From: Aureibaculum algae
GTDB lineage: Bacteria > Bacteroidota > Bacteroidia > Flavobacteriales > Flavobacteriaceae
Direction: 5' to 3'
NCBI RefSeq assembly: GCF_006065315.1
Contig: NZ_CP040749.1
Location: 2,122,501 to 2,186,500, forward strand
DNA: 64,000 nucleotides
Part shown: piece by piece, positions 1-64,000 of the stretch
Layout of the letters: each line of letters begins with the position of its first letter
How positions within the stretch are numbered: position 1 is the stretch's first letter
Notes under the pieces: generated by a model
Seen by the model: the letters and a program-made list of their open reading frames with translations, nothing else
Told to the model about the DNA's origin: nothing
Database searches by the model: none
Position numbers and translations under genes: made by a program

Positions 1-564
1 GAATTAAACCTGAGTGGTAATGAATTAATTACAGTTCCTTTAAGTATGGGTAACCTTATTGCATTAGAAAAGTTAGATTTAGGTCATAATAAGTTAACAA
101 GCCTTCCTGATACAATTTGTAAAATTCCTAATCTAGTAGATTTAAACCTTCGTCGTAATAAATTAACAGCATTACCGGAGGCTATCGATCAATTAAAATT
201 AGAAGGAATTGACCTCGATAATAATTTAATTAAATCATTACCTGAGTCCATCGGAAATGTAAAATGGAAAGAGATAGACCTAAAGAATAATTTACTAGAG
301 CATTTACCAAACTCTATTGGAAATATAACCGTTTTAACAGCCATAAGTTTATCAAATAATAAGCTTGTTGAACTGCCAGAAAGTTTTGGAAAACTAAGCA
401 ATTTAAAATATCTAGATTTAGAATCTAATCAACTTACTAAAATGCCTGAGTCTATAGGTAATTTAAAAAAATTAATACGTCTAAATTTAAAGAATAATAA
501 TTTTTCAGGAGAAGAACAATTAAGAATTAAAGAAGCTTTGCCTAATTGTAAAATAAATTTTTAG
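1..564 (+). CDS. Leucine-rich repeat protein, 5' end outside the window
   Basis: The frame is open from base 1 (it reads ELNLSGNELITVPLSMGNL...), so the gene begins before the window and the ATG at 46 is probably internal. About 187 residues are visible. They consist of seven to eight repeats of roughly 23 residues with the pattern LxxLxLxxNxLxxLPxxIGNL, followed by a short charged end. This is the small LPxxI type of bacterial leucine-rich repeat, a protein-protein interaction scaffold. No membrane segment is visible in this part. The gene lies on the same strand as hisF, 137 bp upstream of the preferred hisF start. The partner and cellular role cannot be read from the sequence. Confidence 0.85.
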   Translation, partial: ELNLSGNELITVPLSMGNLIALEKLDLGHNKLTSLPDTICKIPNLVDLNLRRNKLTALPEAIDQLKLEGIDLDNNLIKSLPESIGNVKWKEIDLKNNLLEHLPNSIGNITVLTAISLSNNKLVELPESFGKLSNLKYLDLESNQLTKMPESIGNLKKLIRLNLKNNNFSGEEQLRIKEALPNCKINF

Positions 565-701
565 TAATTGAGGTGCACAATCTGAGGAATTGAATAACAC
601 AGTGTTGTTTTTTGAAGTTTCAAAGGGTTATTCTAAAACTGGAATTCAGAATATATAATTAATTTAAAAACATTCTCGCTGATGTGAGAGTAAAAGAAAT
701 C

Positions 702-1457
702 ATGTTAACAAAAAGAATCATACCCTGTTTAGATATCAAGAACGGACGCACTGTGAAGGGTGTAAATTTTGTCGATTTAAGAGATGCTGGTGATCCAGTA
801 GAATTGGCGGCTATTTATGCTGAAAACGGTGCCGATGAATTGGTATTCTTAGATATTTCAGCTACCGAAGAACGTAGAAAAACCTTGGCCGACTTAGTAT
901 TACATGTTTCTGAAAAAGTAAACATACCTTTTACCGTTGGTGGTGGAATTTCTTCAGTTGAAGATGTTGATGTATTGTTAAAATGTGGAGCTGATAAAGT
1001 ATCTATTAACTCATCGGCCGTTAAAAATCCTGATTTAATTAATCAATTATCCGCTAAATTTGGCAGTCAGTGTATTGTAGTTGCCATAGATGCAAAACAA
1101 ATTGATGGAAAATGGACAGTGCATTTGGTAGGAGGAAAGGTACCTACAGAATTAGATTTGTTTGAATGGGCAAAAGAGGTAGAGCAAAGAGGAGCCGGTG
1201 AAATATTATTTACCTCGATGGATCATGATGGTACTAAAAACGGATTTGCAAATAAGGCATTGGCCAAATTATCAACGGAATTAAATATTCCGATAATTGC
1301 TTCGGGTGGAGCAGGTACTAATCAACATTTTATTGATACTTTTGTAGATGGAAAATCTGATGCAGCATTAGCAGCAAGTGTTTTTCATTTTAAAGAAATT
1401 GAAATTAACGAATTAAAAAAGGAATTGCAATCGCATAATATTCCTGTAAGGTTATAA
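702..1457 (+). CDS. hisF: Imidazole glycerol phosphate synthase cyclase subunit HisF
   Basis: HisF forms the imidazole ring in histidine biosynthesis, giving IGP and AICAR from PRFAR and ammonia supplied by HisH. The protein is a (beta/alpha)8 barrel of 251 residues, the usual family length. The catalytic aspartates are visible in the N-terminal CLDIKNG motif and in VVAIDAKQ near residue 130. Phosphate-binding loops GGGI and ASGGAG are present. The frame extends to a GTG at 684, but the ATG at 702 gives the canonical start [11 protein letters not shown] and is preferred. hisIE follows 10 bp downstream, so the two form an operon. The upstream gene is not a histidine gene. Confidence 0.97.
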
Positions 1458-1467
1458 TTAATAGAAC

Positions 1468-2064
1468 ATGAAGATCGATTTTAATAAAAATAGTGACGGA
1501 TTAGTACCCGCAATAATTCAAGATGCATTGACTAAAAATGTATTGATGTTGGGCTATATGAATGCCGAAGCTTATCAACAAACTATTGATAGTAAAAAAG
1601 TAACTTTTTTTAGTAGGACTAAAAATAGATTATGGACTAAAGGTGAAGAAAGTGGAAATTTTCTAAATTTAGTGGATATAAAGTTAGACTGCGATAATGA
1701 TACCTTATTGGTAAGTGTGGCACCAGTTGGGCCTACCTGTCATAAAGGAACGGATACCTGTTGGGGAGAAGATAACAAAACAACTTTCGGATTTTTATCA
1801 GAATTAGAATCGGTTATAACTGACAGAAAAGAAAATTCAGATGGAAAGAAAAGCTATGTGGCTTCCCTATTTGAAGATGGTATGAATAAAATAGCTCAAA
1901 AAGTTGGTGAGGAGGCTGTAGAAGTTGTTATAGAAGCAAAAGATGACAATGACGATTTGTTTTTAAATGAGTCAGCTGATTTACTTTTTCATTATCTTAT
2001 ACTATTACAAGCGAAAGGATATAAACTAAATGATGTTGTTGAAGTGCTAAAGACACGGCATTAA
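1468..2064 (+). CDS. hisI: Bifunctional phosphoribosyl-AMP cyclohydrolase / phosphoribosyl-ATP pyrophosphatase HisIE
   Basis: This is a fusion of the second and third enzymes of histidine biosynthesis and is cytosolic. The N-terminal HisI domain (about residues 1-105) has the metal-binding block LDCDNDTLLV and the Cys-containing GPTCHKGTDTCWG motif. The C-terminal HisE domain (about 110-198) has the MazG-like helices with KVGEEAVEVVIEA. The length of 198 residues is typical for the bifunctional form. It is transcribed with hisF, and the 49 bp after it leads into an unrelated VWA gene. Confidence 0.97.
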   Translation: MKIDFNKNSDGLVPAIIQDALTKNVLMLGYMNAEAYQQTIDSKKVTFFSRTKNRLWTKGEESGNFLNLVDIKLDCDNDTLLVSVAPVGPTCHKGTDTCWGEDNKTTFGFLSELESVITDRKENSDGKKSYVASLFEDGMNKIAQKVGEEAVEVVIEAKDDNDDLFLNESADLLFHYLILLQAKGYKLNDVVEVLKTRH

Positions 2065-2113
2065 TTAACATTTTGTTAGAGTTATTGTAATATTTTGTTC
2101 CTATTTTTATACG

Positions 2114-3235
2114 ATGAATAACATCTTTAAAAAAGGGTTACGTTTCGAAAACTACGAAGCTCCTCATATTTCTCCTTTTGATAAACTCTTTGAAATTTTT
2201 AAAGAGTTGATAACGCATACTTCTGGTGATGTTGAAGAAGCCCTAGACTGGCTAGCACAACTTGATAAGGAGTATGATTTGACTACGGCTGAGTATACCC
2301 TTGATGATTTTATTGAAGATCTTAAGAAGAAGGGATACCTACGTGATGAAATTGATCCTGAGAAGGGTGGTGGTATGACAATTACTGCGAAAACAGAACG
2401 TGCCATTCGGCAAAAAGCATTAGATCAAATTTTTGGTAATTTAAAGAGAAGTCGCTCTGGTAATCACAAGGCAAAAATCATAGGGCAAGGAGACGAACAT
2501 ACGGGTGAGTTCCGTAATTATCGCTATGGAGATGGTCTTGACAATATCTCAATGACGGAAAGTATTAAAAATGCACAAATACATAATGGGATTGGTGAGT
2601 TTATACTCAATGAAAATGATTTAGTGGTAGAAGAAACCAATTTTAAGGCTCAGATGAGTACGGTTTTAATGATAGATATAAGTCATAGTATGATTTTATA
2701 TGGTGAAGATCGTATTACTCCAGCCAAAAAAGTAGCCATGGCATTAGCAGAATTAATTACGACTAGATATCCAAAAGATACCTTAGATATTTTAGTATTT
2801 GGTAATGACGCTTGGCCAATAGCTATTAAAGATTTACCCTATTTAAAAGTAGGACCCTATCATACAAATACCGTTGCTGGTCTACAATTGGCAATGGATA
2901 TGCTCCGGAGAAAGCGGAATACGAATAAACAAATTTTTATGATAACGGATGGTAAGCCAAGTTGTTTGCGAATGCCTGATGGTCAGTATTATAAAAATAG
3001 CAATGGTTTAGATCAATTCATCGTAGAGAAATGTTATAATATGGCGAGTCAAGCTCGTAAGTTACACATACCTATTACTACATTTATGATTGCTCAAGAT
3101 CAATATTTAATGCAGTTTGTACGAGAATTTACTCAGGCAAATCAGGGAAAAGCATTTTATACTGGCCTGCAAGGCTTGGGAGAAATGATTTTTGAGGATT
3201 ATGAACAAAATAGAAAGAAACGATTAAAAGGATAA
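2114..3235 (+). CDS. VWA-domain protein, partner of the downstream AAA+ ATPase
   Basis: The 373-residue protein has a helical N-terminal half and a C-terminal von Willebrand factor A domain (about residues 185-360). The metal-ion-dependent adhesion motif is visible as MIDISHSM (DxSxS), with later MITDGKPS supplying the other MIDAS residues. There is no signal peptide, so it is cytosolic. The AAA+ gene begins 8 bp downstream, the classic VWA/MoxR-type arrangement in which the ATPase remodels or inserts metal into a target that the VWA protein recruits. The target is unknown. Members of this pair are often labelled magnesium-chelatase-like, but there is no tetrapyrrole pathway gene nearby to support that. 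Confidence 0.85.
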   Translation: MNNIFKKGLRFENYEAPHISPFDKLFEIFKELITHTSGDVEEALDWLAQLDKEYDLTTAEYTLDDFIEDLKKKGYLRDEIDPEKGGGMTITAKTERAIRQKALDQIFGNLKRSRSGNHKAKIIGQGDEHTGEFRNYRYGDGLDNISMTESIKNAQIHNGIGEFILNENDLVVEETNFKAQMSTVLMIDISHSMILYGEDRITPAKKVAMALAELITTRYPKDTLDILVFGNDAWPIAIKDLPYLKVGPYHTNTVAGLQLAMDMLRRKRNTNKQIFMITDGKPSCLRMPDGQYYKNSNGLDQFIVEKCYNMASQARKLHIPITTFMIAQDQYLMQFVREFTQANQGKAFYTGLQGLGEMIFEDYEQNRKKRLKG

Positions 3236-3243
3236 AAGACGAT

Positions 3244-4707
3244 ATGAAAATTGAAAATATAAAAACATTAGGTGCTTTAAAAAAAGCAGGGTATCAATCA
3301 AAGTCTATTAAAGATGAATTGAGAGATAATTTAATCGAAAAAATAAAATTAGAAGAAAATGTATTTGAAGGAGTTTGGGGGTATGAAAATTCAGTAATAC
3401 CTGAATTAGAAACGGCTATTCTTTCACGTCATAATATCAATTTACTAGGTTTACGTGGACAGGCAAAAACGCGTTTAGCTCGTTTAATGGTTAATTTATT
3501 AGATGAATATATTCCCGTTGTAGAAGGTTCTGAAATTAATGATGATCCCTTAAGACCATTATCACGTTACGCTAATGATTTAATTAATGAAAAGCAAGAT
3601 GATACACCTATTGTATGGCTTCATAGAGATGACCGTTTTTATGAAAAGTTGGCGACACCAGATGTTACGGTAGCAGATTTAATAGGAGATGTTGACCCCA
3701 TAAAAGCGGCGAACCTAAAATTGAGCTATGCTGATGATCGGGTTATCCATTTCGGAATGATACCGAGAGCCAATCGATCTATTTTTGTAATTAATGAGTT
3801 GCCCGATTTACAAGCTCGGATTCAAGTTTCATTATTTAATATTTTACAAGAAGGTGATATCCAAATTAGAGGTTTTAAATTGCGTTTACCTTTAGATTTA
3901 CAATTCATTTTTACTGCAAATCCTGAAGATTATACCAATAGGGGAAGTATTGTAACGCCGTTAAAAGATAGAATAGGATCTCAAATATTGACTCATTACC
4001 CAGAGTCTATCGAAATTGCTCAAAAGATTACCAATCAAGAAGCAAATGCAGACAAGCCACAGTTAGAGAAAATTCATGTGCCAGACATCGCAAAGAAATT
4101 GCTAGAACAAATTAGTTTTGAAGCGAGAGAAAGTGAGTATATAGATGCTAAAAGTGGTGTAAGTGCACGTATGAGTATTACTATTTTTGAGAATTTATTA
4201 AGTACGGCAGAACGTAGGAGTATACGAACTTCTGATAGTGCTACCTCGGTTCGATTGTTAGATTTTTTAGGCGTTATTCCTGCAATTACTGGTAAAGTAG
4301 AGTTGGTATATGAAGGCGAACAAGAAGGAGCTTCATTTGTAGCTAAAACCTTGATTGCTGATGCAATTAAAACATTATTTCCAGATTATTTTCCTGAAAT
4401 TCAAAAATTGCAACATAAAGAGGAGGTTACGCCCTATGATAAAATTATACAATGGTTTTTCGATGAAAGTAATTTTGAGTTGTTGGATGACATGACCGAT
4501 GAAATGTATAAAAATGAACTTGATAAAATTAAAGCTTTAGACGTATTGATAGATAAATATCAACCAGAGGTTGCTAAAAACGATCGTTATTTCTTTAAAG
4601 AATTTGTTTTATGGGCACTTGTAGAGCATAAAAAATTAAACAAAAGTAGATTTACTAAAGGGTACCGATTTAATGACCTGTACGGAAGTTATATAAATGA
4701 TTTATAG
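3244..4707 (+). CDS. MoxR/magnesium-chelatase-like AAA+ ATPase
   Basis: A 487-residue cytosolic ATPase. The Walker A segment is GLRGQAKTRLAR (about residues 73-84), in which the usual GKT/S is QAKT. Walker B and the acidic residue appear as IFVINELPDL. A sensor-type asparagine sits in FIFTANPEDY. The C-terminal third is helical. It is translationally close to the VWA gene (8 bp) and should act with it as a chaperone-like pair. Length and motif order match the long Bacteroidota form of this family. The substrate cannot be inferred. Confidence 0.85.
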   Translation: MKIENIKTLGALKKAGYQSKSIKDELRDNLIEKIKLEENVFEGVWGYENSVIPELETAILSRHNINLLGLRGQAKTRLARLMVNLLDEYIPVVEGSEINDDPLRPLSRYANDLINEKQDDTPIVWLHRDDRFYEKLATPDVTVADLIGDVDPIKAANLKLSYADDRVIHFGMIPRANRSIFVINELPDLQARIQVSLFNILQEGDIQIRGFKLRLPLDLQFIFTANPEDYTNRGSIVTPLKDRIGSQILTHYPESIEIAQKITNQEANADKPQLEKIHVPDIAKKLLEQISFEARESEYIDAKSGVSARMSITIFENLLSTAERRSIRTSDSATSVRLLDFLGVIPAITGKVELVYEGEQEGASFVAKTLIADAIKTLFPDYFPEIQKLQHKEEVTPYDKIIQWFFDESNFELLDDMTDEMYKNELDKIKALDVLIDKYQPEVAKNDRYFFKEFVLWALVEHKKLNKSRFTKGYRFNDLYGSYINDL

Positions 4708-4715
4708 GTGAAAAG

Positions 4716-4871
4716 GGCTGTTTAAAAAGTTTACTTTTTTATCCTTTTATCACATCGAGCGGAGTCGAGATACATTGTCATATCGAGCGAAGTCAAGATG
4801 CAATTGAACCTCATTAGTTGTCGATCTTGACTCCGCACGAATTAACAATTGAAAAGACTTTTTAAACAGCC
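4716..4871. repeat. 156-bp MITE-like element with 15-bp perfect terminal inverted repeats
   Basis: The ends are GGCTGTTTAAAAAGT (4716-4730) and its exact reverse complement (4857-4871). Inside are two direct copies of ATCGAGCGRAGTCRAGA (4754-4770 and 4782-4798) and one inverted copy of the same core, TCTTGACTCCGC (about 4825-4836). There is no coding frame. The CGAGCGGAGTCGAGA words are typical of dispersed flavobacterial intergenic repeats. The element fills the gap between two convergent genes and may also act as a hairpin that separates their transcripts. Confidence 0.75.
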
Positions 4872-4893
4872 TATTTATTATTAGCGAAGTAGT

Positions 4894-5334
4894 TTAAGAG
4901 ATCCATCCCTTAGCAATACTCTTTTTAGAAAACCAGAGTAATATTATACCTACAACCAATACCATAATTGGCATAGCAATAGCACCTGGACCATAAACTT
5001 CCATGGCATTGCTTATAAATAGGTTGTAAACCATCTGTACTATTATCCCGATTAAGGAAACTAAAAATAGAGGTCTTGCCCATTTTTTTCTAAGTACTAA
5101 AGCGAATGCACCTAGAAGTCCACCAAAAACAGCAATGGCAAAGGCTGCTATTACCCAAGAAGGCGTGTTTGCAATCATTGAGAGTTGTTCATCGGTATAC
5201 ATTGCCCTAAAACTTTCGGTGTTATAAGCTTGTTGCAAATACTGTAATACACCCATTCCGTTCCACAAAAGTGCAATTAGACTTGCGATCCAGAACCACA
5301 TGGGAGGTTTTGTTTTTCTTATTGAATTGGTCAT
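4894..5334 (-). CDS. Four-helix integral membrane protein of unknown function
   Basis: The 146-residue protein has four predicted transmembrane helices: about residues 12-32 (MWFWIASLIALLWNG), 62-82, 88-108 and 118-138. A polar loop with FRAMYTDEQLSMI lies between helices 1 and 2. The N-terminus is basic (MTNSIRKTKPP). I do not recognise a named family with certainty; similar short proteins in flavobacteria are annotated as hypothetical or loosely as transporters. It is a single gene, convergent with the AAA+ gene and separated from it by the inverted-repeat element. Confidence 0.7.
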   Translation of the reverse strand: MTNSIRKTKPPMWFWIASLIALLWNGMGVLQYLQQAYNTESFRAMYTDEQLSMIANTPSWVIAAFAIAVFGGLLGAFALVLRKKWARPLFLVSLIGIIVQMVYNLFISNAMEVYGPGAIAMPIMVLVVGIILLWFSKKSIAKGWIS

Positions 5335-5441
5335 GTTTAATTGGGTTTAGTTAATGTAAATATATTGTTACTGGTTGATAAACAGTCACTAAGGTATGAA
5401 AAATAATGATATTTCACACTTTTGATGTAAATTATCTTCCT

Positions 5442-5449
5442 TATCTTTG
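5442..5449 (+). promoter_or_regulatory. -7 box TATCTTTG upstream of the DUF2461 gene
   Basis: An exact match to the Bacteroidota TAnnTTTG consensus, 19 bp before the ATG at 5469. A TTTG at about 5421 could serve as the -33 element. Confidence 0.55.
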
Positions 5450-5468
5450 AGAAAAATAAAACATATCT

Positions 5469-6146
5469 ATGGCGACCATGATACCTCAAGAGGCATTTAC
5501 TTTTTTTAAAAAACTAGAAAAGAACAATAATAGAGATTGGTTTAACGAACGTAAACCAGAGTTTAAGCAAATTGAGGCGGAGGTAAAGCAATTCTATAAT
5601 GAATTGTTGAAAAAAATACAGGAACATGATGAGGTTGATAAATTAAAAATGTTCCGAATTTATAGAGATGTACGTTTCTCAAAGAATAAAGCTCCCTATA
5701 AAACCCATTTTGGAGGTTCTTATAACCGAATAAAACCAAAATTACGAGGTGGATATTACTTACAAATTGCTCCAGGAGATTCTTTTATAGCGACTGGTTT
5801 TTGGAACCCTGAAAAAGAAGATTTATTGCGAATTCGTAAAGAGTTTGAATTGGATGCTACCGAAATTAATGACATTCTTAATGACAAAAGTTTTAAAAAC
5901 ATTTGGGGAGCTATGGTAGGTGATGCTGTTAAGACCGCTCCAAAAGGTTTTAATAAGGAACATGAGAATATAGAATTAATTCGTAGAAAGCAATTTATGT
6001 TCATTAAAAAATATACAGATAAAGAGGTGCTTTCAGCTGATTTTATGGATGAAGTAAATACTGCATTTAAATCCATTCGTCCATATTTTAATTTGATGAG
6101 TGATATTTTAACTACTGATTTAAACGGGGTTTCCTTAATTGATTAA
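5469..6146 (+). CDS. DUF2461 (TIGR02453) family protein
   Basis: A 225-residue cytosolic protein of the DUF2461 family. It has the characteristic N-terminal block (FFKKLEKNNNRDWFNERKP), the central FRIYRDVRFSKNKAPYKTHFG segment and GGYYLQIAPGDSFIATGFW. Length and motif order fit the family, whose biochemical role is unknown. ATG 5469 is used; a second ATG at 5478 is possible. It stands alone between a divergent membrane gene and a convergent GIY-YIG gene, with its own TAnnTTTG box. Confidence 0.88.
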   Translation: MATMIPQEAFTFFKKLEKNNNRDWFNERKPEFKQIEAEVKQFYNELLKKIQEHDEVDKLKMFRIYRDVRFSKNKAPYKTHFGGSYNRIKPKLRGGYYLQIAPGDSFIATGFWNPEKEDLLRIRKEFELDATEINDILNDKSFKNIWGAMVGDAVKTAPKGFNKEHENIELIRRKQFMFIKKYTDKEVLSADFMDEVNTAFKSIRPYFNLMSDILTTDLNGVSLID

Positions 6147-6152
6147 TTAATA

Positions 6153-6221
6153 TTGTCATTGCGAGGAGCAATATAAAAATATACTCGTTAAATAGAAATG
6201 ATTATGCGACGTGGCAATCTT
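6153..6221. repeat. Degenerate CATTGCGAGGAG...GTGGCAATC intergenic repeat
   Basis: The words TGTCATTGCGAGGAGCAA (about 6154-6171) and GCGACGTGGCAATCTTTT (about 6206-6223) flank an AT-rich spacer. TTGC..GAGGAG and CGTGGCAATC are the two halves of a dispersed repeat common in Bacteroidota genomes. It lies just after a stop codon, between convergent genes. Only one copy is present in this window, so the repeat nature rests on general knowledge. Confidence 0.5.
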
Positions 6222-6297
6222 TTGAATGTTATTACTGCATATTTTTATGAGTATGGTAGATAAATGATGCTAATCCTCTCAATCAAGTTAGTCTGTC

Positions 6298-6648
6298 TCA
6301 ATTATACCAAACGGCATAACACATTCTTCTTAGTTCCAACGCCAATTGTGCTTCCATTTTTAAGGCCTCAGCTCTTGTTTTTATAGGGTTTATATGATTG
6401 TATAAACTGGGACGCAAATACATACCATATTTTTCAACAATATTTGAAGATAGTTTATGCCCTTTTTTATTTCTATAGCCAGTTTTGTGTTGTTTGAAAC
6501 GGTCTTCAGGAGTCTTACTTGTCATACCCACATAAAGACATTGGAGTACGCCATTAAATTGTGGGTTGGCAGCTCTAAACCTTCTATTATCGGTAAAAAC
6601 ACGTTTAGATAGCTCTATCACATATACACTATATTCTGTTTTAGCCAT
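6298..6648 (-). CDS. GIY-YIG nuclease-fold protein
   Basis: A 116-residue protein covering little more than one GIY-YIG domain. The two motifs appear as YSVYVIEL (GIY position) and CLYVGMTS (YIG position), followed by the conserved arginine and histidine region EDRFKQHKTG. A glutamate-rich helix EALKMEAQLALELRR carries the candidate metal-binding Glu. Stand-alone GIY-YIG proteins of this size are found widely with unknown substrate, some of them structure-specific nucleases. It is convergent with the DUF2461 gene; the shared upstream region with satD holds three palindromes. Confidence 0.75.
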   Translation of the reverse strand: MAKTEYSVYVIELSKRVFTDNRRFRAANPQFNGVLQCLYVGMTSKTPEDRFKQHKTGYRNKKGHKLSSNIVEKYGMYLRPSLYNHINPIKTRAEALKMEAQLALELRRMCYAVWYN

Positions 6649-6702
6649 GTTTCAAATTATTACGCAATATACTTTAAATCTTAAAAACAGCAATTAATTA
6701 TT

Positions 6703-6778
6703 ATTAGTCTATAGGCTAATATTATATCATTATTAGTCTGTAGGCTAATATTTAGTCATTATTAGCCTGTGGGCTAAT
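6703..6778. promoter_or_regulatory. Three tandem 18-bp palindromic operators at exact 29-bp spacing
   Basis: Copies ATTAGTCTATAGGCTAAT (6703-6720), ATTAGTCTGTAGGCTAAT (6732-6749) and ATTAGCCTGTGGGCTAAT (6761-6778) repeat every 29 bp. Each is an inverted repeat ATTAGYC-N4-GGCTAAT, perfect in copy 3. The array sits directly upstream of the -7 box at 6787-6794 and of the SatD-like gene, whose C-terminus has a helix-turn-helix. Autoregulation by that protein is the simplest inference. Confidence 0.7.
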
Positions 6779-6786
6779 ATTTTTTA

Positions 6787-6794
6787 TATATTTG
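6787..6794 (+). promoter_or_regulatory. -7 box TATATTTG of the SatD-like gene, leaderless arrangement
   Basis: An exact TAnnTTTG match ending 4 bp before the ATG at 6799. Transcription would start at or next to the start codon, giving a leaderless or nearly leaderless mRNA. The third operator copy covers the expected -33 region. Confidence 0.55.
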
Positions 6795-6798
6795 TAGT

Positions 6799-7446
6799 AT
6801 GAAAACCGTAATTACAGGAGACTTAATAGACTCTACCAACTATCCACCACAGCATTTAGATGCGATACTTAATGTGGTAAATACAGAATTTGAATACTTT
6901 AGAACTGCCTATGATGCGGATTTTAAAATATTCAGAGGCGATAGTTTTCAGGGCGTTGTGTTAGATTCTTCACGAGCTTTAGAAGTGGTGCTTACGGTAA
7001 AGACAGCCGTTAATAAAATTCCAACAAAAAATAAGAAAATAAGTGGATTAACAGATTTTAGAATTGCTATAGGTATTGGTAATATTAATTTAAAAAGAGA
7101 ATCAATTTTAGAATCTAATGGCGAAGCGTTCCATTTTTCAGGAAGAACATTAGATAGTATGAAAGGAGATTATCCACGTTTACTATTAAAAACGGCTGAT
7201 GAAAATTTAAACGATGAGTTTAATGTGCATTTCGCTTTGTTAGATAGTGTTACTAGTAAATGGAGTGTTGCATCTGCTGAGGTGGCTTATTATTTACTAA
7301 AAGGTAAAAAAGAAACGGAGGTAGCAGAAATACTAGGTATAAATCAATCTGCGGTTAATCATCGGAAAAAAGCAGCCAATTGGGATGCTGTAGCCCTATT
7401 ATTACAACGTTATAAGTCTGCCATTGGTAACTATACGAACACTTAA
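6799..7446 (+). CDS. SatD-family protein with C-terminal helix-turn-helix
   Basis: A 215-residue cytosolic protein. The N-terminal part starts with KTVITGDLIDST and resembles nucleotide-cyclase/SatD folds, with FKIFRGDSFQGVV and FRIAIGIGNI. The last 50 residues form a helix-turn-helix (KKETEVAEILGINQSAVNHRKKAA). SatD-like proteins bind DNA and are paired with DUF3307 membrane proteins, as here, where one follows 31 bp downstream. Three palindromes just upstream suggest autoregulation. The signal sensed is unknown. Confidence 0.8.
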   Translation: MKTVITGDLIDSTNYPPQHLDAILNVVNTEFEYFRTAYDADFKIFRGDSFQGVVLDSSRALEVVLTVKTAVNKIPTKNKKISGLTDFRIAIGIGNINLKRESILESNGEAFHFSGRTLDSMKGDYPRLLLKTADENLNDEFNVHFALLDSVTSKWSVASAEVAYYLLKGKKETEVAEILGINQSAVNHRKKAANWDAVALLLQRYKSAIGNYTNT

Positions 7447-7477
7447 AATGATTATTAGAAAAAAATAGAATAACTAT

Positions 7478-8203
7478 ATGGACAACATTCTTATCATATT
7501 GCAATTGTTATTAGCTCATGTCTTGACCGATTTTGTATTTCAAAATACTAAAATGGTGAAGCACAAACGCAATTATAAGGGCAAGTCATGGTATTTATAT
7601 GCTCATAGTTTATTGGCGGGTGTATTAACCTATATAATTTTACAAGATTGGAATCAGTTGTTAATTCCAATAGTTATCGTGATCACACATTTTTTTATTG
7701 ACCTATGGAAGTTACATCAAAAGAAGGATAATTTAAAGTACTTTATAATTGATCAAATTTTACATTTAATTATACTTGTTATCGCCTGGTTATACTTAAT
7801 TAATGGATTTTCAGAAGTATTGCCTGCAATAGCTACATTTTTTACTTCAACACAAGCCTTAGCCATTTTCACAGGATATTTAATTGTGATATTTCCTGTG
7901 GGTTTCATTATTGGTAAAGCAACGGAGCGTTGGCAAAAGGAAATATCAAACGAAGAAGCACAAAGTAGCTTGAATAAAGCCGGGCGTTATATCGGAATTT
8001 TTGAACGTATATTGGTATTGACCTTTATTTTAATTAATAATTTTGCCGCAATAGGGTTCTTGATAGGAGCGAAGTCCATATTAAGGTTTAGTGATACAAA
8101 AGGGGCAAGAAAACAAACGGAATATGTATTAATAGGTACCTTAATGAGTTTTGCCATTTGTATTATCATAGGGTTGGCAATACGCTATTTAGTTTTCAAA
8201 TAG
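7478..8203 (+). CDS. DUF3307 family integral membrane protein
   Basis: A 241-residue membrane protein with about six hydrophobic segments. The N-terminal signature LLLAHVLTDFVFQNTKMVKHKR, which carries the conserved Asp-Phe, and the following H and D residues (ITHFFIDLWK) are typical of DUF3307. It is co-transcribed with the SatD-like gene, a conserved partnership whose biochemical function is undetermined. The last 15 bp overlap the 3' end of the convergent gene at 8189. Confidence 0.8.
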   Translation: MDNILIILQLLLAHVLTDFVFQNTKMVKHKRNYKGKSWYLYAHSLLAGVLTYIILQDWNQLLIPIVIVITHFFIDLWKLHQKKDNLKYFIIDQILHLIILVIAWLYLINGFSEVLPAIATFFTSTQALAIFTGYLIVIFPVGFIIGKATERWQKEISNEEAQSSLNKAGRYIGIFERILVLTFILINNFAAIGFLIGAKSILRFSDTKGARKQTEYVLIGTLMSFAICIIIGLAIRYLVFK

Positions 8204-8578
8204 TTGTAATTGATCTTTCAACCTTTCACTAATCATTTGCATCATTCTTTTACTAATTTCTGATGAATTTTCCGAGTAATATTGATATTCATCTAAGGTA
8301 AACATTCCTGTAACTAAACCCTTTAGGGAATTTCTGAATTTTGCGTCTTTCTGTACTGCATTGTCTATATAATTCATTTTCCCTTCAATAGGTAACTCAT
8401 AAAAGGCATTTTTATAGCGTTTTATATATGCTTTAAAAATGGCTATTAAGAGCTCATTCTGAAATTTTAATATGGGTCTAAGTGTAGTGTTTTGAAATTT
8501 TTCTATTTCAGAAATAGCTTCGACTTTATAATTTATGATGGGTCTGATACTTAATAAGTGTTCTTTTCTAGAATTCAT
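8189..8578 (-). CDS. Hypothetical protein, 129 residues
   Basis: An all-helical charged cytosolic protein with no signal peptide or membrane segment. Segments such as SIRPIINYKVEAISEIEKFQN and ISERLKDQLQLFEN suggest amphipathic helices. Similar short flavobacterial proteins are sometimes mislabelled glyoxalase, but no glyoxalase metal motif is visible. It overlaps the convergent DUF3307 gene tail-to-tail by 15 bp. Confidence 0.65.
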   Translation of the reverse strand: MNSRKEHLLSIRPIINYKVEAISEIEKFQNTTLRPILKFQNELLIAIFKAYIKRYKNAFYELPIEGKMNYIDNAVQKDAKFRNSLKGLVTGMFTLDEYQYYSENSSEISKRMMQMISERLKDQLQLFEN

Positions 8579-8699
8579 GATGCATAAGTTTTATTTAAAA
8601 ATAAGGATTATGTATATTTGATAGAGCATATAGAAGAATAGTTCTCCACGTATTATCAACCAAAAGGAACACGTTTAAAAGTAATTCTATCGTAATTTA

Positions 8700-9098
8700 A
8701 TGCATATGAAATTTCACACTAGAAAATGGGTAAAACCTGAAGATTTAAACCCTAATGGAACCTTGTTTGGAGGAAGGCTATTGTCTTGGATAGATGAAGA
8801 AGCAGCCTTGTTTACAATTATTCAATTAGAGAATACAAAAGTAGTAACCAAACGCATATCTCAAGTAGACTTTAAAAATTCAGCCAGAGAAGGCGATATT
8901 ATAGAGATAGGTATAGAAGTAGTTAAATTTGGCATGGCATCTTTAACCTTGGCATGTGAGGTTAGAAACAAAATGACACAAGAAACTATTTTAACGATCT
9001 CTAGTATTGTGATGGCAAATCTTGATGATAAGGGGAAGCCAAAAGCACATGGTAAAACAGAGATGGAATATGTTACGGATCGATTAAAAAACAAGTAA
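8700..9098 (+). CDS. Acyl-CoA thioesterase, YciA-like hotdog fold
   Basis: A 132-residue hotdog protein that hydrolyses acyl-CoA. The signature is NPNGTLFGGRLLSWIDEEAA, where the N and D are the catalytic or substrate residues of the YciA/BACH branch, followed by VDFKNSAREGDIIEI. The length is that of a single hotdog domain; the family works as a trimer of dimers or as a hexamer. Two ATGs, at 8700 and 8706, are both possible. It is convergent with the MscS gene, 2 bp apart. Confidence 0.88.
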   Translation: MHMKFHTRKWVKPEDLNPNGTLFGGRLLSWIDEEAALFTIIQLENTKVVTKRISQVDFKNSAREGDIIEIGIEVVKFGMASLTLACEVRNKMTQETILTISSIVMANLDDKGKPKAHGKTEMEYVTDRLKNK

Positions 9099-9100
9099 CC

Positions 9101-10363
9101 TTACTTAAATTTCGAACTCAATTCTTGAAAATCTTTAGAGCTAGGTTCTTGAAATAATTCTAAATCAAAATGGGAAACAGTAGCAATCAAGTGTTCAAAA
9201 ATATCTGCCATAATATGTTCATAGTTGATCCATCTTTTATCCTTTGAAAAAGTATAAATTTCTAAAGGAACCCCTTTTGAAGTAGGCTCGAGATGACGCG
9301 TCATAATCATCATATCTTTATTGATTGCAGAATGCTCATTTAAATATAAATCGCAATACTTTCTAAATAACCCAAGATTGGTTTGATTTCTGCCATTAAC
9401 AATGACCGATCTGTCTGAATTATGTTCTGTATTGTATTTATCAATATCAGATTGTCTGTGAGCTATATAATCGGTAAGAATTTGAATTTTTGAAAACTTT
9501 TTCAGATCCTTATCTGTTAAAAATTTAATACTATTTGTTTTAATAATAAAAGCCCTTTTAATTCTTCTACCACCACTTTCTTGCATTCCTCTCCAGTTTT
9601 TAAAGGAATCAGAGATTAAAGCATAAGTTGGTATTGTAGTAATTGTTAAATCCCAGTTAGACACTTTTACTGTAGCTAAATTTATTTCAACAACATCTCC
9701 ATCGGCACCATAATTATCCATGGTTATCCAATCGCCAATACGAACCATATCGTTGATAGAAACTTGTATACTTGCTACAAAACCTAATATAGTATCTCTA
9801 AAAATCAGTAACAAAATTGCAGAGGCTGCACCAAAAGTAGCTAAGAATTTAAGGATACTTTGACCTGTAATTTCAGAAAAAATAAATATGGCTCCTACAA
9901 ACCATAAAAATATTACGATTACTTGAGCGTAACTGTCTAAGGGTTTATCTTTAAAATAGTCCTTTTGCTTTAAATATTCTTTTGTAGTTCTTAAAAGACT
10001 TCTAAAAATCCAAACCATTAAAATTATGAGATATACATCTGTAGCTTTAATAAAAAAGTTTTTCCATATTTCAAAGTCAGTTAAAACATAAGGAATTAAT
10101 TTTCTTAGAATAATAAATGGAATAATATGAGCTATATATTTTGGAAAATTACTTTGAACCAAGTAGTCATCATAAGTAGTTTTAGTTTTAATGGTGAAAA
10201 CTTTGAAGGCCCTTATGATTATTCTTTTAAGAATAAAATCAATCAATAAGAGTACAACGATTAAAATAATCAAATTTATCAAAAGGTTTAAGTATAAGGC
10301 TACATCTTCAGATACATTATTGGTTATTAAAATATTATAAAACCATTTAAAATAATTGCTCAT
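9101..10363 (-). CDS. Mechanosensitive ion channel, MscS family (YbdG-like)
   Basis: A 420-residue inner-membrane protein. It has four to five N-terminal transmembrane segments (about 20-45, 75-95, 105-125 and 150-170). The pore helix region is FLATFGAASAILLLIFRDTILGF (about 173-195), with the beta domain following (VRIGDWITMDNYGADGDVVEI). A large cytosolic C-terminus with TNLGLFRKYC and EPTSKGVPLEIYTF matches the YbdG/long MscS subfamily. It protects against hypo-osmotic shock. It is a single gene, tail-to-tail with the thioesterase. Confidence 0.88.
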   Translation of the reverse strand: MSNYFKWFYNILITNNVSEDVALYLNLLINLIILIVVLLLIDFILKRIIIRAFKVFTIKTKTTYDDYLVQSNFPKYIAHIIPFIILRKLIPYVLTDFEIWKNFFIKATDVYLIILMVWIFRSLLRTTKEYLKQKDYFKDKPLDSYAQVIVIFLWFVGAIFIFSEITGQSILKFLATFGAASAILLLIFRDTILGFVASIQVSINDMVRIGDWITMDNYGADGDVVEINLATVKVSNWDLTITTIPTYALISDSFKNWRGMQESGGRRIKRAFIIKTNSIKFLTDKDLKKFSKIQILTDYIAHRQSDIDKYNTEHNSDRSVIVNGRNQTNLGLFRKYCDLYLNEHSAINKDMMIMTRHLEPTSKGVPLEIYTFSKDKRWINYEHIMADIFEHLIATVSHFDLELFQEPSSKDFQELSSKFK

Positions 10364-10475
10364 TACAGAAGGTATTTTGTGGAGTTCAAACTAAAAAGAC
10401 AAAGCTAAAGAAAATGAAGGAACTATATACGGTTATCTATTTATATTGTATTTTAGTATTCATAATTATAATATC

Positions 10476-10886
10476 ATGATTGATAAAGTTCCGGAAAACA
10501 AAGTGTCATTTAAATATTCGTTTAAAGTTACCTTAAATGATATAGATGGATTAGGGCATGTAAATAATGTAGCTTATTTAGCTTGGACGCAAATGGTTGC
10601 TAATATGCATTGGGAAAAACTAGCGTCAGATGAACTAAAGAAAAACGTTCAATGGTTTGTGCTTCGGCATGAAGTTGATTATGTGCAGCAAGCCTTTAAC
10701 AATGACACCATTACTATTTATACTTGGATTGAAGATGTAAAAGGGGCAAGGTCAAATCGGGTTTTTCGAATTTATCGTGAAGACGAGCTTTTAGTGAAGT
10801 GTAAAACTACATGGTGTTTGATAGATGCCAAAACTTTAAAACCAAAACGAATTGATAATGAATTAGCGGATTTATTTATCGTTTAA
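10476..10886 (+). CDS. Acyl-CoA thioesterase, 4HBT/FadM-like hotdog fold
   Basis: A hotdog thioesterase of about 136 residues. The active-site signature VTLNDIDGLGHVNNVAYLAW (DxDxxGHVNNxxYL) is complete. The frame opens at 10446, but the ATG at 10476 (MIDKVPENK) gives the normal length and is preferred. It is cytosolic and acts on acyl-CoA. Its stop codon lies within the left arm of a 16-bp hairpin that separates it from the convergent M19 peptidase gene. Confidence 0.85.
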   Translation: MIDKVPENKVSFKYSFKVTLNDIDGLGHVNNVAYLAWTQMVANMHWEKLASDELKKNVQWFVLRHEVDYVQQAFNNDTITIYTWIEDVKGARSNRVFRIYREDELLVKCKTTWCLIDAKTLKPKRIDNELADLFIV

Positions 10887-10915
10887 AGACGTAATAGGAT
10901 ACGTCTTTAAACGAT
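10878..10915. terminator. 16-bp perfect-stem hairpin between convergent genes
   Basis: ATCGTTTAAAGACGTA (10878-10893) pairs perfectly with 10900-10915 over a 6-nt loop. It contains the stop codon of the thioesterase and lies just after the end of the M19 gene. No long T-run follows on either strand, so it may block transcription or protect 3' ends rather than be a canonical intrinsic terminator. Confidence 0.55.
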
Positions 10916-10921
10916 ATGTAT

Positions 10922-12280
10922 TTAGGCTACTTTTTGTAATTCTGCAGCCACTTTTTGTACATCATCTAATACCCTTAATAAATTACCACTCCATAATTTA
11001 CTAATCTGATCTTCGGTATAACCACGTTTAACCAACTCGAGTGTTACATTAAAAGTTTCAGAAGCATCTGACCATCCTTCAATACCACCACCACCATCAA
11101 AATCAGAAGAAATTCCTACATGGTCAATACCAATCAAATCTACCAAATAATCGATGTGATCTACAAAATCAGAAACATCAACAGCACCTGGTGCATCTTT
11201 AATAGTTTTCATTTTACGATTAACAACAGATCTAGCTTTCATATAATTTGCATAATAAGCATCTCTGTCAGCTTCAGCCAGTTTTCTAGCTACACTTCTT
11301 TCTAAATACTTTACACCCATGGAATCTAATACCTTTTTGTAGATAGATTTTTCAAAAGCATTTCTTTTATTTTGTTTCTTGGTATTTACATACGATTTAA
11401 AGGCTACCGTTTGCACTACGCCATTCTTTTCTTTAATTAATTGCAATACTTCGTCATTTAAGTTTCTGCTATGGTCGCATAAAGCTCTTGCGGCTGAATG
11501 TGAGGCTATAACTGGAGCTTTAGATAATGCAATAGCTTGTTTATTAGCTTCAATAGATGGGTGAGATAAGTCTACCATAATTCCATATTTATTCATTTCA
11601 GCAATAACTTCTTTTCCCAAATCACTTAAACCTTTATGTAACCATACATTATCCTTTTCACCTGTATTTGAATCAGCCAATTGGCTATGTCCATTATGAG
11701 CTAAGGACATGTATCTGGCTCCTAGGTCATAAAACTTCTTTACATTAGAAATATCTGTTCCAATTGGATATCCATTTTCTACACCAATCATAGCCACTTT
11801 TTTTCCAGCTGCGTTTATTCTTCTAACGTCATCAGAAGTTAATGCTAATTCAATTTTATCTGGTGCAATTTCTTCAGTCAATCTATGAATAGCTTCAAAT
11901 TTAGCCATTGCATTTGCATAGGCTTTTTTATAACCTGCTTTATTCAAATTACCTTGACCGGTGTAAACTATAAACCATGCCACATCAAGTCCACCTTCTT
12001 CCATTTTAGGCAAGTTAACTTGGTTTTCTAAACGTTGTGTGTAATTTTTTTCTTTAAGGAAATTAGCTACATTAATATCATCATGGGTATCTAATGTAAT
12101 AACGCGTTCGTGAATTTCTTTGGCGTAAGCTACTGTATCTACTATTTTAGTTTCAACAATTTCAGTTTTAATGTCAGTAGAATCTGAAATGATTTTTGAG
12201 GTTTCGGAAGTATCTGATTTTTTATTTGTGTTACAAGAAGTTAAAAAGACAATTGTAATTAAAAACAATGTAGTTCTCAT
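10922..12280 (-). CDS. Membrane dipeptidase (peptidase M19), lipoprotein
   Basis: A 452-residue zinc dipeptidase of the renal dipeptidase family, exported as a lipoprotein: signal MRTTLFLITIVFLTSCN with the lipobox Cys at residue 16. Metal-site motifs are in place: LDTHDDIN (HxD), LAHNGHSQLADS, VDLSHPS, ASHSAARAL and the late GISSDFDGGGG. It should hydrolyse dipeptides, possibly of D-amino-acid type, in the periplasm. It is a monocistronic gene, divergent from the lipoprotein gene at 12353. Confidence 0.92.
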   Translation of the reverse strand: MRTTLFLITIVFLTSCNTNKKSDTSETSKIISDSTDIKTEIVETKIVDTVAYAKEIHERVITLDTHDDINVANFLKEKNYTQRLENQVNLPKMEEGGLDVAWFIVYTGQGNLNKAGYKKAYANAMAKFEAIHRLTEEIAPDKIELALTSDDVRRINAAGKKVAMIGVENGYPIGTDISNVKKFYDLGARYMSLAHNGHSQLADSNTGEKDNVWLHKGLSDLGKEVIAEMNKYGIMVDLSHPSIEANKQAIALSKAPVIASHSAARALCDHSRNLNDEVLQLIKEKNGVVQTVAFKSYVNTKKQNKRNAFEKSIYKKVLDSMGVKYLERSVARKLAEADRDAYYANYMKARSVVNRKMKTIKDAPGAVDVSDFVDHIDYLVDLIGIDHVGISSDFDGGGGIEGWSDASETFNVTLELVKRGYTEDQISKLWSGNLLRVLDDVQKVAAELQKVA

Positions 12281-12327
12281 GTATTTAAATTTAAGGTTGG
12301 TTAAGGTGTAAAATATGTATAATTATT

Positions 12328-12335
12328 TATATTTG
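12328..12335 (+). promoter_or_regulatory. -7 box TATATTTG upstream of the lipoprotein gene at 12353
   Basis: An exact TAnnTTTG match 17 bp before the ATG. No convincing TTG at -33 spacing was found. Confidence 0.45.
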
Positions 12336-12352
12336 AATCAAATATATCAATT

Positions 12353-13036
12353 ATGAAACTATCTAAAAGCATTTTACCAATTATTTTATTAATGATTTTT
12401 TATATTTCTTGTGAAAAACCTAAAGAAAACGCACAAAAGGTAGAAGAAAATGAAAAATTAGAGCAAAAGGTCGAAAAAACAGAAGAAAATGTAATTGTTC
12501 CAAATCAAAAGTTGACGAAAGAGCATCAAATTGCTTCAGCTGTTTTAGCAGCTCCAGAAGAAACAAGAGCAGGGGCAAAGGTATATGGGTATGATGATGA
12601 TGGAAATTTTACCACTTTAAGAGAAGGTACAAATGCCATGATTTGTATTGCTGACAATCCCAATAAAAAGGGATTTCAAGTAGTGGCATATCATAAAGAT
12701 CTAGAACCATTTATGGCAAGAGGCAGAGCATTAAAAGCGGAAGGAAAGAAAACACAAGAATTAAGGGCAATACGAGAACAAGAAGGTAAGGATGGTAAAT
12801 TAAAATTGCCTAAAAACCCATCAACATTACACGTTTTGCAAGGGGAGAAAGGTGGTTTTGATGTTCAAAGTGCAACGAATGTAAATACGCATTATAGATA
12901 TGTTGTTTATATGCCCTTTGCGACTCAAGAAAGTACAGGTTTGTCATTAAAACCAAACGCTCCGGGTCATCCTTGGTTAATGTTTCCAGGTACTGCTGGT
13001 GCACATATTATGATTACACCACCGACTGAAAAATAG
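12353..13036 (+). CDS. Putative lipoprotein of unknown function
   Basis: A 227-residue exported protein. The signal peptide MKLSKSILPIILLMIFYISC ends in a lipobox Cys at residue 20. A Lys/Glu-rich linker (about 21-60) precedes the folded part, which contains KLTKEHQIASAVLAAPEET, ADNPNKKGFQVVAYH and FPGTAGAHIMITPP. I do not recognise a named domain. It is monocistronic, with its own promoter box, and leuC follows after about 130 bp. Confidence 0.7.
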   Translation: MKLSKSILPIILLMIFYISCEKPKENAQKVEENEKLEQKVEKTEENVIVPNQKLTKEHQIASAVLAAPEETRAGAKVYGYDDDGNFTTLREGTNAMICIADNPNKKGFQVVAYHKDLEPFMARGRALKAEGKKTQELRAIREQEGKDGKLKLPKNPSTLHVLQGEKGGFDVQSATNVNTHYRYVVYMPFATQESTGLSLKPNAPGHPWLMFPGTAGAHIMITPPTEK

Positions 13037-13167
13037 GAATAATAGTAAACTTTGAAACTCGAAATAAGGTGTTGAACATCGTAATCTCTAATTAAGTTAT
13101 TTTATAGATATTTTATAAAATTTTATATTCGCAAGATTATTAAAATATCAAAAAAATTAGATTGATT

Positions 13168-14565
13168 ATGAGTAATACTTTATTTGACAAAGTTTGGGAT
13201 GCCCATGTAGTACGTAAAATTGAAGGAGGACCAGATGTTTTTTTTATCGACAGACATTTAATACATGAGGTTACAAGTCCTGTTGCTTTCTTGGGGTTAA
13301 AAACGAGAGGCATTCAAGTTATGGAGCCAAAGCGAACTTTTGCTACAGCTGACCATAATACACCAACTATAAATCAACATTTACCTGTTGAAGATCCGCT
13401 TTCTGCTAATCAGTTAAAAGCATTAGAAGAAAATTCTAAAGAGCACGGTATTCTTCATTGGGGCTTAGGTCATGAAAATAATGGAATTGTTCATGTTGTA
13501 GGTCCAGAAAATGGAATTACGTTACCAGGAGCAACTATAGTTTGTGGAGATTCACATACATCAACACATGGTGCTTTTGGTGCCATTGCATTTGGTATTG
13601 GTACGTCAGAGGTGGAAATGGTACTTTCTACGCAATGTATTATGCAGCCTAAGCCTAAAAAAATGAGAATTAATATCGTTGGGAAACTGAATAAAGCAGT
13701 TACACCTAAAGATGTTGCATTATATATTATTTCACAATTATCAACTTCAGGTGCCACAGGTTATTTTGTAGAATATGCAGGTGATGTATTTGAGGAAATG
13801 TCTATGGAAGGTAGAATGACCGTTTGTAACCTAAGTATAGAAATGGGAGCTAGAGGTGGCATGATTGCCCCTGATGAAAAAACATTCGATTATATAAAAG
13901 GTAGAAAGTTTACACCAAAAGGAGCAGATTGGGATAAGGCTATGGAGTATTGGAAAACGTTGAAAACAGATGCTGATGCTACTTTCGATAAAGAATATAC
14001 ATTTGATGCTTCAGATATAGAACCCATGATTACTTATGGGACCAATCCAGGAATGGGTATGGGTATTTCTAATCAAATTCCACAATCAGATACCGTAAAA
14101 GATGGAAAAGCTACTTATGAGAAATCATTGAGCTATATGGGATATGAACAAGGAGAATCTATGATTGGTAAAACTATAGATTTTGTTTTTGTGGGTAGTT
14201 GTACTAATGGTAGAATAGAAGATTTTAGATCTTTTGCATCTATTGTTAAAGGAAGAAAAAAAGCTGACAATGTTACCGCTTGGTTAGTACCAGGTTCACA
14301 TAAAGTTGAAGCTCAAATTAAAGAAGAAGGTATTTTAGATATTTTAACAGATGCAGGTTTCGCATTAAGAGAGCCTGGATGTTCAGCTTGTTTAGCAATG
14401 AATGATGATAAGGTACCAGCAGGGAAATATGCAGTAAGTACTTCTAATAGAAATTTTGAAGGTCGTCAAGGACCCGGTTCTCGTACATTATTAGCAAGTC
14501 CTTTAGTGGCAGCAGCGGCAGCAGTAACTGGAAAAGTAACTGATCCACGTGAATTGATGGCGTAA
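13168..14565 (+). CDS. leuC: 3-isopropylmalate dehydratase large subunit LeuC
   Basis: LeuC isomerises 2- to 3-isopropylmalate in leucine biosynthesis, together with LeuD. The 465-residue protein has the three [4Fe-4S] ligands: Cys in FVGSCTNGR and the CxxC of [10 protein letters not shown]. It also has [13 protein letters not shown] and the C-terminal [14 protein letters not shown]. The frame opens at a TTG at 13162; the ATG at 13168 ([11 protein letters not shown]) is preferred. leuD follows 45 bp downstream. No leader peptide or T-box-like structure was seen upstream. Confidence 0.97.
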
Positions 14566-14610
14566 GCATCTACCAAATAACAATAAGTATAATAATAGAA
14601 TAACCATACA

Positions 14611-15207
14611 ATGGCATACGATAAATTTAATATTTTACAAACATCAGCATACCCACTTTCAATAGAAAATGTGGATACCGATCAAATCATTCCTGCTCGT
14701 TTTTTAAAGGCTACAGAAAGAAAAGGTTTTGGAGATAATCTTTTTAGAGATTGGAGATACAATGCAGATGATAGTCCGAAAGTTGATTTTCCTTTAAACG
14801 ATCCAAAATACAGTGGTAAAATTTTAGTTGGAGGAAGAAATTTTGGATCAGGATCTTCACGAGAGCATGCAGCTTGGGCAGTATATGACTTTGGATTCAG
14901 ATGTGTAATCTCTAGTTTTTTTGCAGATATCTTTAGAGGGAATTGTTTGAATATTGGTGTTTTACCAGTTCAGGTAAGCGAAGAATTTTTACAAGAGATT
15001 TTTGGAGCAATTGAAGCAAATCCGGACACGGAAATCAAAGTAGATTTACAAAATCAGACCGTTACACTTTTAAGTTCAGGTACCTCAGAATCGTTTGAAA
15101 TTAACTCCTATAAAAAGGAAAACATGCTCAATGGTTTTGATGATATAGACTATTTACAAAATATAAAGGGAGAGATTCAAGAGTTTGTAAAAACACGTCC
15201 TTTTTAA
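14611..15207 (+). CDS. leuD: 3-isopropylmalate dehydratase small subunit LeuD
   Basis: The 198-residue swivelling domain subunit of isopropylmalate isomerase. It has the NVDTDQIIPARFL start and the GRNFGSGSSREHAAWA loop. It forms a heterodimer with LeuC, encoded just upstream. Length is normal. The LeuA-like synthase starts 24 bp downstream, so leuC-leuD-synthase is one transcription unit. Confidence 0.97.
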   Translation: MAYDKFNILQTSAYPLSIENVDTDQIIPARFLKATERKGFGDNLFRDWRYNADDSPKVDFPLNDPKYSGKILVGGRNFGSGSSREHAAWAVYDFGFRCVISSFFADIFRGNCLNIGVLPVQVSEEFLQEIFGAIEANPDTEIKVDLQNQTVTLLSSGTSESFEINSYKKENMLNGFDDIDYLQNIKGEIQEFVKTRPF

Positions 15208-15231
15208 TATAATTTTCTACAGCAGACCTAT

Positions 15232-16749
15232 ATGACCAAGCGTAAAATTGAAATCATGGACACCACCTTACGAGATGGTGAACAAACTAGTGGTGTTTCA
15301 TTTTCTTCATCAGAAAAGTTGACCATTGCTCAATTATTATTAGAAGAACTAAAGGTTGATCGAATTGAAGTTGCTTCAACGCGAGTTTCTGAAGGTGAAT
15401 TTAATGCGGTTAAAAGCATAACGGAATGGGCTAAAGAAAAAGGTTATTTAGATAAAATAGAGGTTTTATCTTTTGTAGATAATGGATTGTCCATTGAGTG
15501 GATGAAGAATACAGGAGCCAAAGTTCAGAACTTACTGACCAAAGGCTCCTTAAATCATTTAAAATATCAGCTTAAAAAGACACCCGAACAACACTTTTCA
15601 GAAATAAAAAAAGTTATTGAACTTGCTGTAGCCGCTTCAATTAAAACCAATGTTTATTTAGAAGATTGGAGTAATGGAATGCGTAATTCAGAGGCATATG
15701 TCTATGAATATTTAGATTTTTTAGAAACGCAACCTGTAGAACGTATTTTATTACCAGATACTTTGGGGGTATTATCTCCAGAAGAAAGTTTTAAATATCT
15801 CTCAGCCATTCGTGCTAAATATCCTAACATGCATATTGATTTCCATGCTCATAATGATTATGATTTGGGCGTTGCAAATGCCTTAGAAGGGGTAAAGGCA
15901 GGTGTAAACGGTTTGCATCTTACGGTTAATGGAATGGGTGAGCGAGCGGGTAATGCTCCATTGGCAAGTGTTGTTGCTGTAATAAATGACTTTTTACCTG
16001 ATGTTGAAATTGGTGTCAATGAAAAAGCTTTATATACGGTAAGTAAATTGGTAGAGACGTTCTCTGGTTTTAGAATACCGGTTAATAAACCTGTTTTAGG
16101 AGATAATGTTTTTACACAAACTGCTGGTATTCACGCGGATGGTGATAGCAAAAAGAATCTTTACTTTAACGATTTATTGCCGGAGAGGTTTGGTAGAAAA
16201 CGTAAATATGCCTTAGGAAAAACATCTGGAAAAGCCAATATTCAAAAAAATTTACAAGAGCTAGGTTTACAATTGAATGATGAAGATGTTTTAAAAGTAA
16301 CGCAGCGTATTATTGAATTGGGTGATAAGAAAGAAGTCGTTACCAAAGAAGATTTACCTTATATAATATCTGATGTGTTGGATAGTAATGTTTATGAAGA
16401 ACGCATTACAATAGAATCTTACGTGTTAACACATGCTAAGGGCCTAAAGCCATCAACAACCGTTTCTGTTAAAATTGATGGCGTCTTAATTGAAGAGCAT
16501 TGTCAAGGTGATGGTCAGTTTGATGCGTTTATGAATGCATTGGGTAAGGTTTATAAAAGTAAAGGGTTAATGTTACCTAAACTTACCGATTACGCCGTTA
16601 GAATTCCACCAGGATCAAGCTCTGATGCACTTTGTGAAACTGTTATTACTTGGAAAACTGCTGATAAAACTTTTAAAACAAGAGGGTTAGATTCTGATCA
16701 AACTGTCTCAGCCATAAAAGCTACGCAAAAGATGTTGAATATAATTTAA
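15232..16749 (+). CDS. LeuA-like 2-isopropylmalate/citramalate-type synthase with regulatory domain
   Basis: A 505-residue enzyme of the HMG-CoA-lyase-like Claisen condensing family. The catalytic barrel carries IMDTTLRDGEQTSGVSF and the metal motif IDFHAHNDYDLG, then GMGERAGNAPL. The C-terminal part (about 380-505) looks like the LeuA allosteric dimer domain, with PPGSSSDALCETVI. It sits with leuCD and probably makes 2-isopropylmalate. The TIM-barrel sequence is intermediate between LeuA and citramalate synthase CimA, so substrate (oxoisovalerate or pyruvate) is not settled. No leuB lies in the window. Confidence 0.85.
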   Translation: MTKRKIEIMDTTLRDGEQTSGVSFSSSEKLTIAQLLLEELKVDRIEVASTRVSEGEFNAVKSITEWAKEKGYLDKIEVLSFVDNGLSIEWMKNTGAKVQNLLTKGSLNHLKYQLKKTPEQHFSEIKKVIELAVAASIKTNVYLEDWSNGMRNSEAYVYEYLDFLETQPVERILLPDTLGVLSPEESFKYLSAIRAKYPNMHIDFHAHNDYDLGVANALEGVKAGVNGLHLTVNGMGERAGNAPLASVVAVINDFLPDVEIGVNEKALYTVSKLVETFSGFRIPVNKPVLGDNVFTQTAGIHADGDSKKNLYFNDLLPERFGRKRKYALGKTSGKANIQKNLQELGLQLNDEDVLKVTQRIIELGDKKEVVTKEDLPYIISDVLDSNVYEERITIESYVLTHAKGLKPSTTVSVKIDGVLIEEHCQGDGQFDAFMNALGKVYKSKGLMLPKLTDYAVRIPPGSSSDALCETVITWKTADKTFKTRGLDSDQTVSAIKATQKMLNII

Positions 16750-16807
16750 CCTTAGTAAAGTTAAATTTATAGTCGAATATTCCCTTTTTTTGATTAAATT
16801 ACTACCT

Positions 16808-16815
16808 TAATTTTG
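16808..16815 (+). promoter_or_regulatory. -7 box TAATTTTG before the gene at 16827
   Basis: An exact TAnnTTTG match 11 bp before the ATG. A TTG at 16790-16792 lies upstream with a 15-bp gap, somewhat shorter than usual for -33 spacing. Confidence 0.5.
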
Positions 16816-16826
16816 GACTTAAATCT

Positions 16827-18137
16827 ATGGTAGCTATAAATATTACTTCAATTTCAAAAAAGATAGTGTTCTCTTTTATATGCATGACTTTATCAGCAGG
16901 TTCAGTGTTTGCATTTTCAAATTTTCAGGAAGACCCAGCTGAATATATTAATGAATATATAGAATATGGTGGTGTTGTTTTGGATAGTGAAACGGGCAAT
17001 GCGTTGGTTTTTGCTACATTAACGGTTAAAGGAACAAATATCAGTACCATAACAAATTCCGATGGCCAATTCCTATTAAAAGTCCCGAAAGATCTAAACG
17101 ATGGAGTGTTAGTAATATCCTATATCGGATTTAATACGAAGGAGGTTTTATTGACAACATTAAAGGCAGAAGGTAATGAAATTGAATTGGTCAATTCAAT
17201 CATTAAGTTAGGGGAAATTAAATTGGTAGCTCCAAATGATGCCAAGGCTTTGGTTAAATCTACCTTAAAGAAAAAAGCTGATAATAATGTAAATAAACCT
17301 GTCTTAATGACCGCTTTTTACAGAGAAACTATTAAAAAAGGTCGTAAAAATGCCTCTTTAGCTGAGGCAATTGTAAATGTGTATAAACAACCTTATACCT
17401 CATCTAGACAAGATGATATAGAGCTATTTAAGGCAAGAAAAAGTACAGATTATAACAAGTTAGATACGGTAGCTTTAAAATTGCAAGGAGGCCCTTATAA
17501 TCCGTTATATATAGATTTAATGAAATACCCTGAATATATTTTTAATTCGGAAATGATTGATTTGTATCGATTTAGTTTTGCAAATTCAACAACAATCAAT
17601 GGTCAAGCGGTTTATGTAGTCCAGTTTAAACAACTAAATACCGTTACAGAACCTTTATATTATGGTAAGTTATATATAGATGTTGAAACGTCAGCGTTAA
17701 AAAGTGCGATTTACAATTTAAATGTTGAAAATAAAGAATTAACGGGCGACCTATTTGTACGAAAAAAACCAAGAGATATTAAAGTGTATCCAACCAATGC
17801 AGCCTATAGGGTTGATTATCGTGAGAAAGATGGTAAATATTATTATGGTTATGGAAATGTACAGTTGAGTTTTAAAGTGAAACGGAAACGAAAATGGTTT
17901 AGTTCTAACTATTCATTAACGAGTGAAATGGCTGTAACTGATTGGAAATTTAATATTGATAATGAGAAGTTAAAGAATAGAGAAAAGCTTAAGAAATCTG
18001 TCGTTATAAGTGATTCCGCATCAGGGTTTTCAGATCCTGAATTTTGGGGAGCATATAATGTTATTGAACCTGAAAAGTCTATTGAATCTGCCATTAACAA
18101 AATAAAGAAACAACTAAAAAAAGCCAATAAAGGCTAA
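16827..18137 (+). CDS. Exported carboxypeptidase-regulatory-like (CarboxypepD_reg) protein
   Basis: A 436-residue protein with a signal peptide (hydrophobic about residues 12-31, ending SAGSVFAFS). It then has a CarboxypepD_reg-like beta-sandwich (about 47-120: GGVVLDSETGNALVFATLTV, TNSDGQFLLKVP). The rest is beta-rich, with LMTAFYRETIKKG and FVRKKPRDIKVYP. Such proteins resemble TonB-dependent receptor N-domains without the barrel and occur at the Bacteroidota cell surface; no plug or barrel is present here. Role unknown. It is monocistronic. Confidence 0.75.
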   Translation: MVAINITSISKKIVFSFICMTLSAGSVFAFSNFQEDPAEYINEYIEYGGVVLDSETGNALVFATLTVKGTNISTITNSDGQFLLKVPKDLNDGVLVISYIGFNTKEVLLTTLKAEGNEIELVNSIIKLGEIKLVAPNDAKALVKSTLKKKADNNVNKPVLMTAFYRETIKKGRKNASLAEAIVNVYKQPYTSSRQDDIELFKARKSTDYNKLDTVALKLQGGPYNPLYIDLMKYPEYIFNSEMIDLYRFSFANSTTINGQAVYVVQFKQLNTVTEPLYYGKLYIDVETSALKSAIYNLNVENKELTGDLFVRKKPRDIKVYPTNAAYRVDYREKDGKYYYGYGNVQLSFKVKRKRKWFSSNYSLTSEMAVTDWKFNIDNEKLKNREKLKKSVVISDSASGFSDPEFWGAYNVIEPEKSIESAINKIKKQLKKANKG

Positions 18138-18164
18138 ACTGCTCAACAATTCTATTATTAAACG

Positions 18165-18172
18165 TACTTTTG
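18165..18172 (+). promoter_or_regulatory. -7 box TACTTTTG of the DEAD-box helicase gene
   Basis: An exact TAnnTTTG match 19 bp before the ATG at 18192. No clear TTG at -33. Confidence 0.5.
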
Positions 18173-18191
18173 CAGAAAATTACATTAAATT

Positions 18192-19313
18192 ATGTCAACG
18201 TTTTCTGATTTAGGTGTTCAATCGTCTTATATAAAATCTTTGAAAGAATTAGGAATTACTGTTCCTACTGAAATTCAAGAAAAAACTATTCCTGTACTTT
18301 TAAGTTCAAAAACAGATTTTATTGGATTAGCTCAAACAGGCACCGGTAAAACTGCTGCTTTCGGACTACCTATATTACAAGCAATAGATCCGTCTAAAGA
18401 TGAGATTCAGGCTTTAATTTTGGCTCCTACACGAGAGTTGGTGCAACAAATACAGAAACAATTATTTAGGTTTACGAAGTATCATTCAAAAAAAATATTT
18501 TCTGAAGGTATTTATGGCGGTGAAAAAATTGATATTCAATTGAAAAGAATTCAGCGTACGACCCACATTGTTGTTGCTACTCCTGGACGATTGATTGATT
18601 TTATTGAAAGAGGAGAAATTGATTTACAACACATGAAGACGTTAGTTTTAGATGAAGCTGATGAAATGATGAGTATGGGTTTTAAACAAGATTTAAATAC
18701 CATCTTAAAATATACAAGTGGGCTTAGAAATACATGGTTGTTTTCAGCTACTATGCCTGATGAAATTCAAAGTATCATCAAGAAATATATGTCGCCAAAG
18801 GCAGTACGAATTGCAGTAAACGAAAATAATTTAGTCAATTCAAATATTAGTCATCAATATTTAATCACTACAATAAAGAAAAAGGTGGATGTGCTCATCC
18901 AGTTTTTAGAAAGTAAGCCTGAAGAACGCGGTATTATTTTTTGCAGAACAAAAGCAGGTACACAAAATCTTACAAATATTTTGAAGGAAGAAGGCTTCTC
19001 TGTTGGAGCTTTAGAAGGTGACATGCAGCAAAGAGATCGTGATAAGGTAATGCGAGCTTTTAAAAATGAAAGTGTACAAATCCTTATTTCTACAGATGTT
19101 TCTGCTCGTGGTATTGACGTTAATAGTTTAGCCTTCGTAATTCACCACCAATTACCAGAACAACTAGAATATTATACCCATAGAAGTGGTAGAACGGCAA
19201 GGGCTGGAAAAAAAGGAGTTTCAATGGCATTGATTTTACCAAATGAATTACAATTGATTCATGGGCTTCAAAAGAACTTAGGCATAAAATTTACGGAGGT
19301 ATTTACATCTTAG
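18192..19313 (+). CDS. Short DEAD-box RNA helicase
   Basis: A 373-residue helicase core without a C-terminal extension. Conserved motifs appear in order: Q motif VPTEIQEKTIP, motif I AQTGTGKTAA, PTRELVQQ, TPGRL, motif II VLDEADEMM, motif III FSATMP, STDVSARGIDV and motif VI HRSGRTARAG. It unwinds RNA in ribosome assembly or mRNA turnover. The lack of a basic tail makes it shorter than the usual RhlE/DeaD proteins of 400-600 residues. It has its own promoter box and no obvious operon partner. Confidence 0.93.
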   Translation: MSTFSDLGVQSSYIKSLKELGITVPTEIQEKTIPVLLSSKTDFIGLAQTGTGKTAAFGLPILQAIDPSKDEIQALILAPTRELVQQIQKQLFRFTKYHSKKIFSEGIYGGEKIDIQLKRIQRTTHIVVATPGRLIDFIERGEIDLQHMKTLVLDEADEMMSMGFKQDLNTILKYTSGLRNTWLFSATMPDEIQSIIKKYMSPKAVRIAVNENNLVNSNISHQYLITTIKKKVDVLIQFLESKPEERGIIFCRTKAGTQNLTNILKEEGFSVGALEGDMQQRDRDKVMRAFKNESVQILISTDVSARGIDVNSLAFVIHHQLPEQLEYYTHRSGRTARAGKKGVSMALILPNELQLIHGLQKNLGIKFTEVFTS

Positions 19314-19411
19314 AAAGAACATACCTAGTTCTATTAAAAACAGCTCATTTTAATCATTTAGAAATTTTTTAGTAAATTTCATTCATCAAAATGAATGTTG
19401 AATAGACTATT

Positions 19412-19825
19412 ATGCTAAAGAATATCTGCCTTTTTATGGTCTTATCCATTGTAATTGGATGTAAGAAAAAAATTGAAGATCCTTTTACTTGGAAAACAAT
19501 TAAAGTTACTGCTACTGCCTATAATTCCACAACAGCACAAACAGATGGGAATCCACATATTACCGCTTGGGGCGATAGTCTACGACCTGGAATGCCATAT
19601 ATAGCTGTTTCTAGAGATTTACTTAGAATGGGATTAAAGCATAATACACCCATAAAAATTGAAGGAATAAAAGGAACATATCTTGTAAAAGATAAAATGC
19701 ATTACCGTTGGAGAAATAAAATTGATATCTATATGGGTAAAGATATTAAGCGAGCGAAAGCGTGGGGCCGCAAGAAATTAGAGATACAATACGGCGTTAT
19801 CGATACTACAAAAATAAAAAAATAA
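19412..19825 (+). CDS. Lipoprotein with 3D (Asp-Asp-Asp) domain
   Basis: A 137-residue lipoprotein with signal MLKNICLFMVLSIVIGC and lipobox Cys at 17. The mature part is almost entirely a 3D double-psi beta-barrel: VTATAYNSTTAQTDGNPH, then ITAWGDSL, IAVSRDLL, and KDKMHYRWRNKIDIYMG, which carry the three Asp positions. The family is found in MltA and YorM-like murein-active enzymes. A peptidoglycan-related role is likely, but stand-alone activity is unproven. The ECF sigma gene begins 56 bp downstream. Confidence 0.8.
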   Translation: MLKNICLFMVLSIVIGCKKKIEDPFTWKTIKVTATAYNSTTAQTDGNPHITAWGDSLRPGMPYIAVSRDLLRMGLKHNTPIKIEGIKGTYLVKDKMHYRWRNKIDIYMGKDIKRAKAWGRKKLEIQYGVIDTTKIKK

Positions 19826-19872
19826 TTTTTTTTGTGATTTTTCAAAGACTTCAGCTACTAATGGAGTGTAAT

Positions 19873-19880
19873 TAATTTTG
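19873..19880 (+). promoter_or_regulatory. TAATTTTG box abutting the sigma factor start codon
   Basis: An exact TAnnTTTG match with only one base before the ATG at 19882. If functional, the transcript would start inside or at the start codon region; chance occurrence in AT-rich DNA is also possible. Confidence 0.3.
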
Positions 19881-19881
19881 A

Positions 19882-20367
19882 ATGACCAAGAAACAAGCAT
19901 TTACTGAAGTTATAAAAGAGAACCAAGGAATTATTTTTAAAATAACCTCAGTTTATACCAACAACAAAGAAGATCAGCAAGATTTATATCAAGAAATAGT
20001 TTATCAGCTGTTTAAGTCTTATAAGACCTTTAAAGGTAACGCAAAAGTTAGCACCTGGATGTATAGGGTCGCTTTAAATACATCAATAACCTACTTGAAA
20101 AAGGAAAAAAGAGGTGGCGTTCGAATTCCAATTGAAAAAATACTTACGTATAAAACGGAACAAGAAGATACCATTATAGAAGATCGTATTGAACTGTTAC
20201 ATACCCAGATTAAAAAATTAAATATCATTGAAAAAGGTATAATTCTACTTTATTTAGAAGGAAAAAACTATGATGAAATAGCCGAGATAACAGGATTTAC
20301 AAACACAAATGTGGGTACCAGATTATCTCGAATTAAAGAAAAATTAAAAACGCAAATTTTAAAATAA
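19882..20367 (+). CDS. RNA polymerase ECF-type sigma factor
   Basis: A 161-residue sigma-70 family protein with only regions 2 and 4. Region 2 is at about residues 15-75 (DLYQEIVYQLFKSYKTF, STWMYRVALNTSI). Region 4 is at about 105-160 (IILLYLEGKNYDEIAEITGF, TRLSRIKEKLK). It directs RNA polymerase to a limited promoter set. The next gene begins 1 bp after its stop and encodes a membrane protein, so that protein is the likely antagonist or sensor. Target promoters are not evident here. Confidence 0.9.
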   Translation: MTKKQAFTEVIKENQGIIFKITSVYTNNKEDQQDLYQEIVYQLFKSYKTFKGNAKVSTWMYRVALNTSITYLKKEKRGGVRIPIEKILTYKTEQEDTIIEDRIELLHTQIKKLNIIEKGIILLYLEGKNYDEIAEITGFTNTNVGTRLSRIKEKLKTQILK

Positions 20368-20368
20368 T

Positions 20369-20980
20369 ATGGAATTAGAAGAAATGAAATCGCTTTGGTC
20401 CAATTTATCTAAAGAAGTTGAACAACAAAAAATATTAACTGATAATTTAATAATTGAAATGACTAAAGAACGTATTAACTCGAAATTAAATAAAATAGCT
20501 CTCCCTGAAATGATTGGAGCATTGGTCTGCTTTGCTGGAGCCTTATTTATTCTAGTAAATTTTTCAAAATTAGATACCTGGTATTTTATTACTTGTGGCG
20601 TTTTTACTATTTCGTATCTTATTTTACTGCCTATAATTTCGCTAAATAGTTTATTCAAAATGAAAAATGTTTCACTTGATGATACTAATTATAAGCAGAC
20701 TTTAATTAAATTTTCAAGAAACAAAAAAAGATATATGATGATTCAAAAATCAAGTATCTACTTTAGTCTTTTACTAGTATTCACAGCAATGCCTTTAGCA
20801 AGTAAAATAATACATAATAAAGATATTTTCTTTGAAAGTAACATTTGGTATATCTATTTCCCCGTTATGTTGGTATTTCTATTTTTCTTTTCAAGATGGG
20901 GAATTAAATGTGTAAATAATGTAACGCAATCGAGTGAAGATTTATTAAAAGACCTAGAAAAAACTTCAAGTAGTAATTAA
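20369..20980 (+). CDS. Two-to-four-helix membrane protein, probable partner of the ECF sigma factor
   Basis: A 203-residue protein with a soluble N-terminal helix (MELEEMKSLWSNLSKEVEQQ). Hydrophobic segments lie at about 48-66, 71-92, 129-148 and 160-178. The N-terminal cytosolic helix of about 45 residues followed by membrane helices resembles the layout of flavobacterial anti-sigma-like proteins, but no ZAS motif (HxxxCxxC) is present. It is translationally coupled to the sigma gene (1-bp gap). Assignment rests on context. Confidence 0.65.
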   Translation: MELEEMKSLWSNLSKEVEQQKILTDNLIIEMTKERINSKLNKIALPEMIGALVCFAGALFILVNFSKLDTWYFITCGVFTISYLILLPIISLNSLFKMKNVSLDDTNYKQTLIKFSRNKKRYMMIQKSSIYFSLLLVFTAMPLASKIIHNKDIFFESNIWYIYFPVMLVFLFFFSRWGIKCVNNVTQSSEDLLKDLEKTSSSN

Positions 20981-21180
20981 AATAAATTTTTATTGAAAAA
21001 TAAAGTAAATTTTATTAATCTGATAATTAGTCGCTTATGTAATATCCTCTAAAAAATGTAAAAAAACATTGATTTTTTGTAGGAGTTTTTGGGTAGAAGT
21101 TGTTTTAATAATGAATAGTGAAATAATATTAATCAAATTATAATAATAGATATACTATAAGATTAATAGAACAAAGGGGT

Positions 21181-21224
21181 AAAAACTGTCTTAACGCATT
21201 GGTGAGTTAAGACAGTTTTTTTTT
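21181..21224 (+). terminator. Strong intrinsic terminator, 15-bp perfect stem plus T-run
   Basis: AAAAACTGTCTTAAC (21181-21195) pairs perfectly with 21206-21220 over a 10-nt loop and ends in a run of nine T. The A-run on the left side would also allow function on the minus strand. Confidence 0.8.
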
Positions 21225-21273
21225 GCATTATTTTAAATTTTCAAAATACATTATTATATGTAATTAAGTTTAG

Positions 21274-21281
21274 TATTTTTG
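21274..21281 (+). promoter_or_regulatory. -7 box TATTTTTG of the amidase gene
   Basis: An exact TAnnTTTG match 28 bp before the preferred ATG at 21310. No clear TTG at -33. Confidence 0.45.
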
Positions 21282-21309
21282 AAACGTTAAAAGTGGAAAA
21301 TTGTACTCA

Positions 21310-21966
21310 ATGAAATCTAGTGTATTGTTAATTATTTTTATAGCCTTTTTCTCCTGTAAATCCGCTCAAAAAATTGTGGATAAGCCAATAATTTTTGATG
21401 AAGAAAGGAAGGCGTTAACATTAGCTTATTTATCTAATCGTTATGGGTTAGAACAAGAGTTGCCAACTATTGAACCTAAAATGGTGGTACTTCACTGGAC
21501 AGCTATTCCTACTTTAGAAAGATCTTTTACAGCATTTAATAAATCAGCTTTACCAAACTGGAGACCAGCATTGGTTGATAAGAGTGGGTTGAATGTTTCT
21601 TCACAATTTTTAGTAGATCAAGATGGTACTATTTATCGGTTAATGCCTGAAACTTTTATGGCTAGACATGTTATTGGATTAAACCATGCAGCAATTGGCA
21701 TAGAAAATGTAGGAGGTACAAAAGATACACCATTGACGGAGGCTCAATTAAAAGCTAATATATGGTTGGTTACTTATTTAACTAAAAAATATGCTATTCA
21801 ATATGTGATTGGACATTATGAATATACTAATTTTGAAGGGCATCCATTATGGTTAGAAAAAGATGCTAATTATAGAACAGAAAAAACCGATCCTGGTGTA
21901 GATTTTGTAAACAAAGTTAAAAGTGCTACAAAAAGCTTAAATTTGAAACCAACACCTTTAAAATAA
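21310..21966 (+). CDS. N-acetylmuramoyl-L-alanine amidase (Amidase_2/PGRP fold), lipoprotein
   Basis: A lipoprotein of about 218 residues: signal MKSSVLLIIFIAFFSC with lipobox Cys. The frame opens at TTG 21301, but the ATG at 21310 gives the clean signal. The Amidase_2 domain shows VLHWTAIP with the first zinc His, RHVIGLNHAAIGIENVG, and late IGHYEYTNFEGHP then KTDPG, which supply the other ligands. It cleaves the bond between MurNAc and the stem peptide in the periplasm, so it acts in wall turnover or recycling. The M14 peptidase gene follows 87 bp later. Confidence 0.88.
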   Translation: MKSSVLLIIFIAFFSCKSAQKIVDKPIIFDEERKALTLAYLSNRYGLEQELPTIEPKMVVLHWTAIPTLERSFTAFNKSALPNWRPALVDKSGLNVSSQFLVDQDGTIYRLMPETFMARHVIGLNHAAIGIENVGGTKDTPLTEAQLKANIWLVTYLTKKYAIQYVIGHYEYTNFEGHPLWLEKDANYRTEKTDPGVDFVNKVKSATKSLNLKPTPLK

Positions 21967-22053
21967 GAAATGATTTATATGAGGCATTAAAATCAACTTA
22001 ATGATAATGCCAAGGGTAAAACTTCAACGAACAACTATCAAGACAATTAAACT

Positions 22054-23520
22054 ATGAAATTAAGAATACTACTTATAACTATTATTCTATTAAGTACAGA
22101 ATTAATGTTGGGTCAATCTGAAGAAATGACCAGCGAACTTTATAAGACTTATGAAAAGTTTAAAGAGGTAAGCCTTGACAAACGAAGAATTAAGCATAAT
22201 ACTATAAAGCCATTAGTTGATAAATTTCGTAAGAACCCTAAGTTTATTGTAAACAAAGTTGGAGAATCTATAGAAGGTCGCGATTTAAATCTAATAAGTA
22301 TTGGTAATGGTAAAACCAATGTTTTTTTATGGTCACAAATGCATGGTGATGAACCAACTGCTACACAAGCCATCTTTGATATTTTAAACTTTTTAGATAG
22401 TGATGATTTTTCTAAAGAGAAAAAGAAAATATTAAAAAAATTGACATTGCACTTTTTGCCAATGCTTAATCCTGATGGAGCGGAAGTTTTTACAAGAAGA
22501 AATGCATTGGGTGTTGATATAAATAGAGATGCATTGCGTTTACAATCACCAGAAGGAAAAACATTAAAGCGTGTTAGAGATAGTTTAAATGCTGAATTCG
22601 GATTTAATTTACATGACCAAAGTACTTATTACAACGCTGAGAGAACAGATAAACCAGCAACAATATCATATTTGGCACCTGCCTATAATTATGAAAAGGA
22701 AATAAACGATGTTAGAGCCAATGCCATGAAGGTTATTGTTTATATGAATAGTATTATACAAAAATATGCCCCAGGTCAAGTAGGGCGTTATAATGATGAT
22801 TTTGAGCCTAGAGCATTTGGAGATAATATTACAAAGTGGGGTACAAGTGCCATTTTAATAGAATCGGGTGGGTATTTAAATGATGTGGAAAAACAAGAAA
22901 TTAGAAAACTAAATTATGTTTCTATACTTTCTGCAATTTATACCATCGCAAATGGAGATTATAATGATATTGCTGTTGAAGATTACAATAAAATCCCTCA
23001 GAATGATCGTAAATTATTTAATCTAAAAATTAAAAATCTTACCTATGAGTTAAATGGGAAACCTTATAAAATAGATTTAGGTATCAATCGCATCGAGGTT
23101 GATAATAGAGAAAATACAGATTTTTATAATGTTGGTAGAATTGTAGATCTAGGAGATTTGTCTACTTATTACGGATATGAAACTTTTGATGCAGAAGGTT
23201 ATAAAATTGTTGCAGGTACATTATACCCAACTATGATTGCTTCTAGTACAAGTTACGAAAGACTGAATGCTTTATCGATGTTAAAAAAGGGATATGCTTA
23301 TGTTAAAATGGCAAAATTACCTGATGTTAGATATACGAGTAAACCTATGACCGTATTAAAAGTGACTAAGGCTACTCCTAAATTGAATATTAATGTAGGT
23401 AGAAATCCGACGTTTTTATTAGAGAAAAATGGTACGATTGAATATGCAGTGGTAAACGGTTATTTAATTAATCTAAATGGTGAAAATCCTAATTTTAAGA
23501 ATGGTATAATTTATAAGTAG
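22054..23520 (+). CDS. Exported M14-family zinc carboxypeptidase
   Basis: A 488-residue protein with signal peptide MKLRILLITIILLSTELMLGQ. The catalytic M14 domain is in the first two thirds. The HxxE zinc motif is in MHGDEPTATQ, an NPDG loop follows in LNPDGAEVFTRRNA with DINRD, and the third ligand region is FNLHDQ. A beta-rich C-terminal domain (about 320-488) follows. It likely trims peptides, possibly wall-derived, in the periplasm. Being next to an amidase supports that idea but does not prove it. Confidence 0.88.
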   Translation: MKLRILLITIILLSTELMLGQSEEMTSELYKTYEKFKEVSLDKRRIKHNTIKPLVDKFRKNPKFIVNKVGESIEGRDLNLISIGNGKTNVFLWSQMHGDEPTATQAIFDILNFLDSDDFSKEKKKILKKLTLHFLPMLNPDGAEVFTRRNALGVDINRDALRLQSPEGKTLKRVRDSLNAEFGFNLHDQSTYYNAERTDKPATISYLAPAYNYEKEINDVRANAMKVIVYMNSIIQKYAPGQVGRYNDDFEPRAFGDNITKWGTSAILIESGGYLNDVEKQEIRKLNYVSILSAIYTIANGDYNDIAVEDYNKIPQNDRKLFNLKIKNLTYELNGKPYKIDLGINRIEVDNRENTDFYNVGRIVDLGDLSTYYGYETFDAEGYKIVAGTLYPTMIASSTSYERLNALSMLKKGYAYVKMAKLPDVRYTSKPMTVLKVTKATPKLNINVGRNPTFLLEKNGTIEYAVVNGYLINLNGENPNFKNGIIYK

Positions 23521-23527
23521 TAACAGA

Positions 23528-24070
23528 TTACCAACGCATTCTTTTTATTAATCCGTCAATATGTGCATAATGGTGGACTGAATGCCATGCGTAAATTCCG
23601 ATATTTTCGGCAAGAGAAACTTCTTCATTGGTTTCTGGGTGTACAAAAGTATGTTGTAACTCGTTTGCACTTAATCCCTTTAGAAAATACACCCATTTTT
23701 GATGCAATGCCTCTAAAGATCTTAATGAGAGTAGGATGGGGGCAGATTTACCATCTCTAAGTTCAGCCCAGCGATCTTCATAATAGGTTTTTATGATAGG
23801 TTTTACTTCTGTTAGTGCCCATTTAAAACGGATATAACTGTTGTAATGGCTATCTGACAAATGATGTACAACTTGTCTAACTGTCCAACCACCCGGTCTG
23901 TAAGGTGTATCCAATTGCGAATCATTCAAATAGCTTACTAGTTTTGTCAATTGTTCTGGAAAATCTTCCAAAATTTGAATCCAATCTGTAATATGTTGAG
24001 AAGAAATAGGAGTGGGTATTTTTGCTTTACCTATAGGATATTTAAGAATATCGATGTCTGTTACTGGCAT
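23528..24070 (-). CDS. DinB/YfiT-like putative metal-dependent (bacillithiol) transferase
   Basis: A four-helix DinB-superfamily protein of about 180 residues. The frame reaches 24130, but the upstream part overlaps a terminator hairpin; the ATG at 24070 (MPVTDIDILKYPIGK) is preferred. The metal-site histidines are visible in RQVVHHLSDSHYN and AWHSVHHYAHI. YfiT relatives are thiol-S-transferases linked to bacillithiol; this lineage often carries the gene. It is cytosolic and convergent with the M14 gene, 7 bp apart. Confidence 0.82.
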   Translation of the reverse strand: MPVTDIDILKYPIGKAKIPTPISSQHITDWIQILEDFPEQLTKLVSYLNDSQLDTPYRPGGWTVRQVVHHLSDSHYNSYIRFKWALTEVKPIIKTYYEDRWAELRDGKSAPILLSLRSLEALHQKWVYFLKGLSANELQHTFVHPETNEEVSLAENIGIYAWHSVHHYAHIDGLIKRMRW

Positions 24071-24115
24071 ATTAGTTATAATTAAATGATTATGAAGCAA
24101 CAACATTACAAATAT

Positions 24116-24147
24116 AAAAAAAGACTCCATTTTGTGGAGTCTTTTTT
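24116..24147 (-). terminator. Intrinsic terminator of the dual immunophilin gene
   Basis: AAGACTCCA (24121-24129) pairs with TGGAGTCTT (24135-24143), flanked by an A-run on one side and a T-run on the other. It would work on either strand, and lies 28 bp past the end of the minus-strand PPIase gene. Confidence 0.75.
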
Positions 24148-24174
24148 AATTTTTTATAAAACTTTGTGTGAATT

Positions 24175-25107
24175 TTATTTCACATCTACCAATTCTACAT
24201 CAAAGATTAATGGAGCATTTGGAGGAATAACACCGCCAGCTCCTCTAGAACCATAAGCTAATTCAGAAGGAATTACCATACGGGCTTTATCTCCAACTTG
24301 TAATAGTTGAATACCTTCATCCCAACCTGCAATAACTTGGCCAACACCAATTGCAAACTCGATAGGTTCTTTACGTTCAAATGATGAATCGAAAACAGTA
24401 CCATCTAATAACTGACCTCTGTAGTGAACAGAAACTTTAGCTCCTTTGGTCGCATTTTTCCCATTTCCTTTTTCCGTGATTTTATATCTTAAACCGCTAT
24501 CCGTTTTTTCAAAACCTTTAGAAACATCACTTAGTAATTTTTCAGATTTTTCTTTTTCTTCAGCTTCTCTTTTTGCTCTAGAACCTTCAAAAGTTCTAAA
24601 AGCCTCTATAGCGTTAAAATCTTCTGCTTCTTTACCAACTCTTATAATTTCAATGCTTTCTGTTTTGTCATCTTGTTGAATACTGTCAACAACATCTTGA
24701 CCTTCTATAACATTTCCAAATATAGTGTGCTTATTATCTAACCAAGGTGTTGGTACATGCGTAATAAAAAACTGACTTCCGTTAGTTGCTACACCAGAAT
24801 TGGCCATAGATAAAACACCTGGTTTGTCATGTTTTAAATCAGGATGAAATTCGTCATCAAAACTATAACCTGGGTTTCCAGTACCTGTTCCTTGTGGACA
24901 ACCACCTTGAATCATAAAATCAGGTATTACCCTGTGAAATTTTAAACCATCATAGTAAGGTGTTCCTTGTGGAAGTATCTTGTTTTCTAAATTTCCTTCT
25001 GCTAAAGCGACAAAATTTCCAACTGTACCTGGTGTTTTGTCGTATGTTAACTCAACTATTATTTCACCTTTGGTGGTGTTGAATTTTGCGTATAATCCGT
25101 CTTTCAT
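24175..25107 (-). CDS. Cyclophilin-FKBP dual peptidyl-prolyl isomerase
   Basis: A 310-residue fusion of two unrelated prolyl isomerase families. The N-terminal cyclophilin (about 1-160) has [28 protein letters not shown] and [13 protein letters not shown] charged linker of about 35 residues ([13 protein letters not shown]) follows. The C-terminal FKBP domain (about 205-310) has [41 protein letters not shown] and a terminal [14 protein letters not shown]. This is the cyclophilin-first type of dual immunophilin known from Flavobacterium. No signal peptide, so it is a cytosolic folding catalyst. Confidence 0.93.
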
Positions 25108-25145
25108 TATGATATTTTTTTAATGTACTCGTTTTTAATTGTCGG

Positions 25146-25153
25146 CAAAGATA
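25146..25153 (-). promoter_or_regulatory. -7 box TATCTTTG of the dual immunophilin gene
   Basis: An exact TAnnTTTG match on the minus strand, 38 bp before the ATG at 25107. Confidence 0.5.
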
Positions 25154-25184
25154 GTTTGCTTTTAAGCGAAATAAAAACCAAATA

Positions 25185-28100
25185 CTATTTATTTAGTTCT
25201 TTTAATAGTATTTCAATTGCTTTATCTAATTGAGGCTGCTTACCATCTAATCTATCTTTAAAGCTTTCAGCGACATAAACATCAGGACTTACACCTTCAC
25301 TTTCCAAGTTTTTTCCATCGAGGGTATAACATCCCCAAGAAGGTAATCGATAAAAAGAACCATCAACTAAAGATTTACCTGTGGTAAATATAATCCATCG
25401 ATACGTTTCAGTTCCTACAATGGTACCTAAACCCAACTCCTTGAATCCACTCGCAGTCATCTCAGCATCAGATAATGATTGTTCATTAATTAAAAGAACA
25501 ATTGGTTTATTACCATAATTAAAATTAGACTGGCCGGTTAACTTACCTTCTCTATATTTCCAATTTAAATATTTTTTTTGTTGTAAAAAATTAAGCACAC
25601 CATCATGTACATTTCCACCTGTGTTAAAACGTAAGTCGACTATTAAAGCCTTTTTATCGGCCTCGTTACTTACTAAATCTTCTTTAAATTTTGTCAATTC
25701 GCCACCAGACATATTTTTCATATGAACATAGGCTATTTTATTATTTGATTTAGTATCTACATAGTTTTGATTAAGATCTTGCCATTCATCATAAAGTAAG
25801 CTTTTGATAGTATTAGTAGATGAAGCATGAACATTTACTTTATGTTCAACACCTTTACGTTTTAATGTTAGCGTAATTTCATTTTCAAAAGAGGGAACAG
25901 AGAAGTATTTTTCTCTATTTTCTGTTTTTACAATTTTGACTCCATTTACGGCTACTAATTCATCACCCTTTTTTATGTTTTTACCTTTCACATCTGTAGG
26001 ACTTTCTTTTACAATCGCATCTACGATAAACGGATCAGTATTATTAAATAAAATTCCGGTTGCTAAAGAACGCGTACCGTAATAAACATCTTGTTCATCA
26101 CCGTGAGAGTTGAATCCAAAATGTGAAGTGTTCAATTCTCCAAGCATATCATTAAAAATTAAACTCAAATGATTTCTGCTGGTAACATTGGGTAAATATT
26201 GAGCATAATGGTCGCGTAATTTTTGCCAGTTTTGACCATGAAAATTTTCATCATAGAAATTCTCTTCCATACCCGCCCAAGCATCATAAAACATTTGATC
26301 AAATTCATTTACAAGAGCTTTATTAAATGTGAAATCTGTTTCAATTTCCTTTAACTTATTACCATCAATATCAAGTGTTGCAATAGCTCCATCAAAAAGG
26401 ATATAATTGTTTTTAGAAGAGGATACAATTTGATAACCATTAATTGCTTTATCACTTACACTTTCAGTTTTGTTTTTTTCAAAAGGCTCTAAAGTAGTTT
26501 TCCATAGTTTGTTTTTACCTTCACTATGATTAGAAATATAGTAAATATAGGTTTTATCATCTTTTGTTATTACAGTAATATTTTCTTGCTGACCAAAACT
26601 TGGACTAATTTGTTTTAGACGTTCCATTGCATTATTTGGGTTAATAATAACCACTGGTTTTACAACTTTTTCTTCCTCCTTATTTTTGTCTTTTTCCTTT
26701 TTTGATTTAGATTCCTCTTTTTTCTCTTCTTCAAATAATTTTTCAATTTTATCTAACTTAAAAGGGGCTTCATATTTGTCTAAAGCCATTTGATAAATTT
26801 TAGAATTTGTTGTTCCCATCGGATAGCCTGGTTGTAGTTTATCAGAAGAAAAATAGATGAATTTACCATCAGGAGACCAAGTAGGTTCTGATTCAGATAT
26901 TTTGGTTTTGGTTAGGTTTGTCGTTTTTTTTGTAGCGATTTCATAAGTAAAAATGTCAGATTCAAAATTGCGATGTGCATTGTAAACTACATACTTATCA
27001 TCTGGAGAAAAATAAGGATTACTATTATAAAAACCCCATAACTCATCAGTTACAATGGTGTTTGTTTTAAAAGTAATTAAATCTATGATAATTATATTAT
27101 TTCTTCCACTGATATAAACACCCTTTGTTCTATCACTATTAAAAGTAAGTTGTCTATTATTCTTATTGATTTTTGTTATTTGTTTTTTATTGGAATTATC
27201 TTCGGCATTTATTGAATACCAGTTGTAGTACCCTTTTAAGGATTGCGAATAAATTAAAGTTTTATTATTTTTTAACCATTTTACCTCTTGTACGGCTTCT
27301 ATCGGGTCCGTTTTTATTTCTTTTATAAATTTTCCTTTTATATCAGAAATAAATAATCTACCTCTCGAAACAAAAGCTAACTTTTTATCATCTGGTGATA
27401 CATCAAAATAGCTTATTTTACCTTTAGTTTTAAAACTCTGATCTTTATTTAAGGTATTGTTTTTAAAAACTCGGATTATTGGTTTATTAGTTTTTCCAGA
27501 GGTTACATCATAAACATAAATTTGATAATCTTTTCTAAAAACAACTTTTTCTCCATTGGCACTTACTTTAGGCCACATTATTGAAGTTTTAAAATTTGTA
27601 AGTGATTTTTTCACACCGTTATTAAACGTGTAAAGATTGTATTCATCATTGGCTTCATCAGATTTAAAATATAGAGTTCCGTTTTTATCGAAAGTGGCTC
27701 CAAAATCTTTACCTCTATATGTTGTGTATTTTTTAAATGCCTTAGTTTTTGTGTTGTATGATTTTATGTCAGGATTGTAATCTCCCTTATATCTTTTTCT
27801 ATGTGCAAATCGACCACTTTCCCATGATTCGTTAAAATAAATTTCATCATTAAGCGGATTTTCAACTACGTTGTGAACCGTGTTAAAATAGTTTTCAAAT
27901 AGTCGTATTGGCGTTCCTCCATTTTTATGAATACTATAGGTTGTAAAACTATTGAATCGTCCAGAAGTAAAATAAATGATTGAACTGTCCCAGCTCCAAG
28001 AAGAAACTTTGTCATCACTTTCATGAAAAGTAAGCTGCCTAATTTCTCCACCTTTTAAAGGTATAATGTACACATCAGCATTGCCAAATTGGGTACTAGA

Positions 28101-28349
28101 GAATGCTAACCATTTTCCATCAGGAGATACGCTAGGATTGGTTTCATCACCTTGCATTGCTGTTAGTCTTTGAGCGTTTCCTCCAGAAGTAGGTACTTTC
28201 CATAAATCACTATCCATGCTAAAAATAATTGATTCTGCATCTGGTGTTAATGTAGGGTCAAGTGTAAAAAAAGTGTCGGTATGTTGTGCGGAAGTAAGAT
28301 GGACTATTGAAAAAGCAATAGTCATTAAGAGGAATTTATAGAGCTTCAT
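25185..28349 (-). CDS. Tricorn-like exported S41 protease with beta-propellers
   Basis: A protein of about 1054 residues. The frame extends to 28385, but the ATG at 28349 (MKLYKFLLMTIAFSIVHLTSAQ) gives a clean signal peptide. The N-terminal half has two PD40/WD40-type propellers with repeated PSVSPDGKWLAFSS, DVSPDDKKLAFVS and PTWSPDGKFIYFSS units. A Lys/Glu-rich stretch lies at about residues 555-580. A C1-type helical domain, a PDZ domain (KKGDELVAVNGVKIV) and the S41 domain follow, with nucleophile Ser in EQSLSDAEMTASG. It degrades peptides in the periplasm. Confidence 0.92.
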   Translation of the reverse strand: MKLYKFLLMTIAFSIVHLTSAQHTDTFFTLDPTLTPDAESIIFSMDSDLWKVPTSGGNAQRLTAMQGDETNPSVSPDGKWLAFSSTQFGNADVYIIPLKGGEIRQLTFHESDDKVSSWSWDSSIIYFTSGRFNSFTTYSIHKNGGTPIRLFENYFNTVHNVVENPLNDEIYFNESWESGRFAHRKRYKGDYNPDIKSYNTKTKAFKKYTTYRGKDFGATFDKNGTLYFKSDEANDEYNLYTFNNGVKKSLTNFKTSIMWPKVSANGEKVVFRKDYQIYVYDVTSGKTNKPIIRVFKNNTLNKDQSFKTKGKISYFDVSPDDKKLAFVSRGRLFISDIKGKFIKEIKTDPIEAVQEVKWLKNNKTLIYSQSLKGYYNWYSINAEDNSNKKQITKINKNNRQLTFNSDRTKGVYISGRNNIIIIDLITFKTNTIVTDELWGFYNSNPYFSPDDKYVVYNAHRNFESDIFTYEIATKKTTNLTKTKISESEPTWSPDGKFIYFSSDKLQPGYPMGTTNSKIYQMALDKYEAPFKLDKIEKLFEEEKKEESKSKKEKDKNKEEEKVVKPVVIINPNNAMERLKQISPSFGQQENITVITKDDKTYIYYISNHSEGKNKLWKTTLEPFEKNKTESVSDKAINGYQIVSSSKNNYILFDGAIATLDIDGNKLKEIETDFTFNKALVNEFDQMFYDAWAGMEENFYDENFHGQNWQKLRDHYAQYLPNVTSRNHLSLIFNDMLGELNTSHFGFNSHGDEQDVYYGTRSLATGILFNNTDPFIVDAIVKESPTDVKGKNIKKGDELVAVNGVKIVKTENREKYFSVPSFENEITLTLKRKGVEHKVNVHASSTNTIKSLLYDEWQDLNQNYVDTKSNNKIAYVHMKNMSGGELTKFKEDLVSNEADKKALIVDLRFNTGGNVHDGVLNFLQQKKYLNWKYREGKLTGQSNFNYGNKPIVLLINEQSLSDAEMTASGFKELGLGTIVGTETYRWIIFTTGKSLVDGSFYRLPSWGCYTLDGKNLESEGVSPDVYVAESFKDRLDGKQPQLDKAIEILLKELNK

Positions 28350-28473
28350 AATAATAAGGTTTGGTTTAAACCTTAAAATTACCAAATTTTATTAGAAACG
28401 CGATAAATTGTTGAATAACGTATGGTTAAAATTATCTAAATCAATAATTTAACCTGTGAAATAAGAAAGAAAA

Positions 28474-29295
28474 CTACTTAATAACTTTAAAAGTTCCATT
28501 TTTATCACCAACTTCTACTTGAATAAGGTATACACCATCAGGTAAATGATCCATGTATAATTTAGATTCTGAAGCGACAGGTTTTTTCGATATAACCTTC
28601 TGACCAATGGTGTTATAAACGTTCACAATAGCGATGTTTTCATCTGCCCTTAAGGTTAAAATATTATCTGTAACAGGGTTAGGTGAATAATTAAATCCAA
28701 CAGAAACTAAGTCTTCAATACTAGCGGTTGTGGTATTTAGTAAGGTGTAATGATCTATACCTATTCCCCATGTGAAGGTGTTTTCATCATCATAAATAAA
28801 TTTGACCTTGAAAGCATTATTAATATATGCTGTTACATCGATGCTTACACTTTGGTTACTACCACTATTCGGAGCTGTATCATCACCATCTACTAAGAGT
28901 ACATTTTGCCATACTGTACCATCCCAAACGTCAACCATAAAATTACCACTATTGCTAAATGTTTGATGATTATATATCAGCTCTATTGCAGCTGTAGAAA
29001 CACTTTGGGCAATTAAATCTATGGAAGGACCTTCTAATTCTACGTAATTATTTACAAAACTACCACAGCTATTGTCATTAAAAATTACCCCACCTGAAGA
29101 GAAACTAGCAGGATTTGTATAGCCACTACCAATGAGTGAACCTGAATATCCAAACTGCCAAGTGCAGCCGGTAGGACCAGAAGTAGCTGACCAACCCTCA
29201 GGAATTACTGACGCATCAAAATTCTCTTCTTGAATTTGAGCATTGCTTATCCAGGCGATACAGCATAACATACACAGTAAAATTACTTTTCTCAT
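28474..29295 (-). CDS. T9SS type A sorting-domain secreted protein
   Basis: A protein of about 273 residues (ATG 29295 preferred over the frame start 29316) with signal MRKVILLCMLCCIAWISNAQ. The central beta-sandwich (about 25-195) resembles choice-of-anchor or adhesion modules, with a pattern of W..G.SG and DGDDTAPNSGSNQSV. The last 75 residues are a type A sorting domain: FNYSPNPVTDNILTLRA, VYNTIGQKV, LPDGVYLIQVEV and a terminal KVIK. It is therefore exported by the type IX system and anchored at or released from the surface. Confidence 0.88.
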   Translation of the reverse strand: MRKVILLCMLCCIAWISNAQIQEENFDASVIPEGWSATSGPTGCTWQFGYSGSLIGSGYTNPASFSSGGVIFNDNSCGSFVNNYVELEGPSIDLIAQSVSTAAIELIYNHQTFSNSGNFMVDVWDGTVWQNVLLVDGDDTAPNSGSNQSVSIDVTAYINNAFKVKFIYDDENTFTWGIGIDHYTLLNTTTASIEDLVSVGFNYSPNPVTDNILTLRADENIAIVNVYNTIGQKVISKKPVASESKLYMDHLPDGVYLIQVEVGDKNGTFKVIK

Positions 29296-29581
29296 AGAAT
29301 TGAATTTTAATTCCACTATAATTATTCGAATTCTACTTGATATACGTTTTTAAGTAGTAATTTTTTTCCATACTTTTTTGTTTATGATATGCTCGTAATT
29401 AAACAGCGTTCATCATTTATTATAAACAATCTAAGTTAGAGGTAAATAGTATAACGTAAAAAGTGTTAAAATATTTTAGAAAAAGTGTACTATAAAATCA
29501 TCGTCTAAAATGTACGAAAACTATTAGAAACACTATTGCTCAGCATGAGTACAATAGTCCATGATATTACGGAATTAAAAA

Positions 29582-30643
29582 CTAAATTTTACTGGAATTA
29601 TCTAACAAATAAAAATCCATCAAAACCATAGCCGTTAAAGCTTCTACAATAGGCACAGCTCTGGGTACAACACAAGGATCATGTCTTCCTTTACCTTGCA
29701 CATTTACGGCATTACCATCAGCGTCTATGGTATCATATTTTTGAAGTAATGTGGCTACCGGTTTAAATGCGACGTTAAAATAAACATCCATTCCGTTAGA
29801 AATACCACCTTGAATACCACCAGATAAATTTGTTTTAGTAGACCCGTCTACATTAAAAGCATCATTATGTTCAGATCCTTTTAATTTTGTACCCTCAAAA
29901 CCACTACCATATTCAAAACCTTTTACGGCGTTTATAGTAAGCATGGCTTGACCTAATCTGGCATGTAATTTATCAAAAATGGGTTCGCCAAAACCTAAGG
30001 GTACATTTTTAGCTACACAAGTAATGGTACCACCTATGGTATCACCTTGTTTTTTAATAGCTTTAATATGGTCTATCATTTTCGTAGCTGTTTCTGTATC
30101 AGGACAACGAACAGCATTTGATTCTGTTTGCGATAAATCTAATTCTTGATAGGATTTATCTAAAGCAATAGCTCCTACAGAATTGGTAAACGCATTAATT
30201 TTTATGTCTTTTAGTATTTGTTTGGCGATGGCTCCGGCAACAATCCAATTGGCAGTTTCACGAGCAGATGAGCGTCCTCCGCCTCTAAAATCTCTTAAGC
30301 CATATTTTTTAGTATATGTATAATCGGCGTGAGAAGGTCTAAAAGTATTTTTAATATCTGAGTAATCTTGCGATTTTTGATTGGTATTTTTAATTATAAA
30401 ACCAATAGATGTACCCGTAGTTTGACCATCAAATATACCCGATAAAAACTCAACAGTGTCAGGTTCTTTACGTTGGGTTACAATAGCAGATTGCCCAGGT
30501 TTACGTCGATCTAATTCATTTTGAATTGCTTTAAAATCTAATGTGATACCAGCGGGACAGCCATCTATAACACCACCAATGGCGGCTCCATGTGATTCTC
30601 CAAACGTAGTCAGTTTAAATAATTTTCCTATACTGTTGCTCAT
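29582..30643 (-). CDS. aroC: Chorismate synthase AroC
   Basis: The 353-residue last enzyme of the shikimate pathway converts EPSP to chorismate and needs reduced FMN. Signatures present are [39 protein letters not shown] and [13 protein letters not shown]. Length is normal. It is a single gene with a minus-strand TACCTTTG box about 18 bp upstream. It is the last housekeeping gene before the island of palindrome-controlled genes. Confidence 0.97.
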
Positions 30644-30661
30644 TTACTAAAAATTGAAAAG

Positions 30662-30669
30662 CAAAGGTA
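30662..30669 (-). promoter_or_regulatory. -7 box TACCTTTG of aroC
   Basis: An exact TAnnTTTG match on the minus strand, 18 bp before the aroC start codon. Confidence 0.5.
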
Positions 30670-30741
30670 AAATAATAATTCTATACTATATGCTTAGGTT
30701 CAATATAACTTTTCTATTGTATTGTTATCTTTTTAAGGATT

Positions 30742-30758
30742 TGAATATTGAATATTCA
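30742..30758. repeat. Palindrome TGAATATTGAATATTCA, left copy
   Basis: A perfect 8-1-8 inverted repeat followed by TTTTTGTATTGATAAAAT. A near-identical palindrome with similar following bases is found at 63239-63257. Function is unknown; an operator for a second regulator is possible. Confidence 0.5.
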
Positions 30759-30892
30759 TTTTTGTATTGATAAAATAGTGTAAATATCCCACCCCGTCAA
30801 CGTCTTTAAAATAGAATTCACCTGTATCGCATCGTTTATCATTTCATACAGTTTATTATCCCAATTTGTAAAATGCAATCATTTTCATAAAA

Positions 30893-30935
30893 TGACCTAC
30901 GTCATTTTATGAAATATACAGAAGGCATAATTTTA
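30893..30935 (+). promoter_or_regulatory. Island promoter 1: TGACCTACGTCA plus TAATTTTA
   Basis: The palindrome (30893-30904, extended to ATAAAATGA...TCATTTTAT) is centred 29.5 bp before a one-mismatch -7 box (30928-30935). Drives the gene at 31086. Confidence 0.7.
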
Positions 30936-31085
30936 TATTAAAATAAAACTACAGTAAAAGTTAGAATTTGAAGCGTCTATAATTTTTATTAAAACGCTTC
31001 AATAGTTTAATAGTTAAGTGATTGAGGAGAATGTAACTAGTATACAGCAGCGTAATAAATAAAATGAACCCATAAAAAATAGATT

Positions 31086-31556
31086 ATGAATAATTTCAGA
31101 TACAGACCAAAAGACAATTTTATTCAAGAGGCAGACTGGAAAGAACTTTTTGTTCTTACAGAACATTGGAAATCTGACCTTTTATTTTTTGCAGATGATA
31201 TAAAATTTCTACATGATTTAATTGATAAATATTATTTATGGATTGCTAGAAAAGAACATATAGATAAGGTACAAGAGATAGAGATTAACTTGTTAAATGT
31301 AGATAGACAAAATGCTTTATTATTAAAGAAAACGAATAAACATCTAGAACATTTGGAAGCTTTAATTGATAATCCATTTAAATATGATGCTTATGAATTT
31401 AGAAATGAACATGAGCAACTCGAAGATGATTTATCTGATTTTCTTAAATCTTTTAGAAAAAATAGAAAGGAAGTTTTCAGTATTACTGAATTTATAATTG
31501 ATAAAGAAGAATTGGTAAGGCATTTAGACTTTAGTAAAATTAAAAATTATGCCTAA
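31086..31556 (+). CDS. Helical hypothetical protein, distant paralogue of the protein at 59857
   Basis: A 156-residue cytosolic, fully helical protein. It has the segments EHWKSDLLFFADDIKFLHDLIDKY and EHEQLEDDLSDFLKSFRKNRKEVF. The protein encoded at 59857-60264 has the same layout (EWMDTVDFWKDEVRFFNDLL, then EISLRMADFTKEFKAFKR), so they form a family, here present at both ends of the island. There is no signal peptide and no metal motif. The gene lies behind island promoter 1. Function is unknown. Confidence 0.7.
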   Translation: MNNFRYRPKDNFIQEADWKELFVLTEHWKSDLLFFADDIKFLHDLIDKYYLWIARKEHIDKVQEIEINLLNVDRQNALLLKKTNKHLEHLEALIDNPFKYDAYEFRNEHEQLEDDLSDFLKSFRKNRKEVFSITEFIIDKEELVRHLDFSKIKNYA

Positions 31557-31587
31557 AAGATGTGATGCTATAGCTATAGGTTAACAT

Positions 31588-31628
31588 TGACCTGTATCAT
31601 ATTAATTACAAATTCATATATAATTTTA
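31588..31628 (+). promoter_or_regulatory. Weak candidate island site: TGACCTGTATCA plus TAATTTTA
   Basis: TGA-N6-TCA at 31588-31599. The nearest -7-like box TAATTTTA (31621-31628) is 27.5 bp from the centre, 2 bp shorter than in all other sites. May drive the exporter operon; less certain. Confidence 0.35.
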
Positions 31629-31647
31629 CATTTCAAAATTGAAGGAG

Positions 31648-32868
31648 ATGAAAAAATACAGATGGTTAATAGTTACAGCAGTTGTTGTAATTGCAGTAAT
31701 AGGTTATTTTTATGTAAGACCTAAAATTGAGTCAAAAAAAGTAGATTATACATTTACTGTTTTTCAAAAAGGTGATATAGAGTCTGATGTATCTAGCACA
31801 GGGACATTGGAAGCCATTAATACTGTAGATGTAGGTACACAAATATCTGGTACCATCTCTAAAATATATGTTGATTACAATGATCAGGTAAAAGCAGGGC
31901 AATTATTGGCTACTATGGACATGAAAATGCTACGCACGGCGTTAGAATCTGCTTCAGCCAATTTGGCCGTGAGTCAAGCCCAATTGAATCAGGTTCAAGA
32001 TGATTATAATAGGAATAAGGTGCTGTTTGAAAAAGATGTTATATCTGAAAAAGAATTTAATACTTCAAAATATAGTTATGAGCAGGCTGTTAGTTACAAA
32101 AAAGCATCTCAAGCTGCACTTACAAATGCACAAGTTAATATGGGATATGCTAAAATATTATCACCTATTAATGGCGTAGTTATTGAAAAAGCGGTAGATG
32201 AAGGACAGACCGTTGCTGCAAGTTTTTCTACACCAACAATGTTTATTATAGCGGAAGATTTGTCTAAAATGCAAATTTTGGCAGATGTTGATGAAAGTGA
32301 TATTGGTTATGTAAAAGATAGTATGGACGTACGTTTTACCATACAAACCTATCCAGATAAAAAGTTTTTTGGTAAAGTGAGCCAAATTCGATTACAGCCA
32401 ACAGAAATAAACAATGTGGTTAATTATCAGGTAGTTATTGATATAGAAAATAAGGGTGGGTTATTAATACCTGGCATGACTACGAACATTGAGTTTATAA
32501 CAGCTAAAGCAAAGGATGTTTGGCTTATAAATAATTCTGCTTTACGTTTTAGACCCACTGAAGCAATGTTGCAAGAAGTTAAACCGATATTAGAAGACAA
32601 GGCAAAAACAATAGTATCTGATTCTTTACGAGTAGCGTTTAAAAATGCGATTAATAATGAAGAGTTATTTACGCCAACAAATTTTAAGAAAAATTTACCT
32701 GCTAATATTAATGGTTTCTTTTATAAAAATGAAAATGGAAAGCTTGATTTCAAATTTATAGAAACTGGTATTACATCAGGACTACAATCTGAAGTTAAAA
32801 AATTTCTAGATGGATCTGAAATAACAGAAAGTATAAAGGCTATTAACGGTATAAAATCTAAAAAATAG
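31648..32868 (+). CDS. HlyD/MacA-type membrane fusion protein
   Basis: A periplasmic adaptor of about 406 residues. The ATG at 31648, right after AAGGAG, is preferred over the frame start TTG at 31639. One N-terminal membrane anchor (WLIVTAVVVIAVIGYFYV) is followed by a barrel-sandwich hybrid split by a helical hairpin: VGTQISGTISKIYVDYNDQV, then SPINGVVIEKAVDEGQTV, and a beta-barrel domain. It links an inner-membrane ABC pump to an outer-membrane channel. The ATPase and permease genes follow at 6 and 10 bp; no TolC-like gene is in the window. Confidence 0.9.
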   Translation: MKKYRWLIVTAVVVIAVIGYFYVRPKIESKKVDYTFTVFQKGDIESDVSSTGTLEAINTVDVGTQISGTISKIYVDYNDQVKAGQLLATMDMKMLRTALESASANLAVSQAQLNQVQDDYNRNKVLFEKDVISEKEFNTSKYSYEQAVSYKKASQAALTNAQVNMGYAKILSPINGVVIEKAVDEGQTVAASFSTPTMFIIAEDLSKMQILADVDESDIGYVKDSMDVRFTIQTYPDKKFFGKVSQIRLQPTEINNVVNYQVVIDIENKGGLLIPGMTTNIEFITAKAKDVWLINNSALRFRPTEAMLQEVKPILEDKAKTIVSDSLRVAFKNAINNEELFTPTNFKKNLPANINGFFYKNENGKLDFKFIETGITSGLQSEVKKFLDGSEITESIKAINGIKSKK

Positions 32869-32874
32869 AAAAAG

Positions 32875-33627
32875 ATGCCTGCAAAAAAAGTCATAGAAAC
32901 CAAAAAGCTAAACCGTATTTTTAAAAATGGTGAAATAAAGGTGCATGCCCTAAAGGACATAGATATGATTATTGAAGAAGGTGAATTTGTTGCCATTATG
33001 GGAGCGTCAGGTTCTGGAAAGTCAACCTTACTACATATTATTGGTTGTTTAGATAGGGCTACCTCTGGAGAATATGATTTAGATGGAGTACAGGTAAATA
33101 AATTAGGTAAGAATCATTTGGCAGATGTCCGAAATCAAAAAATAGGTTTCATTTTTCAAAGTTATAATTTATTGTCTCGTACTACGGCACTTGAAAATGT
33201 TGAACTACCTCTTATTTATGACAGAACGGGGCAATTTACAAACTCAAAAGAATTGGCTCAAAAAGCCCTTGAACAAGTGGGGTTAGCAGACCGTATTTAC
33301 CATAAAACGAATGAACTTTCTGGAGGACAACAACAGCGTGTTGCTATTGCTAGGGCATTGGTTAACAATCCCGCTCTTATTTTGGCAGATGAACCTACGG
33401 GTAACTTAGATAGTAAAGCCAGTATTGATATTGCCGATCTTTTTGTTCAATTGAATAATGAGGGAAAGACGATTGTTATGATTACGCATGAACCAGAAAT
33501 TGCACAATTTGCAAAACGCATGATCTATTTGAGAGATGGACAAATTATTTCTGATAAAATTATAGAAAAAAGAAGTACAAAAGCATTTGCACTCAAAGAA
33601 TTAGAAAAACCAGTTAAAACTCCTTAA
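32875..33627 (+). CDS. ABC transporter ATP-binding protein, MacB/LolD type
   Basis: A 250-residue ATPase with Walker [13 protein letters not shown]-loop IFQSYNLL, signature [15 protein letters not shown], Walker [13 protein letters not shown] and H-loop MITHEP. The spacing and the DEPTGNLDS ending are those of the LolD/MacB/FtsE group, which powers mechanotransmission rather than classical substrate transport. It is the central gene of a three-gene MacAB-like unit. The C-terminus has a short basic extension. Confidence 0.93.
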
Positions 33628-33637
33628 AAGAACAATT

Positions 33638-34852
33638 ATGAAAAGGTTTTTAAAAATATTTAAAGTTGCTTTTCTGTCTATCTATAAGAATAGGACGCGG
33701 AGTTTATTGACAATGCTGGGTATTATTATTGGTGTTGGAGCGGTTATTATGACCATATCGGCAGGAGAGGGAGCAACATTAGAGGTAGAAAACCAAATAT
33801 CAGGGTTAGGTACCAATCTTTTGATGATACAAACCAAGTCAGAACATAAGGCAGGTATCAATGTTAGAATGGGACGCCCTATTGATGAGAAAGATTTTGA
33901 TATGCTTAAAAAAAATTCGGTTTGGATGCCCCAATTATCTCCTCTTGTAGCGATTGGAGCACAAGCTATAGGACCAAGTGGATATAAATCGACTATGGTT
34001 TATGGTGTTGCTTACGATTATTTTTATATCACTAGTAGAGCATTACAAACAGGTAGTTTTTTTACCGAAGATGACGTGCGAACAGCAAAAAAATATTGTG
34101 TTATTGGCCAAACGATACGAGAAGAACTTTTTCCTGGAGAAGACCCTATTGGTCATCAAATACGTATAGATAAAGTGCCTTTTACGGTACTTGGTCTTTT
34201 AACTGAAGAAGGTTCAGGCGGTATGCAGGATATGGATGATATAATTTTAGCTCCGTATACAACAATTCAAAATAGATTGTATGGTCATCAACGAGGGTAT
34301 ACAATGATTTTGGGAAGTGCGTTAAGCGAAGATCATATTGCTGACGCTGAAATTGAGACCTCAGAACTATTACGAGAGTCTCATAAAATAATGGATGGAG
34401 ATGAAGATGATTTTGAAATTATGACACAAATTGAACTTCAAGAAATTACTGGAAATGTTACAGGAATCTTAACCATTCTGTTGGGTGCCGTAGCTAGTAT
34501 TTCATTAATTGTTGGAGGTATTGGTATTATGAATATTATGCTGGTTTCGGTTACTGAGCGAACTCGAGAAATAGGTACTAGACTTGCGATTGGAGCTAGA
34601 GAAAGCGATATTTTAACGCAGTTTTTAATAGAAGCCATAGTGCTCAGCTTGGTAGGAGGTGTTTTAGGAATAGCATTTGGAATTATAGGAAATCAAATTA
34701 TTTATAAAGTAACTGGATTTTTTATTCCTACTGTTGGTTATTCAATACTTATTGGGTTCGGGTTTTCAGCACTTGTAGGTGTTGCTTTTGGATATTTTCC
34801 AGCACGAAAAGCAGCAAAATTAAATCCGATAGATGCTTTACGATATGAATAA
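33638..34852 (+). CDS. MacB-like ABC transporter permease
   Basis: A 404-residue permease with the MacB/FtsX topology. TM1 is near residues 20-42 (LLTMLGIIIGVGAVIMTIS), then a large periplasmic MacB_PCD domain (about 45-275), then three C-terminal helices (about 280-305, 325-355 and 365-390) with the FtsX motif VTERTREIGTRLAIGA. With the upstream ATPase and adaptor it should export a peptide, toxin or lipid-like compound. ATPase and permease are separate proteins, unlike the fused E. coli MacB. Confidence 0.92.
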   Translation: MKRFLKIFKVAFLSIYKNRTRSLLTMLGIIIGVGAVIMTISAGEGATLEVENQISGLGTNLLMIQTKSEHKAGINVRMGRPIDEKDFDMLKKNSVWMPQLSPLVAIGAQAIGPSGYKSTMVYGVAYDYFYITSRALQTGSFFTEDDVRTAKKYCVIGQTIREELFPGEDPIGHQIRIDKVPFTVLGLLTEEGSGGMQDMDDIILAPYTTIQNRLYGHQRGYTMILGSALSEDHIADAEIETSELLRESHKIMDGDEDDFEIMTQIELQEITGNVTGILTILLGAVASISLIVGGIGIMNIMLVSVTERTREIGTRLAIGARESDILTQFLIEAIVLSLVGGVLGIAFGIIGNQIIYKVTGFFIPTVGYSILIGFGFSALVGVAFGYFPARKAAKLNPIDALRYE

Positions 34853-34891
34853 AAAGTAACATAAAAGAAAGACGAATAAAAATAAAAAATT

Positions 34892-35110
34892 ATGAAAGAT
34901 CTACATACGATACTTAAGGAAATAACAAATCTAACCTTGAATATTGAAATGAATTATCCTGAGCTATATCGCTCATTAGATGAAAACCCAATGACTTTAC
35001 CTGTAGCGAGTCATCCTCAAATAGATAAAAAGGTAATGCAGGAGTATTTAGTAGGCTTAAAGGATTTGTTGGAGCGGTATGTAACCGAAGAGAATATTAA
35101 AAACGAATAA
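34892..35110 (+). CDS. Small hypothetical protein, 72 residues
   Basis: A small soluble helical protein: N-terminal MKDLHTILKEITNLTLNIEM, then PELYRSLDENPMTLP, and a C-terminal helix MQEYLVGLKDLLERYV. No recognised family. It lies 39 bp after the permease and 24 bp before the ArsC-like gene, so probably in the same transcription unit. The coding call rests on spacing and plausible composition. Confidence 0.65.
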   Translation: MKDLHTILKEITNLTLNIEMNYPELYRSLDENPMTLPVASHPQIDKKVMQEYLVGLKDLLERYVTEENIKNE

Positions 35111-35134
35111 AAATCAACTTTTAAAATCTACATA

Positions 35135-35500
35135 ATGGGAGAAATCGCTACATCAAACAGAGAAATAACATTGTACTATAGTTCAAATTCTGAAAGAGCA
35201 AAACAGGCCTTAGCATATGCAAAAACAGAAGGTTTGGCAATACACGAAGTCGATATTTTAAAAACGAAACTTACGGGTCTCCAAATAATAGAACTTGCAG
35301 ATAGATTACATCTAGAACCCGCTGATCTTGTTAATCAAGAACACCCTGCTTATACTTCGCATTTGCAACATCATGATTTATCAACGGATGATTGGATAAA
35401 AATGATACGGCATAATCCAGAGATTATGAAACAACCCATTGCTTTGAAAGGCGATAAAACAGTATTAGTAGAAACACCTACCGATATTTTAAAAATATAA
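35135..35500 (+). CDS. ArsC/Spx-like thioredoxin-fold protein lacking the catalytic cysteine
   Basis: A 121-residue protein with the ArsC-family layout: EITLYYSSNSERAKQALAYA, then EVDILKTKLTGLQIIELADRL, WIKMIRHNPEIMKQPIALKG and a final KTVLVETP. In arsenate reductase and Spx proteins the first loop holds the CxxC or CX2S motif; here it is SSNSE and the whole protein has no cysteine. Arsenate reduction by that mechanism is therefore excluded, and a binding role is more likely. It lies at the end of the exporter operon. Confidence 0.75.
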   Translation: MGEIATSNREITLYYSSNSERAKQALAYAKTEGLAIHEVDILKTKLTGLQIIELADRLHLEPADLVNQEHPAYTSHLQHHDLSTDDWIKMIRHNPEIMKQPIALKGDKTVLVETPTDILKI

Positions 35501-35544
35501 AATAAATGGAGCAGTTTAAATTAAGATGATTTTATTAATGTAAC

Positions 35545-35587
35545 TGACCATGGTCATTTCAAGAACGCTTCAATTCATTTAGCTTTG
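35545..35587 (+). promoter_or_regulatory. Island promoter 2: TGACCATGGTCA plus TAGCTTTG
   Basis: A perfect 12-bp palindrome (35545-35556) centred 29.5 bp before an exact -7 box (35580-35587). Drives the gene at 35643. Confidence 0.8.
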
Positions 35588-35642
35588 AAATACTATTAAA
35601 TGAGTAATGAAAAATTTAATTTAATTTTTAAAGAATAAAATC

Positions 35643-36032
35643 ATGATTAAAGAAAACACAAAAACAAAAGAGCTCGGTATCTATATGGATCATTCAAAAG
35701 CAAAATTAATTGATTTACATTCTGAGAAAAACACTTATACGATTACCTCTGAATTTAGTGCGGAGACAAAAGCAGAAGCCTTAACTAGAAGTGAAAACCT
35801 TATGCATAATAAACGACAACAAATGCAAGAAGAATACTATGAAAAAATAGCTAAGGTCATTTTGAAATATGATGATGTACTTCTTTTTGGTTTAACAAAA
35901 GCTAAAACAGAACTTTATAATTTTCTGAATGAAGATTTACGTTTTAAAGATATTAAAATTAGTGTTGAGCCTGCCGATAAGTTAACGTTAAATCAACAAG
36001 ATGCTTTTGTGAGAACTTATTTTGAAAAATAA
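35643..36032 (+). CDS. Possible release-factor-like (baeRF/eRF1 domain-like) protein
   Basis: A 129-residue cytosolic protein. It starts GIYMDHSKAKLIDLHSEK and continues with a helix, YEKIAKVILKYDDVLLFGLTKAKTELYNFL and IKISVEPADKLTLNQQDAFV. This alternation resembles the eRF1-domain-like fold of bacterial baeRF proteins and their relatives in stress gene clusters. I base this on pattern only. The gene is the first behind island promoter 2; the CMD gene follows after 134 bp. Confidence 0.6.
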   Translation: MIKENTKTKELGIYMDHSKAKLIDLHSEKNTYTITSEFSAETKAEALTRSENLMHNKRQQMQEEYYEKIAKVILKYDDVLLFGLTKAKTELYNFLNEDLRFKDIKISVEPADKLTLNQQDAFVRTYFEK

Positions 36033-36166
36033 GTTCTATTAATGTGCATATTAAATACAGTTATAGAATTGGTATATTTAAACTAATGTAGAGCTTTTTA
36101 CGATGTAATAATAACTCACAATTACTATTCATTGAGAGACAACATAACCATTTAAATTTTTAAGTT

Positions 36167-36517
36167 ATGATTAAAGATTATTCAAAACACTATAGTAATC
36201 TTACTAAATTAATGCGTGAAATGGGTGCTGAAATGCCTGAAGTAATGGGTGGATTTAATAAGTTACACGAAGCTAGTATTAAAGAAGGTGTACTCTCTTC
36301 AAAAAACAAAGAACTTATTGCATTAGGTATTGCTATAACGGTAAGGTGCGACGGCTGTATTGCCTTTCATGTGCACGATGCTTTAAGTTCAGGAGCAAGT
36401 TCAGAAGAAATTATGGAAACTATTGGTGTTGCTATTCTTATGGGAGGTGGACCTGCATTAGTGTATGGTTGCCAAGCCATGGAGGCCTTAAGTCAATTTG
36501 TGGTTTTAGAAAAATAG
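36167..36517 (+). CDS. AhpD-like carboxymuconolactone decarboxylase family protein
   Basis: A 116-residue all-helical CMD protein. The redox motif is present as CDGCIAFHVHDAL (CxxC with a following His), preceded by LIALGIAITV and followed by the GASSEEIMETIGVAILMGGGPA helix pair. Such proteins are peroxidase or disulfide-reductase modules, usually trimeric or hexameric. No TGA-N6-TCA site was found in the 134 bp before it, so it is either read through from the previous gene or has another promoter. Confidence 0.85.
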   Translation: MIKDYSKHYSNLTKLMREMGAEMPEVMGGFNKLHEASIKEGVLSSKNKELIALGIAITVRCDGCIAFHVHDALSSGASSEEIMETIGVAILMGGGPALVYGCQAMEALSQFVVLEK

Positions 36518-36598
36518 TTATTTCTTGACTGATTATTTTTGTAATTCTAAATAAAAATTGGTCATTTGTTATTTCAAGGAATAAATAAAGAATAAATA

Positions 36599-37420
36599 AT
36601 GAAAAACCATAAATTACTAATTATCATTTTTACGTTTATATTTCTTTATGGATGTAGAACGCAACAGGTTCAATCTAAACAAGAAGTAAATGGAAATATT
36701 CCCCTTCGAGAATATTCTATTCAAGCGGTTTTATGGCAACAAAATGCAGCAGAATATAGAGCATTGGCGTATCAAGCATTCAATTTAGCACAGCTTCAGT
36801 TAGATAATATAATTGCGAATAACAAAGAGCCTAAGAAGCCTCTAGCAATAGTAACAGATATTGATGAAACGTTATTAGATAATAGTCCATACAGTGGAAA
36901 ACAGATAGAACTTGATGAAGAATATACGTCACTCAGATGGGCAGAATGGGTAAAGCTAAAAAAAGCAGAAGCGATACCAGGTGCATTACAATTTTTTAAT
37001 TATGCAAAAAGTAAAGGTGTAGAAGTGTTTTATATTTCTAATAGATCTGTCAAACAAAAAAATGAAACTATAGAGAATCTAGTATTAAAAGGATTTCCTT
37101 TTGCTGATAATGCACATGTTTTATTAAAAGATGAAACTAGTGGAAAAGAACCAAGAAGACTTTTAGTGCAAGAAAATTTCGAAATTGTATTATTAATTGG
37201 TGATAATTTATCCGATTTCTCAGAAACATTTGAGAACAGTTCTACAGCGGTTAGAAATAACAAGGTAGATAGTTTAAAATCGATATTTGGTACAACGTTT
37301 ATTGTACTACCCAATCCAATGTATGGAGACTGGGAAACAAAAGGTATTATGGAAGGAAAGTATGATTGGACTAATTTTCAAAAAGACTCACTTCGAGTAA
37401 AAAAAATAAAGACTTACTAA
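36599..37420 (+). CDS. Lipoprotein acid phosphatase, 5'-nucleotidase e(P4) family (HAD class C)
   Basis: A 273-residue outer-membrane or periplasmic lipoprotein: signal ending IFLYGC with lipobox Cys at 19. The family start EYSIQAVLWQQNAAEYRALAYQAF is clear. HAD motif I is IVTDIDETLLDN, with the double Asp. Motif II is YISNRS, and the motif III/IV region is LIGDNLSDF. It dephosphorylates nucleotides and other monoesters outside the cytoplasm, feeding phosphate or nucleoside uptake. No island palindrome was seen directly upstream. Confidence 0.9.
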   Translation: MKNHKLLIIIFTFIFLYGCRTQQVQSKQEVNGNIPLREYSIQAVLWQQNAAEYRALAYQAFNLAQLQLDNIIANNKEPKKPLAIVTDIDETLLDNSPYSGKQIELDEEYTSLRWAEWVKLKKAEAIPGALQFFNYAKSKGVEVFYISNRSVKQKNETIENLVLKGFPFADNAHVLLKDETSGKEPRRLLVQENFEIVLLIGDNLSDFSETFENSSTAVRNNKVDSLKSIFGTTFIVLPNPMYGDWETKGIMEGKYDWTNFQKDSLRVKKIKTY

Positions 37421-37448
37421 ACACCTTAGAAAGGTAAATATAAAAGAA

Positions 37449-37491
37449 TGATCTAGGTCATTTTAAATGTGCTATTAAATCTAAATCTTTG
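37449..37491 (+). promoter_or_regulatory. Island promoter 3: TGATCTAGGTCA plus AATCTTTG
   Basis: The palindrome (37449-37460) is centred 29.5 bp before a one-mismatch -7 box (37484-37491). Drives the UbiB-family gene, with a leader of about 145 bp. Confidence 0.65.
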
Positions 37492-37636
37492 AAGGATAGA
37501 ATACTGAGAAGTATGATACTGAATTTGCTATAAAACAGTAAGTGATTCCGAATAAAATGGAATCTCAGAAGAGGTATATACAACTCTTAAAAAAGAATTC
37601 TATTTTTTTAAGGATATATATAACTAAAATTATGTT

Positions 37637-39319
37637 ATGGCAGGTTTAAAAATTCCAAAACAACAAGAGCTTAAAAGATATAACAAACTATTTGCTGTAC
37701 TTACAAAATATGGTTTTGAGGATGTTATGGCACACCATCAAATAAAAAAAATAATTCCCAAAAGTTATCTTAAAAAACATCCAAACACGCAAAAGAATCT
37801 TTCTTTTACAAAATATGAGCGTATACGAATGATGTTGGAAGAGTTGGGACCTACTTATGTAAAATTAGGACAAATATTTAGTAACAGAGAAGATATGTTA
37901 CCTCCTGATTTAATAAAGGAACTTGTAAAGCTACAAGATCATGTACTGACATTAAAAAATTTCAATATTAAAGAAGTAGTTGAACAGGAGCTAAAAATAA
38001 ATAGTACAGATTATTTTCAATCAATTGATAGTGCCCCATTAGCAGCAGCATCTCTAGCTCAAGTACATAAAGCAATCTTATTAAATGGAAATGAAGTCGT
38101 ATTAAAAGTGCAACGGCCCGATATCAAAGAAACTATAGAAGCTGACATTTTAGTAATGAAACAAGTTGCTAAAAGTTTAGAAAAACATAGTAGTCAAGCA
38201 AAAGCCTTCCAGCCAAAGCAAATAATAGCTTCTTTTGAAAAAAGTATAAGAGAAGAGCTTCAGTTTTTACAGGAAGTAGAAAATATGGAACATTTTGCTA
38301 AAGATTTTAAAGGCAATGCATCTATTTATGTTCCTAAAGTGTATCGAGAACTATCTACAGACAAGCTTATTTGTATGGAATTTATTGATGGAATTAAAGT
38401 TTCTGAAATTGATACGCTTACATCGTTAAATATAGATTGTAGTACTGTTGCCAAGGTTGGCGTAGATCTCTATTTAGAACAGATTTTAGAGCATGGTTTT
38501 TTTCATGCAGATCCGCATCCTGGAAACATTTTTGTACTTCCAAAGACCCAGCAAATTTGTTTTATTGATTTTGGAATGATGGGGTCTATTATGCCAAATG
38601 ACAGAGACACGTTAAGTGATCTCTTGTTATATTTTATGAAAAATGATGTTAAAAAAATAATTCAATTATTAGAGAAAATTGCTGTTAAAGCCAATATTGA
38701 CGATTATAAAAAATTAGAGTATGATTTGTATGAATTGATAGTAGGTGTTAGTAATACTTCCATTAAAAATATCAGAATGGGGATTGTTCTTAATCAGTTT
38801 AAATCTGTTTTATACGGAAATCATATAATTTTACCCCATTATATGTATATGCTCATCCGTGGTTTAATTATTATAGAAGGCGTAGGTTTAAAACTAGATC
38901 CTAAATTTAATATCACAGATAATTTAGAACCTTACTCTACTAAAATTACAAAAAAGCGTTTCAGTTTAAAACGTTTGTTAAAAAAGAACTTCACAAGATT
39001 ACAAGACCTAAACAGTCTCGCTGATTCATTACCAGATGATATTACTATCATTCTAAATAAAATTAAAGAAGGAAAACTAGTAATTGTACATAAGCATAAG
39101 GGCCTAAAAGAATTTCAAAGCACACTAAATAAAGCTTCTAATCGATTAGTTTTTGCGGTTATTATAGCCGCATTATCAATTGGTTCATCCATTTTAGTGA
39201 TTGCTAAAATGCCTCCTTTGGTATATGGTATTCCTTTGCTTGGAGCCATTGGTTTTATACTGTCTGCAGTTTTAGGATTTTACATCGTTATTTCCATTTT
39301 TAAGAATAAGGAGTATTGA
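37637..39319 (+). CDS. ABC1/UbiB family atypical kinase
   Basis: A 560-residue member of the UbiB/ADCK family. Motifs: KxGQ-like VKLGQIFSNREDMLP, Ala-rich loop APLAAASLAQVHKA, VVLKVQRPD, catalytic FFHADPHPGNIFVL and the metal-binding CFIDFGMMG. Two C-terminal transmembrane helices lie at about 505-530 and 535-556 (VFAVIIAALSIGSSILVI). The family supports isoprenoid quinone synthesis through its ATPase activity; this lineage makes menaquinone, so the direct target is uncertain. DUF4010 follows 22 bp downstream. Confidence 0.92.
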   Translation: MAGLKIPKQQELKRYNKLFAVLTKYGFEDVMAHHQIKKIIPKSYLKKHPNTQKNLSFTKYERIRMMLEELGPTYVKLGQIFSNREDMLPPDLIKELVKLQDHVLTLKNFNIKEVVEQELKINSTDYFQSIDSAPLAAASLAQVHKAILLNGNEVVLKVQRPDIKETIEADILVMKQVAKSLEKHSSQAKAFQPKQIIASFEKSIREELQFLQEVENMEHFAKDFKGNASIYVPKVYRELSTDKLICMEFIDGIKVSEIDTLTSLNIDCSTVAKVGVDLYLEQILEHGFFHADPHPGNIFVLPKTQQICFIDFGMMGSIMPNDRDTLSDLLLYFMKNDVKKIIQLLEKIAVKANIDDYKKLEYDLYELIVGVSNTSIKNIRMGIVLNQFKSVLYGNHIILPHYMYMLIRGLIIIEGVGLKLDPKFNITDNLEPYSTKITKKRFSLKRLLKKNFTRLQDLNSLADSLPDDITIILNKIKEGKLVIVHKHKGLKEFQSTLNKASNRLVFAVIIAALSIGSSILVIAKMPPLVYGIPLLGAIGFILSAVLGFYIVISIFKNKEY

Positions 39320-39341
39320 TTTTTTTTAATATTCAAAGATT

Positions 39342-40613
39342 ATGCAAATACATCAAGAAATTAGCGAGTTGGTTGGATCTTACATATTGGGTGTACTTAT
39401 CAGTTTAGGTATTGGCTTAATACTGGGGCTTGAAAGAGAATATGACAAACTAAAAGAAGAAAGAGGTTTTGCAGGAATTCGCACATTTCCAATGGTTTCA
39501 ATTCTAGGGTTTACTTTAGGAACATTAACTGATAAATTTACGCCATGGCTATTAATCGTAGGTTTTGGTTCATTTATTTTCTTTTTAGTACTTAATCATT
39601 TTTACCAGAAACAGGAAGAATATGCTAAAGGGATTACCACCAATATAGCCTTGATAGTCACTTTTGTTTTAGGGGTAATGATCTCGGCAGAATATTATCG
39701 AAATGCGGTAGCTACTGCTGTAATAATTGTAACATTACTTTCGCTCAAAAATCGATTTCATTCTGTTATCAGCAATATAACCTCAGAAGAACTGTTCGCA
39801 TTTATAAAGTTTTCAATAATAGCTTTGTTAATTCTACCTTTTCTTCCTAACAAAACGTATGGTCCAGATCATTTGCTCAACCCTTTTGAAATAGGTTCCA
39901 TTATCGTAATTGTTTCTTTTTTGAATTTCATAGGCTATTTTTTAGTAAAATTTGTAGGTTCTAAAAAAGGGATTCTTCTTACGGCTATTCTTGGCGGATT
40001 AATATCTAGTACCGCAGTGGCTTGGAATTACGCCTCAAGAAGCAAGGATTCTCCAGAGCTTTCAAAAAAATATAGTGCAGGTATTATTGTAGCCTCGGCA
40101 ATTATGTTTCCTAGAATAGCCTTATTAGCTTATATCTTTAACAATGCCATTATTAAGTATTTAGCACTTCCATTTGGTTTATTGACATTGGTTTGTATCA
40201 TAGCTACTTTAGTATTAATGCGGAAAGATGACAGTAAGCCTGATACTGATATTAAACTGGGTAATCCGCTTAACATGTTAAATGCAATAGGATTTGGAGT
40301 GGTCTATTTAGTGATCCTTTTTGCCGTTTATTATAGTAATCGATTTTTTGGTGAAAGTGGTTTGTATTATTCTGCATTAATAGCAGGTTTAGCAGACACC
40401 GATGCCATTACTATTAGCATGGCTAAGTTTTCTGTAGATGGAGAAAAACTGCAACTCGCATCATCAGTTATAATTGCAGCTACGATGAGTAATATGTTTG
40501 TAAAGCTTATCACTACAATAATAAAAGGTTCAAAAACTACAGGTAAACTAGTAAGCTACGCTTTTGGTAGCGTTATTTTGGTAGGAGTTATTTATATTCT
40601 AATCCTTAACTGA
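39342..40613 (+). CDS. MgtC/SapB N-domain plus DUF4010 membrane protein
   Basis: A 423-residue polytopic membrane protein with about 12 helices. The N-terminal MgtC/SapB domain has IGLILGLEREYDKLKEERGF and GIRTFPMVSILGF. The second half is DUF4010, with SSTAVAWNYASRSK and ALIAGLADTDAITISMAK. It probably shares the UbiB transcript (22-bp gap). Transport or Mg2+ stress functions have been proposed for MgtC domains, but the cargo is unknown. Confidence 0.88.
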   Translation: MQIHQEISELVGSYILGVLISLGIGLILGLEREYDKLKEERGFAGIRTFPMVSILGFTLGTLTDKFTPWLLIVGFGSFIFFLVLNHFYQKQEEYAKGITTNIALIVTFVLGVMISAEYYRNAVATAVIIVTLLSLKNRFHSVISNITSEELFAFIKFSIIALLILPFLPNKTYGPDHLLNPFEIGSIIVIVSFLNFIGYFLVKFVGSKKGILLTAILGGLISSTAVAWNYASRSKDSPELSKKYSAGIIVASAIMFPRIALLAYIFNNAIIKYLALPFGLLTLVCIIATLVLMRKDDSKPDTDIKLGNPLNMLNAIGFGVVYLVILFAVYYSNRFFGESGLYYSALIAGLADTDAITISMAKFSVDGEKLQLASSVIIAATMSNMFVKLITTIIKGSKTTGKLVSYAFGSVILVGVIYILILN

Positions 40614-40691
40614 TCACAACCTTTATGTTCTCTTCTATTATCGTTTCTAGGTTCTAAAAATTTAAAAAACTTTCTTCTTTTATAATCATGC

Positions 40692-40734
40692 TGACCTAGG
40701 TCAGTGTCACTATTGTTAAAGCCAATTAATTTTG
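40692..40734 (+). promoter_or_regulatory. Island promoter 4: TGACCTAGGTCA plus TAATTTTG
   Basis: A perfect palindrome CTGACCTAGGTCAG (core 40692-40703) centred 29.5 bp before an exact -7 box (40727-40734). Drives the DUF5661 pseudogene. Confidence 0.85.
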
Positions 40735-40788
40735 TTGGTATAATCTAGACAGGAGGTATAAATTTTCTGTTAGTTAAATACACATACA

Positions 40789-41061
40789 ATGACAAAAATA
40801 AACTCAGAAGAAGCAAAAGTGATTGGAAATAATTTGGGTATCGATTGGAATGCTATTCGATTAGACGAATTTGCAAAAGGTGTAAATGTTGAATTTGAAC
40901 ATGGCACAAGATATCCAGAAACCAATGTGACTAATAATGATACAGCCTTAACAGGAAAAATAGCTTAGGCACATTTAAAAGAGTTTCCTGATTATTATAC
41001 ACGGTTAGAGAAAATGGAAAATAAAGCGGAAGCGTATTGGAAAGAACGAGAGTTAAACTAA
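40789..41061 (+). pseudogene. DUF5661-like protein gene broken by one nonsense codon
   Basis: Reading from the ATG gives INSEEAKVIGNNLGIDW, VNVEFEHGTRYPETNVTNND and LTGKIA, then TAG at codon 60 (40966-40968). The same frame continues with AHLKEFPDYYTRLEKMENK to TAA at 41059. The whole matches the roughly 90-residue DUF5661 family, where this position is normally a leucine (GKIALAHL). One T-to-A change (TTG to TAG) explains it. Either a recent null mutation or a sequencing error. The gene keeps a perfect island promoter 55 bp upstream. Confidence 0.75.
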
Positions 41062-41081
41062 TGTGAAAATTTTATACGCTC

Positions 41082-41124
41082 TGACCTAGGTCAGTGTATT
41101 ACAGTTAAGAGCTATCTAATTTTG
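41082..41124 (+). promoter_or_regulatory. Island promoter 5: TGACCTAGGTCA plus TAATTTTG
   Basis: A perfect palindrome (41082-41093) centred 29.5 bp before an exact -7 box (41117-41124). Drives the ferritin operon, 67 bp before its first ATG. Confidence 0.85.
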
Positions 41125-41191
41125 ACCTATAAATCTTTACCTAGAGCTAAAGAATAATAACAACAATATATAATATTTAAAAAATTAAATC

Positions 41192-41701
41192 ATGGAAACA
41201 AAATCAGAATTTTTAAGCGAAGCTATGGTTAAGTTACTAAATTATCGTGTGGAACAAGAAGAGTATTCTTCAAGAATATACTTGGCTATGTCTACTTGGT
41301 TAGATGATAAGGGGTTTGTAGGAGCTTCCAAATTATTTAAACAATATAGCGATGAAGAAATAGTACATGCAAACAAAGCAAGAAAAATTCTTTTAGCAAA
41401 TGGGTTACGACCTGTAACACCTGCTTTAAAACAACCAAAACAAGATTTTTTAAGTCTACCTGATGTCATACAATCAGCATTGGCACATGAACAAGAAATT
41501 ACAAGACAATGTTATGCACTTACTAAAGCTGCCCATGACGAAGGTAATTTTATGGTAGTGGAATTGGGCTTATGGTACGCTAAAGAACAAGCAGAGGAAT
41601 TAAGCAAAGTACAGTACCTATTAGATCGTTTGGAAGCTTTTGGAGAAGAGTTAAGCATGTTGAGAAGACTAGATGATGAAATGGGACAATTGGTATCATA
41701 A
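41192..41701 (+). CDS. Ferritin
   Basis: A 169-residue four-helix bundle of the non-heme ferritin family. The ferroxidase residues are visible in YRVEQEEYSSRIYLAMSTW (Glu), YSDEEIVHANKARKIL (Glu and His) and ALAHEQEITRQC, with KEQAEELSKVQYLL in the fourth helix. It oxidises Fe(II) and stores iron in a 24-mer in the cytosol, which also limits Fenton damage. It is the first gene of a long operon (ferritin to DUF308) behind island promoter 5. Confidence 0.93.
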   Translation: METKSEFLSEAMVKLLNYRVEQEEYSSRIYLAMSTWLDDKGFVGASKLFKQYSDEEIVHANKARKILLANGLRPVTPALKQPKQDFLSLPDVIQSALAHEQEITRQCYALTKAAHDEGNFMVVELGLWYAKEQAEELSKVQYLLDRLEAFGEELSMLRRLDDEMGQLVS

Positions 41702-41755
41702 TTAGGTAACATTCACATTAAAAAAAATAGTAATAACATTTAAATAACAAATAAA

Positions 41756-42574
41756 ATGGCAAATATTATAGTAGTTCCATTTAAGGAAGAAAAAAGGGCC
41801 ATAGATGCCTTACACAAAATTAAAGAATTAGATGCTTATGGAGATATTACCCTCTATGAACATATGATGATTCGAAAAAAAGAAAACAATCAATTTGAAG
41901 TATTAAACGATCAAACTGATGAAGAAGGCTGGAGAACCTTAACAGGAGCTGCAGTTGGTGGTTTATTAGGAGCCATTGCGGGACCTGTAGGTTTTGTTAT
42001 CGGATTGTATTCAGGTTTAGCCGTTGGTGCAATTGCCGATGTAAGTCGTTATGATTTTGAAGATGATTTTGTGAAAAAAGTAAGTAATCAAATGACTGTG
42101 GGTACCATTGCTATAATTGCTGAGGTAGGAGAAGACAGTTCCGTTTTTATTAATGAAGCTCTTGAACCTTATGCTTCGGAGATTATGAGAAGTGAAGCAG
42201 GAATAGAATTTGACGATTATGTAGATGAGCAAATTGAAGATATTGAAGATAAAATTGAAGATCAACGAGAAAAACTCAAAAAAGCTACTAAGGAAGAAAA
42301 GGTTAAAATAAAATCTAAAATAGCTGAATTGAAAGCAAAACGTAAATCCAAAATTACGGCATTGGAAACAAGAAGAAAACAGTTGCTAAAATCTATTAAA
42401 GATAAATCGGATGCTCGTTTAAAACAAATGGAAAATCGTTTGAAAGAATATGAACATTCTGTGACAAGTTCAATTGTAAAAGCTAGGAAAAATAGATTGA
42501 AAAAAAGAATTAAAAAAGAAGAAGAAAAATTATACCAATTGCATGCTGCACTAGGGGATGAATTTATGGATTGA
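41756..42574 (+). CDS. DUF1269-like protein with long C-terminal coiled coil
   Basis: A 272-residue protein. Residues 1-60 resemble the DUF1269 fold (IIVVPFKEEKRAIDALHKIKEL, DITLYEHMMI). A glycine-rich hydrophobic hairpin at about 63-97 (GAAVGGLLGAIAGPVGFVIG) may contact the membrane. A second small domain ends near 140. Residues 155-270 are a highly charged coiled coil (IEDIEDKIEDQREKLKKATK). DUF1269 proteins are linked to stress in many bacteria. Second gene of the ferritin operon (54-bp gap). Confidence 0.75.
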   Translation: MANIIVVPFKEEKRAIDALHKIKELDAYGDITLYEHMMIRKKENNQFEVLNDQTDEEGWRTLTGAAVGGLLGAIAGPVGFVIGLYSGLAVGAIADVSRYDFEDDFVKKVSNQMTVGTIAIIAEVGEDSSVFINEALEPYASEIMRSEAGIEFDDYVDEQIEDIEDKIEDQREKLKKATKEEKVKIKSKIAELKAKRKSKITALETRRKQLLKSIKDKSDARLKQMENRLKEYEHSVTSSIVKARKNRLKKRIKKEEEKLYQLHAALGDEFMD

Positions 42575-42608
42575 TTATAAGATTTTTAATATTTAATATA
42601 TAGCAGAG

Positions 42609-43318
42609 ATGGGAAAGTTAATTTTAGTGAGACATGGAAAAAGCATATGGAATGTAGAAAACATATTTACAGGATGGACAGATGTTGATATTGCAGCCGA
42701 AGGTATTGAAGAAGCCATAATAGCCGGCGAAATTATTCGAGATCGTAATATATCCATTGATATTTGTTTTTCATCTTATTTGAAAAGAGCTATAAAAACG
42801 GCTGCTATTATTTTGGATACTAGTGATTTGATGTACATTGATTTTAAAAAAGTTGGAAGCTAAATGAACGTAATTACGGTGCTTGGCAAGGAAGAAATAA
42901 AGATGAAGTAAAAAGAGATGTTGGTGAAGATTTTTATTGGAAGGTTAGGAGGGGATTTAGCACTCCACCTCCTAGTCTTTCAGTAGATGATGAACGGAAT
43001 CCGAAATTCGATGAGAAATATAAAAAAGTCAATGTAAATGAATTACCCATGGAGGAATCGTTAAAAGACACAAAACAAAGAACGGTGGCCTATTTTTATG
43101 AAGCTATTGTCCCTGAACTTGTAAAAGGTAAAACGGTGTTGGTGGCGGCTCATGGAAATTCTATTCGAGCTTTAATAGGACATATTGAAGGTATTGTTGC
43201 AGAAGAAATGCCGAAAGTTGAGGTTCAAACAGGTGTTTTAAATATTTATGAGTTTGATAATATCATGACTGTTAAAGAGAGATATGTACTCCAAAAAGAA
43301 GTTGAAGTTTTTCATTAA
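42609..43318 (+). pseudogene. gpmA: 2,3-bisphosphoglycerate-dependent phosphoglycerate mutase, frameshifted
   Basis: The first frame (42609-42863) carries LILVRHGKSIWNVENIFTGW with the phospho-His, then ends at a TAA after FKKVGS. Adding one A to the A6 run at 42846-42851 restores FKKSWKLNERNYGAWQGRNK, WKVRRGFSTPPPSL and the second frame with LVAAHGNSIRALIGH, the other catalytic His. So a 1-base deletion in a homopolymer splits an otherwise complete gene of about 235 codons. A sequencing error is possible. The glycolytic mutase role is intact in sequence apart from this lesion. Confidence 0.85.
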
Positions 43319-43334
43319 AAAAGGGTAAAAAGAG

Positions 43335-43811
43335 ATGCGTATTGCAAATTTATCGATAATGGTAATTCTGGTAGGAAGCATTTTAACAAGTTGTGGCTCT
43401 ACTAAAACTAAAGCTATACATGGGTCAAAAAAAACTACAAATACGGCTATTGTACCTTTAAATGAAAACGCTAAAGATGCTGAAATAACTCAAAAAGACG
43501 GATGGCAAAAATTTAATAGTGATTCTCAAAAGAAACTATTAGAAATAGAAAATCAAATTGAAGCCTTAAGAAGGGAGATTGCAAATCATGACAAAAAAGA
43601 TCAAAAGAAAAGGATCAAAACACTGGATTCATTAGAAGAAAAAAAGAATATACTCAAATCGAGATTAGTTAAAATTAACAAAAGAATTAAATCAAATATA
43701 GAAGATATAAATAGAACACAAGAAGTAGTAACAATAGCTTTTGAAAAGGACTTTGTTCAAGATTTAAATGAGCTTTTAATGGGGCTTAAAGATTTTTTGA
43801 AAAATAAATAA
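43335..43811 (+). CDS. Coiled-coil lipoprotein, tandem copy 1
   Basis: A 158-residue lipoprotein with signal ending VGSILTSCG (Cys 20). The mature part begins with a Thr/Lys-rich stretch, then WQKFNSDSQKKLLEIENQIEALRR and a long charged coiled coil ending NELLMGLKDFLKNK. It shares the lipobox block, the W-K/T-F-x-x-[DS]-S motif and the terminal ALKDFF/LKDFL block with the next two genes. Fourth position in the ferritin operon. Function unknown; an envelope spacer or stress role is possible. Confidence 0.75.
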   Translation: MRIANLSIMVILVGSILTSCGSTKTKAIHGSKKTTNTAIVPLNENAKDAEITQKDGWQKFNSDSQKKLLEIENQIEALRREIANHDKKDQKKRIKTLDSLEEKKNILKSRLVKINKRIKSNIEDINRTQEVVTIAFEKDFVQDLNELLMGLKDFLKNK

Positions 43812-43823
43812 AAATAGATAGTA

Positions 43824-44324
43824 ATGAAAAAAAATATTTTATCCTTTACCATAATAGTTCTTATGGTAGGGAGCATTTTAACAAGCTGTGGAACAGCAGT
43901 AAAGAAAGATGTTGCATCCGCTAAAGAAAATGCAAAGGCAGCACATAATGATTTGAATCAGGCAAGAAAAGATTCTCAAATAGAACTTAGTAGTACTATA
44001 CAATCAGATTGGGGAAAATTTAAAGCAGATTCTCAAATTGCATTAGACAATAGTAAAATAGAAATTGAGAAATTACGTGGGGAAATAGTGAGTGCCAATG
44101 AAGCTCGTCAGCAAGAGTTAAATAAGGAGCTTGACAAATTAGAACAAAATGGAAATGATCTTAAGAAAAGGTTGAAACAAAAAAATAAAACACTCGAAAA
44201 AAGTTTGACTAAAATTAATGAAGCCGACAATATATTAAGAACAGATTTTCAAAAACAGTTTGTTTCGGATATGAATGAGTTACAAACAGCATTAAAAGAT
44301 TTTTTCAGTAAAAACGCTATATAA
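43824..44324 (+). CDS. Coiled-coil lipoprotein, tandem copy 2
   Basis: A 166-residue paralogue with signal FTIIVLMVGSILTSCG (lipobox Cys at 22). The mature chain has an Ala/Lys-rich N-terminal helix (VASAKENAKAAHNDLNQARK), then IQSDWGKFKADSQIAL, a coiled coil and the end FVSDMNELQTALKDFFS. Begins 12 bp after copy 1. The signal-peptide DNA is nearly identical to that of copy 3, pointing to tandem duplication. Confidence 0.75.
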   Translation: MKKNILSFTIIVLMVGSILTSCGTAVKKDVASAKENAKAAHNDLNQARKDSQIELSSTIQSDWGKFKADSQIALDNSKIEIEKLRGEIVSANEARQQELNKELDKLEQNGNDLKKRLKQKNKTLEKSLTKINEADNILRTDFQKQFVSDMNELQTALKDFFSKNAI

Positions 44325-44384
44325 CACAGTAATAAGACCTCTTAATAATAACAATAAAATAATAACAATGTAAATATTAAAATT

Positions 44385-44885
44385 ATGAAAACAAAAATTT
44401 TATCCTTTACCGTAATCGTTTTTATGGTGGGAAGCATTTTAACAAGTTGTGGTAATCAATCCAAACAAGATGCGAAAGAAGTTAAACAAGATGCAAAAGA
44501 ATTGAGTAAAGACTTAAAACAAGGAGCAAAAGACACTAGTCAAGAGATTAAAACAGCGGTACAATCAGATTGGAATACATTTAAAACTTCATCTGAAAAA
44601 GCTATTGAAAATACAGATAAAGAAATTAAAGTGCTTAGAACAAAAATTGCGAAAGCCAATAAAAATGAAAAAGAAAAATTGACAAAAGCATTGAATAAGT
44701 TAGAAGAAAAAAACAAAGAACTTAAAGAAAAACTTGCACAAAGGGGTAAAGAATTTAAAGAAGATGTAATTGATTTTAACGAATCAGCAAAAGCAAACGA
44801 AGAAAAATTTGAACGAGAATTTACCCATGATATGGATGAATTAGGTACCGCTTTAAAAGATCTTTTTAAAAATAATGTAGACTAA
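44385..44885 (+). CDS. Coiled-coil lipoprotein, tandem copy 3
   Basis: A 166-residue paralogue with signal FTVIVFMVGSILTSCG (Cys at 22). It continues with a heptad-like QDAKEVKQDAKELSKDLKQ stretch that looks like the apolipoprotein/YtxH-type amphipathic repeat. Then VQSDWNTFKTSSEKAI, a coiled coil and FTHDMDELGTALKDLFKN. It lies 60 bp after copy 2 and 20 bp before the DUF308 gene in the same operon. Confidence 0.75.
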   Translation: MKTKILSFTVIVFMVGSILTSCGNQSKQDAKEVKQDAKELSKDLKQGAKDTSQEIKTAVQSDWNTFKTSSEKAIENTDKEIKVLRTKIAKANKNEKEKLTKALNKLEEKNKELKEKLAQRGKEFKEDVIDFNESAKANEEKFEREFTHDMDELGTALKDLFKNNVD

Positions 44886-44905
44886 TAATCTTAAACTATA
44901 ATGTT

Positions 44906-45475
44906 ATGTCAACTTCAATTTTAAGTTCAGCACAAACTGCAGTAAAAAATTGGTGGATTTCGCTCTTAATAGGTATCCTATATATTATTGCAGGAGTTTG
45001 GGTGTTTCAAACACCATTAGAAAGTTATGTGTCATTAAGTATTATTTTTAGTGTATTTATCTTTGTTTCGGGTATATCTCAAATCGCATTATCTATTTCT
45101 AGTAAAAATGAGATGCCAGATTGGGGATGGTATTTGGCAGGTGGTATTCTAGATCTTATTATAGGTGTTTTATTAATAACGCACCCATTAATGACTATGG
45201 CTATATTACCTTTTTATGTAGGTTTTTGGCTACTATTTCAAGGTTTTATGGCAATTGGGTTATCATTTCAATTAAAATCAGTTGGAACACCCTCTTGGGG
45301 ATGGTTACTATTTTTAGGGATTCTTACATTACTATTTTCATTTCTATTATTAGCAAATCCGATTTTAGCAGGGGTAAGTATTGTTTATATGACAGCAATG
45401 GCTTTTGTTACTGCTGGTATATTTAGAATAATATTAGCCTTTAATTTAAAAAAAATAAAAAATACTTTTGATTAA
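44906..45475 (+). CDS. HdeD-like DUF308 membrane protein
   Basis: A 189-residue protein with six transmembrane helices in three hairpins: WWISLLIGILYIIAGVWVF, then a second pair with DWGWYLAGGILDLIIGVLLI and a third with SWGWLLFLGILTLLFSFLLL. The repeated W-x-x-x-L-x-G-I-L pattern defines the HdeD/DUF308 family, associated with acid resistance in enterobacteria. It closes the ferritin operon. The role here is unproven. Confidence 0.88.
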   Translation: MSTSILSSAQTAVKNWWISLLIGILYIIAGVWVFQTPLESYVSLSIIFSVFIFVSGISQIALSISSKNEMPDWGWYLAGGILDLIIGVLLITHPLMTMAILPFYVGFWLLFQGFMAIGLSFQLKSVGTPSWGWLLFLGILTLLFSFLLLANPILAGVSIVYMTAMAFVTAGIFRIILAFNLKKIKNTFD

Positions 45476-45497
45476 TTGGTATAAGCAGTGTAATAAG

Positions 45498-45540
45498 AGA
45501 TAGAGGTCATAAGCTTTTTCAATTTAATTTGTTATTTATT
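45498..45540 (+). promoter_or_regulatory. Degenerate candidate island site: AGATAGAGGTCA plus TATTTATT
   Basis: One half-site mismatch (AGA for TGA) at 45498-45509 and a poor -7 box at the expected 29.5-bp distance. May drive the oleate hydratase gene; weak evidence. Confidence 0.2.
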
Positions 45541-45655
45541 CTCCTCTGAGTAAATTCTTGAACTGGTAACATAATTAGTAAGAATTGGTTTATAGAAAAT
45601 ACTTTATCTGTTAAAGCACTGCTTTTTTATTCGGAGTAATAAAATTATAGAAAAA

Positions 45656-47239
45656 ATGAAAAATAAAAATCCAAAAGACGCAAATGTTTATTTAATAGGA
45701 AGCGGTATTGCTTCACTTGCGTGTGCCGTTTACCTTGTTAAAGATGCGAAGGTACCTGGAAAGAATATTCATATTTTAGAAAAGGACAATATACTCGGTG
45801 GTGCACTTGATGGTTCGGGTAATAAAGATGATGGTTTTGTAGTAAGGGGTGGTAGAATGCATGAAAAACATTATACCTGTTATTGGGATTTACTTTCTTA
45901 TATACCTTCTTATGATGACCCTAAAATTTCTGTTAGAGATGAATCTTTTGAATTTAATGAAAAATTCGTTTCAAATGGACAGGCTCGATTATTAAAAAAT
46001 GGAGAAAAAATTGACGTCTCATCTTACGGATTATCAGTAAAACAACAAGCAGAGTTTTTAAGACTCTTATTTTCTTCAGAAAAATCATTAGGTAATAAAA
46101 GAATAGAAGATTGGTTTGATCAAGCTTTTTTTGAAACTAATTTCTGGCATATCTGGACATCTATGTTTGCATTTCAAAAATGGAGTAGTGTTGCTGAAAT
46201 GAGAAGATATATGAAGCGTTTTATTCATTTGATTGATGGATTAAAAAGATTAGGTGGCGTTATGCGAACCAAATACAATCAATACCATTCTGTGGTGATA
46301 CCTTTAAAAAGATATTTAGATGAATATGGTGTGAATTTTGATTTAGGTCACGAGGTTGTAGATATAGATTTTAACCTCTCTTCAGATAAAAAAACAGCTA
46401 CGGTATTGCATTTAAAAGATAAAGATGAAATAGTTTTAGGAAAAAATGACTATGTTTTTATTACCAATGGTTCTATTACAGAAAGTACGGATAATGGTGC
46501 ATGGGATAGACCTGCTAAACTTAAAGGAATAGCAGCATCAGGATCATGGAAGTTGTGGAAAAAAATAGCTAAAAAAGACGATGCTTTTGGTAATCCAAGT
46601 CCTTTTTGTGACCATATCGATTTACAAAAATGGTATTCGTTTACAGTTACTTTAAAAGATAATACTTTTCATGATTATATGGAGAATTTTTCTGGTAATG
46701 TTGATGGTACAGGTGGTTTGGTAACCCTGACCGATTCTAATTGGATGATGTCTATTGTAATTGCACGTCAACCACATTTTCCTAATCAACCTAAGGAGGT
46801 TAAAGTATTCTGGGGGTACGGATTATATCCTGATCGTAAAGGTAACTACATTAATAAAACAATGGCAGAATGTACAGGTAAAGAAATTTTGGAAGAATTA
46901 TGGTATCATTTAAAAGTTCAAGATTTAATGAAACCTATTGTAAATTCTGGTAAAATAAACTGTATACCTACAGCAATGCCATTCATAGATAGTGAGTTTA
47001 TGCCTAGAGACATTGGAGATAGGCCACAAGTTATTCCTGATGGGGCAACAAATTTTGCATTTTTAGGTCAATTTGCAGAAGTGCCAAAAGATGTAGTGTT
47101 TACTGTAGAATATTCTGTAAGAACAGCTCAAACTGCTGTCTATGGATTATTTGAAACAGATAAAAAAGTGATGCCTGTTTATGATTCTATTCATAAACCA
47201 AAGGTATTATTAAAAGCTATTAAAGCTATTACTGGGTAG
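45656..47239 (+). CDS. ohyA: Oleate hydratase (FAD-dependent fatty acid hydratase)
   Basis: A 527-residue flavoenzyme of the myosin-cross-reactive antigen family. It has the dinucleotide motif IGSGIASLACAVYLV, the family block LGGALDGSGNKDDGFVVRGG followed by RMHEKHYTCYWDLLSYIPS, and FVFITNGSITESTDNG. It adds water to cis-9 unsaturated fatty acids to give 10-hydroxy acids. No signal peptide; it works at the cytosolic membrane face. A DUF2238 membrane gene follows 49 bp later. It may detoxify or remodel free unsaturated fatty acids under stress. Confidence 0.93.
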   Translation: MKNKNPKDANVYLIGSGIASLACAVYLVKDAKVPGKNIHILEKDNILGGALDGSGNKDDGFVVRGGRMHEKHYTCYWDLLSYIPSYDDPKISVRDESFEFNEKFVSNGQARLLKNGEKIDVSSYGLSVKQQAEFLRLLFSSEKSLGNKRIEDWFDQAFFETNFWHIWTSMFAFQKWSSVAEMRRYMKRFIHLIDGLKRLGGVMRTKYNQYHSVVIPLKRYLDEYGVNFDLGHEVVDIDFNLSSDKKTATVLHLKDKDEIVLGKNDYVFITNGSITESTDNGAWDRPAKLKGIAASGSWKLWKKIAKKDDAFGNPSPFCDHIDLQKWYSFTVTLKDNTFHDYMENFSGNVDGTGGLVTLTDSNWMMSIVIARQPHFPNQPKEVKVFWGYGLYPDRKGNYINKTMAECTGKEILEELWYHLKVQDLMKPIVNSGKINCIPTAMPFIDSEFMPRDIGDRPQVIPDGATNFAFLGQFAEVPKDVVFTVEYSVRTAQTAVYGLFETDKKVMPVYDSIHKPKVLLKAIKAITG

Positions 47240-47288
47240 TTACAATTGATTATTTAGTGTTGCATTTTTAATAAAGAATTGTTGTGGA

Positions 47289-47930
47289 ATGAAATTGTAC
47301 AGTGGTGCTATAACTGTTATTGGACATAAGTTATTTTGGTTTGTACTTGTATTTGCGTTTTTATGGATAAACACATTAATAGGAACTACAGATATTGCCA
47401 ATTGGCTTATAGAAAATACCCTAACAGTTATAGCATTACTTTTTTTAATTCTTACTTATAAATCGTATTGTTTTAGCAATTTTAGTTATTTCTTAATCTT
47501 TGTTTTTTTATGCTTGCATGTTTATGGTTCTGAATATACCTATGCAGAGAATCCATTTGGGTTTTGGCTTCAAGACCAATTTCATTCTTCCAGAAACCCT
47601 TATGACAGGCTCGTACATTTTAGTTTCGGGTTGTTATTGTATTATCCATTGTACGAGTGTATTTTAAAATGGCTGAAACTTGAAAAAAGAGAAGCAGTTA
47701 TACTCCCTATTTTAACAATTCTTTCGGCAAGTGCATTATATGAAATTATAGAATGGCTTGTAGCCGATGTCTTTTTTGTTGAACAGGGCATTTCATATTT
47801 AGGAACTCAAGGTGATGTGTGGGATTCTCAAAAGGATATGGCAGTAGCTTTTTTTGGCAACATAATGGGAGCACTATTTTATTATATATATAGATTGAAT
47901 ACTCAGTCAGTCAAGGTCGAAAACAGGTAA
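47289..47930 (+). CDS. DUF2238 (YjdF-like) membrane protein
   Basis: A 213-residue protein with six transmembrane helices. Family signature RNPYDRLVHFSFGLLLYYPLYE lies in the middle, and ASALYEIIEWLVADVFF followed by TQGDVWDSQKDMAVAFFG toward the end contain the conserved Glu and Asp residues. Probably co-transcribed with oleate hydratase. Biochemical function unknown. Confidence 0.85.
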   Translation: MKLYSGAITVIGHKLFWFVLVFAFLWINTLIGTTDIANWLIENTLTVIALLFLILTYKSYCFSNFSYFLIFVFLCLHVYGSEYTYAENPFGFWLQDQFHSSRNPYDRLVHFSFGLLLYYPLYECILKWLKLEKREAVILPILTILSASALYEIIEWLVADVFFVEQGISYLGTQGDVWDSQKDMAVAFFGNIMGALFYYIYRLNTQSVKVENR

Positions 47931-48035
47931 TGAATAGATAAACAACTTCTTTGACAGTTAAATTCTCATAACATCATCTTAATGATTACTAAACCACCAT
48001 TTTCATAAAAGTTTGTTGTAAAAAAGGTTATAAAC

Positions 48036-48078
48036 TGACTTAGGTCAGTTTTAAAGTTTTAAGATTCAAATACCTTTG
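48036..48078 (+). promoter_or_regulatory. Island promoter 6: TGACTTAGGTCA plus TACCTTTG
   Basis: The palindrome (48036-48047) is centred 29.5 bp before an exact -7 box (48071-48078). Drives the small frames and the ferric-reductase-like gene. Confidence 0.85.
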
Positions 48079-48108
48079 GTTATTTAAGAATTTAAAAATA
48101 ATTAAAAT

Positions 48109-48165
48109 ATGGAAGTACCCTACCATGGAATTTTAAAAGAGAATTTGACAGGCTATTGCCAATAG
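48109..48165 (+). CDS. Possible tiny leader ORF of 18 codons
   Basis: ATG to TAG reading MEVPYHGILKENLTGYCQ, starting 30 bp after the island -7 box. Too short to judge by composition. Could be the remnant of a larger gene or a leader peptide. Confidence 0.2.
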   Translation: MEVPYHGILKENLTGYCQ

Positions 48166-48194
48166 TTTAGTAGTAAATAATTAATAAAATAAAA

Positions 48195-48311
48195 ATGGAA
48201 AGAGTATTTAAAATAGTAGCACCCACAGCAATTGACATAAAGCCGTGCAATCATTTGCAAATACAGAATAAAGCGATCATGGTAGAATATAAATTGAATA
48301 ACTATGCTTAG
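48195..48311 (+). CDS. Possible small protein of 38 residues, overlapping the next gene
   Basis: ATG to TAG, 38 codons: N-terminal MERVFKIVAPTAIDIKPCNH, C-terminal MVEYKLNNYA. It overlaps the start of the ferric-reductase-like gene by 8 bp, the layout of translational coupling. Mixed residue composition with Cys and Pro is protein-like. No family recognised. Confidence 0.35.
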   Translation: MERVFKIVAPTAIDIKPCNHLQIQNKAIMVEYKLNNYA

Positions 48312-49659
48312 AAAGATCAAAATCGCATTGTGGATAATTCTCATAGGATTAACGGGTTTATGGATATTGGCAAATATGCCTTTACCAGATGCAATGACAG
48401 GAAAAGCGGTACGTGATTTATTCATTCAATATTCTGGTATTATTGGTATTGGAGTAATGAGTATCGCTATGGTACTTGCACTTCGTCCAGTATGGCTAGA
48501 ACTCATACTTGGTGGGTTAGATAAATCGTATAGACTTCACAAATGGTTAGGAGTTATTGGGTTGGGAGCTTCTATTTTTCATTGGATTGCTGCGAAAGCC
48601 CCACATTGGTTATCAAGCCTTGGGTTGATAGAGGGGAGACGTGGCCGTGGTCATGGAGATGGAGCAAATTCAGCATCAGATTCACTCAATCAGGTTCAGG
48701 CGTTTTTTGATGGTCTACATGGGCCTGCCAAGTTTATTGGTGAATGGGCATTCTATGGGCTCGTTCTTTTAATTGTATTGGCCTTAATAAAACGATTCCC
48801 TTATCGGCTTTTTGCAAAGACCCACACGATCATCGCAGTGGTGTATCTCATTTTGGTATTTCACACAGTGGTGCTATTAGATTTTGCTTCATGGACACAG
48901 CCATTGGGCATTGTAATGGGTATGTTGTTATCAGCAGGTGTAGTCTCGGCTATTCTTGTGTTGACACGTCAGGTTGGTAAGCGACGAAAAGTGGAAGGTA
49001 CTATAGAGGAACAACATTATTTTCCTAAAATGAAGGTGTTGGAAACCTTAATTTTGCTCAAAGAGGGATGGAAAGGACACAAGAGTGGTCAATTTGCTTT
49101 TGTTACTTTTGATAGTAAAGAAGGGCAACACCCTTATACTATTGCCTCAGACTGGGATGCAAATAATCCTCGTATTATGTTTATTACCAAGGCACTGGGT
49201 GATTACACAAACCACTTACCTGAAAAGCTAAATATTGGTGACAAAGCAATTGTCGAAGGACCTTATGGCTGCTTTACTTTTGATGATAATGCTAAACGTC
49301 AAATCTGGATTGGTGGTGGTATTGGTATTACACCATTTATTGCTAGAATGAAACACCTCGCTCATAATCGAGCATCTCAACCAATTGATTTATTTCATTG
49401 CACCTCTGAACTGGAACCTGATGCATTGAAGAAATTAACTGCGGATGCTGCAGCCGCCAATGTGAACTTACATGTGATAATTGACAGTAGAGATGGTCAG
49501 TTAACTGGAGAAAAGTTACGTACAATAGTGCCAGACTGGAAGTCGGCCAGTGTTTGGTTTTGTGGTCCCGTTGGTTTTGGAAAAGCATTACATAAAGACT
49601 TTTTGAAAAACGGATTACCTACTAAGAATTTTCATCAAGAGCTTTTTGGCATGCGTTAA
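48304..49659 (+). CDS. Ferric-reductase-like transmembrane flavocytochrome
   Basis: A 451-residue protein. The N-terminal ferric-reductase domain has six helices, with heme-ligand candidates in YRLHKWLGVIGLGASIFHW and KTHTIIAVVYLILVFHTVV. A FAD-binding barrel (about 225-330) has HPYTIASDW, followed by a NAD(P)-binding domain with IGGGIGITPFIARMKH and VWFCGPVGFGKALH. It moves electrons from cytosolic NAD(P)H across the membrane to iron, oxygen or another acceptor. A Gly/His-rich periplasmic loop (RRGRGHGDGANS) is unusual. TspO lies 188 bp downstream. Confidence 0.9.
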   Translation: MLRKIKIALWIILIGLTGLWILANMPLPDAMTGKAVRDLFIQYSGIIGIGVMSIAMVLALRPVWLELILGGLDKSYRLHKWLGVIGLGASIFHWIAAKAPHWLSSLGLIEGRRGRGHGDGANSASDSLNQVQAFFDGLHGPAKFIGEWAFYGLVLLIVLALIKRFPYRLFAKTHTIIAVVYLILVFHTVVLLDFASWTQPLGIVMGMLLSAGVVSAILVLTRQVGKRRKVEGTIEEQHYFPKMKVLETLILLKEGWKGHKSGQFAFVTFDSKEGQHPYTIASDWDANNPRIMFITKALGDYTNHLPEKLNIGDKAIVEGPYGCFTFDDNAKRQIWIGGGIGITPFIARMKHLAHNRASQPIDLFHCTSELEPDALKKLTADAAAANVNLHVIIDSRDGQLTGEKLRTIVPDWKSASVWFCGPVGFGKALHKDFLKNGLPTKNFHQELFGMR

Positions 49660-49847
49660 GTGAAAGGTGATAAGGGGATAATTTATCAATTTTGAATATT
49701 TATATGATGCATATGGCGTTGGTATACATCGCTTTATTATAGAATACGATAGAAAGACTCAATAAATTTTTTCATACTGATTTGTTCAAATTGACAAACA
49801 GTTATATCTAAATAATTTCTTTTGTGATCAATTAAAAATATATTAAA

Positions 49848-50318
49848 ATGATTTATAGACTGATACTATTCTTAGTACTTAATTTTGCAGCACTTGGTGT
49901 TGGAGGATTTTTAGCAGGCAATGGAGCTTCTTCTGATTGGTATGCACATATTGACAAAGCTCCGTGGACACCACCAGGTTGGGTCTTTGGCTTTGCATGG
50001 GTTACGATCATGATATGTTTTAGTTTTTACTTAGCCTATTTATGGCCAGAAATTGAAAACAAAAATCTACTCATTGGTTTATTAGTCGTACAGTATTTAT
50101 TGAACATGGCATGGAATCCGACATTCTTCTATTATCATTATGTTCTGGCAGGCCTATTGGTTTTAATTGGACTTGCATTTGTTGTCGGAGTCTTTTTATT
50201 TTTTTATTGGCCAGAGTTAAAATTAAAATCGATATTGATAATTCCTTATTTTATTTGGTTATTAATTGCAACGTCACTCAATGGGTACGTCTTATTTAAA
50301 AATCAAATTATTATATAA
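49848..50318 (+). CDS. tspO: TspO/MBR family tryptophan-rich sensory protein
   Basis: A 156-residue protein with five transmembrane helices. Family motifs: DWYAHIDKAPWTPPGWVFG near the first loop and LNMAWNPTFFYYHY in helix 3. TspO binds porphyrins and is tied to oxygen- and stress-dependent regulation in bacteria. A clear TGA-N6-TCA site was not found in the 188 bp upstream; read-through from the flavocytochrome gene is possible. The adjacent heme-type reductase makes a porphyrin link plausible. Confidence 0.92.
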   Translation: MIYRLILFLVLNFAALGVGGFLAGNGASSDWYAHIDKAPWTPPGWVFGFAWVTIMICFSFYLAYLWPEIENKNLLIGLLVVQYLLNMAWNPTFFYYHYVLAGLLVLIGLAFVVGVFLFFYWPELKLKSILIIPYFIWLLIATSLNGYVLFKNQIII

Positions 50319-50411
50319 AAATAGCTTGTAATAACAGATGATATATTAAGATTGCTATGTAAGGACAATACAATACTCACGTTGTTAAAGTTTTCAAAAA
50401 AAGTTTTATAC

Positions 50412-50454
50412 TGATGTAGGTCAGGGTTCTCACATTAGAACCACTATATCTTTG
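50412..50454 (+). promoter_or_regulatory. Island promoter 7: TGATGTAGGTCA plus TATCTTTG
   Basis: The palindrome (50412-50423) is centred 29.5 bp before an exact -7 box (50447-50454), preceded by an A-tract (CAAAAAAAGTTTTATA). Drives BON protein 1, whose ATG lies 35 bp after the box. Confidence 0.85.
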
Positions 50455-50489
50455 ATGTATAATTAGTGTTTAATTTAATTTATAAAATT

Positions 50490-51143
50490 ATGAGAACAGA
50501 TTCAAGTATTAAAAGAGATGTTTTGGATGAATTAATATGGCAACCAAGCATTGATGAAACTCAAATTGGGGTTGTTGTAAAAAATGGTGTTGTAACACTT
50601 ACTGGGGTTGTAGATAGTTACATGAAAAAACAAGAGGTAGAAAAAGCCGCAAAAAGTGTGTTAGGTGTAAAAGCAGTAGCTGAAGATATTGAAGTTAAAT
50701 ATGGTACAGCTTCACATACATCAGATTCAGAAATTGCAGCCGCAGCAGTAAAAGCATTAAAATGGAATATTACAGTACCTGAGAAAAAAATAGAGGTAAA
50801 AGTTGAAGATGGCTGGGTTTATCTTACAGGTGAAGTAGTATGGGATTTTGAGAAAAATTCAGCGAAAAATGCTGTTAAAAATATTCCCGGTGTTAAATAT
50901 GTGGTAAATAATATTACGCTTAAAAATAATATAGATGCTATCAATATTAAAGAAAAGATCAAAAAAGCATTTGAACGTTCTGCAGATATTGATTCGAAAA
51001 GTATTACCGTAAGTGCCGAAGGTCATAATGTGAAGTTAACAGGAAAGGTACATTCATTAAAAGAAAAAGATGAAGCTAGAAAAACGGCGTTTTATGCACC
51101 TGGAGTATACACTGTAGATAATGAATTAGAAGTTGTGTATTAG
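50490..51143 (+). CDS. Three-BON-domain protein, copy 1
   Basis: A 217-residue protein of three BON domains (about 3-70, 77-145 and 147-217). Recurrent cores are GVVTLTGVVDSYMKKQEVEKA, GWVYLTGEVVWDFEKNSAKNA and HNVKLTGKVHSLKEKDEARK. The frame opens at GTG 50466, but the ATG at 50490 matches the starts of the three paralogues and their promoter spacing. Unlike OsmY it has no signal peptide, so it should stay in the cytosol. The BON fold binds phospholipid or small ligands; the function of this cytosolic form is unknown. Confidence 0.9.
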   Translation: MRTDSSIKRDVLDELIWQPSIDETQIGVVVKNGVVTLTGVVDSYMKKQEVEKAAKSVLGVKAVAEDIEVKYGTASHTSDSEIAAAAVKALKWNITVPEKKIEVKVEDGWVYLTGEVVWDFEKNSAKNAVKNIPGVKYVVNNITLKNNIDAINIKEKIKKAFERSADIDSKSITVSAEGHNVKLTGKVHSLKEKDEARKTAFYAPGVYTVDNELEVVY

Positions 51144-51196
51144 GTTATCTGAAAAGCAATTACAAGTTATTTTTAATCCTATTAATTCTAAGAAAT

Positions 51197-51235
51197 TGCC
51201 TTAATTCAATAACATGGATTAGGGCATTTTTTTTT
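51197..51235 (+). terminator. Intrinsic terminator after BON gene 1
   Basis: TGCCTTAATTCA (51197-51208) pairs with TGGATTAGGGCA (51215-51226), including two G-T pairs, followed by a T-run. It lies 54 bp after the stop codon. Confidence 0.65.
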
Positions 51236-51374
51236 ACTCTATTTAACTGATTTTATTTTAAAAAAAATATTGCAGTATTAATAAAACTATAACTTTACTT
51301 GAACTTTAATTAGGTTAAAAAATGGAATTTATAAATAGAACACTGTGTTAATAAATTCAAAAAAAGTTTAGAAC

Positions 51375-51417
51375 TGATCTAGGTCAGTGTTTCTTTTCTC
51401 TTGCCATGATAATTTTG
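51375..51417 (+). promoter_or_regulatory. Island promoter 8: TGATCTAGGTCA plus TAATTTTG
   Basis: The palindrome (51375-51386) is centred 29.5 bp before an exact -7 box (51410-51417). The A-tract TTCAAAAAAAGTTTAGAA lies just upstream, as before the BON genes. Drives the aldehyde dehydrogenase gene, ATG 25 bp after the box. Confidence 0.85.
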
Positions 51418-51442
51418 ATTTTGAATTCTAAAAATTAAAATA

Positions 51443-52846
51443 ATGGAAATAACAAAACAAACATCGAATATTAAAACAGTCAACCCCTATAATAATGAAT
51501 TGGTGAAAGAGTTTGTACCCATGACTGATATTGAACTAGCAGCAATAATTGATAAGGCTGACAAAGCTTTTGCTTCTTGGAAAAATCAATCTTTTGAAGA
51601 AAGAGCAAAAGTAATGCATAAGGTAGCATCTTTAATGCGAGAGAGGAAAGAGGAATTGGGAAAATTAGCCACATTAGAAATGGGTAAACTAATTTCTGAA
51701 TCCATTTATGAAGTAGAATTATCGGCAGATATTTTTGATTATTACGCTGATAAAGCTGCTGAATTATTAGCTGATAAACCGTTAGAAGTTAAAAATGGAG
51801 AAGCATTTATCTCCTATGAACCTATTGGAACTATTCTAAGTATTCAACCATGGAATTTTCCCTACTATCAAATCACTAGAAGTGCCGCCTCAAATCTTAT
51901 GGCTGGTAATACAATGGTGTTAAAACATGCTTCAAACGTACCTCAGTGTGCTCAATTAATGGAAGACTTATTTATAGAGGCAGGCTTACCTGATGGGGTT
52001 TATAATAACATTTTTATTCCAGGAAAAGAAATTAAAAGTTTGGTTTCAAATCCGAAAATTAAGGCAGTTTCTTTAACGGGAAGTGAACTTGCAGGAACTA
52101 GTATTGCTAGTGCAGCTGGAGCGAAAGCAAAAAAAGTAACATTGGAATTAGGCGGTAGTGATCCTTTTATAGTTTTAGATGATGTGGATATTGATTTGGC
52201 GGTGAAAACTGCTGTTGATGGAAGAATGTGGAATGCGGGTCAAGTTTGTGTTTCCCCTAAAAGGGTTATCGTTCCAGAAAAAATGAAAGCAGCCTTTTTA
52301 GGGAAAGTAAAAGATGTTTTTGCCACTTTAAAAGTGGGTGATCCAATGGATAAGGAAACCAACGTAGCTCCTTTGAGTACAGAAGCCGCTGCAAATGATG
52401 TAATTGCCCAAATTAATAAAGCCGCACAACAAAATGCGACAATTGTATTGGGGGGTAAACGTATGGATAGGAAAGGAGCCTTTGTAGAGCCCACCATAAT
52501 TACAGACATAACCTCAGAAATGGATGCTTTCCATAAAGAAATATTTGGTCCCGTGTTTATGTTGTATAGCTACAAAGATATAGATGAGGCTATCAGTATT
52601 GCTAATGCTACGAAGTTTGGTTTGGGTGGCACCGTTTTTGGCAACAATATCAAAAAAGCCGTTGAGGTGGCTCGAAAAATAGATACCGGTATGGTATATA
52701 TCAATCATGTTACTGGAATTGCACCAGAATTACCTTTTGGAGGAACAAAAAATTCAGGTTTCGGTAGAGAACAAGCTCCTATGGGAATTTATGAATTTGT
52801 TAATGAAAAATTGATTCGTACAACAACTCCTAAGGCTATTTATTAA
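51443..52846 (+). CDS. NAD(P)-dependent succinate-semialdehyde dehydrogenase family protein
   Basis: A 467-residue aldehyde dehydrogenase. Conserved parts: IQPWNFPYYQITRSAASNL, the catalytic Glu in KKVTLELGGSDPFIVLDDVD, the catalytic Cys in MWNAGQVCVSPKRVIVP, and EIFGPVFMLYSY. Overall similarity is to the GabD/SSADH branch, which oxidises succinate semialdehyde to succinate. No gabT or glutamate decarboxylase gene is nearby, so other aldehydes from lipid or amine breakdown are possible. Monocistronic behind its own island promoter. Confidence 0.9.
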   Translation: MEITKQTSNIKTVNPYNNELVKEFVPMTDIELAAIIDKADKAFASWKNQSFEERAKVMHKVASLMRERKEELGKLATLEMGKLISESIYEVELSADIFDYYADKAAELLADKPLEVKNGEAFISYEPIGTILSIQPWNFPYYQITRSAASNLMAGNTMVLKHASNVPQCAQLMEDLFIEAGLPDGVYNNIFIPGKEIKSLVSNPKIKAVSLTGSELAGTSIASAAGAKAKKVTLELGGSDPFIVLDDVDIDLAVKTAVDGRMWNAGQVCVSPKRVIVPEKMKAAFLGKVKDVFATLKVGDPMDKETNVAPLSTEAAANDVIAQINKAAQQNATIVLGGKRMDRKGAFVEPTIITDITSEMDAFHKEIFGPVFMLYSYKDIDEAISIANATKFGLGGTVFGNNIKKAVEVARKIDTGMVYINHVTGIAPELPFGGTKNSGFGREQAPMGIYEFVNEKLIRTTTPKAIY

Positions 52847-52985
52847 AAAGTTTTGTGTAGCCTTGTAAAGGTGTGCTATCTAAACACGTATCGAATCTGA
52901 TTTATAACTTAGACAATAGAAATAGTAGTAGGATTTCATAAGCCTGATGACTAACTCATCATTGGAAGAGTTAAATTGCAAATGA

Positions 52986-53020
52986 CCCACTAATTTAAAA
53001 TAATTAGTGGGTTTATTTAT
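52986..53020 (+). terminator. Intrinsic terminator after the aldehyde dehydrogenase gene
   Basis: CCCACTAATT (52986-52995) pairs perfectly with AATTAGTGGG (53002-53011) over a 6-nt loop, followed by a T-rich tail (TTTATTTATT). Confidence 0.75.
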
Positions 53021-53193
53021 TTTCAGATTTTATTTAAAATCTTTTCTATGTTTTTTCCAACCCTTTTATGAGGAACTACTAATAAATTTCTTTCTATGTT
53101 TTATTGAGCTCAGAATTAATTTTCAATGGTAGAGCATACTTCTTACACAATAAATAGTATGCTCTGTTAAAATTTTCAAAAATAAGTTGATGC

Positions 53194-53236
53194 TGATGTA
53201 GGTCAGTGTCTTTATTCTAATGCTGATGTAATTTTG
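53194..53236 (+). promoter_or_regulatory. Island promoter 9: TGATGTAGGTCA plus TAATTTTG
   Basis: The palindrome (53194-53205) is centred 29.5 bp before an exact -7 box (53229-53236). A-tract TTCAAAAATAAGTTGATG upstream. BON copy 2 ATG is 37 bp after the box. Confidence 0.85.
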
Positions 53237-53273
53237 GGGTATTAATAAAAGTTTAATTTAAATCATAGAAATT

Positions 53274-53927
53274 ATGAGAACAGATTTTAGTATTAAAGAA
53301 GATGTCTTAGATGAACTAGAATGGCAACCAAGCATCGATGAAACTCAAATTGGAGTAACTGTAAAAGATGGTGTGGTAACACTATCAGGAACTGTAGACA
53401 GCTATGTTAAAAAACGTGAGGCTGAAAAAGCTGCAAGAAGCGTAGTTGGGGTTAAAGCGGTAGCTGAAGATATTGAGGTTAAATATGGAACAACTTCACA
53501 TAAATCAGATACTGAAATAGCCACAGCAGCAGTAAGTGCATTAAAATGGAATATTGCGGTGCCCGAAAACAAAATTGATGTAAAAGTTGAAGATGGTTGG
53601 GTTTATTTGACAGGTGAAGTAAAATGGGAATTTGAAAAAAAAGCAGCTAAAAAAGCAATTGAAAATTTGACTGGTGTAAAATATGTGGTAAATAATATTT
53701 CACTTAAAAACAATATTGATATTAGTGATATAGAAACCAAGATCAAAAAAGCATTTGAACGTTCAGCTGATATTGATGCAAATAATATTAGTGTAAAAAC
53801 GGAAGGTCATACTGTAAAACTTTCAGGTAAAGTACATTCATTAAAAGAAAAAGACGAAGCTAGAAATACTGCTTATTTTGCCCCCGGTGTATGGAGCGTA
53901 GATAATGAGTTAGAAGTGGTGTATTAA
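53274..53927 (+). CDS. Three-BON-domain protein, copy 2
   Basis: A 217-residue paralogue, the closest relative of copy 1 in both protein and promoter. Domain cores: GVVTLSGTVDSYVKKREAEK, GWVYLTGEVKWEFEKKAAKK and HTVKLSGKVHSLKEKDEARN. No signal peptide or membrane segment. Terminator 53974-54016 follows. Copies 1 and 2 flank the aldehyde dehydrogenase gene, suggesting duplication of a BON unit around it. Confidence 0.9.
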   Translation: MRTDFSIKEDVLDELEWQPSIDETQIGVTVKDGVVTLSGTVDSYVKKREAEKAARSVVGVKAVAEDIEVKYGTTSHKSDTEIATAAVSALKWNIAVPENKIDVKVEDGWVYLTGEVKWEFEKKAAKKAIENLTGVKYVVNNISLKNNIDISDIETKIKKAFERSADIDANNISVKTEGHTVKLSGKVHSLKEKDEARNTAYFAPGVWSVDNELEVVY

Positions 53928-53973
53928 TTTTTTCTAAAAAAATTAGGAAGTCGATTAGTTCGTTTTCTTATAG

Positions 53974-54016
53974 AAAATTGTCCTAACTCATTAAATGAAT
54001 TAGGGCAATTTTTTTT
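53974..54016 (+). terminator. Intrinsic terminator after BON gene 2
   Basis: AAAATTGTCCTAA (53974-53986) pairs with TTAGGGCAATTTT (54000-54012) with one wobble pair, followed by T8. The next island palindrome begins 4 bp later, so terminator and promoter are back to back. Confidence 0.75.
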
Positions 54017-54020
54017 ATAC

Positions 54021-54063
54021 TGACCTTGGTCAGTAACTAACACTCTTTATCATACTAACTTTG
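54021..54063 (+). promoter_or_regulatory. Island promoter 10: TGACCTTGGTCA plus TAACTTTG
   Basis: The palindrome (54021-54032) is centred 29.5 bp before an exact -7 box (54056-54063). BON copy 3 ATG is 37 bp after the box. Confidence 0.85.
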
Positions 54064-54100
54064 TAGTATACTTATTATTTCATAGTAAAAAAAATGTATC

Positions 54101-54769
54101 ATGAAATCAGATTTAAAAATTAAGAACGATGTTTTAGAAGAATTATCATGGCAACCCAATATCGATGAAACTCAAGTTGGTGTAGCGGTAAAAAATGGTA
54201 TTGTTACCCTTACAGGTATTGTAAGTGATTTAACAAAAAAGGATGCTATTGAGAGTGCTGTTAAAAGTATAGCGGGTGTAAAAGCTGTGGCAGAAGAAAT
54301 TAAAGTGAAATATGGAGATAGTGACAAGCATTCAGATATAGAAATTGCAAAGGCAGCAGTTGATGCTTTAGATTGGAATGCCTCTGTGCCCATGGATCAA
54401 ATAACTGTAGAAGTTGATCACGGTACCATTTATTTGACAGGAGAAGTAGAATGGGCCTATCAAAAAGACTTTGCCAAAAGAACAATTGAAAACTTATTTG
54501 GAGTAAAAGAAGTTATTAATAATATTCAATTGTCGCATAAAACTACTGCTAATGATGTTGCCCATAAAATAGAAAAAGCATTGGAACGCTCTGCACATAT
54601 TGATTCGAAAAACATAATGGTTCACCTTGATGGAAATACGATAGTATTGGGTGGAATGGTTCACTCTTTAAAAGAAAAAGATGACGCAGAAATTGCCGCT
54701 TATAGAGCTCCTGGAGTAACGAACGTTATCAATGAAATTGAAGTGGAGTATTCTCCAGTTTACCTATAA
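54101..54769 (+). CDS. Three-BON-domain protein, copy 3
   Basis: A 222-residue paralogue beginning MKSDLKIKNDVLEELSWQPN. BON cores: GIVTLTGIVSDLTKKDAIES, GTIYLTGEVEWAYQKDFAKR and NTIVLGGMVHSLKEKDDAEI. It is more diverged than copies 1 and 2 and is closest in its second domain (VEWAYQ) to copy 4. Cytosolic. The 3-hydroxyacyl-CoA dehydrogenase gene follows after 126 bp without a visible promoter of its own. Confidence 0.9.
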   Translation: MKSDLKIKNDVLEELSWQPNIDETQVGVAVKNGIVTLTGIVSDLTKKDAIESAVKSIAGVKAVAEEIKVKYGDSDKHSDIEIAKAAVDALDWNASVPMDQITVEVDHGTIYLTGEVEWAYQKDFAKRTIENLFGVKEVINNIQLSHKTTANDVAHKIEKALERSAHIDSKNIMVHLDGNTIVLGGMVHSLKEKDDAEIAAYRAPGVTNVINEIEVEYSPVYL

Positions 54770-54895
54770 CGCAATTTGTATGGATCGTGTAAGATTCAAG
54801 TAGTAAAGTTGGGTTGTATTTCTAAGTGAACAGAAATTATAAAAAAAGTCCCTTTTAATTGAGAGGAAATAAATAAACAATTAAAAATTATAAAA

Positions 54896-55792
54896 ATGAA
54901 TTATAAAAATATAACCATAGCCGGAAGTGGTGTTCTAGGATATCAGATTGCATTTCAAACAGCATTTCATGGCTTTCATGTAACCGTTTACGATATCAAT
55001 GATACTGTTTTAGAAAAAGCAAAAGCAAAATTCGAAACCTTGAGTAAAGCTTATAAAAGAGATCTAAAAGCATCAGAGCAAAAAATTGAGAAAACACGTA
55101 AAAATTTAAGGTATAGTTCCAATTTGGCTGAAGCGGTTAAAGATGCAGATTTACTAATTGAAGCAGTCCCCGAAAATCCAACAATAAAAATTGAATTTTA
55201 TAAAAAATTGGCAAAAGTAGCCCCTGCAAAAACAGTTTTTGCAACCAACTCTTCAACATTGTTACCGAGTCAGTTTTCAGAATTTACAGGTAGACCAACA
55301 AAATTTTTGGCTTTGCATTTCGCTAATACCATTTGGATTCATAACACTGCAGAAATTATGGGGCATCCAACAACTGACCCTGAGGTGTTCAAAGATGTGG
55401 TAGCTTTTGCAAAAGCTATTGGTATGTTAGCATTGCCTTTGCATAAAGAGCAACCAGGGTACATCCTTAATTCGTTATTGGTGCCAATGCTAAGTGCTGC
55501 TACGGACTTATTGGTTAGTGAAGTTGCCGAAGTAGAAACCATAGATAAAACATGGATGAAAGCAACTGGAGCTCCATTAGGACCTTTTGGTATTCTTGAT
55601 GTTGTAGGGATTACAACTGCTTACAATATAGATAAAATGACCGCAGAGAAAACCAAAGATGAATTAAAAATTAAAACCGTAAACTACCTAAAAGAAAATT
55701 TTATAGATAAAAATAAATTAGGGGTCTCTACAGGGGAAGGGTTTTATAAATACCCAAATCCAGCTTATGAAGACCCTGATTTTTTAAAATAG
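54896..55792 (+). CDS. 3-hydroxyacyl-CoA dehydrogenase (3-hydroxybutyryl-CoA type)
   Basis: A 298-residue NAD-dependent dehydrogenase. The Rossmann motif is ITIAGSGVLGYQIAFQTAFHG (about 5-25) with VYDIND ending strand 2. The catalytic region has NSSTLLPSQF and the His in FLALHFANTIW, and the C-terminal domain has GYILNSLLVPML. It oxidises 3-hydroxyacyl-CoA, or acts in the reverse direction in butyrate-type metabolism. The conserved acidic and basic residues appear present. Likely read through from BON gene 3. Confidence 0.85.
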   Translation: MNYKNITIAGSGVLGYQIAFQTAFHGFHVTVYDINDTVLEKAKAKFETLSKAYKRDLKASEQKIEKTRKNLRYSSNLAEAVKDADLLIEAVPENPTIKIEFYKKLAKVAPAKTVFATNSSTLLPSQFSEFTGRPTKFLALHFANTIWIHNTAEIMGHPTTDPEVFKDVVAFAKAIGMLALPLHKEQPGYILNSLLVPMLSAATDLLVSEVAEVETIDKTWMKATGAPLGPFGILDVVGITTAYNIDKMTAEKTKDELKIKTVNYLKENFIDKNKLGVSTGEGFYKYPNPAYEDPDFLK

Positions 55793-56108
55793 GTTAAAGG
55801 TCACTTTTTATAATTTGATGTAATTCCTGTTTTGAAATGAAGTCGATAGTTGTACATGAAAATTCAATTTAGTATAGCTTCTATTCCCAATCATAAATCA
55901 TATTTATAAAGTTGAAGTATTGATGGTTGCTATGATATTTGAGTATTAGAATAGGGGAGTAGCCTATTCGTAAAACGCGTGATTAACCTTTATTATAATT
56001 TCAAATTAGGGTAGAATTATATATAGGCTGATATAGATCATTTTAAATGGAGGTTTTCTAAAGTAATTTTACATGTATTAGTTATTGTTTAATTTAGAAG
56101 TAAGTAAA
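55793..56108. other. 316-bp intergenic region with island promoter 11
   Basis: The only feature seen is the promoter at 56029-56071. The upstream 230 bp are AT-rich without a frame, hairpin or RNA that I recognise. Confidence 0.5.
56029..56071 (+). promoter_or_regulatory. Island promoter 11: TGATATAGATCA plus TAATTTTA
   Basis: The palindrome (56029-56040) is centred 29.5 bp before a one-mismatch -7 box (56064-56071). BON copy 4 ATG is 37 bp after the box. Confidence 0.7.
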
Positions 56109-56765
56109 ATGAAAACAGATTTAGAAATAAAGAATGATGTACTCCAAGAACTTGCGTGGCAACCCAACGTAGATGAAACCCAAATAGGAGTAGTAGTTGA
56201 AAACGGAGTTGTAATGCTCACAGGTGTAGTAGATAATTATCTTGTAAAAGTGGCAGCCGAGATGGCAGCAAAAAGAGTTAAAGGAGTTAAAGCATTTGCG
56301 GGTGACATACATGTGAAATATGGTACCAATTTTCAAAAAACGGATATTGAAATCGGTAAAGCTATTGTAAAAGCTTTTGAATGGAATACAGCTGTACCTG
56401 AAGATAAAATCTCAATTGAAGTTCACGATGGTTGGGTTACTATATCTGGTGAGGTAGAATGGGCCTATCAAAGAGATGCCGCTGCAAGAGTTGTAGAGAG
56501 CATAAAAGGTGTTAAGTGGATCAACAATACAATTACAATGAAATCAGTAAAAATAACTGAAGACGTTACCGAGAAAATTGCTAAAGCTTTTAAACGTTCA
56601 GCTGATATAGAAGCGGATGGAATCACTGTTGATATAATAGATGGTTTGGTAAAACTAAGAGGAATTGTACATTCAATTTCTGAAAAGAAAGCTGCTGAAA
56701 AAGCAGCGTATTTATCTCCAGGTGTTGATGTTATTATTAATGAGTTAGAAGTAATAGATAATTAG
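56109..56765 (+). CDS. Three-BON-domain protein, copy 4
   Basis: A 218-residue paralogue. The frame opens at TTG 56085, but the ATG at 56109 (MKTDLEIKNDVLQEL) matches the other copies and sits 37 bp after the -7 box. BON cores: GVVMLTGVVDNYLVKVAAEM, GWVTISGEVEWAYQRDAAAR and GLVKLRGIVHSISEKKAAEK. No signal peptide. It is the most diverged copy at its end. The exonuclease III gene begins 26 bp downstream and may be in the same transcript. Confidence 0.9.
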   Translation: MKTDLEIKNDVLQELAWQPNVDETQIGVVVENGVVMLTGVVDNYLVKVAAEMAAKRVKGVKAFAGDIHVKYGTNFQKTDIEIGKAIVKAFEWNTAVPEDKISIEVHDGWVTISGEVEWAYQRDAAARVVESIKGVKWINNTITMKSVKITEDVTEKIAKAFKRSADIEADGITVDIIDGLVKLRGIVHSISEKKAAEKAAYLSPGVDVIINELEVIDN

Positions 56766-56791
56766 TTTTAAATCTAACAATAAGAATAGGT

Positions 56792-57553
56792 ATGCATATA
56801 ATATCTTGGAATGTAAATGGAATACGTGCCATTGTAAAGAAGAATTTTGTTGAAAGTGTTAAAAAACTGAATCCAGATATTATTTGCTTACAAGAGACAA
56901 GAGCTAGCGAAAAGGAAGTTGAAAAAGCATTATTACCTTTTAAAGAGTACTATCAATACTGCAACGCTGCAGATAAAAGTGGGTATTCGGGCACTACCAT
57001 ATTGAGTAAGTCAAAACCAGACTTTATAAAAAATGATTTGAACATTGCAGAACATGATACTGAAGGTAGAGTGCTATGCACTAGTTACCCAGATTTCCAT
57101 TTGATAAATGTATATGTGCCTAATTCTGGACAGCAATTAGATCGCTTGACATATCGAAAAAAATGGGATGCCGATTTTTTAATCTATTTAAAAAAGTTAG
57201 AGAAAACGAAACCTGTCATTGTTTGTGGCGATTTTAATGTAGCCCATAATTCTATAGATCTTAAAAATGATAAGTCTAATTATAACAAAACGGCGGGGTA
57301 TACTCAGGTTGAAATTGATGGAATGGATAATTTAATAAAGTCAGGCTTTGTAGATGTTTTTAGACATTTTTATCCCGATGAGGTTGCCTATACGTATTGG
57401 AGTTATCGTTTTAAAGCTAGAGAGCGAAATACCGGATGGCGAATTGATTATTTTTTAGTTAGTAAGTCAATAGTGCCTAAAGTAAAAGCTGTTGCTATAT
57501 ATTCAGATATAATGGGGTCAGATCATTGTCCAATTGGTATGAAAATTGAATAA
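56792..57553 (+). CDS. xth: Exodeoxyribonuclease III / AP endonuclease
   Basis: A 253-residue EEP-fold nuclease. Motifs: ISWNVNGIRAI, IICLQETRAS (catalytic Glu), VYVPNSG, VCGDFNVAHNSIDL, WRIDYFLVS and GSDHCPIGMK at the C-terminus (catalytic Asp-His). It repairs abasic sites and removes 3' blocking ends in oxidative DNA damage. Length is normal. Spacing suggests co-transcription with BON gene 4, which would place repair under island control. Confidence 0.94.
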   Translation: MHIISWNVNGIRAIVKKNFVESVKKLNPDIICLQETRASEKEVEKALLPFKEYYQYCNAADKSGYSGTTILSKSKPDFIKNDLNIAEHDTEGRVLCTSYPDFHLINVYVPNSGQQLDRLTYRKKWDADFLIYLKKLEKTKPVIVCGDFNVAHNSIDLKNDKSNYNKTAGYTQVEIDGMDNLIKSGFVDVFRHFYPDEVAYTYWSYRFKARERNTGWRIDYFLVSKSIVPKVKAVAIYSDIMGSDHCPIGMKIE

Positions 57554-57606
57554 GCACCCAAAACAAATTCACTTTTTAAGTTTTTTTATTTTTCGGTTGC
57601 AATCCT

Positions 57607-57614
57607 TAATTTTG
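57607..57614 (+). promoter_or_regulatory. -7 box TAATTTTG upstream of the permease gene
   Basis: An exact TAnnTTTG match 124 bp before the ATG at 57739, without an island palindrome at the 29.5-bp distance. Confidence 0.4.
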
Positions 57615-57738
57615 ATTAAAATAGTTGCTTTTCTAACTATTTTTTTTGAATTATTTCATTGTTGAAACTACCAGATAATAATAATACATAGCTAAAATTA
57701 AGGAGTTGATTTTGTTTCTAATTAGAACTAATGAAATT

Positions 57739-59058
57739 ATGACAATACTCAGAAAAAGAAATAAAACGTTGGGCCTAGCAGAGCTTGTAGCCATTGCTTT
57801 AGGAGGTATGGTAGGTGGTGGAATTTTCACGGTGTTGGGCATAGCTGTATCTATTGTGGGCAACTTAGCTCCAATCGCGATAATGATTGGAGGCTGTATT
57901 GCAGCTTTAGCGGCCTATTCTTACGTTAAATTAGCATTGTACTACAAAGATGAAGGAGCTACATATTCCTTTTTTAAACGTACATATCCTAGCTCAAAAT
58001 TCTCCGCTTCTATCGTTGGGTGGTTTGTCATTTTCGGGTATATAAGTACGTTAGCTCTATATGCTTATACCTTTGCGTCCTATGCAATCAGTAGTACCAG
58101 TTTTGCCAATGTAATTTGGATTAGAAAAGGCATTGCTATTAGTGTAATTGCTCTATTTACTATGATTAACGTATGGAGTGTCAATGGAATGGGGAAAATT
58201 GAAGATATTATGGTGTATACCAAATTAGTTTTGCTGACAATAATATCGGTAGTATTGATAAAACATGGTAGTACTGACTTTGGGACATTTATAGATAACA
58301 TGGTCGTTGATGCTGAAAAAACAAGCCTATTTTCTATTCTAATTGTAGCATCCTTAACTTTTGTGGCGTATGAAGGATTTCAGTTGGTGATCAATGCTGT
58401 TAATGAAATGAAGCATCCTGAAAAGAATATTCCCAGAGCTATTTACACTGCGATAACGTTGGCAATTCTTATTTATGTAGTACTTTCTGTAGGAGCATTA
58501 TTCGCAATCCCAACCGAAGAAATTATAAAAAATAAAGAATTTGCCTTAGCTGCAGGAGCAGGAGATGTATTGGGGAGTTTAGGAACTAATATTGTAATTT
58601 TAGGAGCAATTCTGGCAACAAGCAGTGCGATTAGTGGAACGGTATTTGGCTCATCACGACAAATGGCAGTTGTGGCTAAAGATGGTTACTTTCCTAATTG
58701 GTTATCCAAAAGGAAAAACAATATTCCTATACATGCGATTATTACCATGGCTCTTATGGCCAGCATATTGATATTACTAGGTGGTCTTGAGTTGATACTT
58801 GAATTTGGTAGTATTACATTTTTATTGGTATCGCTACTTATGGCAATTGCAAATTATAAAATAAGAGCGAAGACAAATTCTTCAACGTTTGTCACTGCCT
58901 TATCAATTATAGGTCTAAGTATAGGAGGTATACTTATCTTATATTATGAATTCATAAATGAATTAGAACAAATGCTCGCAATAATTTTTCTGTATATTGT
59001 GTTAGGTTTTGGTGCGTATATCTATTCAAAAAAAGTCAGTAAGCAGGTTCAGAATTAA
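57739..59058 (+). CDS. APC family amino acid permease
   Basis: A permease of about 439 residues with 12 transmembrane helices. The frame opens at TTG 57706; the ATG at 57739 (MTILRKRNKTLGLAEL) is preferred. The first helix has the unwound GGMVGGGIFTVLG motif of the amino acid-polyamine-organocation family, and helix 6 has FVAYEGFQLVINAVNEM. The C-terminal pair (about 385-430) is intact. Substrate cannot be predicted. No island palindrome was found upstream. Confidence 0.9.
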   Translation: MTILRKRNKTLGLAELVAIALGGMVGGGIFTVLGIAVSIVGNLAPIAIMIGGCIAALAAYSYVKLALYYKDEGATYSFFKRTYPSSKFSASIVGWFVIFGYISTLALYAYTFASYAISSTSFANVIWIRKGIAISVIALFTMINVWSVNGMGKIEDIMVYTKLVLLTIISVVLIKHGSTDFGTFIDNMVVDAEKTSLFSILIVASLTFVAYEGFQLVINAVNEMKHPEKNIPRAIYTAITLAILIYVVLSVGALFAIPTEEIIKNKEFALAAGAGDVLGSLGTNIVILGAILATSSAISGTVFGSSRQMAVVAKDGYFPNWLSKRKNNIPIHAIITMALMASILILLGGLELILEFGSITFLLVSLLMAIANYKIRAKTNSSTFVTALSIIGLSIGGILILYYEFINELEQMLAIIFLYIVLGFGAYIYSKKVSKQVQN

Positions 59059-59099
59059 CACAATTTTTCCTGAAAGAATAACTTCTTTATCATTAGATA

Positions 59100-59456
59100 T
59101 TAATAGGTGTCTAAATATCCTTTTAAAACATCTACCTGAAACTTTCCAACAACAGATAGGTCTACATCGGCATTCATTAATACTAGACCATAACCTAAAT
59201 GAGAGAGCTTACAGTCATTCATAATTTCATGGTTTATTTCCGTAAGCAAAGGCAAAAAATGTTCGCGAATTTCTACTCCAGATGATTTACCAATTTTAAT
59301 GGCTTTTACTACTGCATCCGAAATTTGTTTAGGTGACAACCCTTTAATTAATAAATCACTTGCGAGGTGTTCCATATGTATACTATAATAAAAGTCTAAA
59401 AAGTTATCAATAGAATCTGGCTTTATAAACTCATCTCTATAAATTGCTATTTCCAT
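59100..59456 (-). CDS. Hypothetical protein at the end of the J-protein operon
   Basis: A 118-residue cytosolic helical protein. The frame opens at TTG 59471; the ATG at 59456 (MEIAIYRDEFIKPDS) is preferred. Segments: SIDNFLDFYYSIHMEHLASD, GLSPKQISDAVVKAIKIG and ADVDLSVVGKFQVDVLKGY. No recognised family or catalytic motif. It lies 36 bp after the thioredoxin gene on the same strand, last in a five-gene unit. Confidence 0.65.
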   Translation of the reverse strand: MEIAIYRDEFIKPDSIDNFLDFYYSIHMEHLASDLLIKGLSPKQISDAVVKAIKIGKSSGVEIREHFLPLLTEINHEIMNDCKLSHLGYGLVLMNADVDLSVVGKFQVDVLKGYLDTY

Positions 59457-59492
59457 GGTATTTGATTTCAAAATTAATATTAGATATTGTAT

Positions 59493-59792
59493 TTAAACGT
59501 TTTGTTTAATAATTGAAAGAAGCTGTTCTTTGGTTTGTACCCCAGATTGACGCCAAACAATTTTTCCATCCTTAAATAAAATCAATGTTGGTACACCTCT
59601 TACATTATAACGTTGAGCTATAGATTGGTTTTTATCAATATCAATTTTGATAATGCGAACCTTACCATCAATTTCATTTGCTACTTGTTTTATAATGGGA
59701 GATTGTGCTTTACAAGGACCACACCATTCTGCATGAAAATCAACAAGTACGGGCTTATCACCCTTAATCAGTTTACTGAAATCTGCTTTCAT
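59493..59792 (-). CDS. Thioredoxin
   Basis: A 99-residue thioredoxin fold with the active site FHAEWCGPCKAQSP (WCGPC), cis-Pro in RGVPTLILFKDGK, and a standard C-terminal helix. It is a general disulfide reductase, cytosolic. It stands in the operon headed by the sigma-like protein and J protein (64 bp from the preceding gene), which suggests protein repair under stress. Confidence 0.93.
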   Translation of the reverse strand: MKADFSKLIKGDKPVLVDFHAEWCGPCKAQSPIIKQVANEIDGKVRIIKIDIDKNQSIAQRYNVRGVPTLILFKDGKIVWRQSGVQTKEQLLSIIKQNV

Positions 59793-59856
59793 ATGTTTAT
59801 ATTTAAAATGTACTATAAACGCCCATTGGTATGGGCGATTTATTAGTTACATTAAT

Positions 59857-60264
59857 TTATAGCTTTTTTGTATAATCAAAAACGACTCTTTTGAAGGCTT
59901 TAAATTCTTTTGTGAAATCTGCCATTCGCAATGAAATCTCATGATGTCTTTCTCTGTAATCATCATCAGACAATCCTTCTTCAGCCAATTCTATTCTCGA
60001 TAATAACTGTTCGTGCTCTACGATGCTCACTTCTAAATCGTCAAATAAATCCGTGTGAACTTTATCTAGGTTTTTTAGCATCATTTCATATTCAGGATCA
60101 TTTTTCTTAGAAACCTCTTTTTTCTTTAATAAATCATTGAAAAAACGAACTTCATCTTTCCAAAAGTCTACGGTATCCATCCATTCTCTGCTCTCAAAAT
60201 GCAAAACGTCTAATCCTGCTCCTAATAAGAATTCTGTTTTGGGGTTTAAAATTGTAGTTTTCAT
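59857..60264 (-). CDS. Helical hypothetical protein, distant paralogue of the protein at 31086
   Basis: A 135-residue fully helical protein. REWMDTVDFWKDEVRFFNDLL aligns with the EHWKSDLLFFADDIKFLHDL segment of the 31086 protein. The ends EISLRMADFTKEFKAFKR and LEDDLSDFLKSFRKNRKE also match. It lies 11 bp after the J-protein gene in the operon. Function unknown; being present twice in the island argues for a specific stress role. Confidence 0.7.
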   Translation of the reverse strand: MKTTILNPKTEFLLGAGLDVLHFESREWMDTVDFWKDEVRFFNDLLKKKEVSKKNDPEYEMMLKNLDKVHTDLFDDLEVSIVEHEQLLSRIELAEEGLSDDDYRERHHEISLRMADFTKEFKAFKRVVFDYTKKL

Positions 60265-60275
60265 AATTGTATGTT

Positions 60276-61211
60276 TTAATTTGTTTTTATAGGTTCTTTT
60301 TTATGTAATTGTTGTAACTCTTTAAATAAATTTTCTTCTTGTTTTGTAAGATGTTTAGGTAAATTCACATTTAGTTTGACTAATAAATCACCATGAGTGG
60401 ATGGTTTACGATAGTTAGGCATTCCTTTACCTTTAAGTCTAAGTGTCTTACCTGTATTACTATTTTTGGGTACTGTAATATGTAGTGATCCAGTAAGGGT
60501 GGGTATGTTTATTTTACCACCCAATAGTGCAGTATATAAGTCTACATCGGCATTATATATAAGATTATCACCACTTCTTTTAAATCGGTGATCTGGTTGC
60601 ACTTTTACTATGATGTATAAATCACCACGGTTTCCACCTTTAACACCTTTTTGTCCTTTCCCTTTAATTTTTAATTGTAAGCCATCGTAAGATCCAGGTT
60701 TTATAGTAATACGTAACTTTTCATTATGTATTTCAAAGGTTCGTTTACTTCCTTTATATGCTTCTAAAAGCGTAATGGGCATTTCTGCTTTCGTATCACC
60801 TCCAGAAAAAGAAGATTGATTTGCTCTTCTTCCAAAAAAGGTTTCGAAAAAACTAGAAAAATCTTCGCCACCAGCAGCACCTTGTCCAAAAATATCAGAA
60901 GGATCACCTTGCGAGTATTTAGAATTTCTTCCTCTTTGATTGGCTTGGTTGGCATACTCACGCCAATTATCTCCAGTATTTTGATAAGCATCCCAATTAG
61001 ATCCTAAGGTGTCATATTTTTCACGTTTTTCTTTATCACTTAGCACTTCATTGGCCTCATTCAATTCCTTGAACTTTTCTTCAGCTGTTTTATCATTAGG
61101 ATTTTTATCAGGGTGATATTTTCCTGCCAATTTCCGATAGGCTTTTTTGATCTCTTTTGAAGAGGCATCTTTACTAACTCCTAATATTTTATAATAATCC
61201 TTGTAATTCAT
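60276..61211 (-). CDS. CbpA-type DnaJ-domain co-chaperone
   Basis: A J protein of about 311 residues. The frame opens at TTG 61220; the ATG at 61211 ([15 protein letters not shown]) is preferred. The J domain (1-70) contains the essential HPD in [12 protein letters not shown] Gly/Phe/Gln-rich linker (about 75-120) follows, then two DnaJ C-terminal substrate domains (about 130-205 and 210-290). No zinc finger, so it is of the CbpA/DnaJ-B type. It delivers clients to DnaK. It lies 12 bp after the sigma-like gene. Confidence 0.93.
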
Positions 61212-61223
61212 TTTCAACAAGTT

Positions 61224-61997
61224 TTATTTGTTAATAGCATATCTATTGAAAAAACTTAATTGTAGTGCTTTTCTAGCGTCTTCTAATAATTTTTCGACCT
61301 CAGTGACACTACTGTTTCTTATTTCTGCAATTTCTTCTGCCGTAAATTTATAATTGGTAAACAGTTCAAAAACGGAACTCATAGCCAAAGGTAATTGTTG
61401 AAGTACCATAGCTATTTGGGTATGAATTCTTTCTTTACTTAATTCTTTATCAAGTCTTTTGACTATTTTATTTTCTTTATTTTCTATAAATACATGATTC
61501 AAAGTGTAATCATTATGGTTATAAGACATGTCATCTAACTCTTCAATCAATAAGAAATCACCACCAGCATCAACAGTGTAATTTTCTTCCATTTCATCCC
61601 ATTCGGGTTTGGTATAAATATCTATATTTTTAAAAAACAAATTATCAAACTCTTCTTCTTCGATAGCATCCTCCAATAATTCATTGGTTTTTTTAAATAA
61701 CCATAAATAGAAATCTTTTTGATTTTCAAACATATCTATATGATCATAAATTTCTATAAAAAGTTGATCGATAAAATCATCAGCTTTATATTTGTTTTTT
61801 GAGAAATTTCCATTTTTTATGGCTGAATTTAACCTACCCACTATATATTTATTTATCTCAGGTAAAATTTTCAAGACCAATTCATTAAAAGATTTCTTGT
61901 CTTCTTCTTTTTTAAGTTGAACAAGATCAGGAAATGCTTGAGCAATAATCACACGAAATTCTTTGTGCTGTTTGTTATATTTTACCATGTCCTCCAT
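61224..61997 (-). CDS. Divergent sigma-factor-like protein heading the J-protein operon
   Basis: A 257-residue cytosolic protein. The N-terminal third has a region-2-like helix set (DDFIDQLFIEIYDHIDMFEN, then FYLWLFKKTNELLED). A long acidic insert lies at about 115-165. The C-terminus is a region-4-like helix-turn-helix (MSSVFELFTNYKFTAEEIAE, then SSVTEVEKLLEDARKAL). This is the layout of ECF-like sigma factors, but the DNA contacts are weakly conserved. It lies behind island promoter 12. It may be a regulator of the operon or a pseudo-sigma protein. Confidence 0.6.
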   Translation of the reverse strand: MEDMVKYNKQHKEFRVIIAQAFPDLVQLKKEEDKKSFNELVLKILPEINKYIVGRLNSAIKNGNFSKNKYKADDFIDQLFIEIYDHIDMFENQKDFYLWLFKKTNELLEDAIEEEEFDNLFFKNIDIYTKPEWDEMEENYTVDAGGDFLLIEELDDMSYNHNDYTLNHVFIENKENKIVKRLDKELSKERIHTQIAMVLQQLPLAMSSVFELFTNYKFTAEEIAEIRNSSVTEVEKLLEDARKALQLSFFNRYAINK

Positions 61998-62022
61998 TTT
62001 TATTTATTTTAATTTAACAGTG

Positions 62023-62065
62023 TAAAGGTGTGAACATATAAGCAAAATTAAAATGACCTAGATCA
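62023..62065 (-). promoter_or_regulatory. Island promoter 12 (minus): TGATCTAGGTCA plus CACCTTTA
   Basis: The palindrome (62054-62065; TGACCTAGATCA on the plus strand) is centred 29.5 bp before a two-mismatch -7 box at 62023-62030. Drives the five-gene sigma-like/J-protein/thioredoxin operon, ATG 25 bp after the box. Confidence 0.6.
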
Positions 62066-62099
62066 GTTCATAAATAGTATTCTTTACTTACTTCTCATT

Positions 62100-62756
62100 T
62101 CATCCATTTTGTACGTTTGTTTTATTTTTATCAAATCTGACGTTGGGCAATCCAAACAGACCTCTTAAAAGACCATGAATAATAGCAATAGGTAATAGAA
62201 GGATACCTATTATGAGTGTACCAAGTTCAAAAACCAAGGAGCTATCTGTGTATGGTTTTCCTTTTAGTCTCGAGTGAAATGCACTCAATGGAATTCCCAA
62301 CATATTCCCAACAGTTATTATTTGAACTACAGAAAGTATAATACGTGCTTCTTGCTTACCATATTCTTTAATAATAGCATCGTAAGCATATTTTTTAGGA
62401 TAACCTCTTGAATCTGAATAATGTTGAGCGAACAGTATTGCTATGGCTTCTTTTGGTTTTGTAAAATGATTTTCACCACCTAAAAAGCTATTTATTTCTT
62501 TACCACTCATGCCTAGACGTAAGGCCATTTTAGCATGTCCATAGGAGCAAATGGCACAACCATTTACTTCGGTTACGGCCAATTGTAAGCGTTTTACAAA
62601 ATCTTTATCAACCAATTGGCTTTTGTTATTTTCAATCATTCTTATCATTGCTTTAGGGATATAAATAAAAGCACGGTACATTTCTCCTAAACCGAATTTA
62701 TTTTTAAACGCTGATCGAGAGCTTATGGCTTTTGGTATGTGTATATCTGCTTTCAT
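62100..62756 (-). CDS. AhpD-like CMD protein with C-terminal membrane segment
   Basis: A 218-residue protein. The CMD core has the full AhpD active-site series in TEVNGCAICSYGHAKMALRLG (Glu, CxxC, His). A hydrophobic C-terminal segment (about 175-200, LVFELGTLIIGILLLPIAII) suggests membrane anchoring, which is unusual for the family. It may reduce peroxides or disulfides at the membrane. No island palindrome was seen in the 149 bp upstream; the dodecin terminator separates it from that gene. Confidence 0.82.
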   Translation of the reverse strand: MKADIHIPKAISSRSAFKNKFGLGEMYRAFIYIPKAMIRMIENNKSQLVDKDFVKRLQLAVTEVNGCAICSYGHAKMALRLGMSGKEINSFLGGENHFTKPKEAIAILFAQHYSDSRGYPKKYAYDAIIKEYGKQEARIILSVVQIITVGNMLGIPLSAFHSRLKGKPYTDSSLVFELGTLIIGILLLPIAIIHGLLRGLFGLPNVRFDKNKTNVQNG

Positions 62757-62826
62757 TTTTAGATGATGTATCTATTATTTTTTAAGCAACTCCTTTATAC
62801 TTAATTGAAACAAAATCTGTGGTAGG

Positions 62827-62880
62827 CAAAAAAGGTTCCATTAAAGCAAATCAATAATGAATTTATCTTTAAGGAACCTT
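62827..62880 (-). terminator. Intrinsic terminator of the dodecin gene
   Basis: Arms AAGGTTCCATTAAAG (62832-62846) and CTTTAAGGAACCTT (62867-62880) pair with one bulge. Read on the minus strand the hairpin is followed by T6. It lies 26 bp after the dodecin stop codon. Confidence 0.7.
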
Positions 62881-62905
62881 CTTCCTAAATAATTTTAATT
62901 TATAA

Positions 62906-63109
62906 CTAAGCCGTAATGGCAAAAGTTACTTTTGTGGTCACACGGTATTCCGCTACCTGATTGTTATTAACTGTTGCTTGCATGTCTTTTACATAAACAG
63001 ATTTAATGTTTTTTACTGTTTTGGAAGCTTCTGTAACAACATTTTTAACCGCATCATCAAAACTTACGGTAGAATTCCCTAATACTTCAATTACTTTTAA
63101 TACTGACAT
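62906..63109 (-). CDS. Dodecin family flavin-binding protein
   Basis: A 67-residue protein, the typical dodecin length. The motifs VLKVIEVLGNSTVSFDDAVK and EYRVTTKVTFAI give the beta-alpha-beta-beta fold, with the flavin-stacking aromatic or polar residue region VKNIKSVYVKDM. Dodecamers store or buffer flavins in the cytosol and limit flavin-driven oxidative damage. It is monocistronic behind island promoter 13, with its own terminator. Confidence 0.92.
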   Translation of the reverse strand: MSVLKVIEVLGNSTVSFDDAVKNVVTEASKTVKNIKSVYVKDMQATVNNNQVAEYRVTTKVTFAITA

Positions 63110-63136
63110 AACTAAGTGATTTTAAAATTAATATAT

Positions 63137-63179
63137 CAAAAGTAGAAATCAAATTTATTATACGAAATGATCTTGATCA
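63137..63179 (-). promoter_or_regulatory. Island promoter 13 (minus): TGATCAAGATCA plus TACTTTTG
   Basis: The palindrome (63168-63179) is centred 29.5 bp before an exact minus-strand -7 box at 63137-63144. Dodecin ATG lies 27 bp after the box. Confidence 0.8.
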
Positions 63180-63238
63180 GGAAACGAAAATAAGTAGTAA
63201 CATGCTTTATATTAAAATAAAGAATTGATGACTTCATT

Positions 63239-63257
63239 TTGAATATGGAATATTCAA
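63239..63257. repeat. Palindrome TTGAATATGGAATATTCAA, right copy
   Basis: A 9-1-9 inverted repeat with one mismatch, nearly the same as 30742-30758, and likewise followed by a TTGTATT...TTGATAA stretch. It lies between dodecin and the gene at 63399. Confidence 0.45.
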
Positions 63258-63398
63258 TTTGTTTGTATTTTGATAACTATAGTCGAATTCCGCTTAAAGT
63301 AATTTAAAATGTGTTACTATTTTGGTGTTAGTGTTAAGGTTGAATGGTAGCGTAGGTATTTTATTTTTTTATGAACCATAAACTTTGATGTAACTGAA

Positions 63399-63893
63399 CT
63401 AAACCTCTTCTAACGCCGTTTTTAAATGATGTAAATCATCATCAAAGCCTCTTATAATCAGTAAATAATTCCCATTATGTAACATCTCTATAAAAGTATC
63501 TGCATTTGTTTTTCCAGCACCTAAACCTCTTAATATACCATTTAAGCCTACGGATATACCTCCTAATGCTTTTCCATTAATTTCATGCATAAACAAAGAA
63601 GTTAATGAGCCAATAATATATACAGTGCCTATCTCAGGGTTTTTAAATATACCAAACTCTATGGCAGAACCCAGCACTTTTTTCCAATACTCTTTTAATT
63701 GTTTCTCGAATTGAATTTGGTCTTTTTTATTTTTAAAAGACTGTTCATTGGTAAACATACTAAGAATAGATAATTGAGAATTAATTTCACTATCATTCTT
63801 TAAAATATCTATTGCCGTTATCAATTTTTGTAATTGCGAAAATGACTTAATAAGAATATGTTTCTTTTTCGGATGTTGCACACTATAACTCAT
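63399..63893 (-). CDS. Hypothetical protein with Gly-rich hydrophobic centre
   Basis: A protein of about 164 residues; ATG 63893 (MSYSVQHPKKKHILIK) is preferred over the frame start at 63899. The N-terminal half is helical and charged; the centre (about residues 92-135, EIGTVYIIGSLTSLFMHEIN and ALGGISVGLNGILRGLGAG) is hydrophobic and glycine-rich; a small alpha/beta end follows (YLLIIRGFDDDLHHLKTALEE). It resembles in layout the DUF1269-like proteins of stress clusters. I do not recognise the family. It lies behind island promoter 14. Confidence 0.65.
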   Translation of the reverse strand: MSYSVQHPKKKHILIKSFSQLQKLITAIDILKNDSEINSQLSILSMFTNEQSFKNKKDQIQFEKQLKEYWKKVLGSAIEFGIFKNPEIGTVYIIGSLTSLFMHEINGKALGGISVGLNGILRGLGAGKTNADTFIEMLHNGNYLLIIRGFDDDLHHLKTALEEV

Positions 63894-63941
63894 AATCAAT
63901 TTTTAAAAGTATTAACGTTTTTCTAATAATACTTATGGGAG

Positions 63942-63984
63942 CTAAATTAATATGTTAATTAATTACGATGAATGACCTGGGTCA
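63942..63984 (-). promoter_or_regulatory. Island promoter 14 (minus): TGACCCAGGTCA plus TAATTTAG
   Basis: The palindrome (63973-63984) is centred 29.5 bp before a one-mismatch -7 box at 63942-63949 on the minus strand. Drives the gene ending at 63399. Confidence 0.65.
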
Positions 63985-64000
63985 TTTTTAAAGAGAATTT

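Follow-up and report, generated by a model that had tools for sequence, protein, structure and literature searches.

A 43-bp composite, in which a TGA-N6-TCA palindrome is followed at rigid spacing by a box of the TAnnTTTG type (the Bacteroidota-type -7 box), recurs along about 33 kb (30893..63984) of the window and is, with a probability of about 0.7, the operator-promoter of a two-component regulon in which a PAS histidine kinase acts through a response regulator with a CRP-type output (REC-CRP) on stress and redox genes. The window, that is, the whole stretch of DNA analysed, comprises 64,000 nucleotides of Aureibaculum algae (NZ_CP040749.1, 2,122,501-2,186,500). The gene island that carries the composites is probably switched on via this repeated operator, read by an adjacent, kinase-controlled CRP-type protein.

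The composite in the window is real and far beyond chance. All 14 palindromes of the preliminary description were recovered at their centres and on their strands (Table 1), the -7-like octamer starts 29.5 bp from the palindrome centre at 14/14 sites, and the tally of nine exact boxes, four with one mismatch and one with two (62059.5, minus strand) is the same. For the 37 TGA-N6-TCA sequences of the window, each read in its two orientations, the observed offset has 13 boxes with no more than one mismatch, and no other offset between 10 and 59 has more than three. The comparison with shuffled sequence, on which the preliminary description had staked its case, was run on the 33-kb region and left the claim standing: 13 composites (box with at most one mismatch) were observed, whereas 200 shuffles under a first-order Markov null averaged 0.235 and never gave more than two. 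A sequence model was trained on 56 sites from 10 other genomes, none of them the window genome; with 150 of 6335 first-look candidates scored, it recovers all but one of the 14 sites at E <= 0.021 and the last one (62059.5, minus) only as a partial match (E 0.155). The first 30.8 kb contains no composite and its first 30 kb no model match with E <= 1, in agreement with the earlier remark that this part holds no convincing copies. Judged from the placement of the -7 box, the palindromes would lie in the class II position, near -41.5.

Table 1. Composite sites (palindrome centre given) and two further genes of the island; positions are those of the window.
Feature	Position	Strand	Context
Operator, box with 1 mismatch, 30898.5	30893..30935	+	Before 156-aa ORF 31086-31556 and MacA/MacB-like ABC export genes 31639-34852
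Operator, exact box, 35550.5	35545..35587	+	Before 35643-36032 (129 aa) and AhpD-domain gene 36167-36517
Operator, box with 1 mismatch, 37454.5	37449..37491	+	Before UbiB-like 37637-39319 and MgtC/DUF4010 protein 39342-40613
Perfect palindrome CTGACCTAGGTCAG, exact box, 40697.5	40692..40734	+	Before 59-aa ORF 40789-40968, ended by in-frame TAG
Perfect palindrome, exact box, 41087.5	41082..41124	+	Before ferritin-like 41192-41701
Operator, exact box, 48041.5	48036..48078	+	Before ferric-reductase-like flavoprotein 48304-49659
Operator, exact box, 50417.5	50412..50454	+	Before OsmY-like 50466-51143
Operator, exact box, 51380.5	51375..51417	+	Before aldehyde dehydrogenase family gene 51443-52846
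Operator, exact box, 53199.5	53194..53236	+	Before OsmY-like 53274-53927
Operator, exact box, 54026.5	54021..54063	+	Before BON-domain 54101-54769 and 3-hydroxyacyl-CoA dehydrogenase 54896-55792
Operator, box with 1 mismatch, 56034.5	56029..56071	+	Before OsmY-like 56085-56765 and exodeoxyribonuclease III 56792-57553
Operator, box with 2 mismatches (weakest site), 62059.5	62023..62065	-	~25 nt before 61224-61997, then DnaJ-like 60276-61220
Operator, exact box, 63173.5	63137..63179	-	Nearest same-strand listed ORF, 62100-62756, starts ~380 nt away
Operator, box with 1 mismatch, 63978.5	63942..63984	-	Before 63399-63899 (166 aa)
TspO/MBR gene	49848..50318	+	
Sigma-70-like protein, below curated cut-offs	61224..61997	-	

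On its plus side the palindrome at 63978.5 has, at equal distance, a second and exact box (TATTTTTG), which lies just outside the window, upstream of a YtxH gene (L040:1079-1411); the palindrome may therefore serve two divergent promoters. The minus-strand ORF 62100-62756 has a weak CMD/AhpD match, below the cut-off. The sigma-70-like protein has a 29% identical relative within the island of a second REC-CRP (see below) and a tblastn match in the islands of seven of 10 relatives.

Some 1 kb beyond the end of the window, the genes for a PAS histidine kinase (801 aa) and a response regulator (356 aa) overlap by 4 nt. The regulator contains REC (PF00072, 97.7 bits), cNMP-binding (PF00027) and HTH_Crp_2 (PF13545) domains, the last two matched over the cut-off. 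The receiver, with its phospho-Asp (D52) and Lys (K104), both invariant in 21/21 orthologues, and the adjacent partner kinase identify it as a two-component regulator, and the cNMP-binding fold and Crp HTH as a member of the Crp/Fnr family. When aligned with E. coli CRP, its E318 and R322 (invariant in 21/21 orthologues) correspond to the recognition-helix residues E181 and R185, and the cAMP contacts E72 and R82 are replaced by Q210 and Y220 (each in 20/21), so that a simple cAMP-CRP reading is rejected. The nearest PDB folds of the CRP half are NtcA, GlxR and Mtb CRP (TM by target ~0.8), and none of the best 50 of 1936 structure matches covers both the receiver and the CRP half. A second REC-CRP, 46% identical and with its own kinase, is encoded in the same genome inside another site cluster. 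The own gene group of the first regulator consists of patatin-like and MscS-like genes (both named by eye), the kinase and the regulator, and is preceded by a site with a 22- rather than 23-nt spacer. In other Bacteroidota, tandem sites lie no more than 300 nt upstream of the kinase in 9/54 distant loci, compared with 57/1268 other ORFs, and in 0/13 close loci. Autoregulation of the kinase-regulator group is thus only modestly supported.

Composite sites extend well beyond the window. The whole genome contains 33 matches to TGACCTAGGTCA-N23-TAnnTTTG with at most three mismatches, compared with four for the backwards pattern, and three further clusters of sites. In a set of 30 genomic sites, two of which have no assignable gene, all 28 assessable ones are intergenic, three standing 594-1204 nt from the next ORF and the others within 177 nt. 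The composite was also sought in related flavobacterial genomes, as the preliminary description had proposed, and 137 sites at the exact spacing were found near the regulator gene of 10 relatives, against a mean of 4.4 at other offsets. In 10 genomes with the second-type regulator only, 84 sites lie near it at the exact spacing (mean of 4.5 at others), with a more variable core. In the same analysis, the joint count for loci L041 and L042, which have 5 kb in common, takes six sites twice (15 distinct). Of the 21 family genomes that encode a close orthologue of the regulator (the window's own genome excluded), 19 have at least three sites, as against 22 of 277 others, in counts that ignore kinship. 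For the genome surveys behind this and later comparisons, the numbers of genomes with a match are in accord with the search tallies (137, 100 and 181). In the three relatives with a full site listing, 3/4 (G119), 7/8 (G129) and 3/3 (G201) sites lie within 35 kb of the regulator gene. The earlier proposal that one Crp/Fnr-type activator, encoded elsewhere, controls the island is thereby partly upheld: the Crp/Fnr type, the class-II-like site, the fixed geometry and a real regulon kept in relatives stand, and the candidate activator is encoded next to the island, not elsewhere. 'One activator' is too narrow, given the second REC-CRP and a stand-alone Fnr-like protein whose recognition helix is almost identical, and so is 'the island', given the three other clusters.

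In distant Bacteroidota, many operators have a pair of palindromes, spaced by 22 bp, upstream of a -7 box of the same kind. A survey of 65 of the 80 named loci, 20 relatives and the two own proteins (38 of the 87 rows without a single/tandem label) gave 77 pairs at a shift of 22 bp, 16 at 23 bp and at most four at any other shift from 16 to 28. Across 247 genomes, the tandem pattern has 184 matches (control 3) in the 21 same-class genomes with the regulator and 69 (control 23) in the 186 genomes of the rest of the phylum. Ten same-class genomes scored as lacking the regulator, on the basis of at most eight candidates per genome at the first cut-off, have 33 matches (control 1). In a follow-up of 10 such genomes, a match to the CRP half at E <= 1e-20 was obtained in eight, and a full-length REC-CRP match in none. 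Against the REC-CRP reading, five same-class genomes (G440, G315, G371, G483 and G404) have tandem sites together with a stand-alone CRP and no full-length REC-CRP match. In the window's own genome, four tandem-pattern matches at two or fewer mismatches (control 0) leave room for some tandem operators there too. Products encoded downstream of tandem sites include, over curated cut-offs, CcoNO, CcoG, HemN and HemA, along with Usp-like proteins recognized by eye, and some tandem operators precede cbb3-oxidase, hemN and hemA genes in several other Bacteroidota loci.

Clustering in one region is what a repeat, mobile or structural, might display, but the palindrome and box are conserved while the spacer between them is not, the number of composites exceeds the shuffled expectation as given above, and all 12 window sites assessed (one with its strand mis-set and its position right) are intergenic, as are those of the genome set. 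The window has no match to Rfam families at the gathering threshold. The spacing and conservation tests reject both the repeat-element and the chance readings, which retain hardly any probability. The main rival, which is unlikely, holds that the sites are read mainly by a stand-alone Fnr-like protein (228 aa, C1:3267520-3268203, adjoining cbb3 oxidase genes), with the REC-CRP genes only neighbours or secondary readers. Its recognition segment (GTATESAIRLLSEF) is nearly identical to that of REC-CRP (GTATETAIRMLTEF), a stand-alone CRP without REC sits between tandem sites in G440, and genomes lacking any such response regulator have 0.61 sites each with the Fnr-like gene compared with 0.16 without. 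The site counts nevertheless follow the response regulator: at least three sites are found in 6/8 genomes with the close regulator vs 1/62 without any where the Fnr-like gene is absent, and in 14/14 (own genome included) vs 6/99 where it is present. Moreover, tandem sites are absent from G517 and G525, each of which has a stand-alone CRP match, and in the three fully listed relatives the sites lie near the regulator gene. A quite possible arrangement, if somewhat short of even odds, is that both REC-CRPs and the Fnr-like protein all bind, their inputs being integrated at the same 43-bp composite. The near-identical recognition helices, the shared spacing near the second-type regulator and the presence of both REC-CRP pairs in one genome are compatible with this, but the TGACCTAGGTCA form numbers 5.6 sites per genome with type 1 and 1.06 with type 2 alone, which suggests some division of labour.

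The nature of the signal is a separate matter. A kinase adjoins the regulator in 67 of the 70 named loci examined (of 80, ten having been left out), and 49 of these 67 kinases have the FixL haem axial His. Second-type kinases have the His and the distal Arg in 10/10 relatives; among 10 first-type relatives, four have the His, one the His and Arg, three neither and two no match. At the His position the two kinases of the window genome carry N and Q, and at the Arg position they carry F and I, which gives no support to a FixL-type oxygen signal in this organism; a haem site of the FixL kind is rejected for both kinases, the second having the Q. Together with the broad stress genes of the island, the lack of both residues makes it conceivable, though not the better bet, that a FixL-like kinase has been reused here for general stress, redox or membrane state. 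Against this stand the His kept in 5/10 first-type relatives and the genes that follow sites in the window genome, which, named by eye from translations, are HemN-, peroxiredoxin-, c-type-cytochrome-, Usp- and Hsp20-like. The window genome also has a one-mismatch-box site ~19 nt before a ccoI-like gene (named by eye). Ancestrally, the lineage probably responded to low oxygen.

In the two-component reading, the sites, their geometry, conservation and co-occurrence, the domains and some of the gene content are observed, and the circuit would work as follows. The PAS kinase would phosphorylate the receiver of REC-CRP, and the phosphorylated dimer would bind the palindrome (best copy CTGACCTAGGTCAG) via its CRP-type recognition helix. 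Bound ~41.5 bp before the start, it would activate RNA polymerase at the -7 box and so switch genes of stress survival and redox function, both inside the island and at other places in the genome. Across Bacteroidota, a FixL-like kinase may have a CRP-type activator as its direct target, so that the FixJ and FixK steps are one, with many distant members presumably using two palindromes 22 bp apart. With odds that seem about even, this would be a low-oxygen and dormancy programme of Bacteroidota, run by a FixL-type haem-PAS kinase and REC-CRP from rigidly spaced operators, in which an ancestral pair of dimers 22 bp apart (-63.5 and -41.5) was reduced to one dimer in two flavobacterial lineages, and the haem site was lost from the kinases of the window lineage, the switch being re-tuned to another signal.

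The gap addressed concerns the circuit by which Bacteroidota link a shortage of oxygen to genes for respiration and survival. Among the literature matches listed, taken as titles and abstract starts with most subscription papers outside this scope, none names a REC-CRP regulator or FixL-type circuit in Bacteroidota; coverage being thin, the absence of an earlier account is weak evidence of novelty. The analysis yields a candidate regulator pair and a 43-bp operator scannable in any genome, as well as a natural series (tandem and single operators, haem His kept and lost) for studying the takeover of a CRP-type activator by a receiver. If the reading is true, a single deletion and a single oxygen downshift in a flavobacterium grown in the laboratory would make the circuit directly testable.

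The closest known system is FixL-FixJ-FixK of Alphaproteobacteria. There, FixJ, a receiver with a LuxR/GerE output, activates fixK, whereas here the output is a Crp HTH, and FixK is a stand-alone CRP, whereas here a receiver is fused to it, although stand-alone relatives exist. The two systems share a FixL-like PAS kinase with the haem His in many relatives, a receiver domain, a CRP-type activator on a palindrome containing TGA-N6-TCA (compared with the FixK2 box of PMC9104804) and some operators before cco, hemN and hemA (compared with the FixK/FnrN regulon of PMC4999443). They differ in that receiver and CRP are one protein here, the own kinases lack the haem His, and the operator has one palindrome or else two in tandem at a 22-bp step. 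E. coli CRP/FNR class II promoters resemble the present ones in the CRP fold, the recognition-helix E and R and the presumed site near -41.5; the present system differs in the replaced cAMP contacts, activity being presumably set by phosphorylation, and in the Bacteroidota type of the -7 box. Comparable clustered stress sets are the DosR dormancy regulon and, by its gene content, the lxa locus of Burkholderia cenocepacia. Both come from outside Bacteroidota, and the likeness to the island lies in the clustering of stress genes. The lxa locus is activated by low oxygen, and its mutant survives anoxia less well (PMC3759415).

All 14 palindrome-box pairs that the preliminary description had claimed for the island (window 30893..63984) are found in their places, and in each of the 14 the TAnnTTTG -7 box (9 exact, 4 with one mismatch and 1 with two) starts 29.5 bp from the centre of the TGA-N6-TCA operator palindrome, which makes a composite of 43 bp. 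In the window, 13 boxes with at most one mismatch lie at this offset versus at most 3 at any other offset from 10 to 59, and Markov shuffles of the region (n = 200) yield a mean of 0.235 and a maximum of 2, against the 13 observed. The sites are intergenic in 12 of 12 cases in the first set assessed, where one site was scored on the wrong strand though at its correct place, and in all 28 with an assignable gene in a second set of 30 (2 have no such gene); an ORF starts on the same strand within 177 nt downstream of 25 of the 28, and 594–1204 nt downstream of the remaining 3. The proposed regulon appears to be real, and the reading of its promoter geometry correct, as far as sequence can tell. 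A repeated element as the source of the copies is ruled out because the spacer between palindrome and box varies, without conservation. Behind the perfect operator at 40697.5, a 59-aa ORF stops at an in-frame TAG, with the frame open beyond (window 40789-41061).

The composite occurs 33 times at up to 3 mismatches in the whole 5.17-Mb genome of Aureibaculum algae, versus 4 for the reversed pattern. A sequence-only model, trained on 56 sites from ten other genomes with the window excluded, gives at least 31 matches at E <= 0.01 among the 150 candidates scored out of 6335 from the first look; four clusters hold 26 of these and 5 lie elsewhere.

Location of the first candidate regulator and of the site clusters in the A. 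algae genome
Feature	Location	Length	Content
First REC-CRP	~1 kb past window end	356 aa	receiver, cNMP-binding and Crp HTH domains
Cluster	window island and its edge		at least 11 model matches at E <= 0.01
Cluster	2.40-2.42 Mb		at least 7 model matches at E <= 0.01
Cluster	3.20-3.22 Mb		at least 6 model matches at E <= 0.01
Cluster	4.09 Mb		at least 2 model matches at E <= 0.01

The island genes (several matches fall under curated equivalog cut-offs, hence ‘-like’) encode a MacAB-like exporter, AhpD-domain, UbiB-like, MgtC/DUF4010, ferritin-like and DUF308/HdeD-like proteins, oleate hydratase, a ferric-reductase-like flavoprotein, TspO, four BON/OsmY-like proteins, an aldehyde dehydrogenase family member, 3-hydroxyacyl-CoA dehydrogenase, exodeoxyribonuclease III, thioredoxin, a DnaJ-like and a sigma-like protein, a content that we read as a stress-survival set. 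Outside the island, sites precede genes named by eye as Hsp20 (two), Usp, HemN, peroxiredoxin, VIT1/CCC1, c-type cytochromes and others; a YtxH gene (named by Pfam) follows a site at the island edge. A 2,3-bisphosphoglycerate-dependent phosphoglycerate mutase gene looks broken, its N- and C-terminal pieces lying in separate ORFs (window 42609-42863 and 43049-43318).

The activator had been placed elsewhere, but a Crp-type candidate gene lies only ~1 kb past the window end; the genome contains 9 HTH_Crp_2 matches, 6 of them over the cut-off. This REC-CRP gene shares a 4-nt overlap with the gene for a multi-PAS kinase of 801 aa, and a second kinase/REC-CRP pair, its regulator 46% identical to the first, is located in the 3.20-Mb cluster among Usp-looking genes. 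An alignment of 21 orthologues shows no variation at the phospho-Asp D52, at K104 or at the recognition residues E318 and R322, and the cAMP contacts of CRP are replaced. The CRP half of the AlphaFold2 model (mean pLDDT 83.6, pTM 0.66) has structural matches in the CRP/FNR family; none of the 50 structural matches listed covers both halves, and each of the best 60 of 328 sequence matches is confined to a single half. The kinase and regulator genes are in line with patatin-like and MscS-like genes (both named by eye) on the same strand (L040:1992-7471, past the window end). The two REC-CRP islands encode related proteins (window 61224-61997, sigma-like, and L041:10634-11335; 29% identical), the former with matches in the islands of 7 of 10 relatives; this pair is possibly part of the circuit.

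In the family survey of 299 genomes (composites at up to 2 mismatches; genomes are not independent and p-values are descriptive), composites average 5.6 in the 21 genomes that encode a close orthologue at E < 1e-100 (the own genome not counted), and 19 of these 21 have at least 3 sites. The corresponding values are 1.06 and 15/116 for weaker second-type matches only, and 0.43 and 7/161 for genomes without a REC-CRP match at E <= 1e-40; reversed-control totals are 2, 20 and 19, respectively. In ten relatives, the 40-kb surroundings of the regulator contain 137 sites at the exact offset, against an average of 4.4 for each of 55 other offsets; around the second-type regulator, in ten genomes with that type alone, the figures are 84 and 4.5. 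Island gene content is common in part among relatives, with rearrangements. Another recurrent palindrome, TGACATATGTCAT, equally spaced from the -7 box in G017, G125, G145, G154, G248 and other genomes, is perhaps the target of another Crp/Fnr-type regulator; a third form, TGAYNTAGGTCAAA, has several copies per genome in G033, G083 and G135, which lack a REC-CRP match.

A scan of genome contigs yielded 80 named REC-CRP loci, nearly all labelled Bacteroidota, in which a second palindrome peak appears 22 bp further out. Palindrome pairs number 77 at a shift of 22 bp, 16 at 23 bp and at most 4 at others from 16 to 28, and tandem pairs keep the same palindrome-to-box distance. The upstream copy accompanies none of the 12 window sites counted, 2 of the 137 sites in relatives and none of the 58 in close named loci, compared with 40 of 79 in the distant loci. 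At up to 2 mismatches, 4 whole tandem-pattern matches occur in the own genome. A tree of 87 regulators, 49 of which carry a single/tandem label, requires two changes of that label. The phylum survey (247 genomes) gives tandem totals (control in brackets) of 184 (3) in the 21 genomes of the same class that encode the regulator, 33 (1) in 10 that lack it, 46 (5) in 30 own-order genomes and 69 (23) in 186 others. Among 86 tandem sites in named loci, 3 lie within an ORF, and for 58 an ORF begins in the sense direction no more than 400 nt away. The nine downstream proteins checked comprise CcoNO, CcoG, HemN, HemA and a P-type ATPase, each over a curated cut-off, RIC and Hsp18 matches under theirs, and two without a match at E <= 1e-15; cco, hemN and hemA belong, according to passages of PMC4999443, to FixK/FnrN regulons of Alphaproteobacteria. 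Three REC-CRP contigs are labelled Deltaproteobacteria (L142), Bacteriovoracaceae (L157) and Alphaproteobacteria (L174), reflecting either transfer or wrong binning.

It is quite possible that a stand-alone Fnr-like protein shares the operator, given that the recognition segment of the 228-aa Fnr-like protein adjoining the own cbb3 genes nearly equals that of REC-CRP, that five same-class genomes combine tandem sites with a stand-alone CRP-type protein without a full-length REC-CRP match, and that the Fnr-like gene has an effect of its own in the family survey, smaller than that of REC-CRP. However, G517 and G525 have a stand-alone protein and no tandem site, and the REC-CRP effect in the family persists both without the Fnr-like gene (6/8 versus 1/62) and with it (14/14, own genome included, versus 6/99). 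The likeliest regulator of the regulon is the two-component REC-CRP protein encoded beside it.

In both own kinases, the first PAS domain has its best structural matches in FixL and DosP. Among 67 adjacent kinases from 70 named loci examined, the FixL axial His is present in 49 and absent in 5, and 13 have no FixL-PAS match; axial His and distal Arg occur in 10 of 10 kinases of second-type relatives, whereas those of first-type relatives (n = 10) comprise 4 with His, 1 with both, 3 with neither and 2 without a match. These counts suggest oxygen as the likely ancestral signal of the circuit. Both own kinases have neither residue and lack the haem ligand. Among the papers listed by the literature searches, none describes a Bacteroidota FixL-type/REC-CRP circuit, which is weak evidence of novelty. 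The neighbouring REC-CRP, as the most likely regulator of the island, would belong to a circuit found across Bacteroidota that works like FixL-FixJ-FixK but has the last two steps in one REC-CRP protein.
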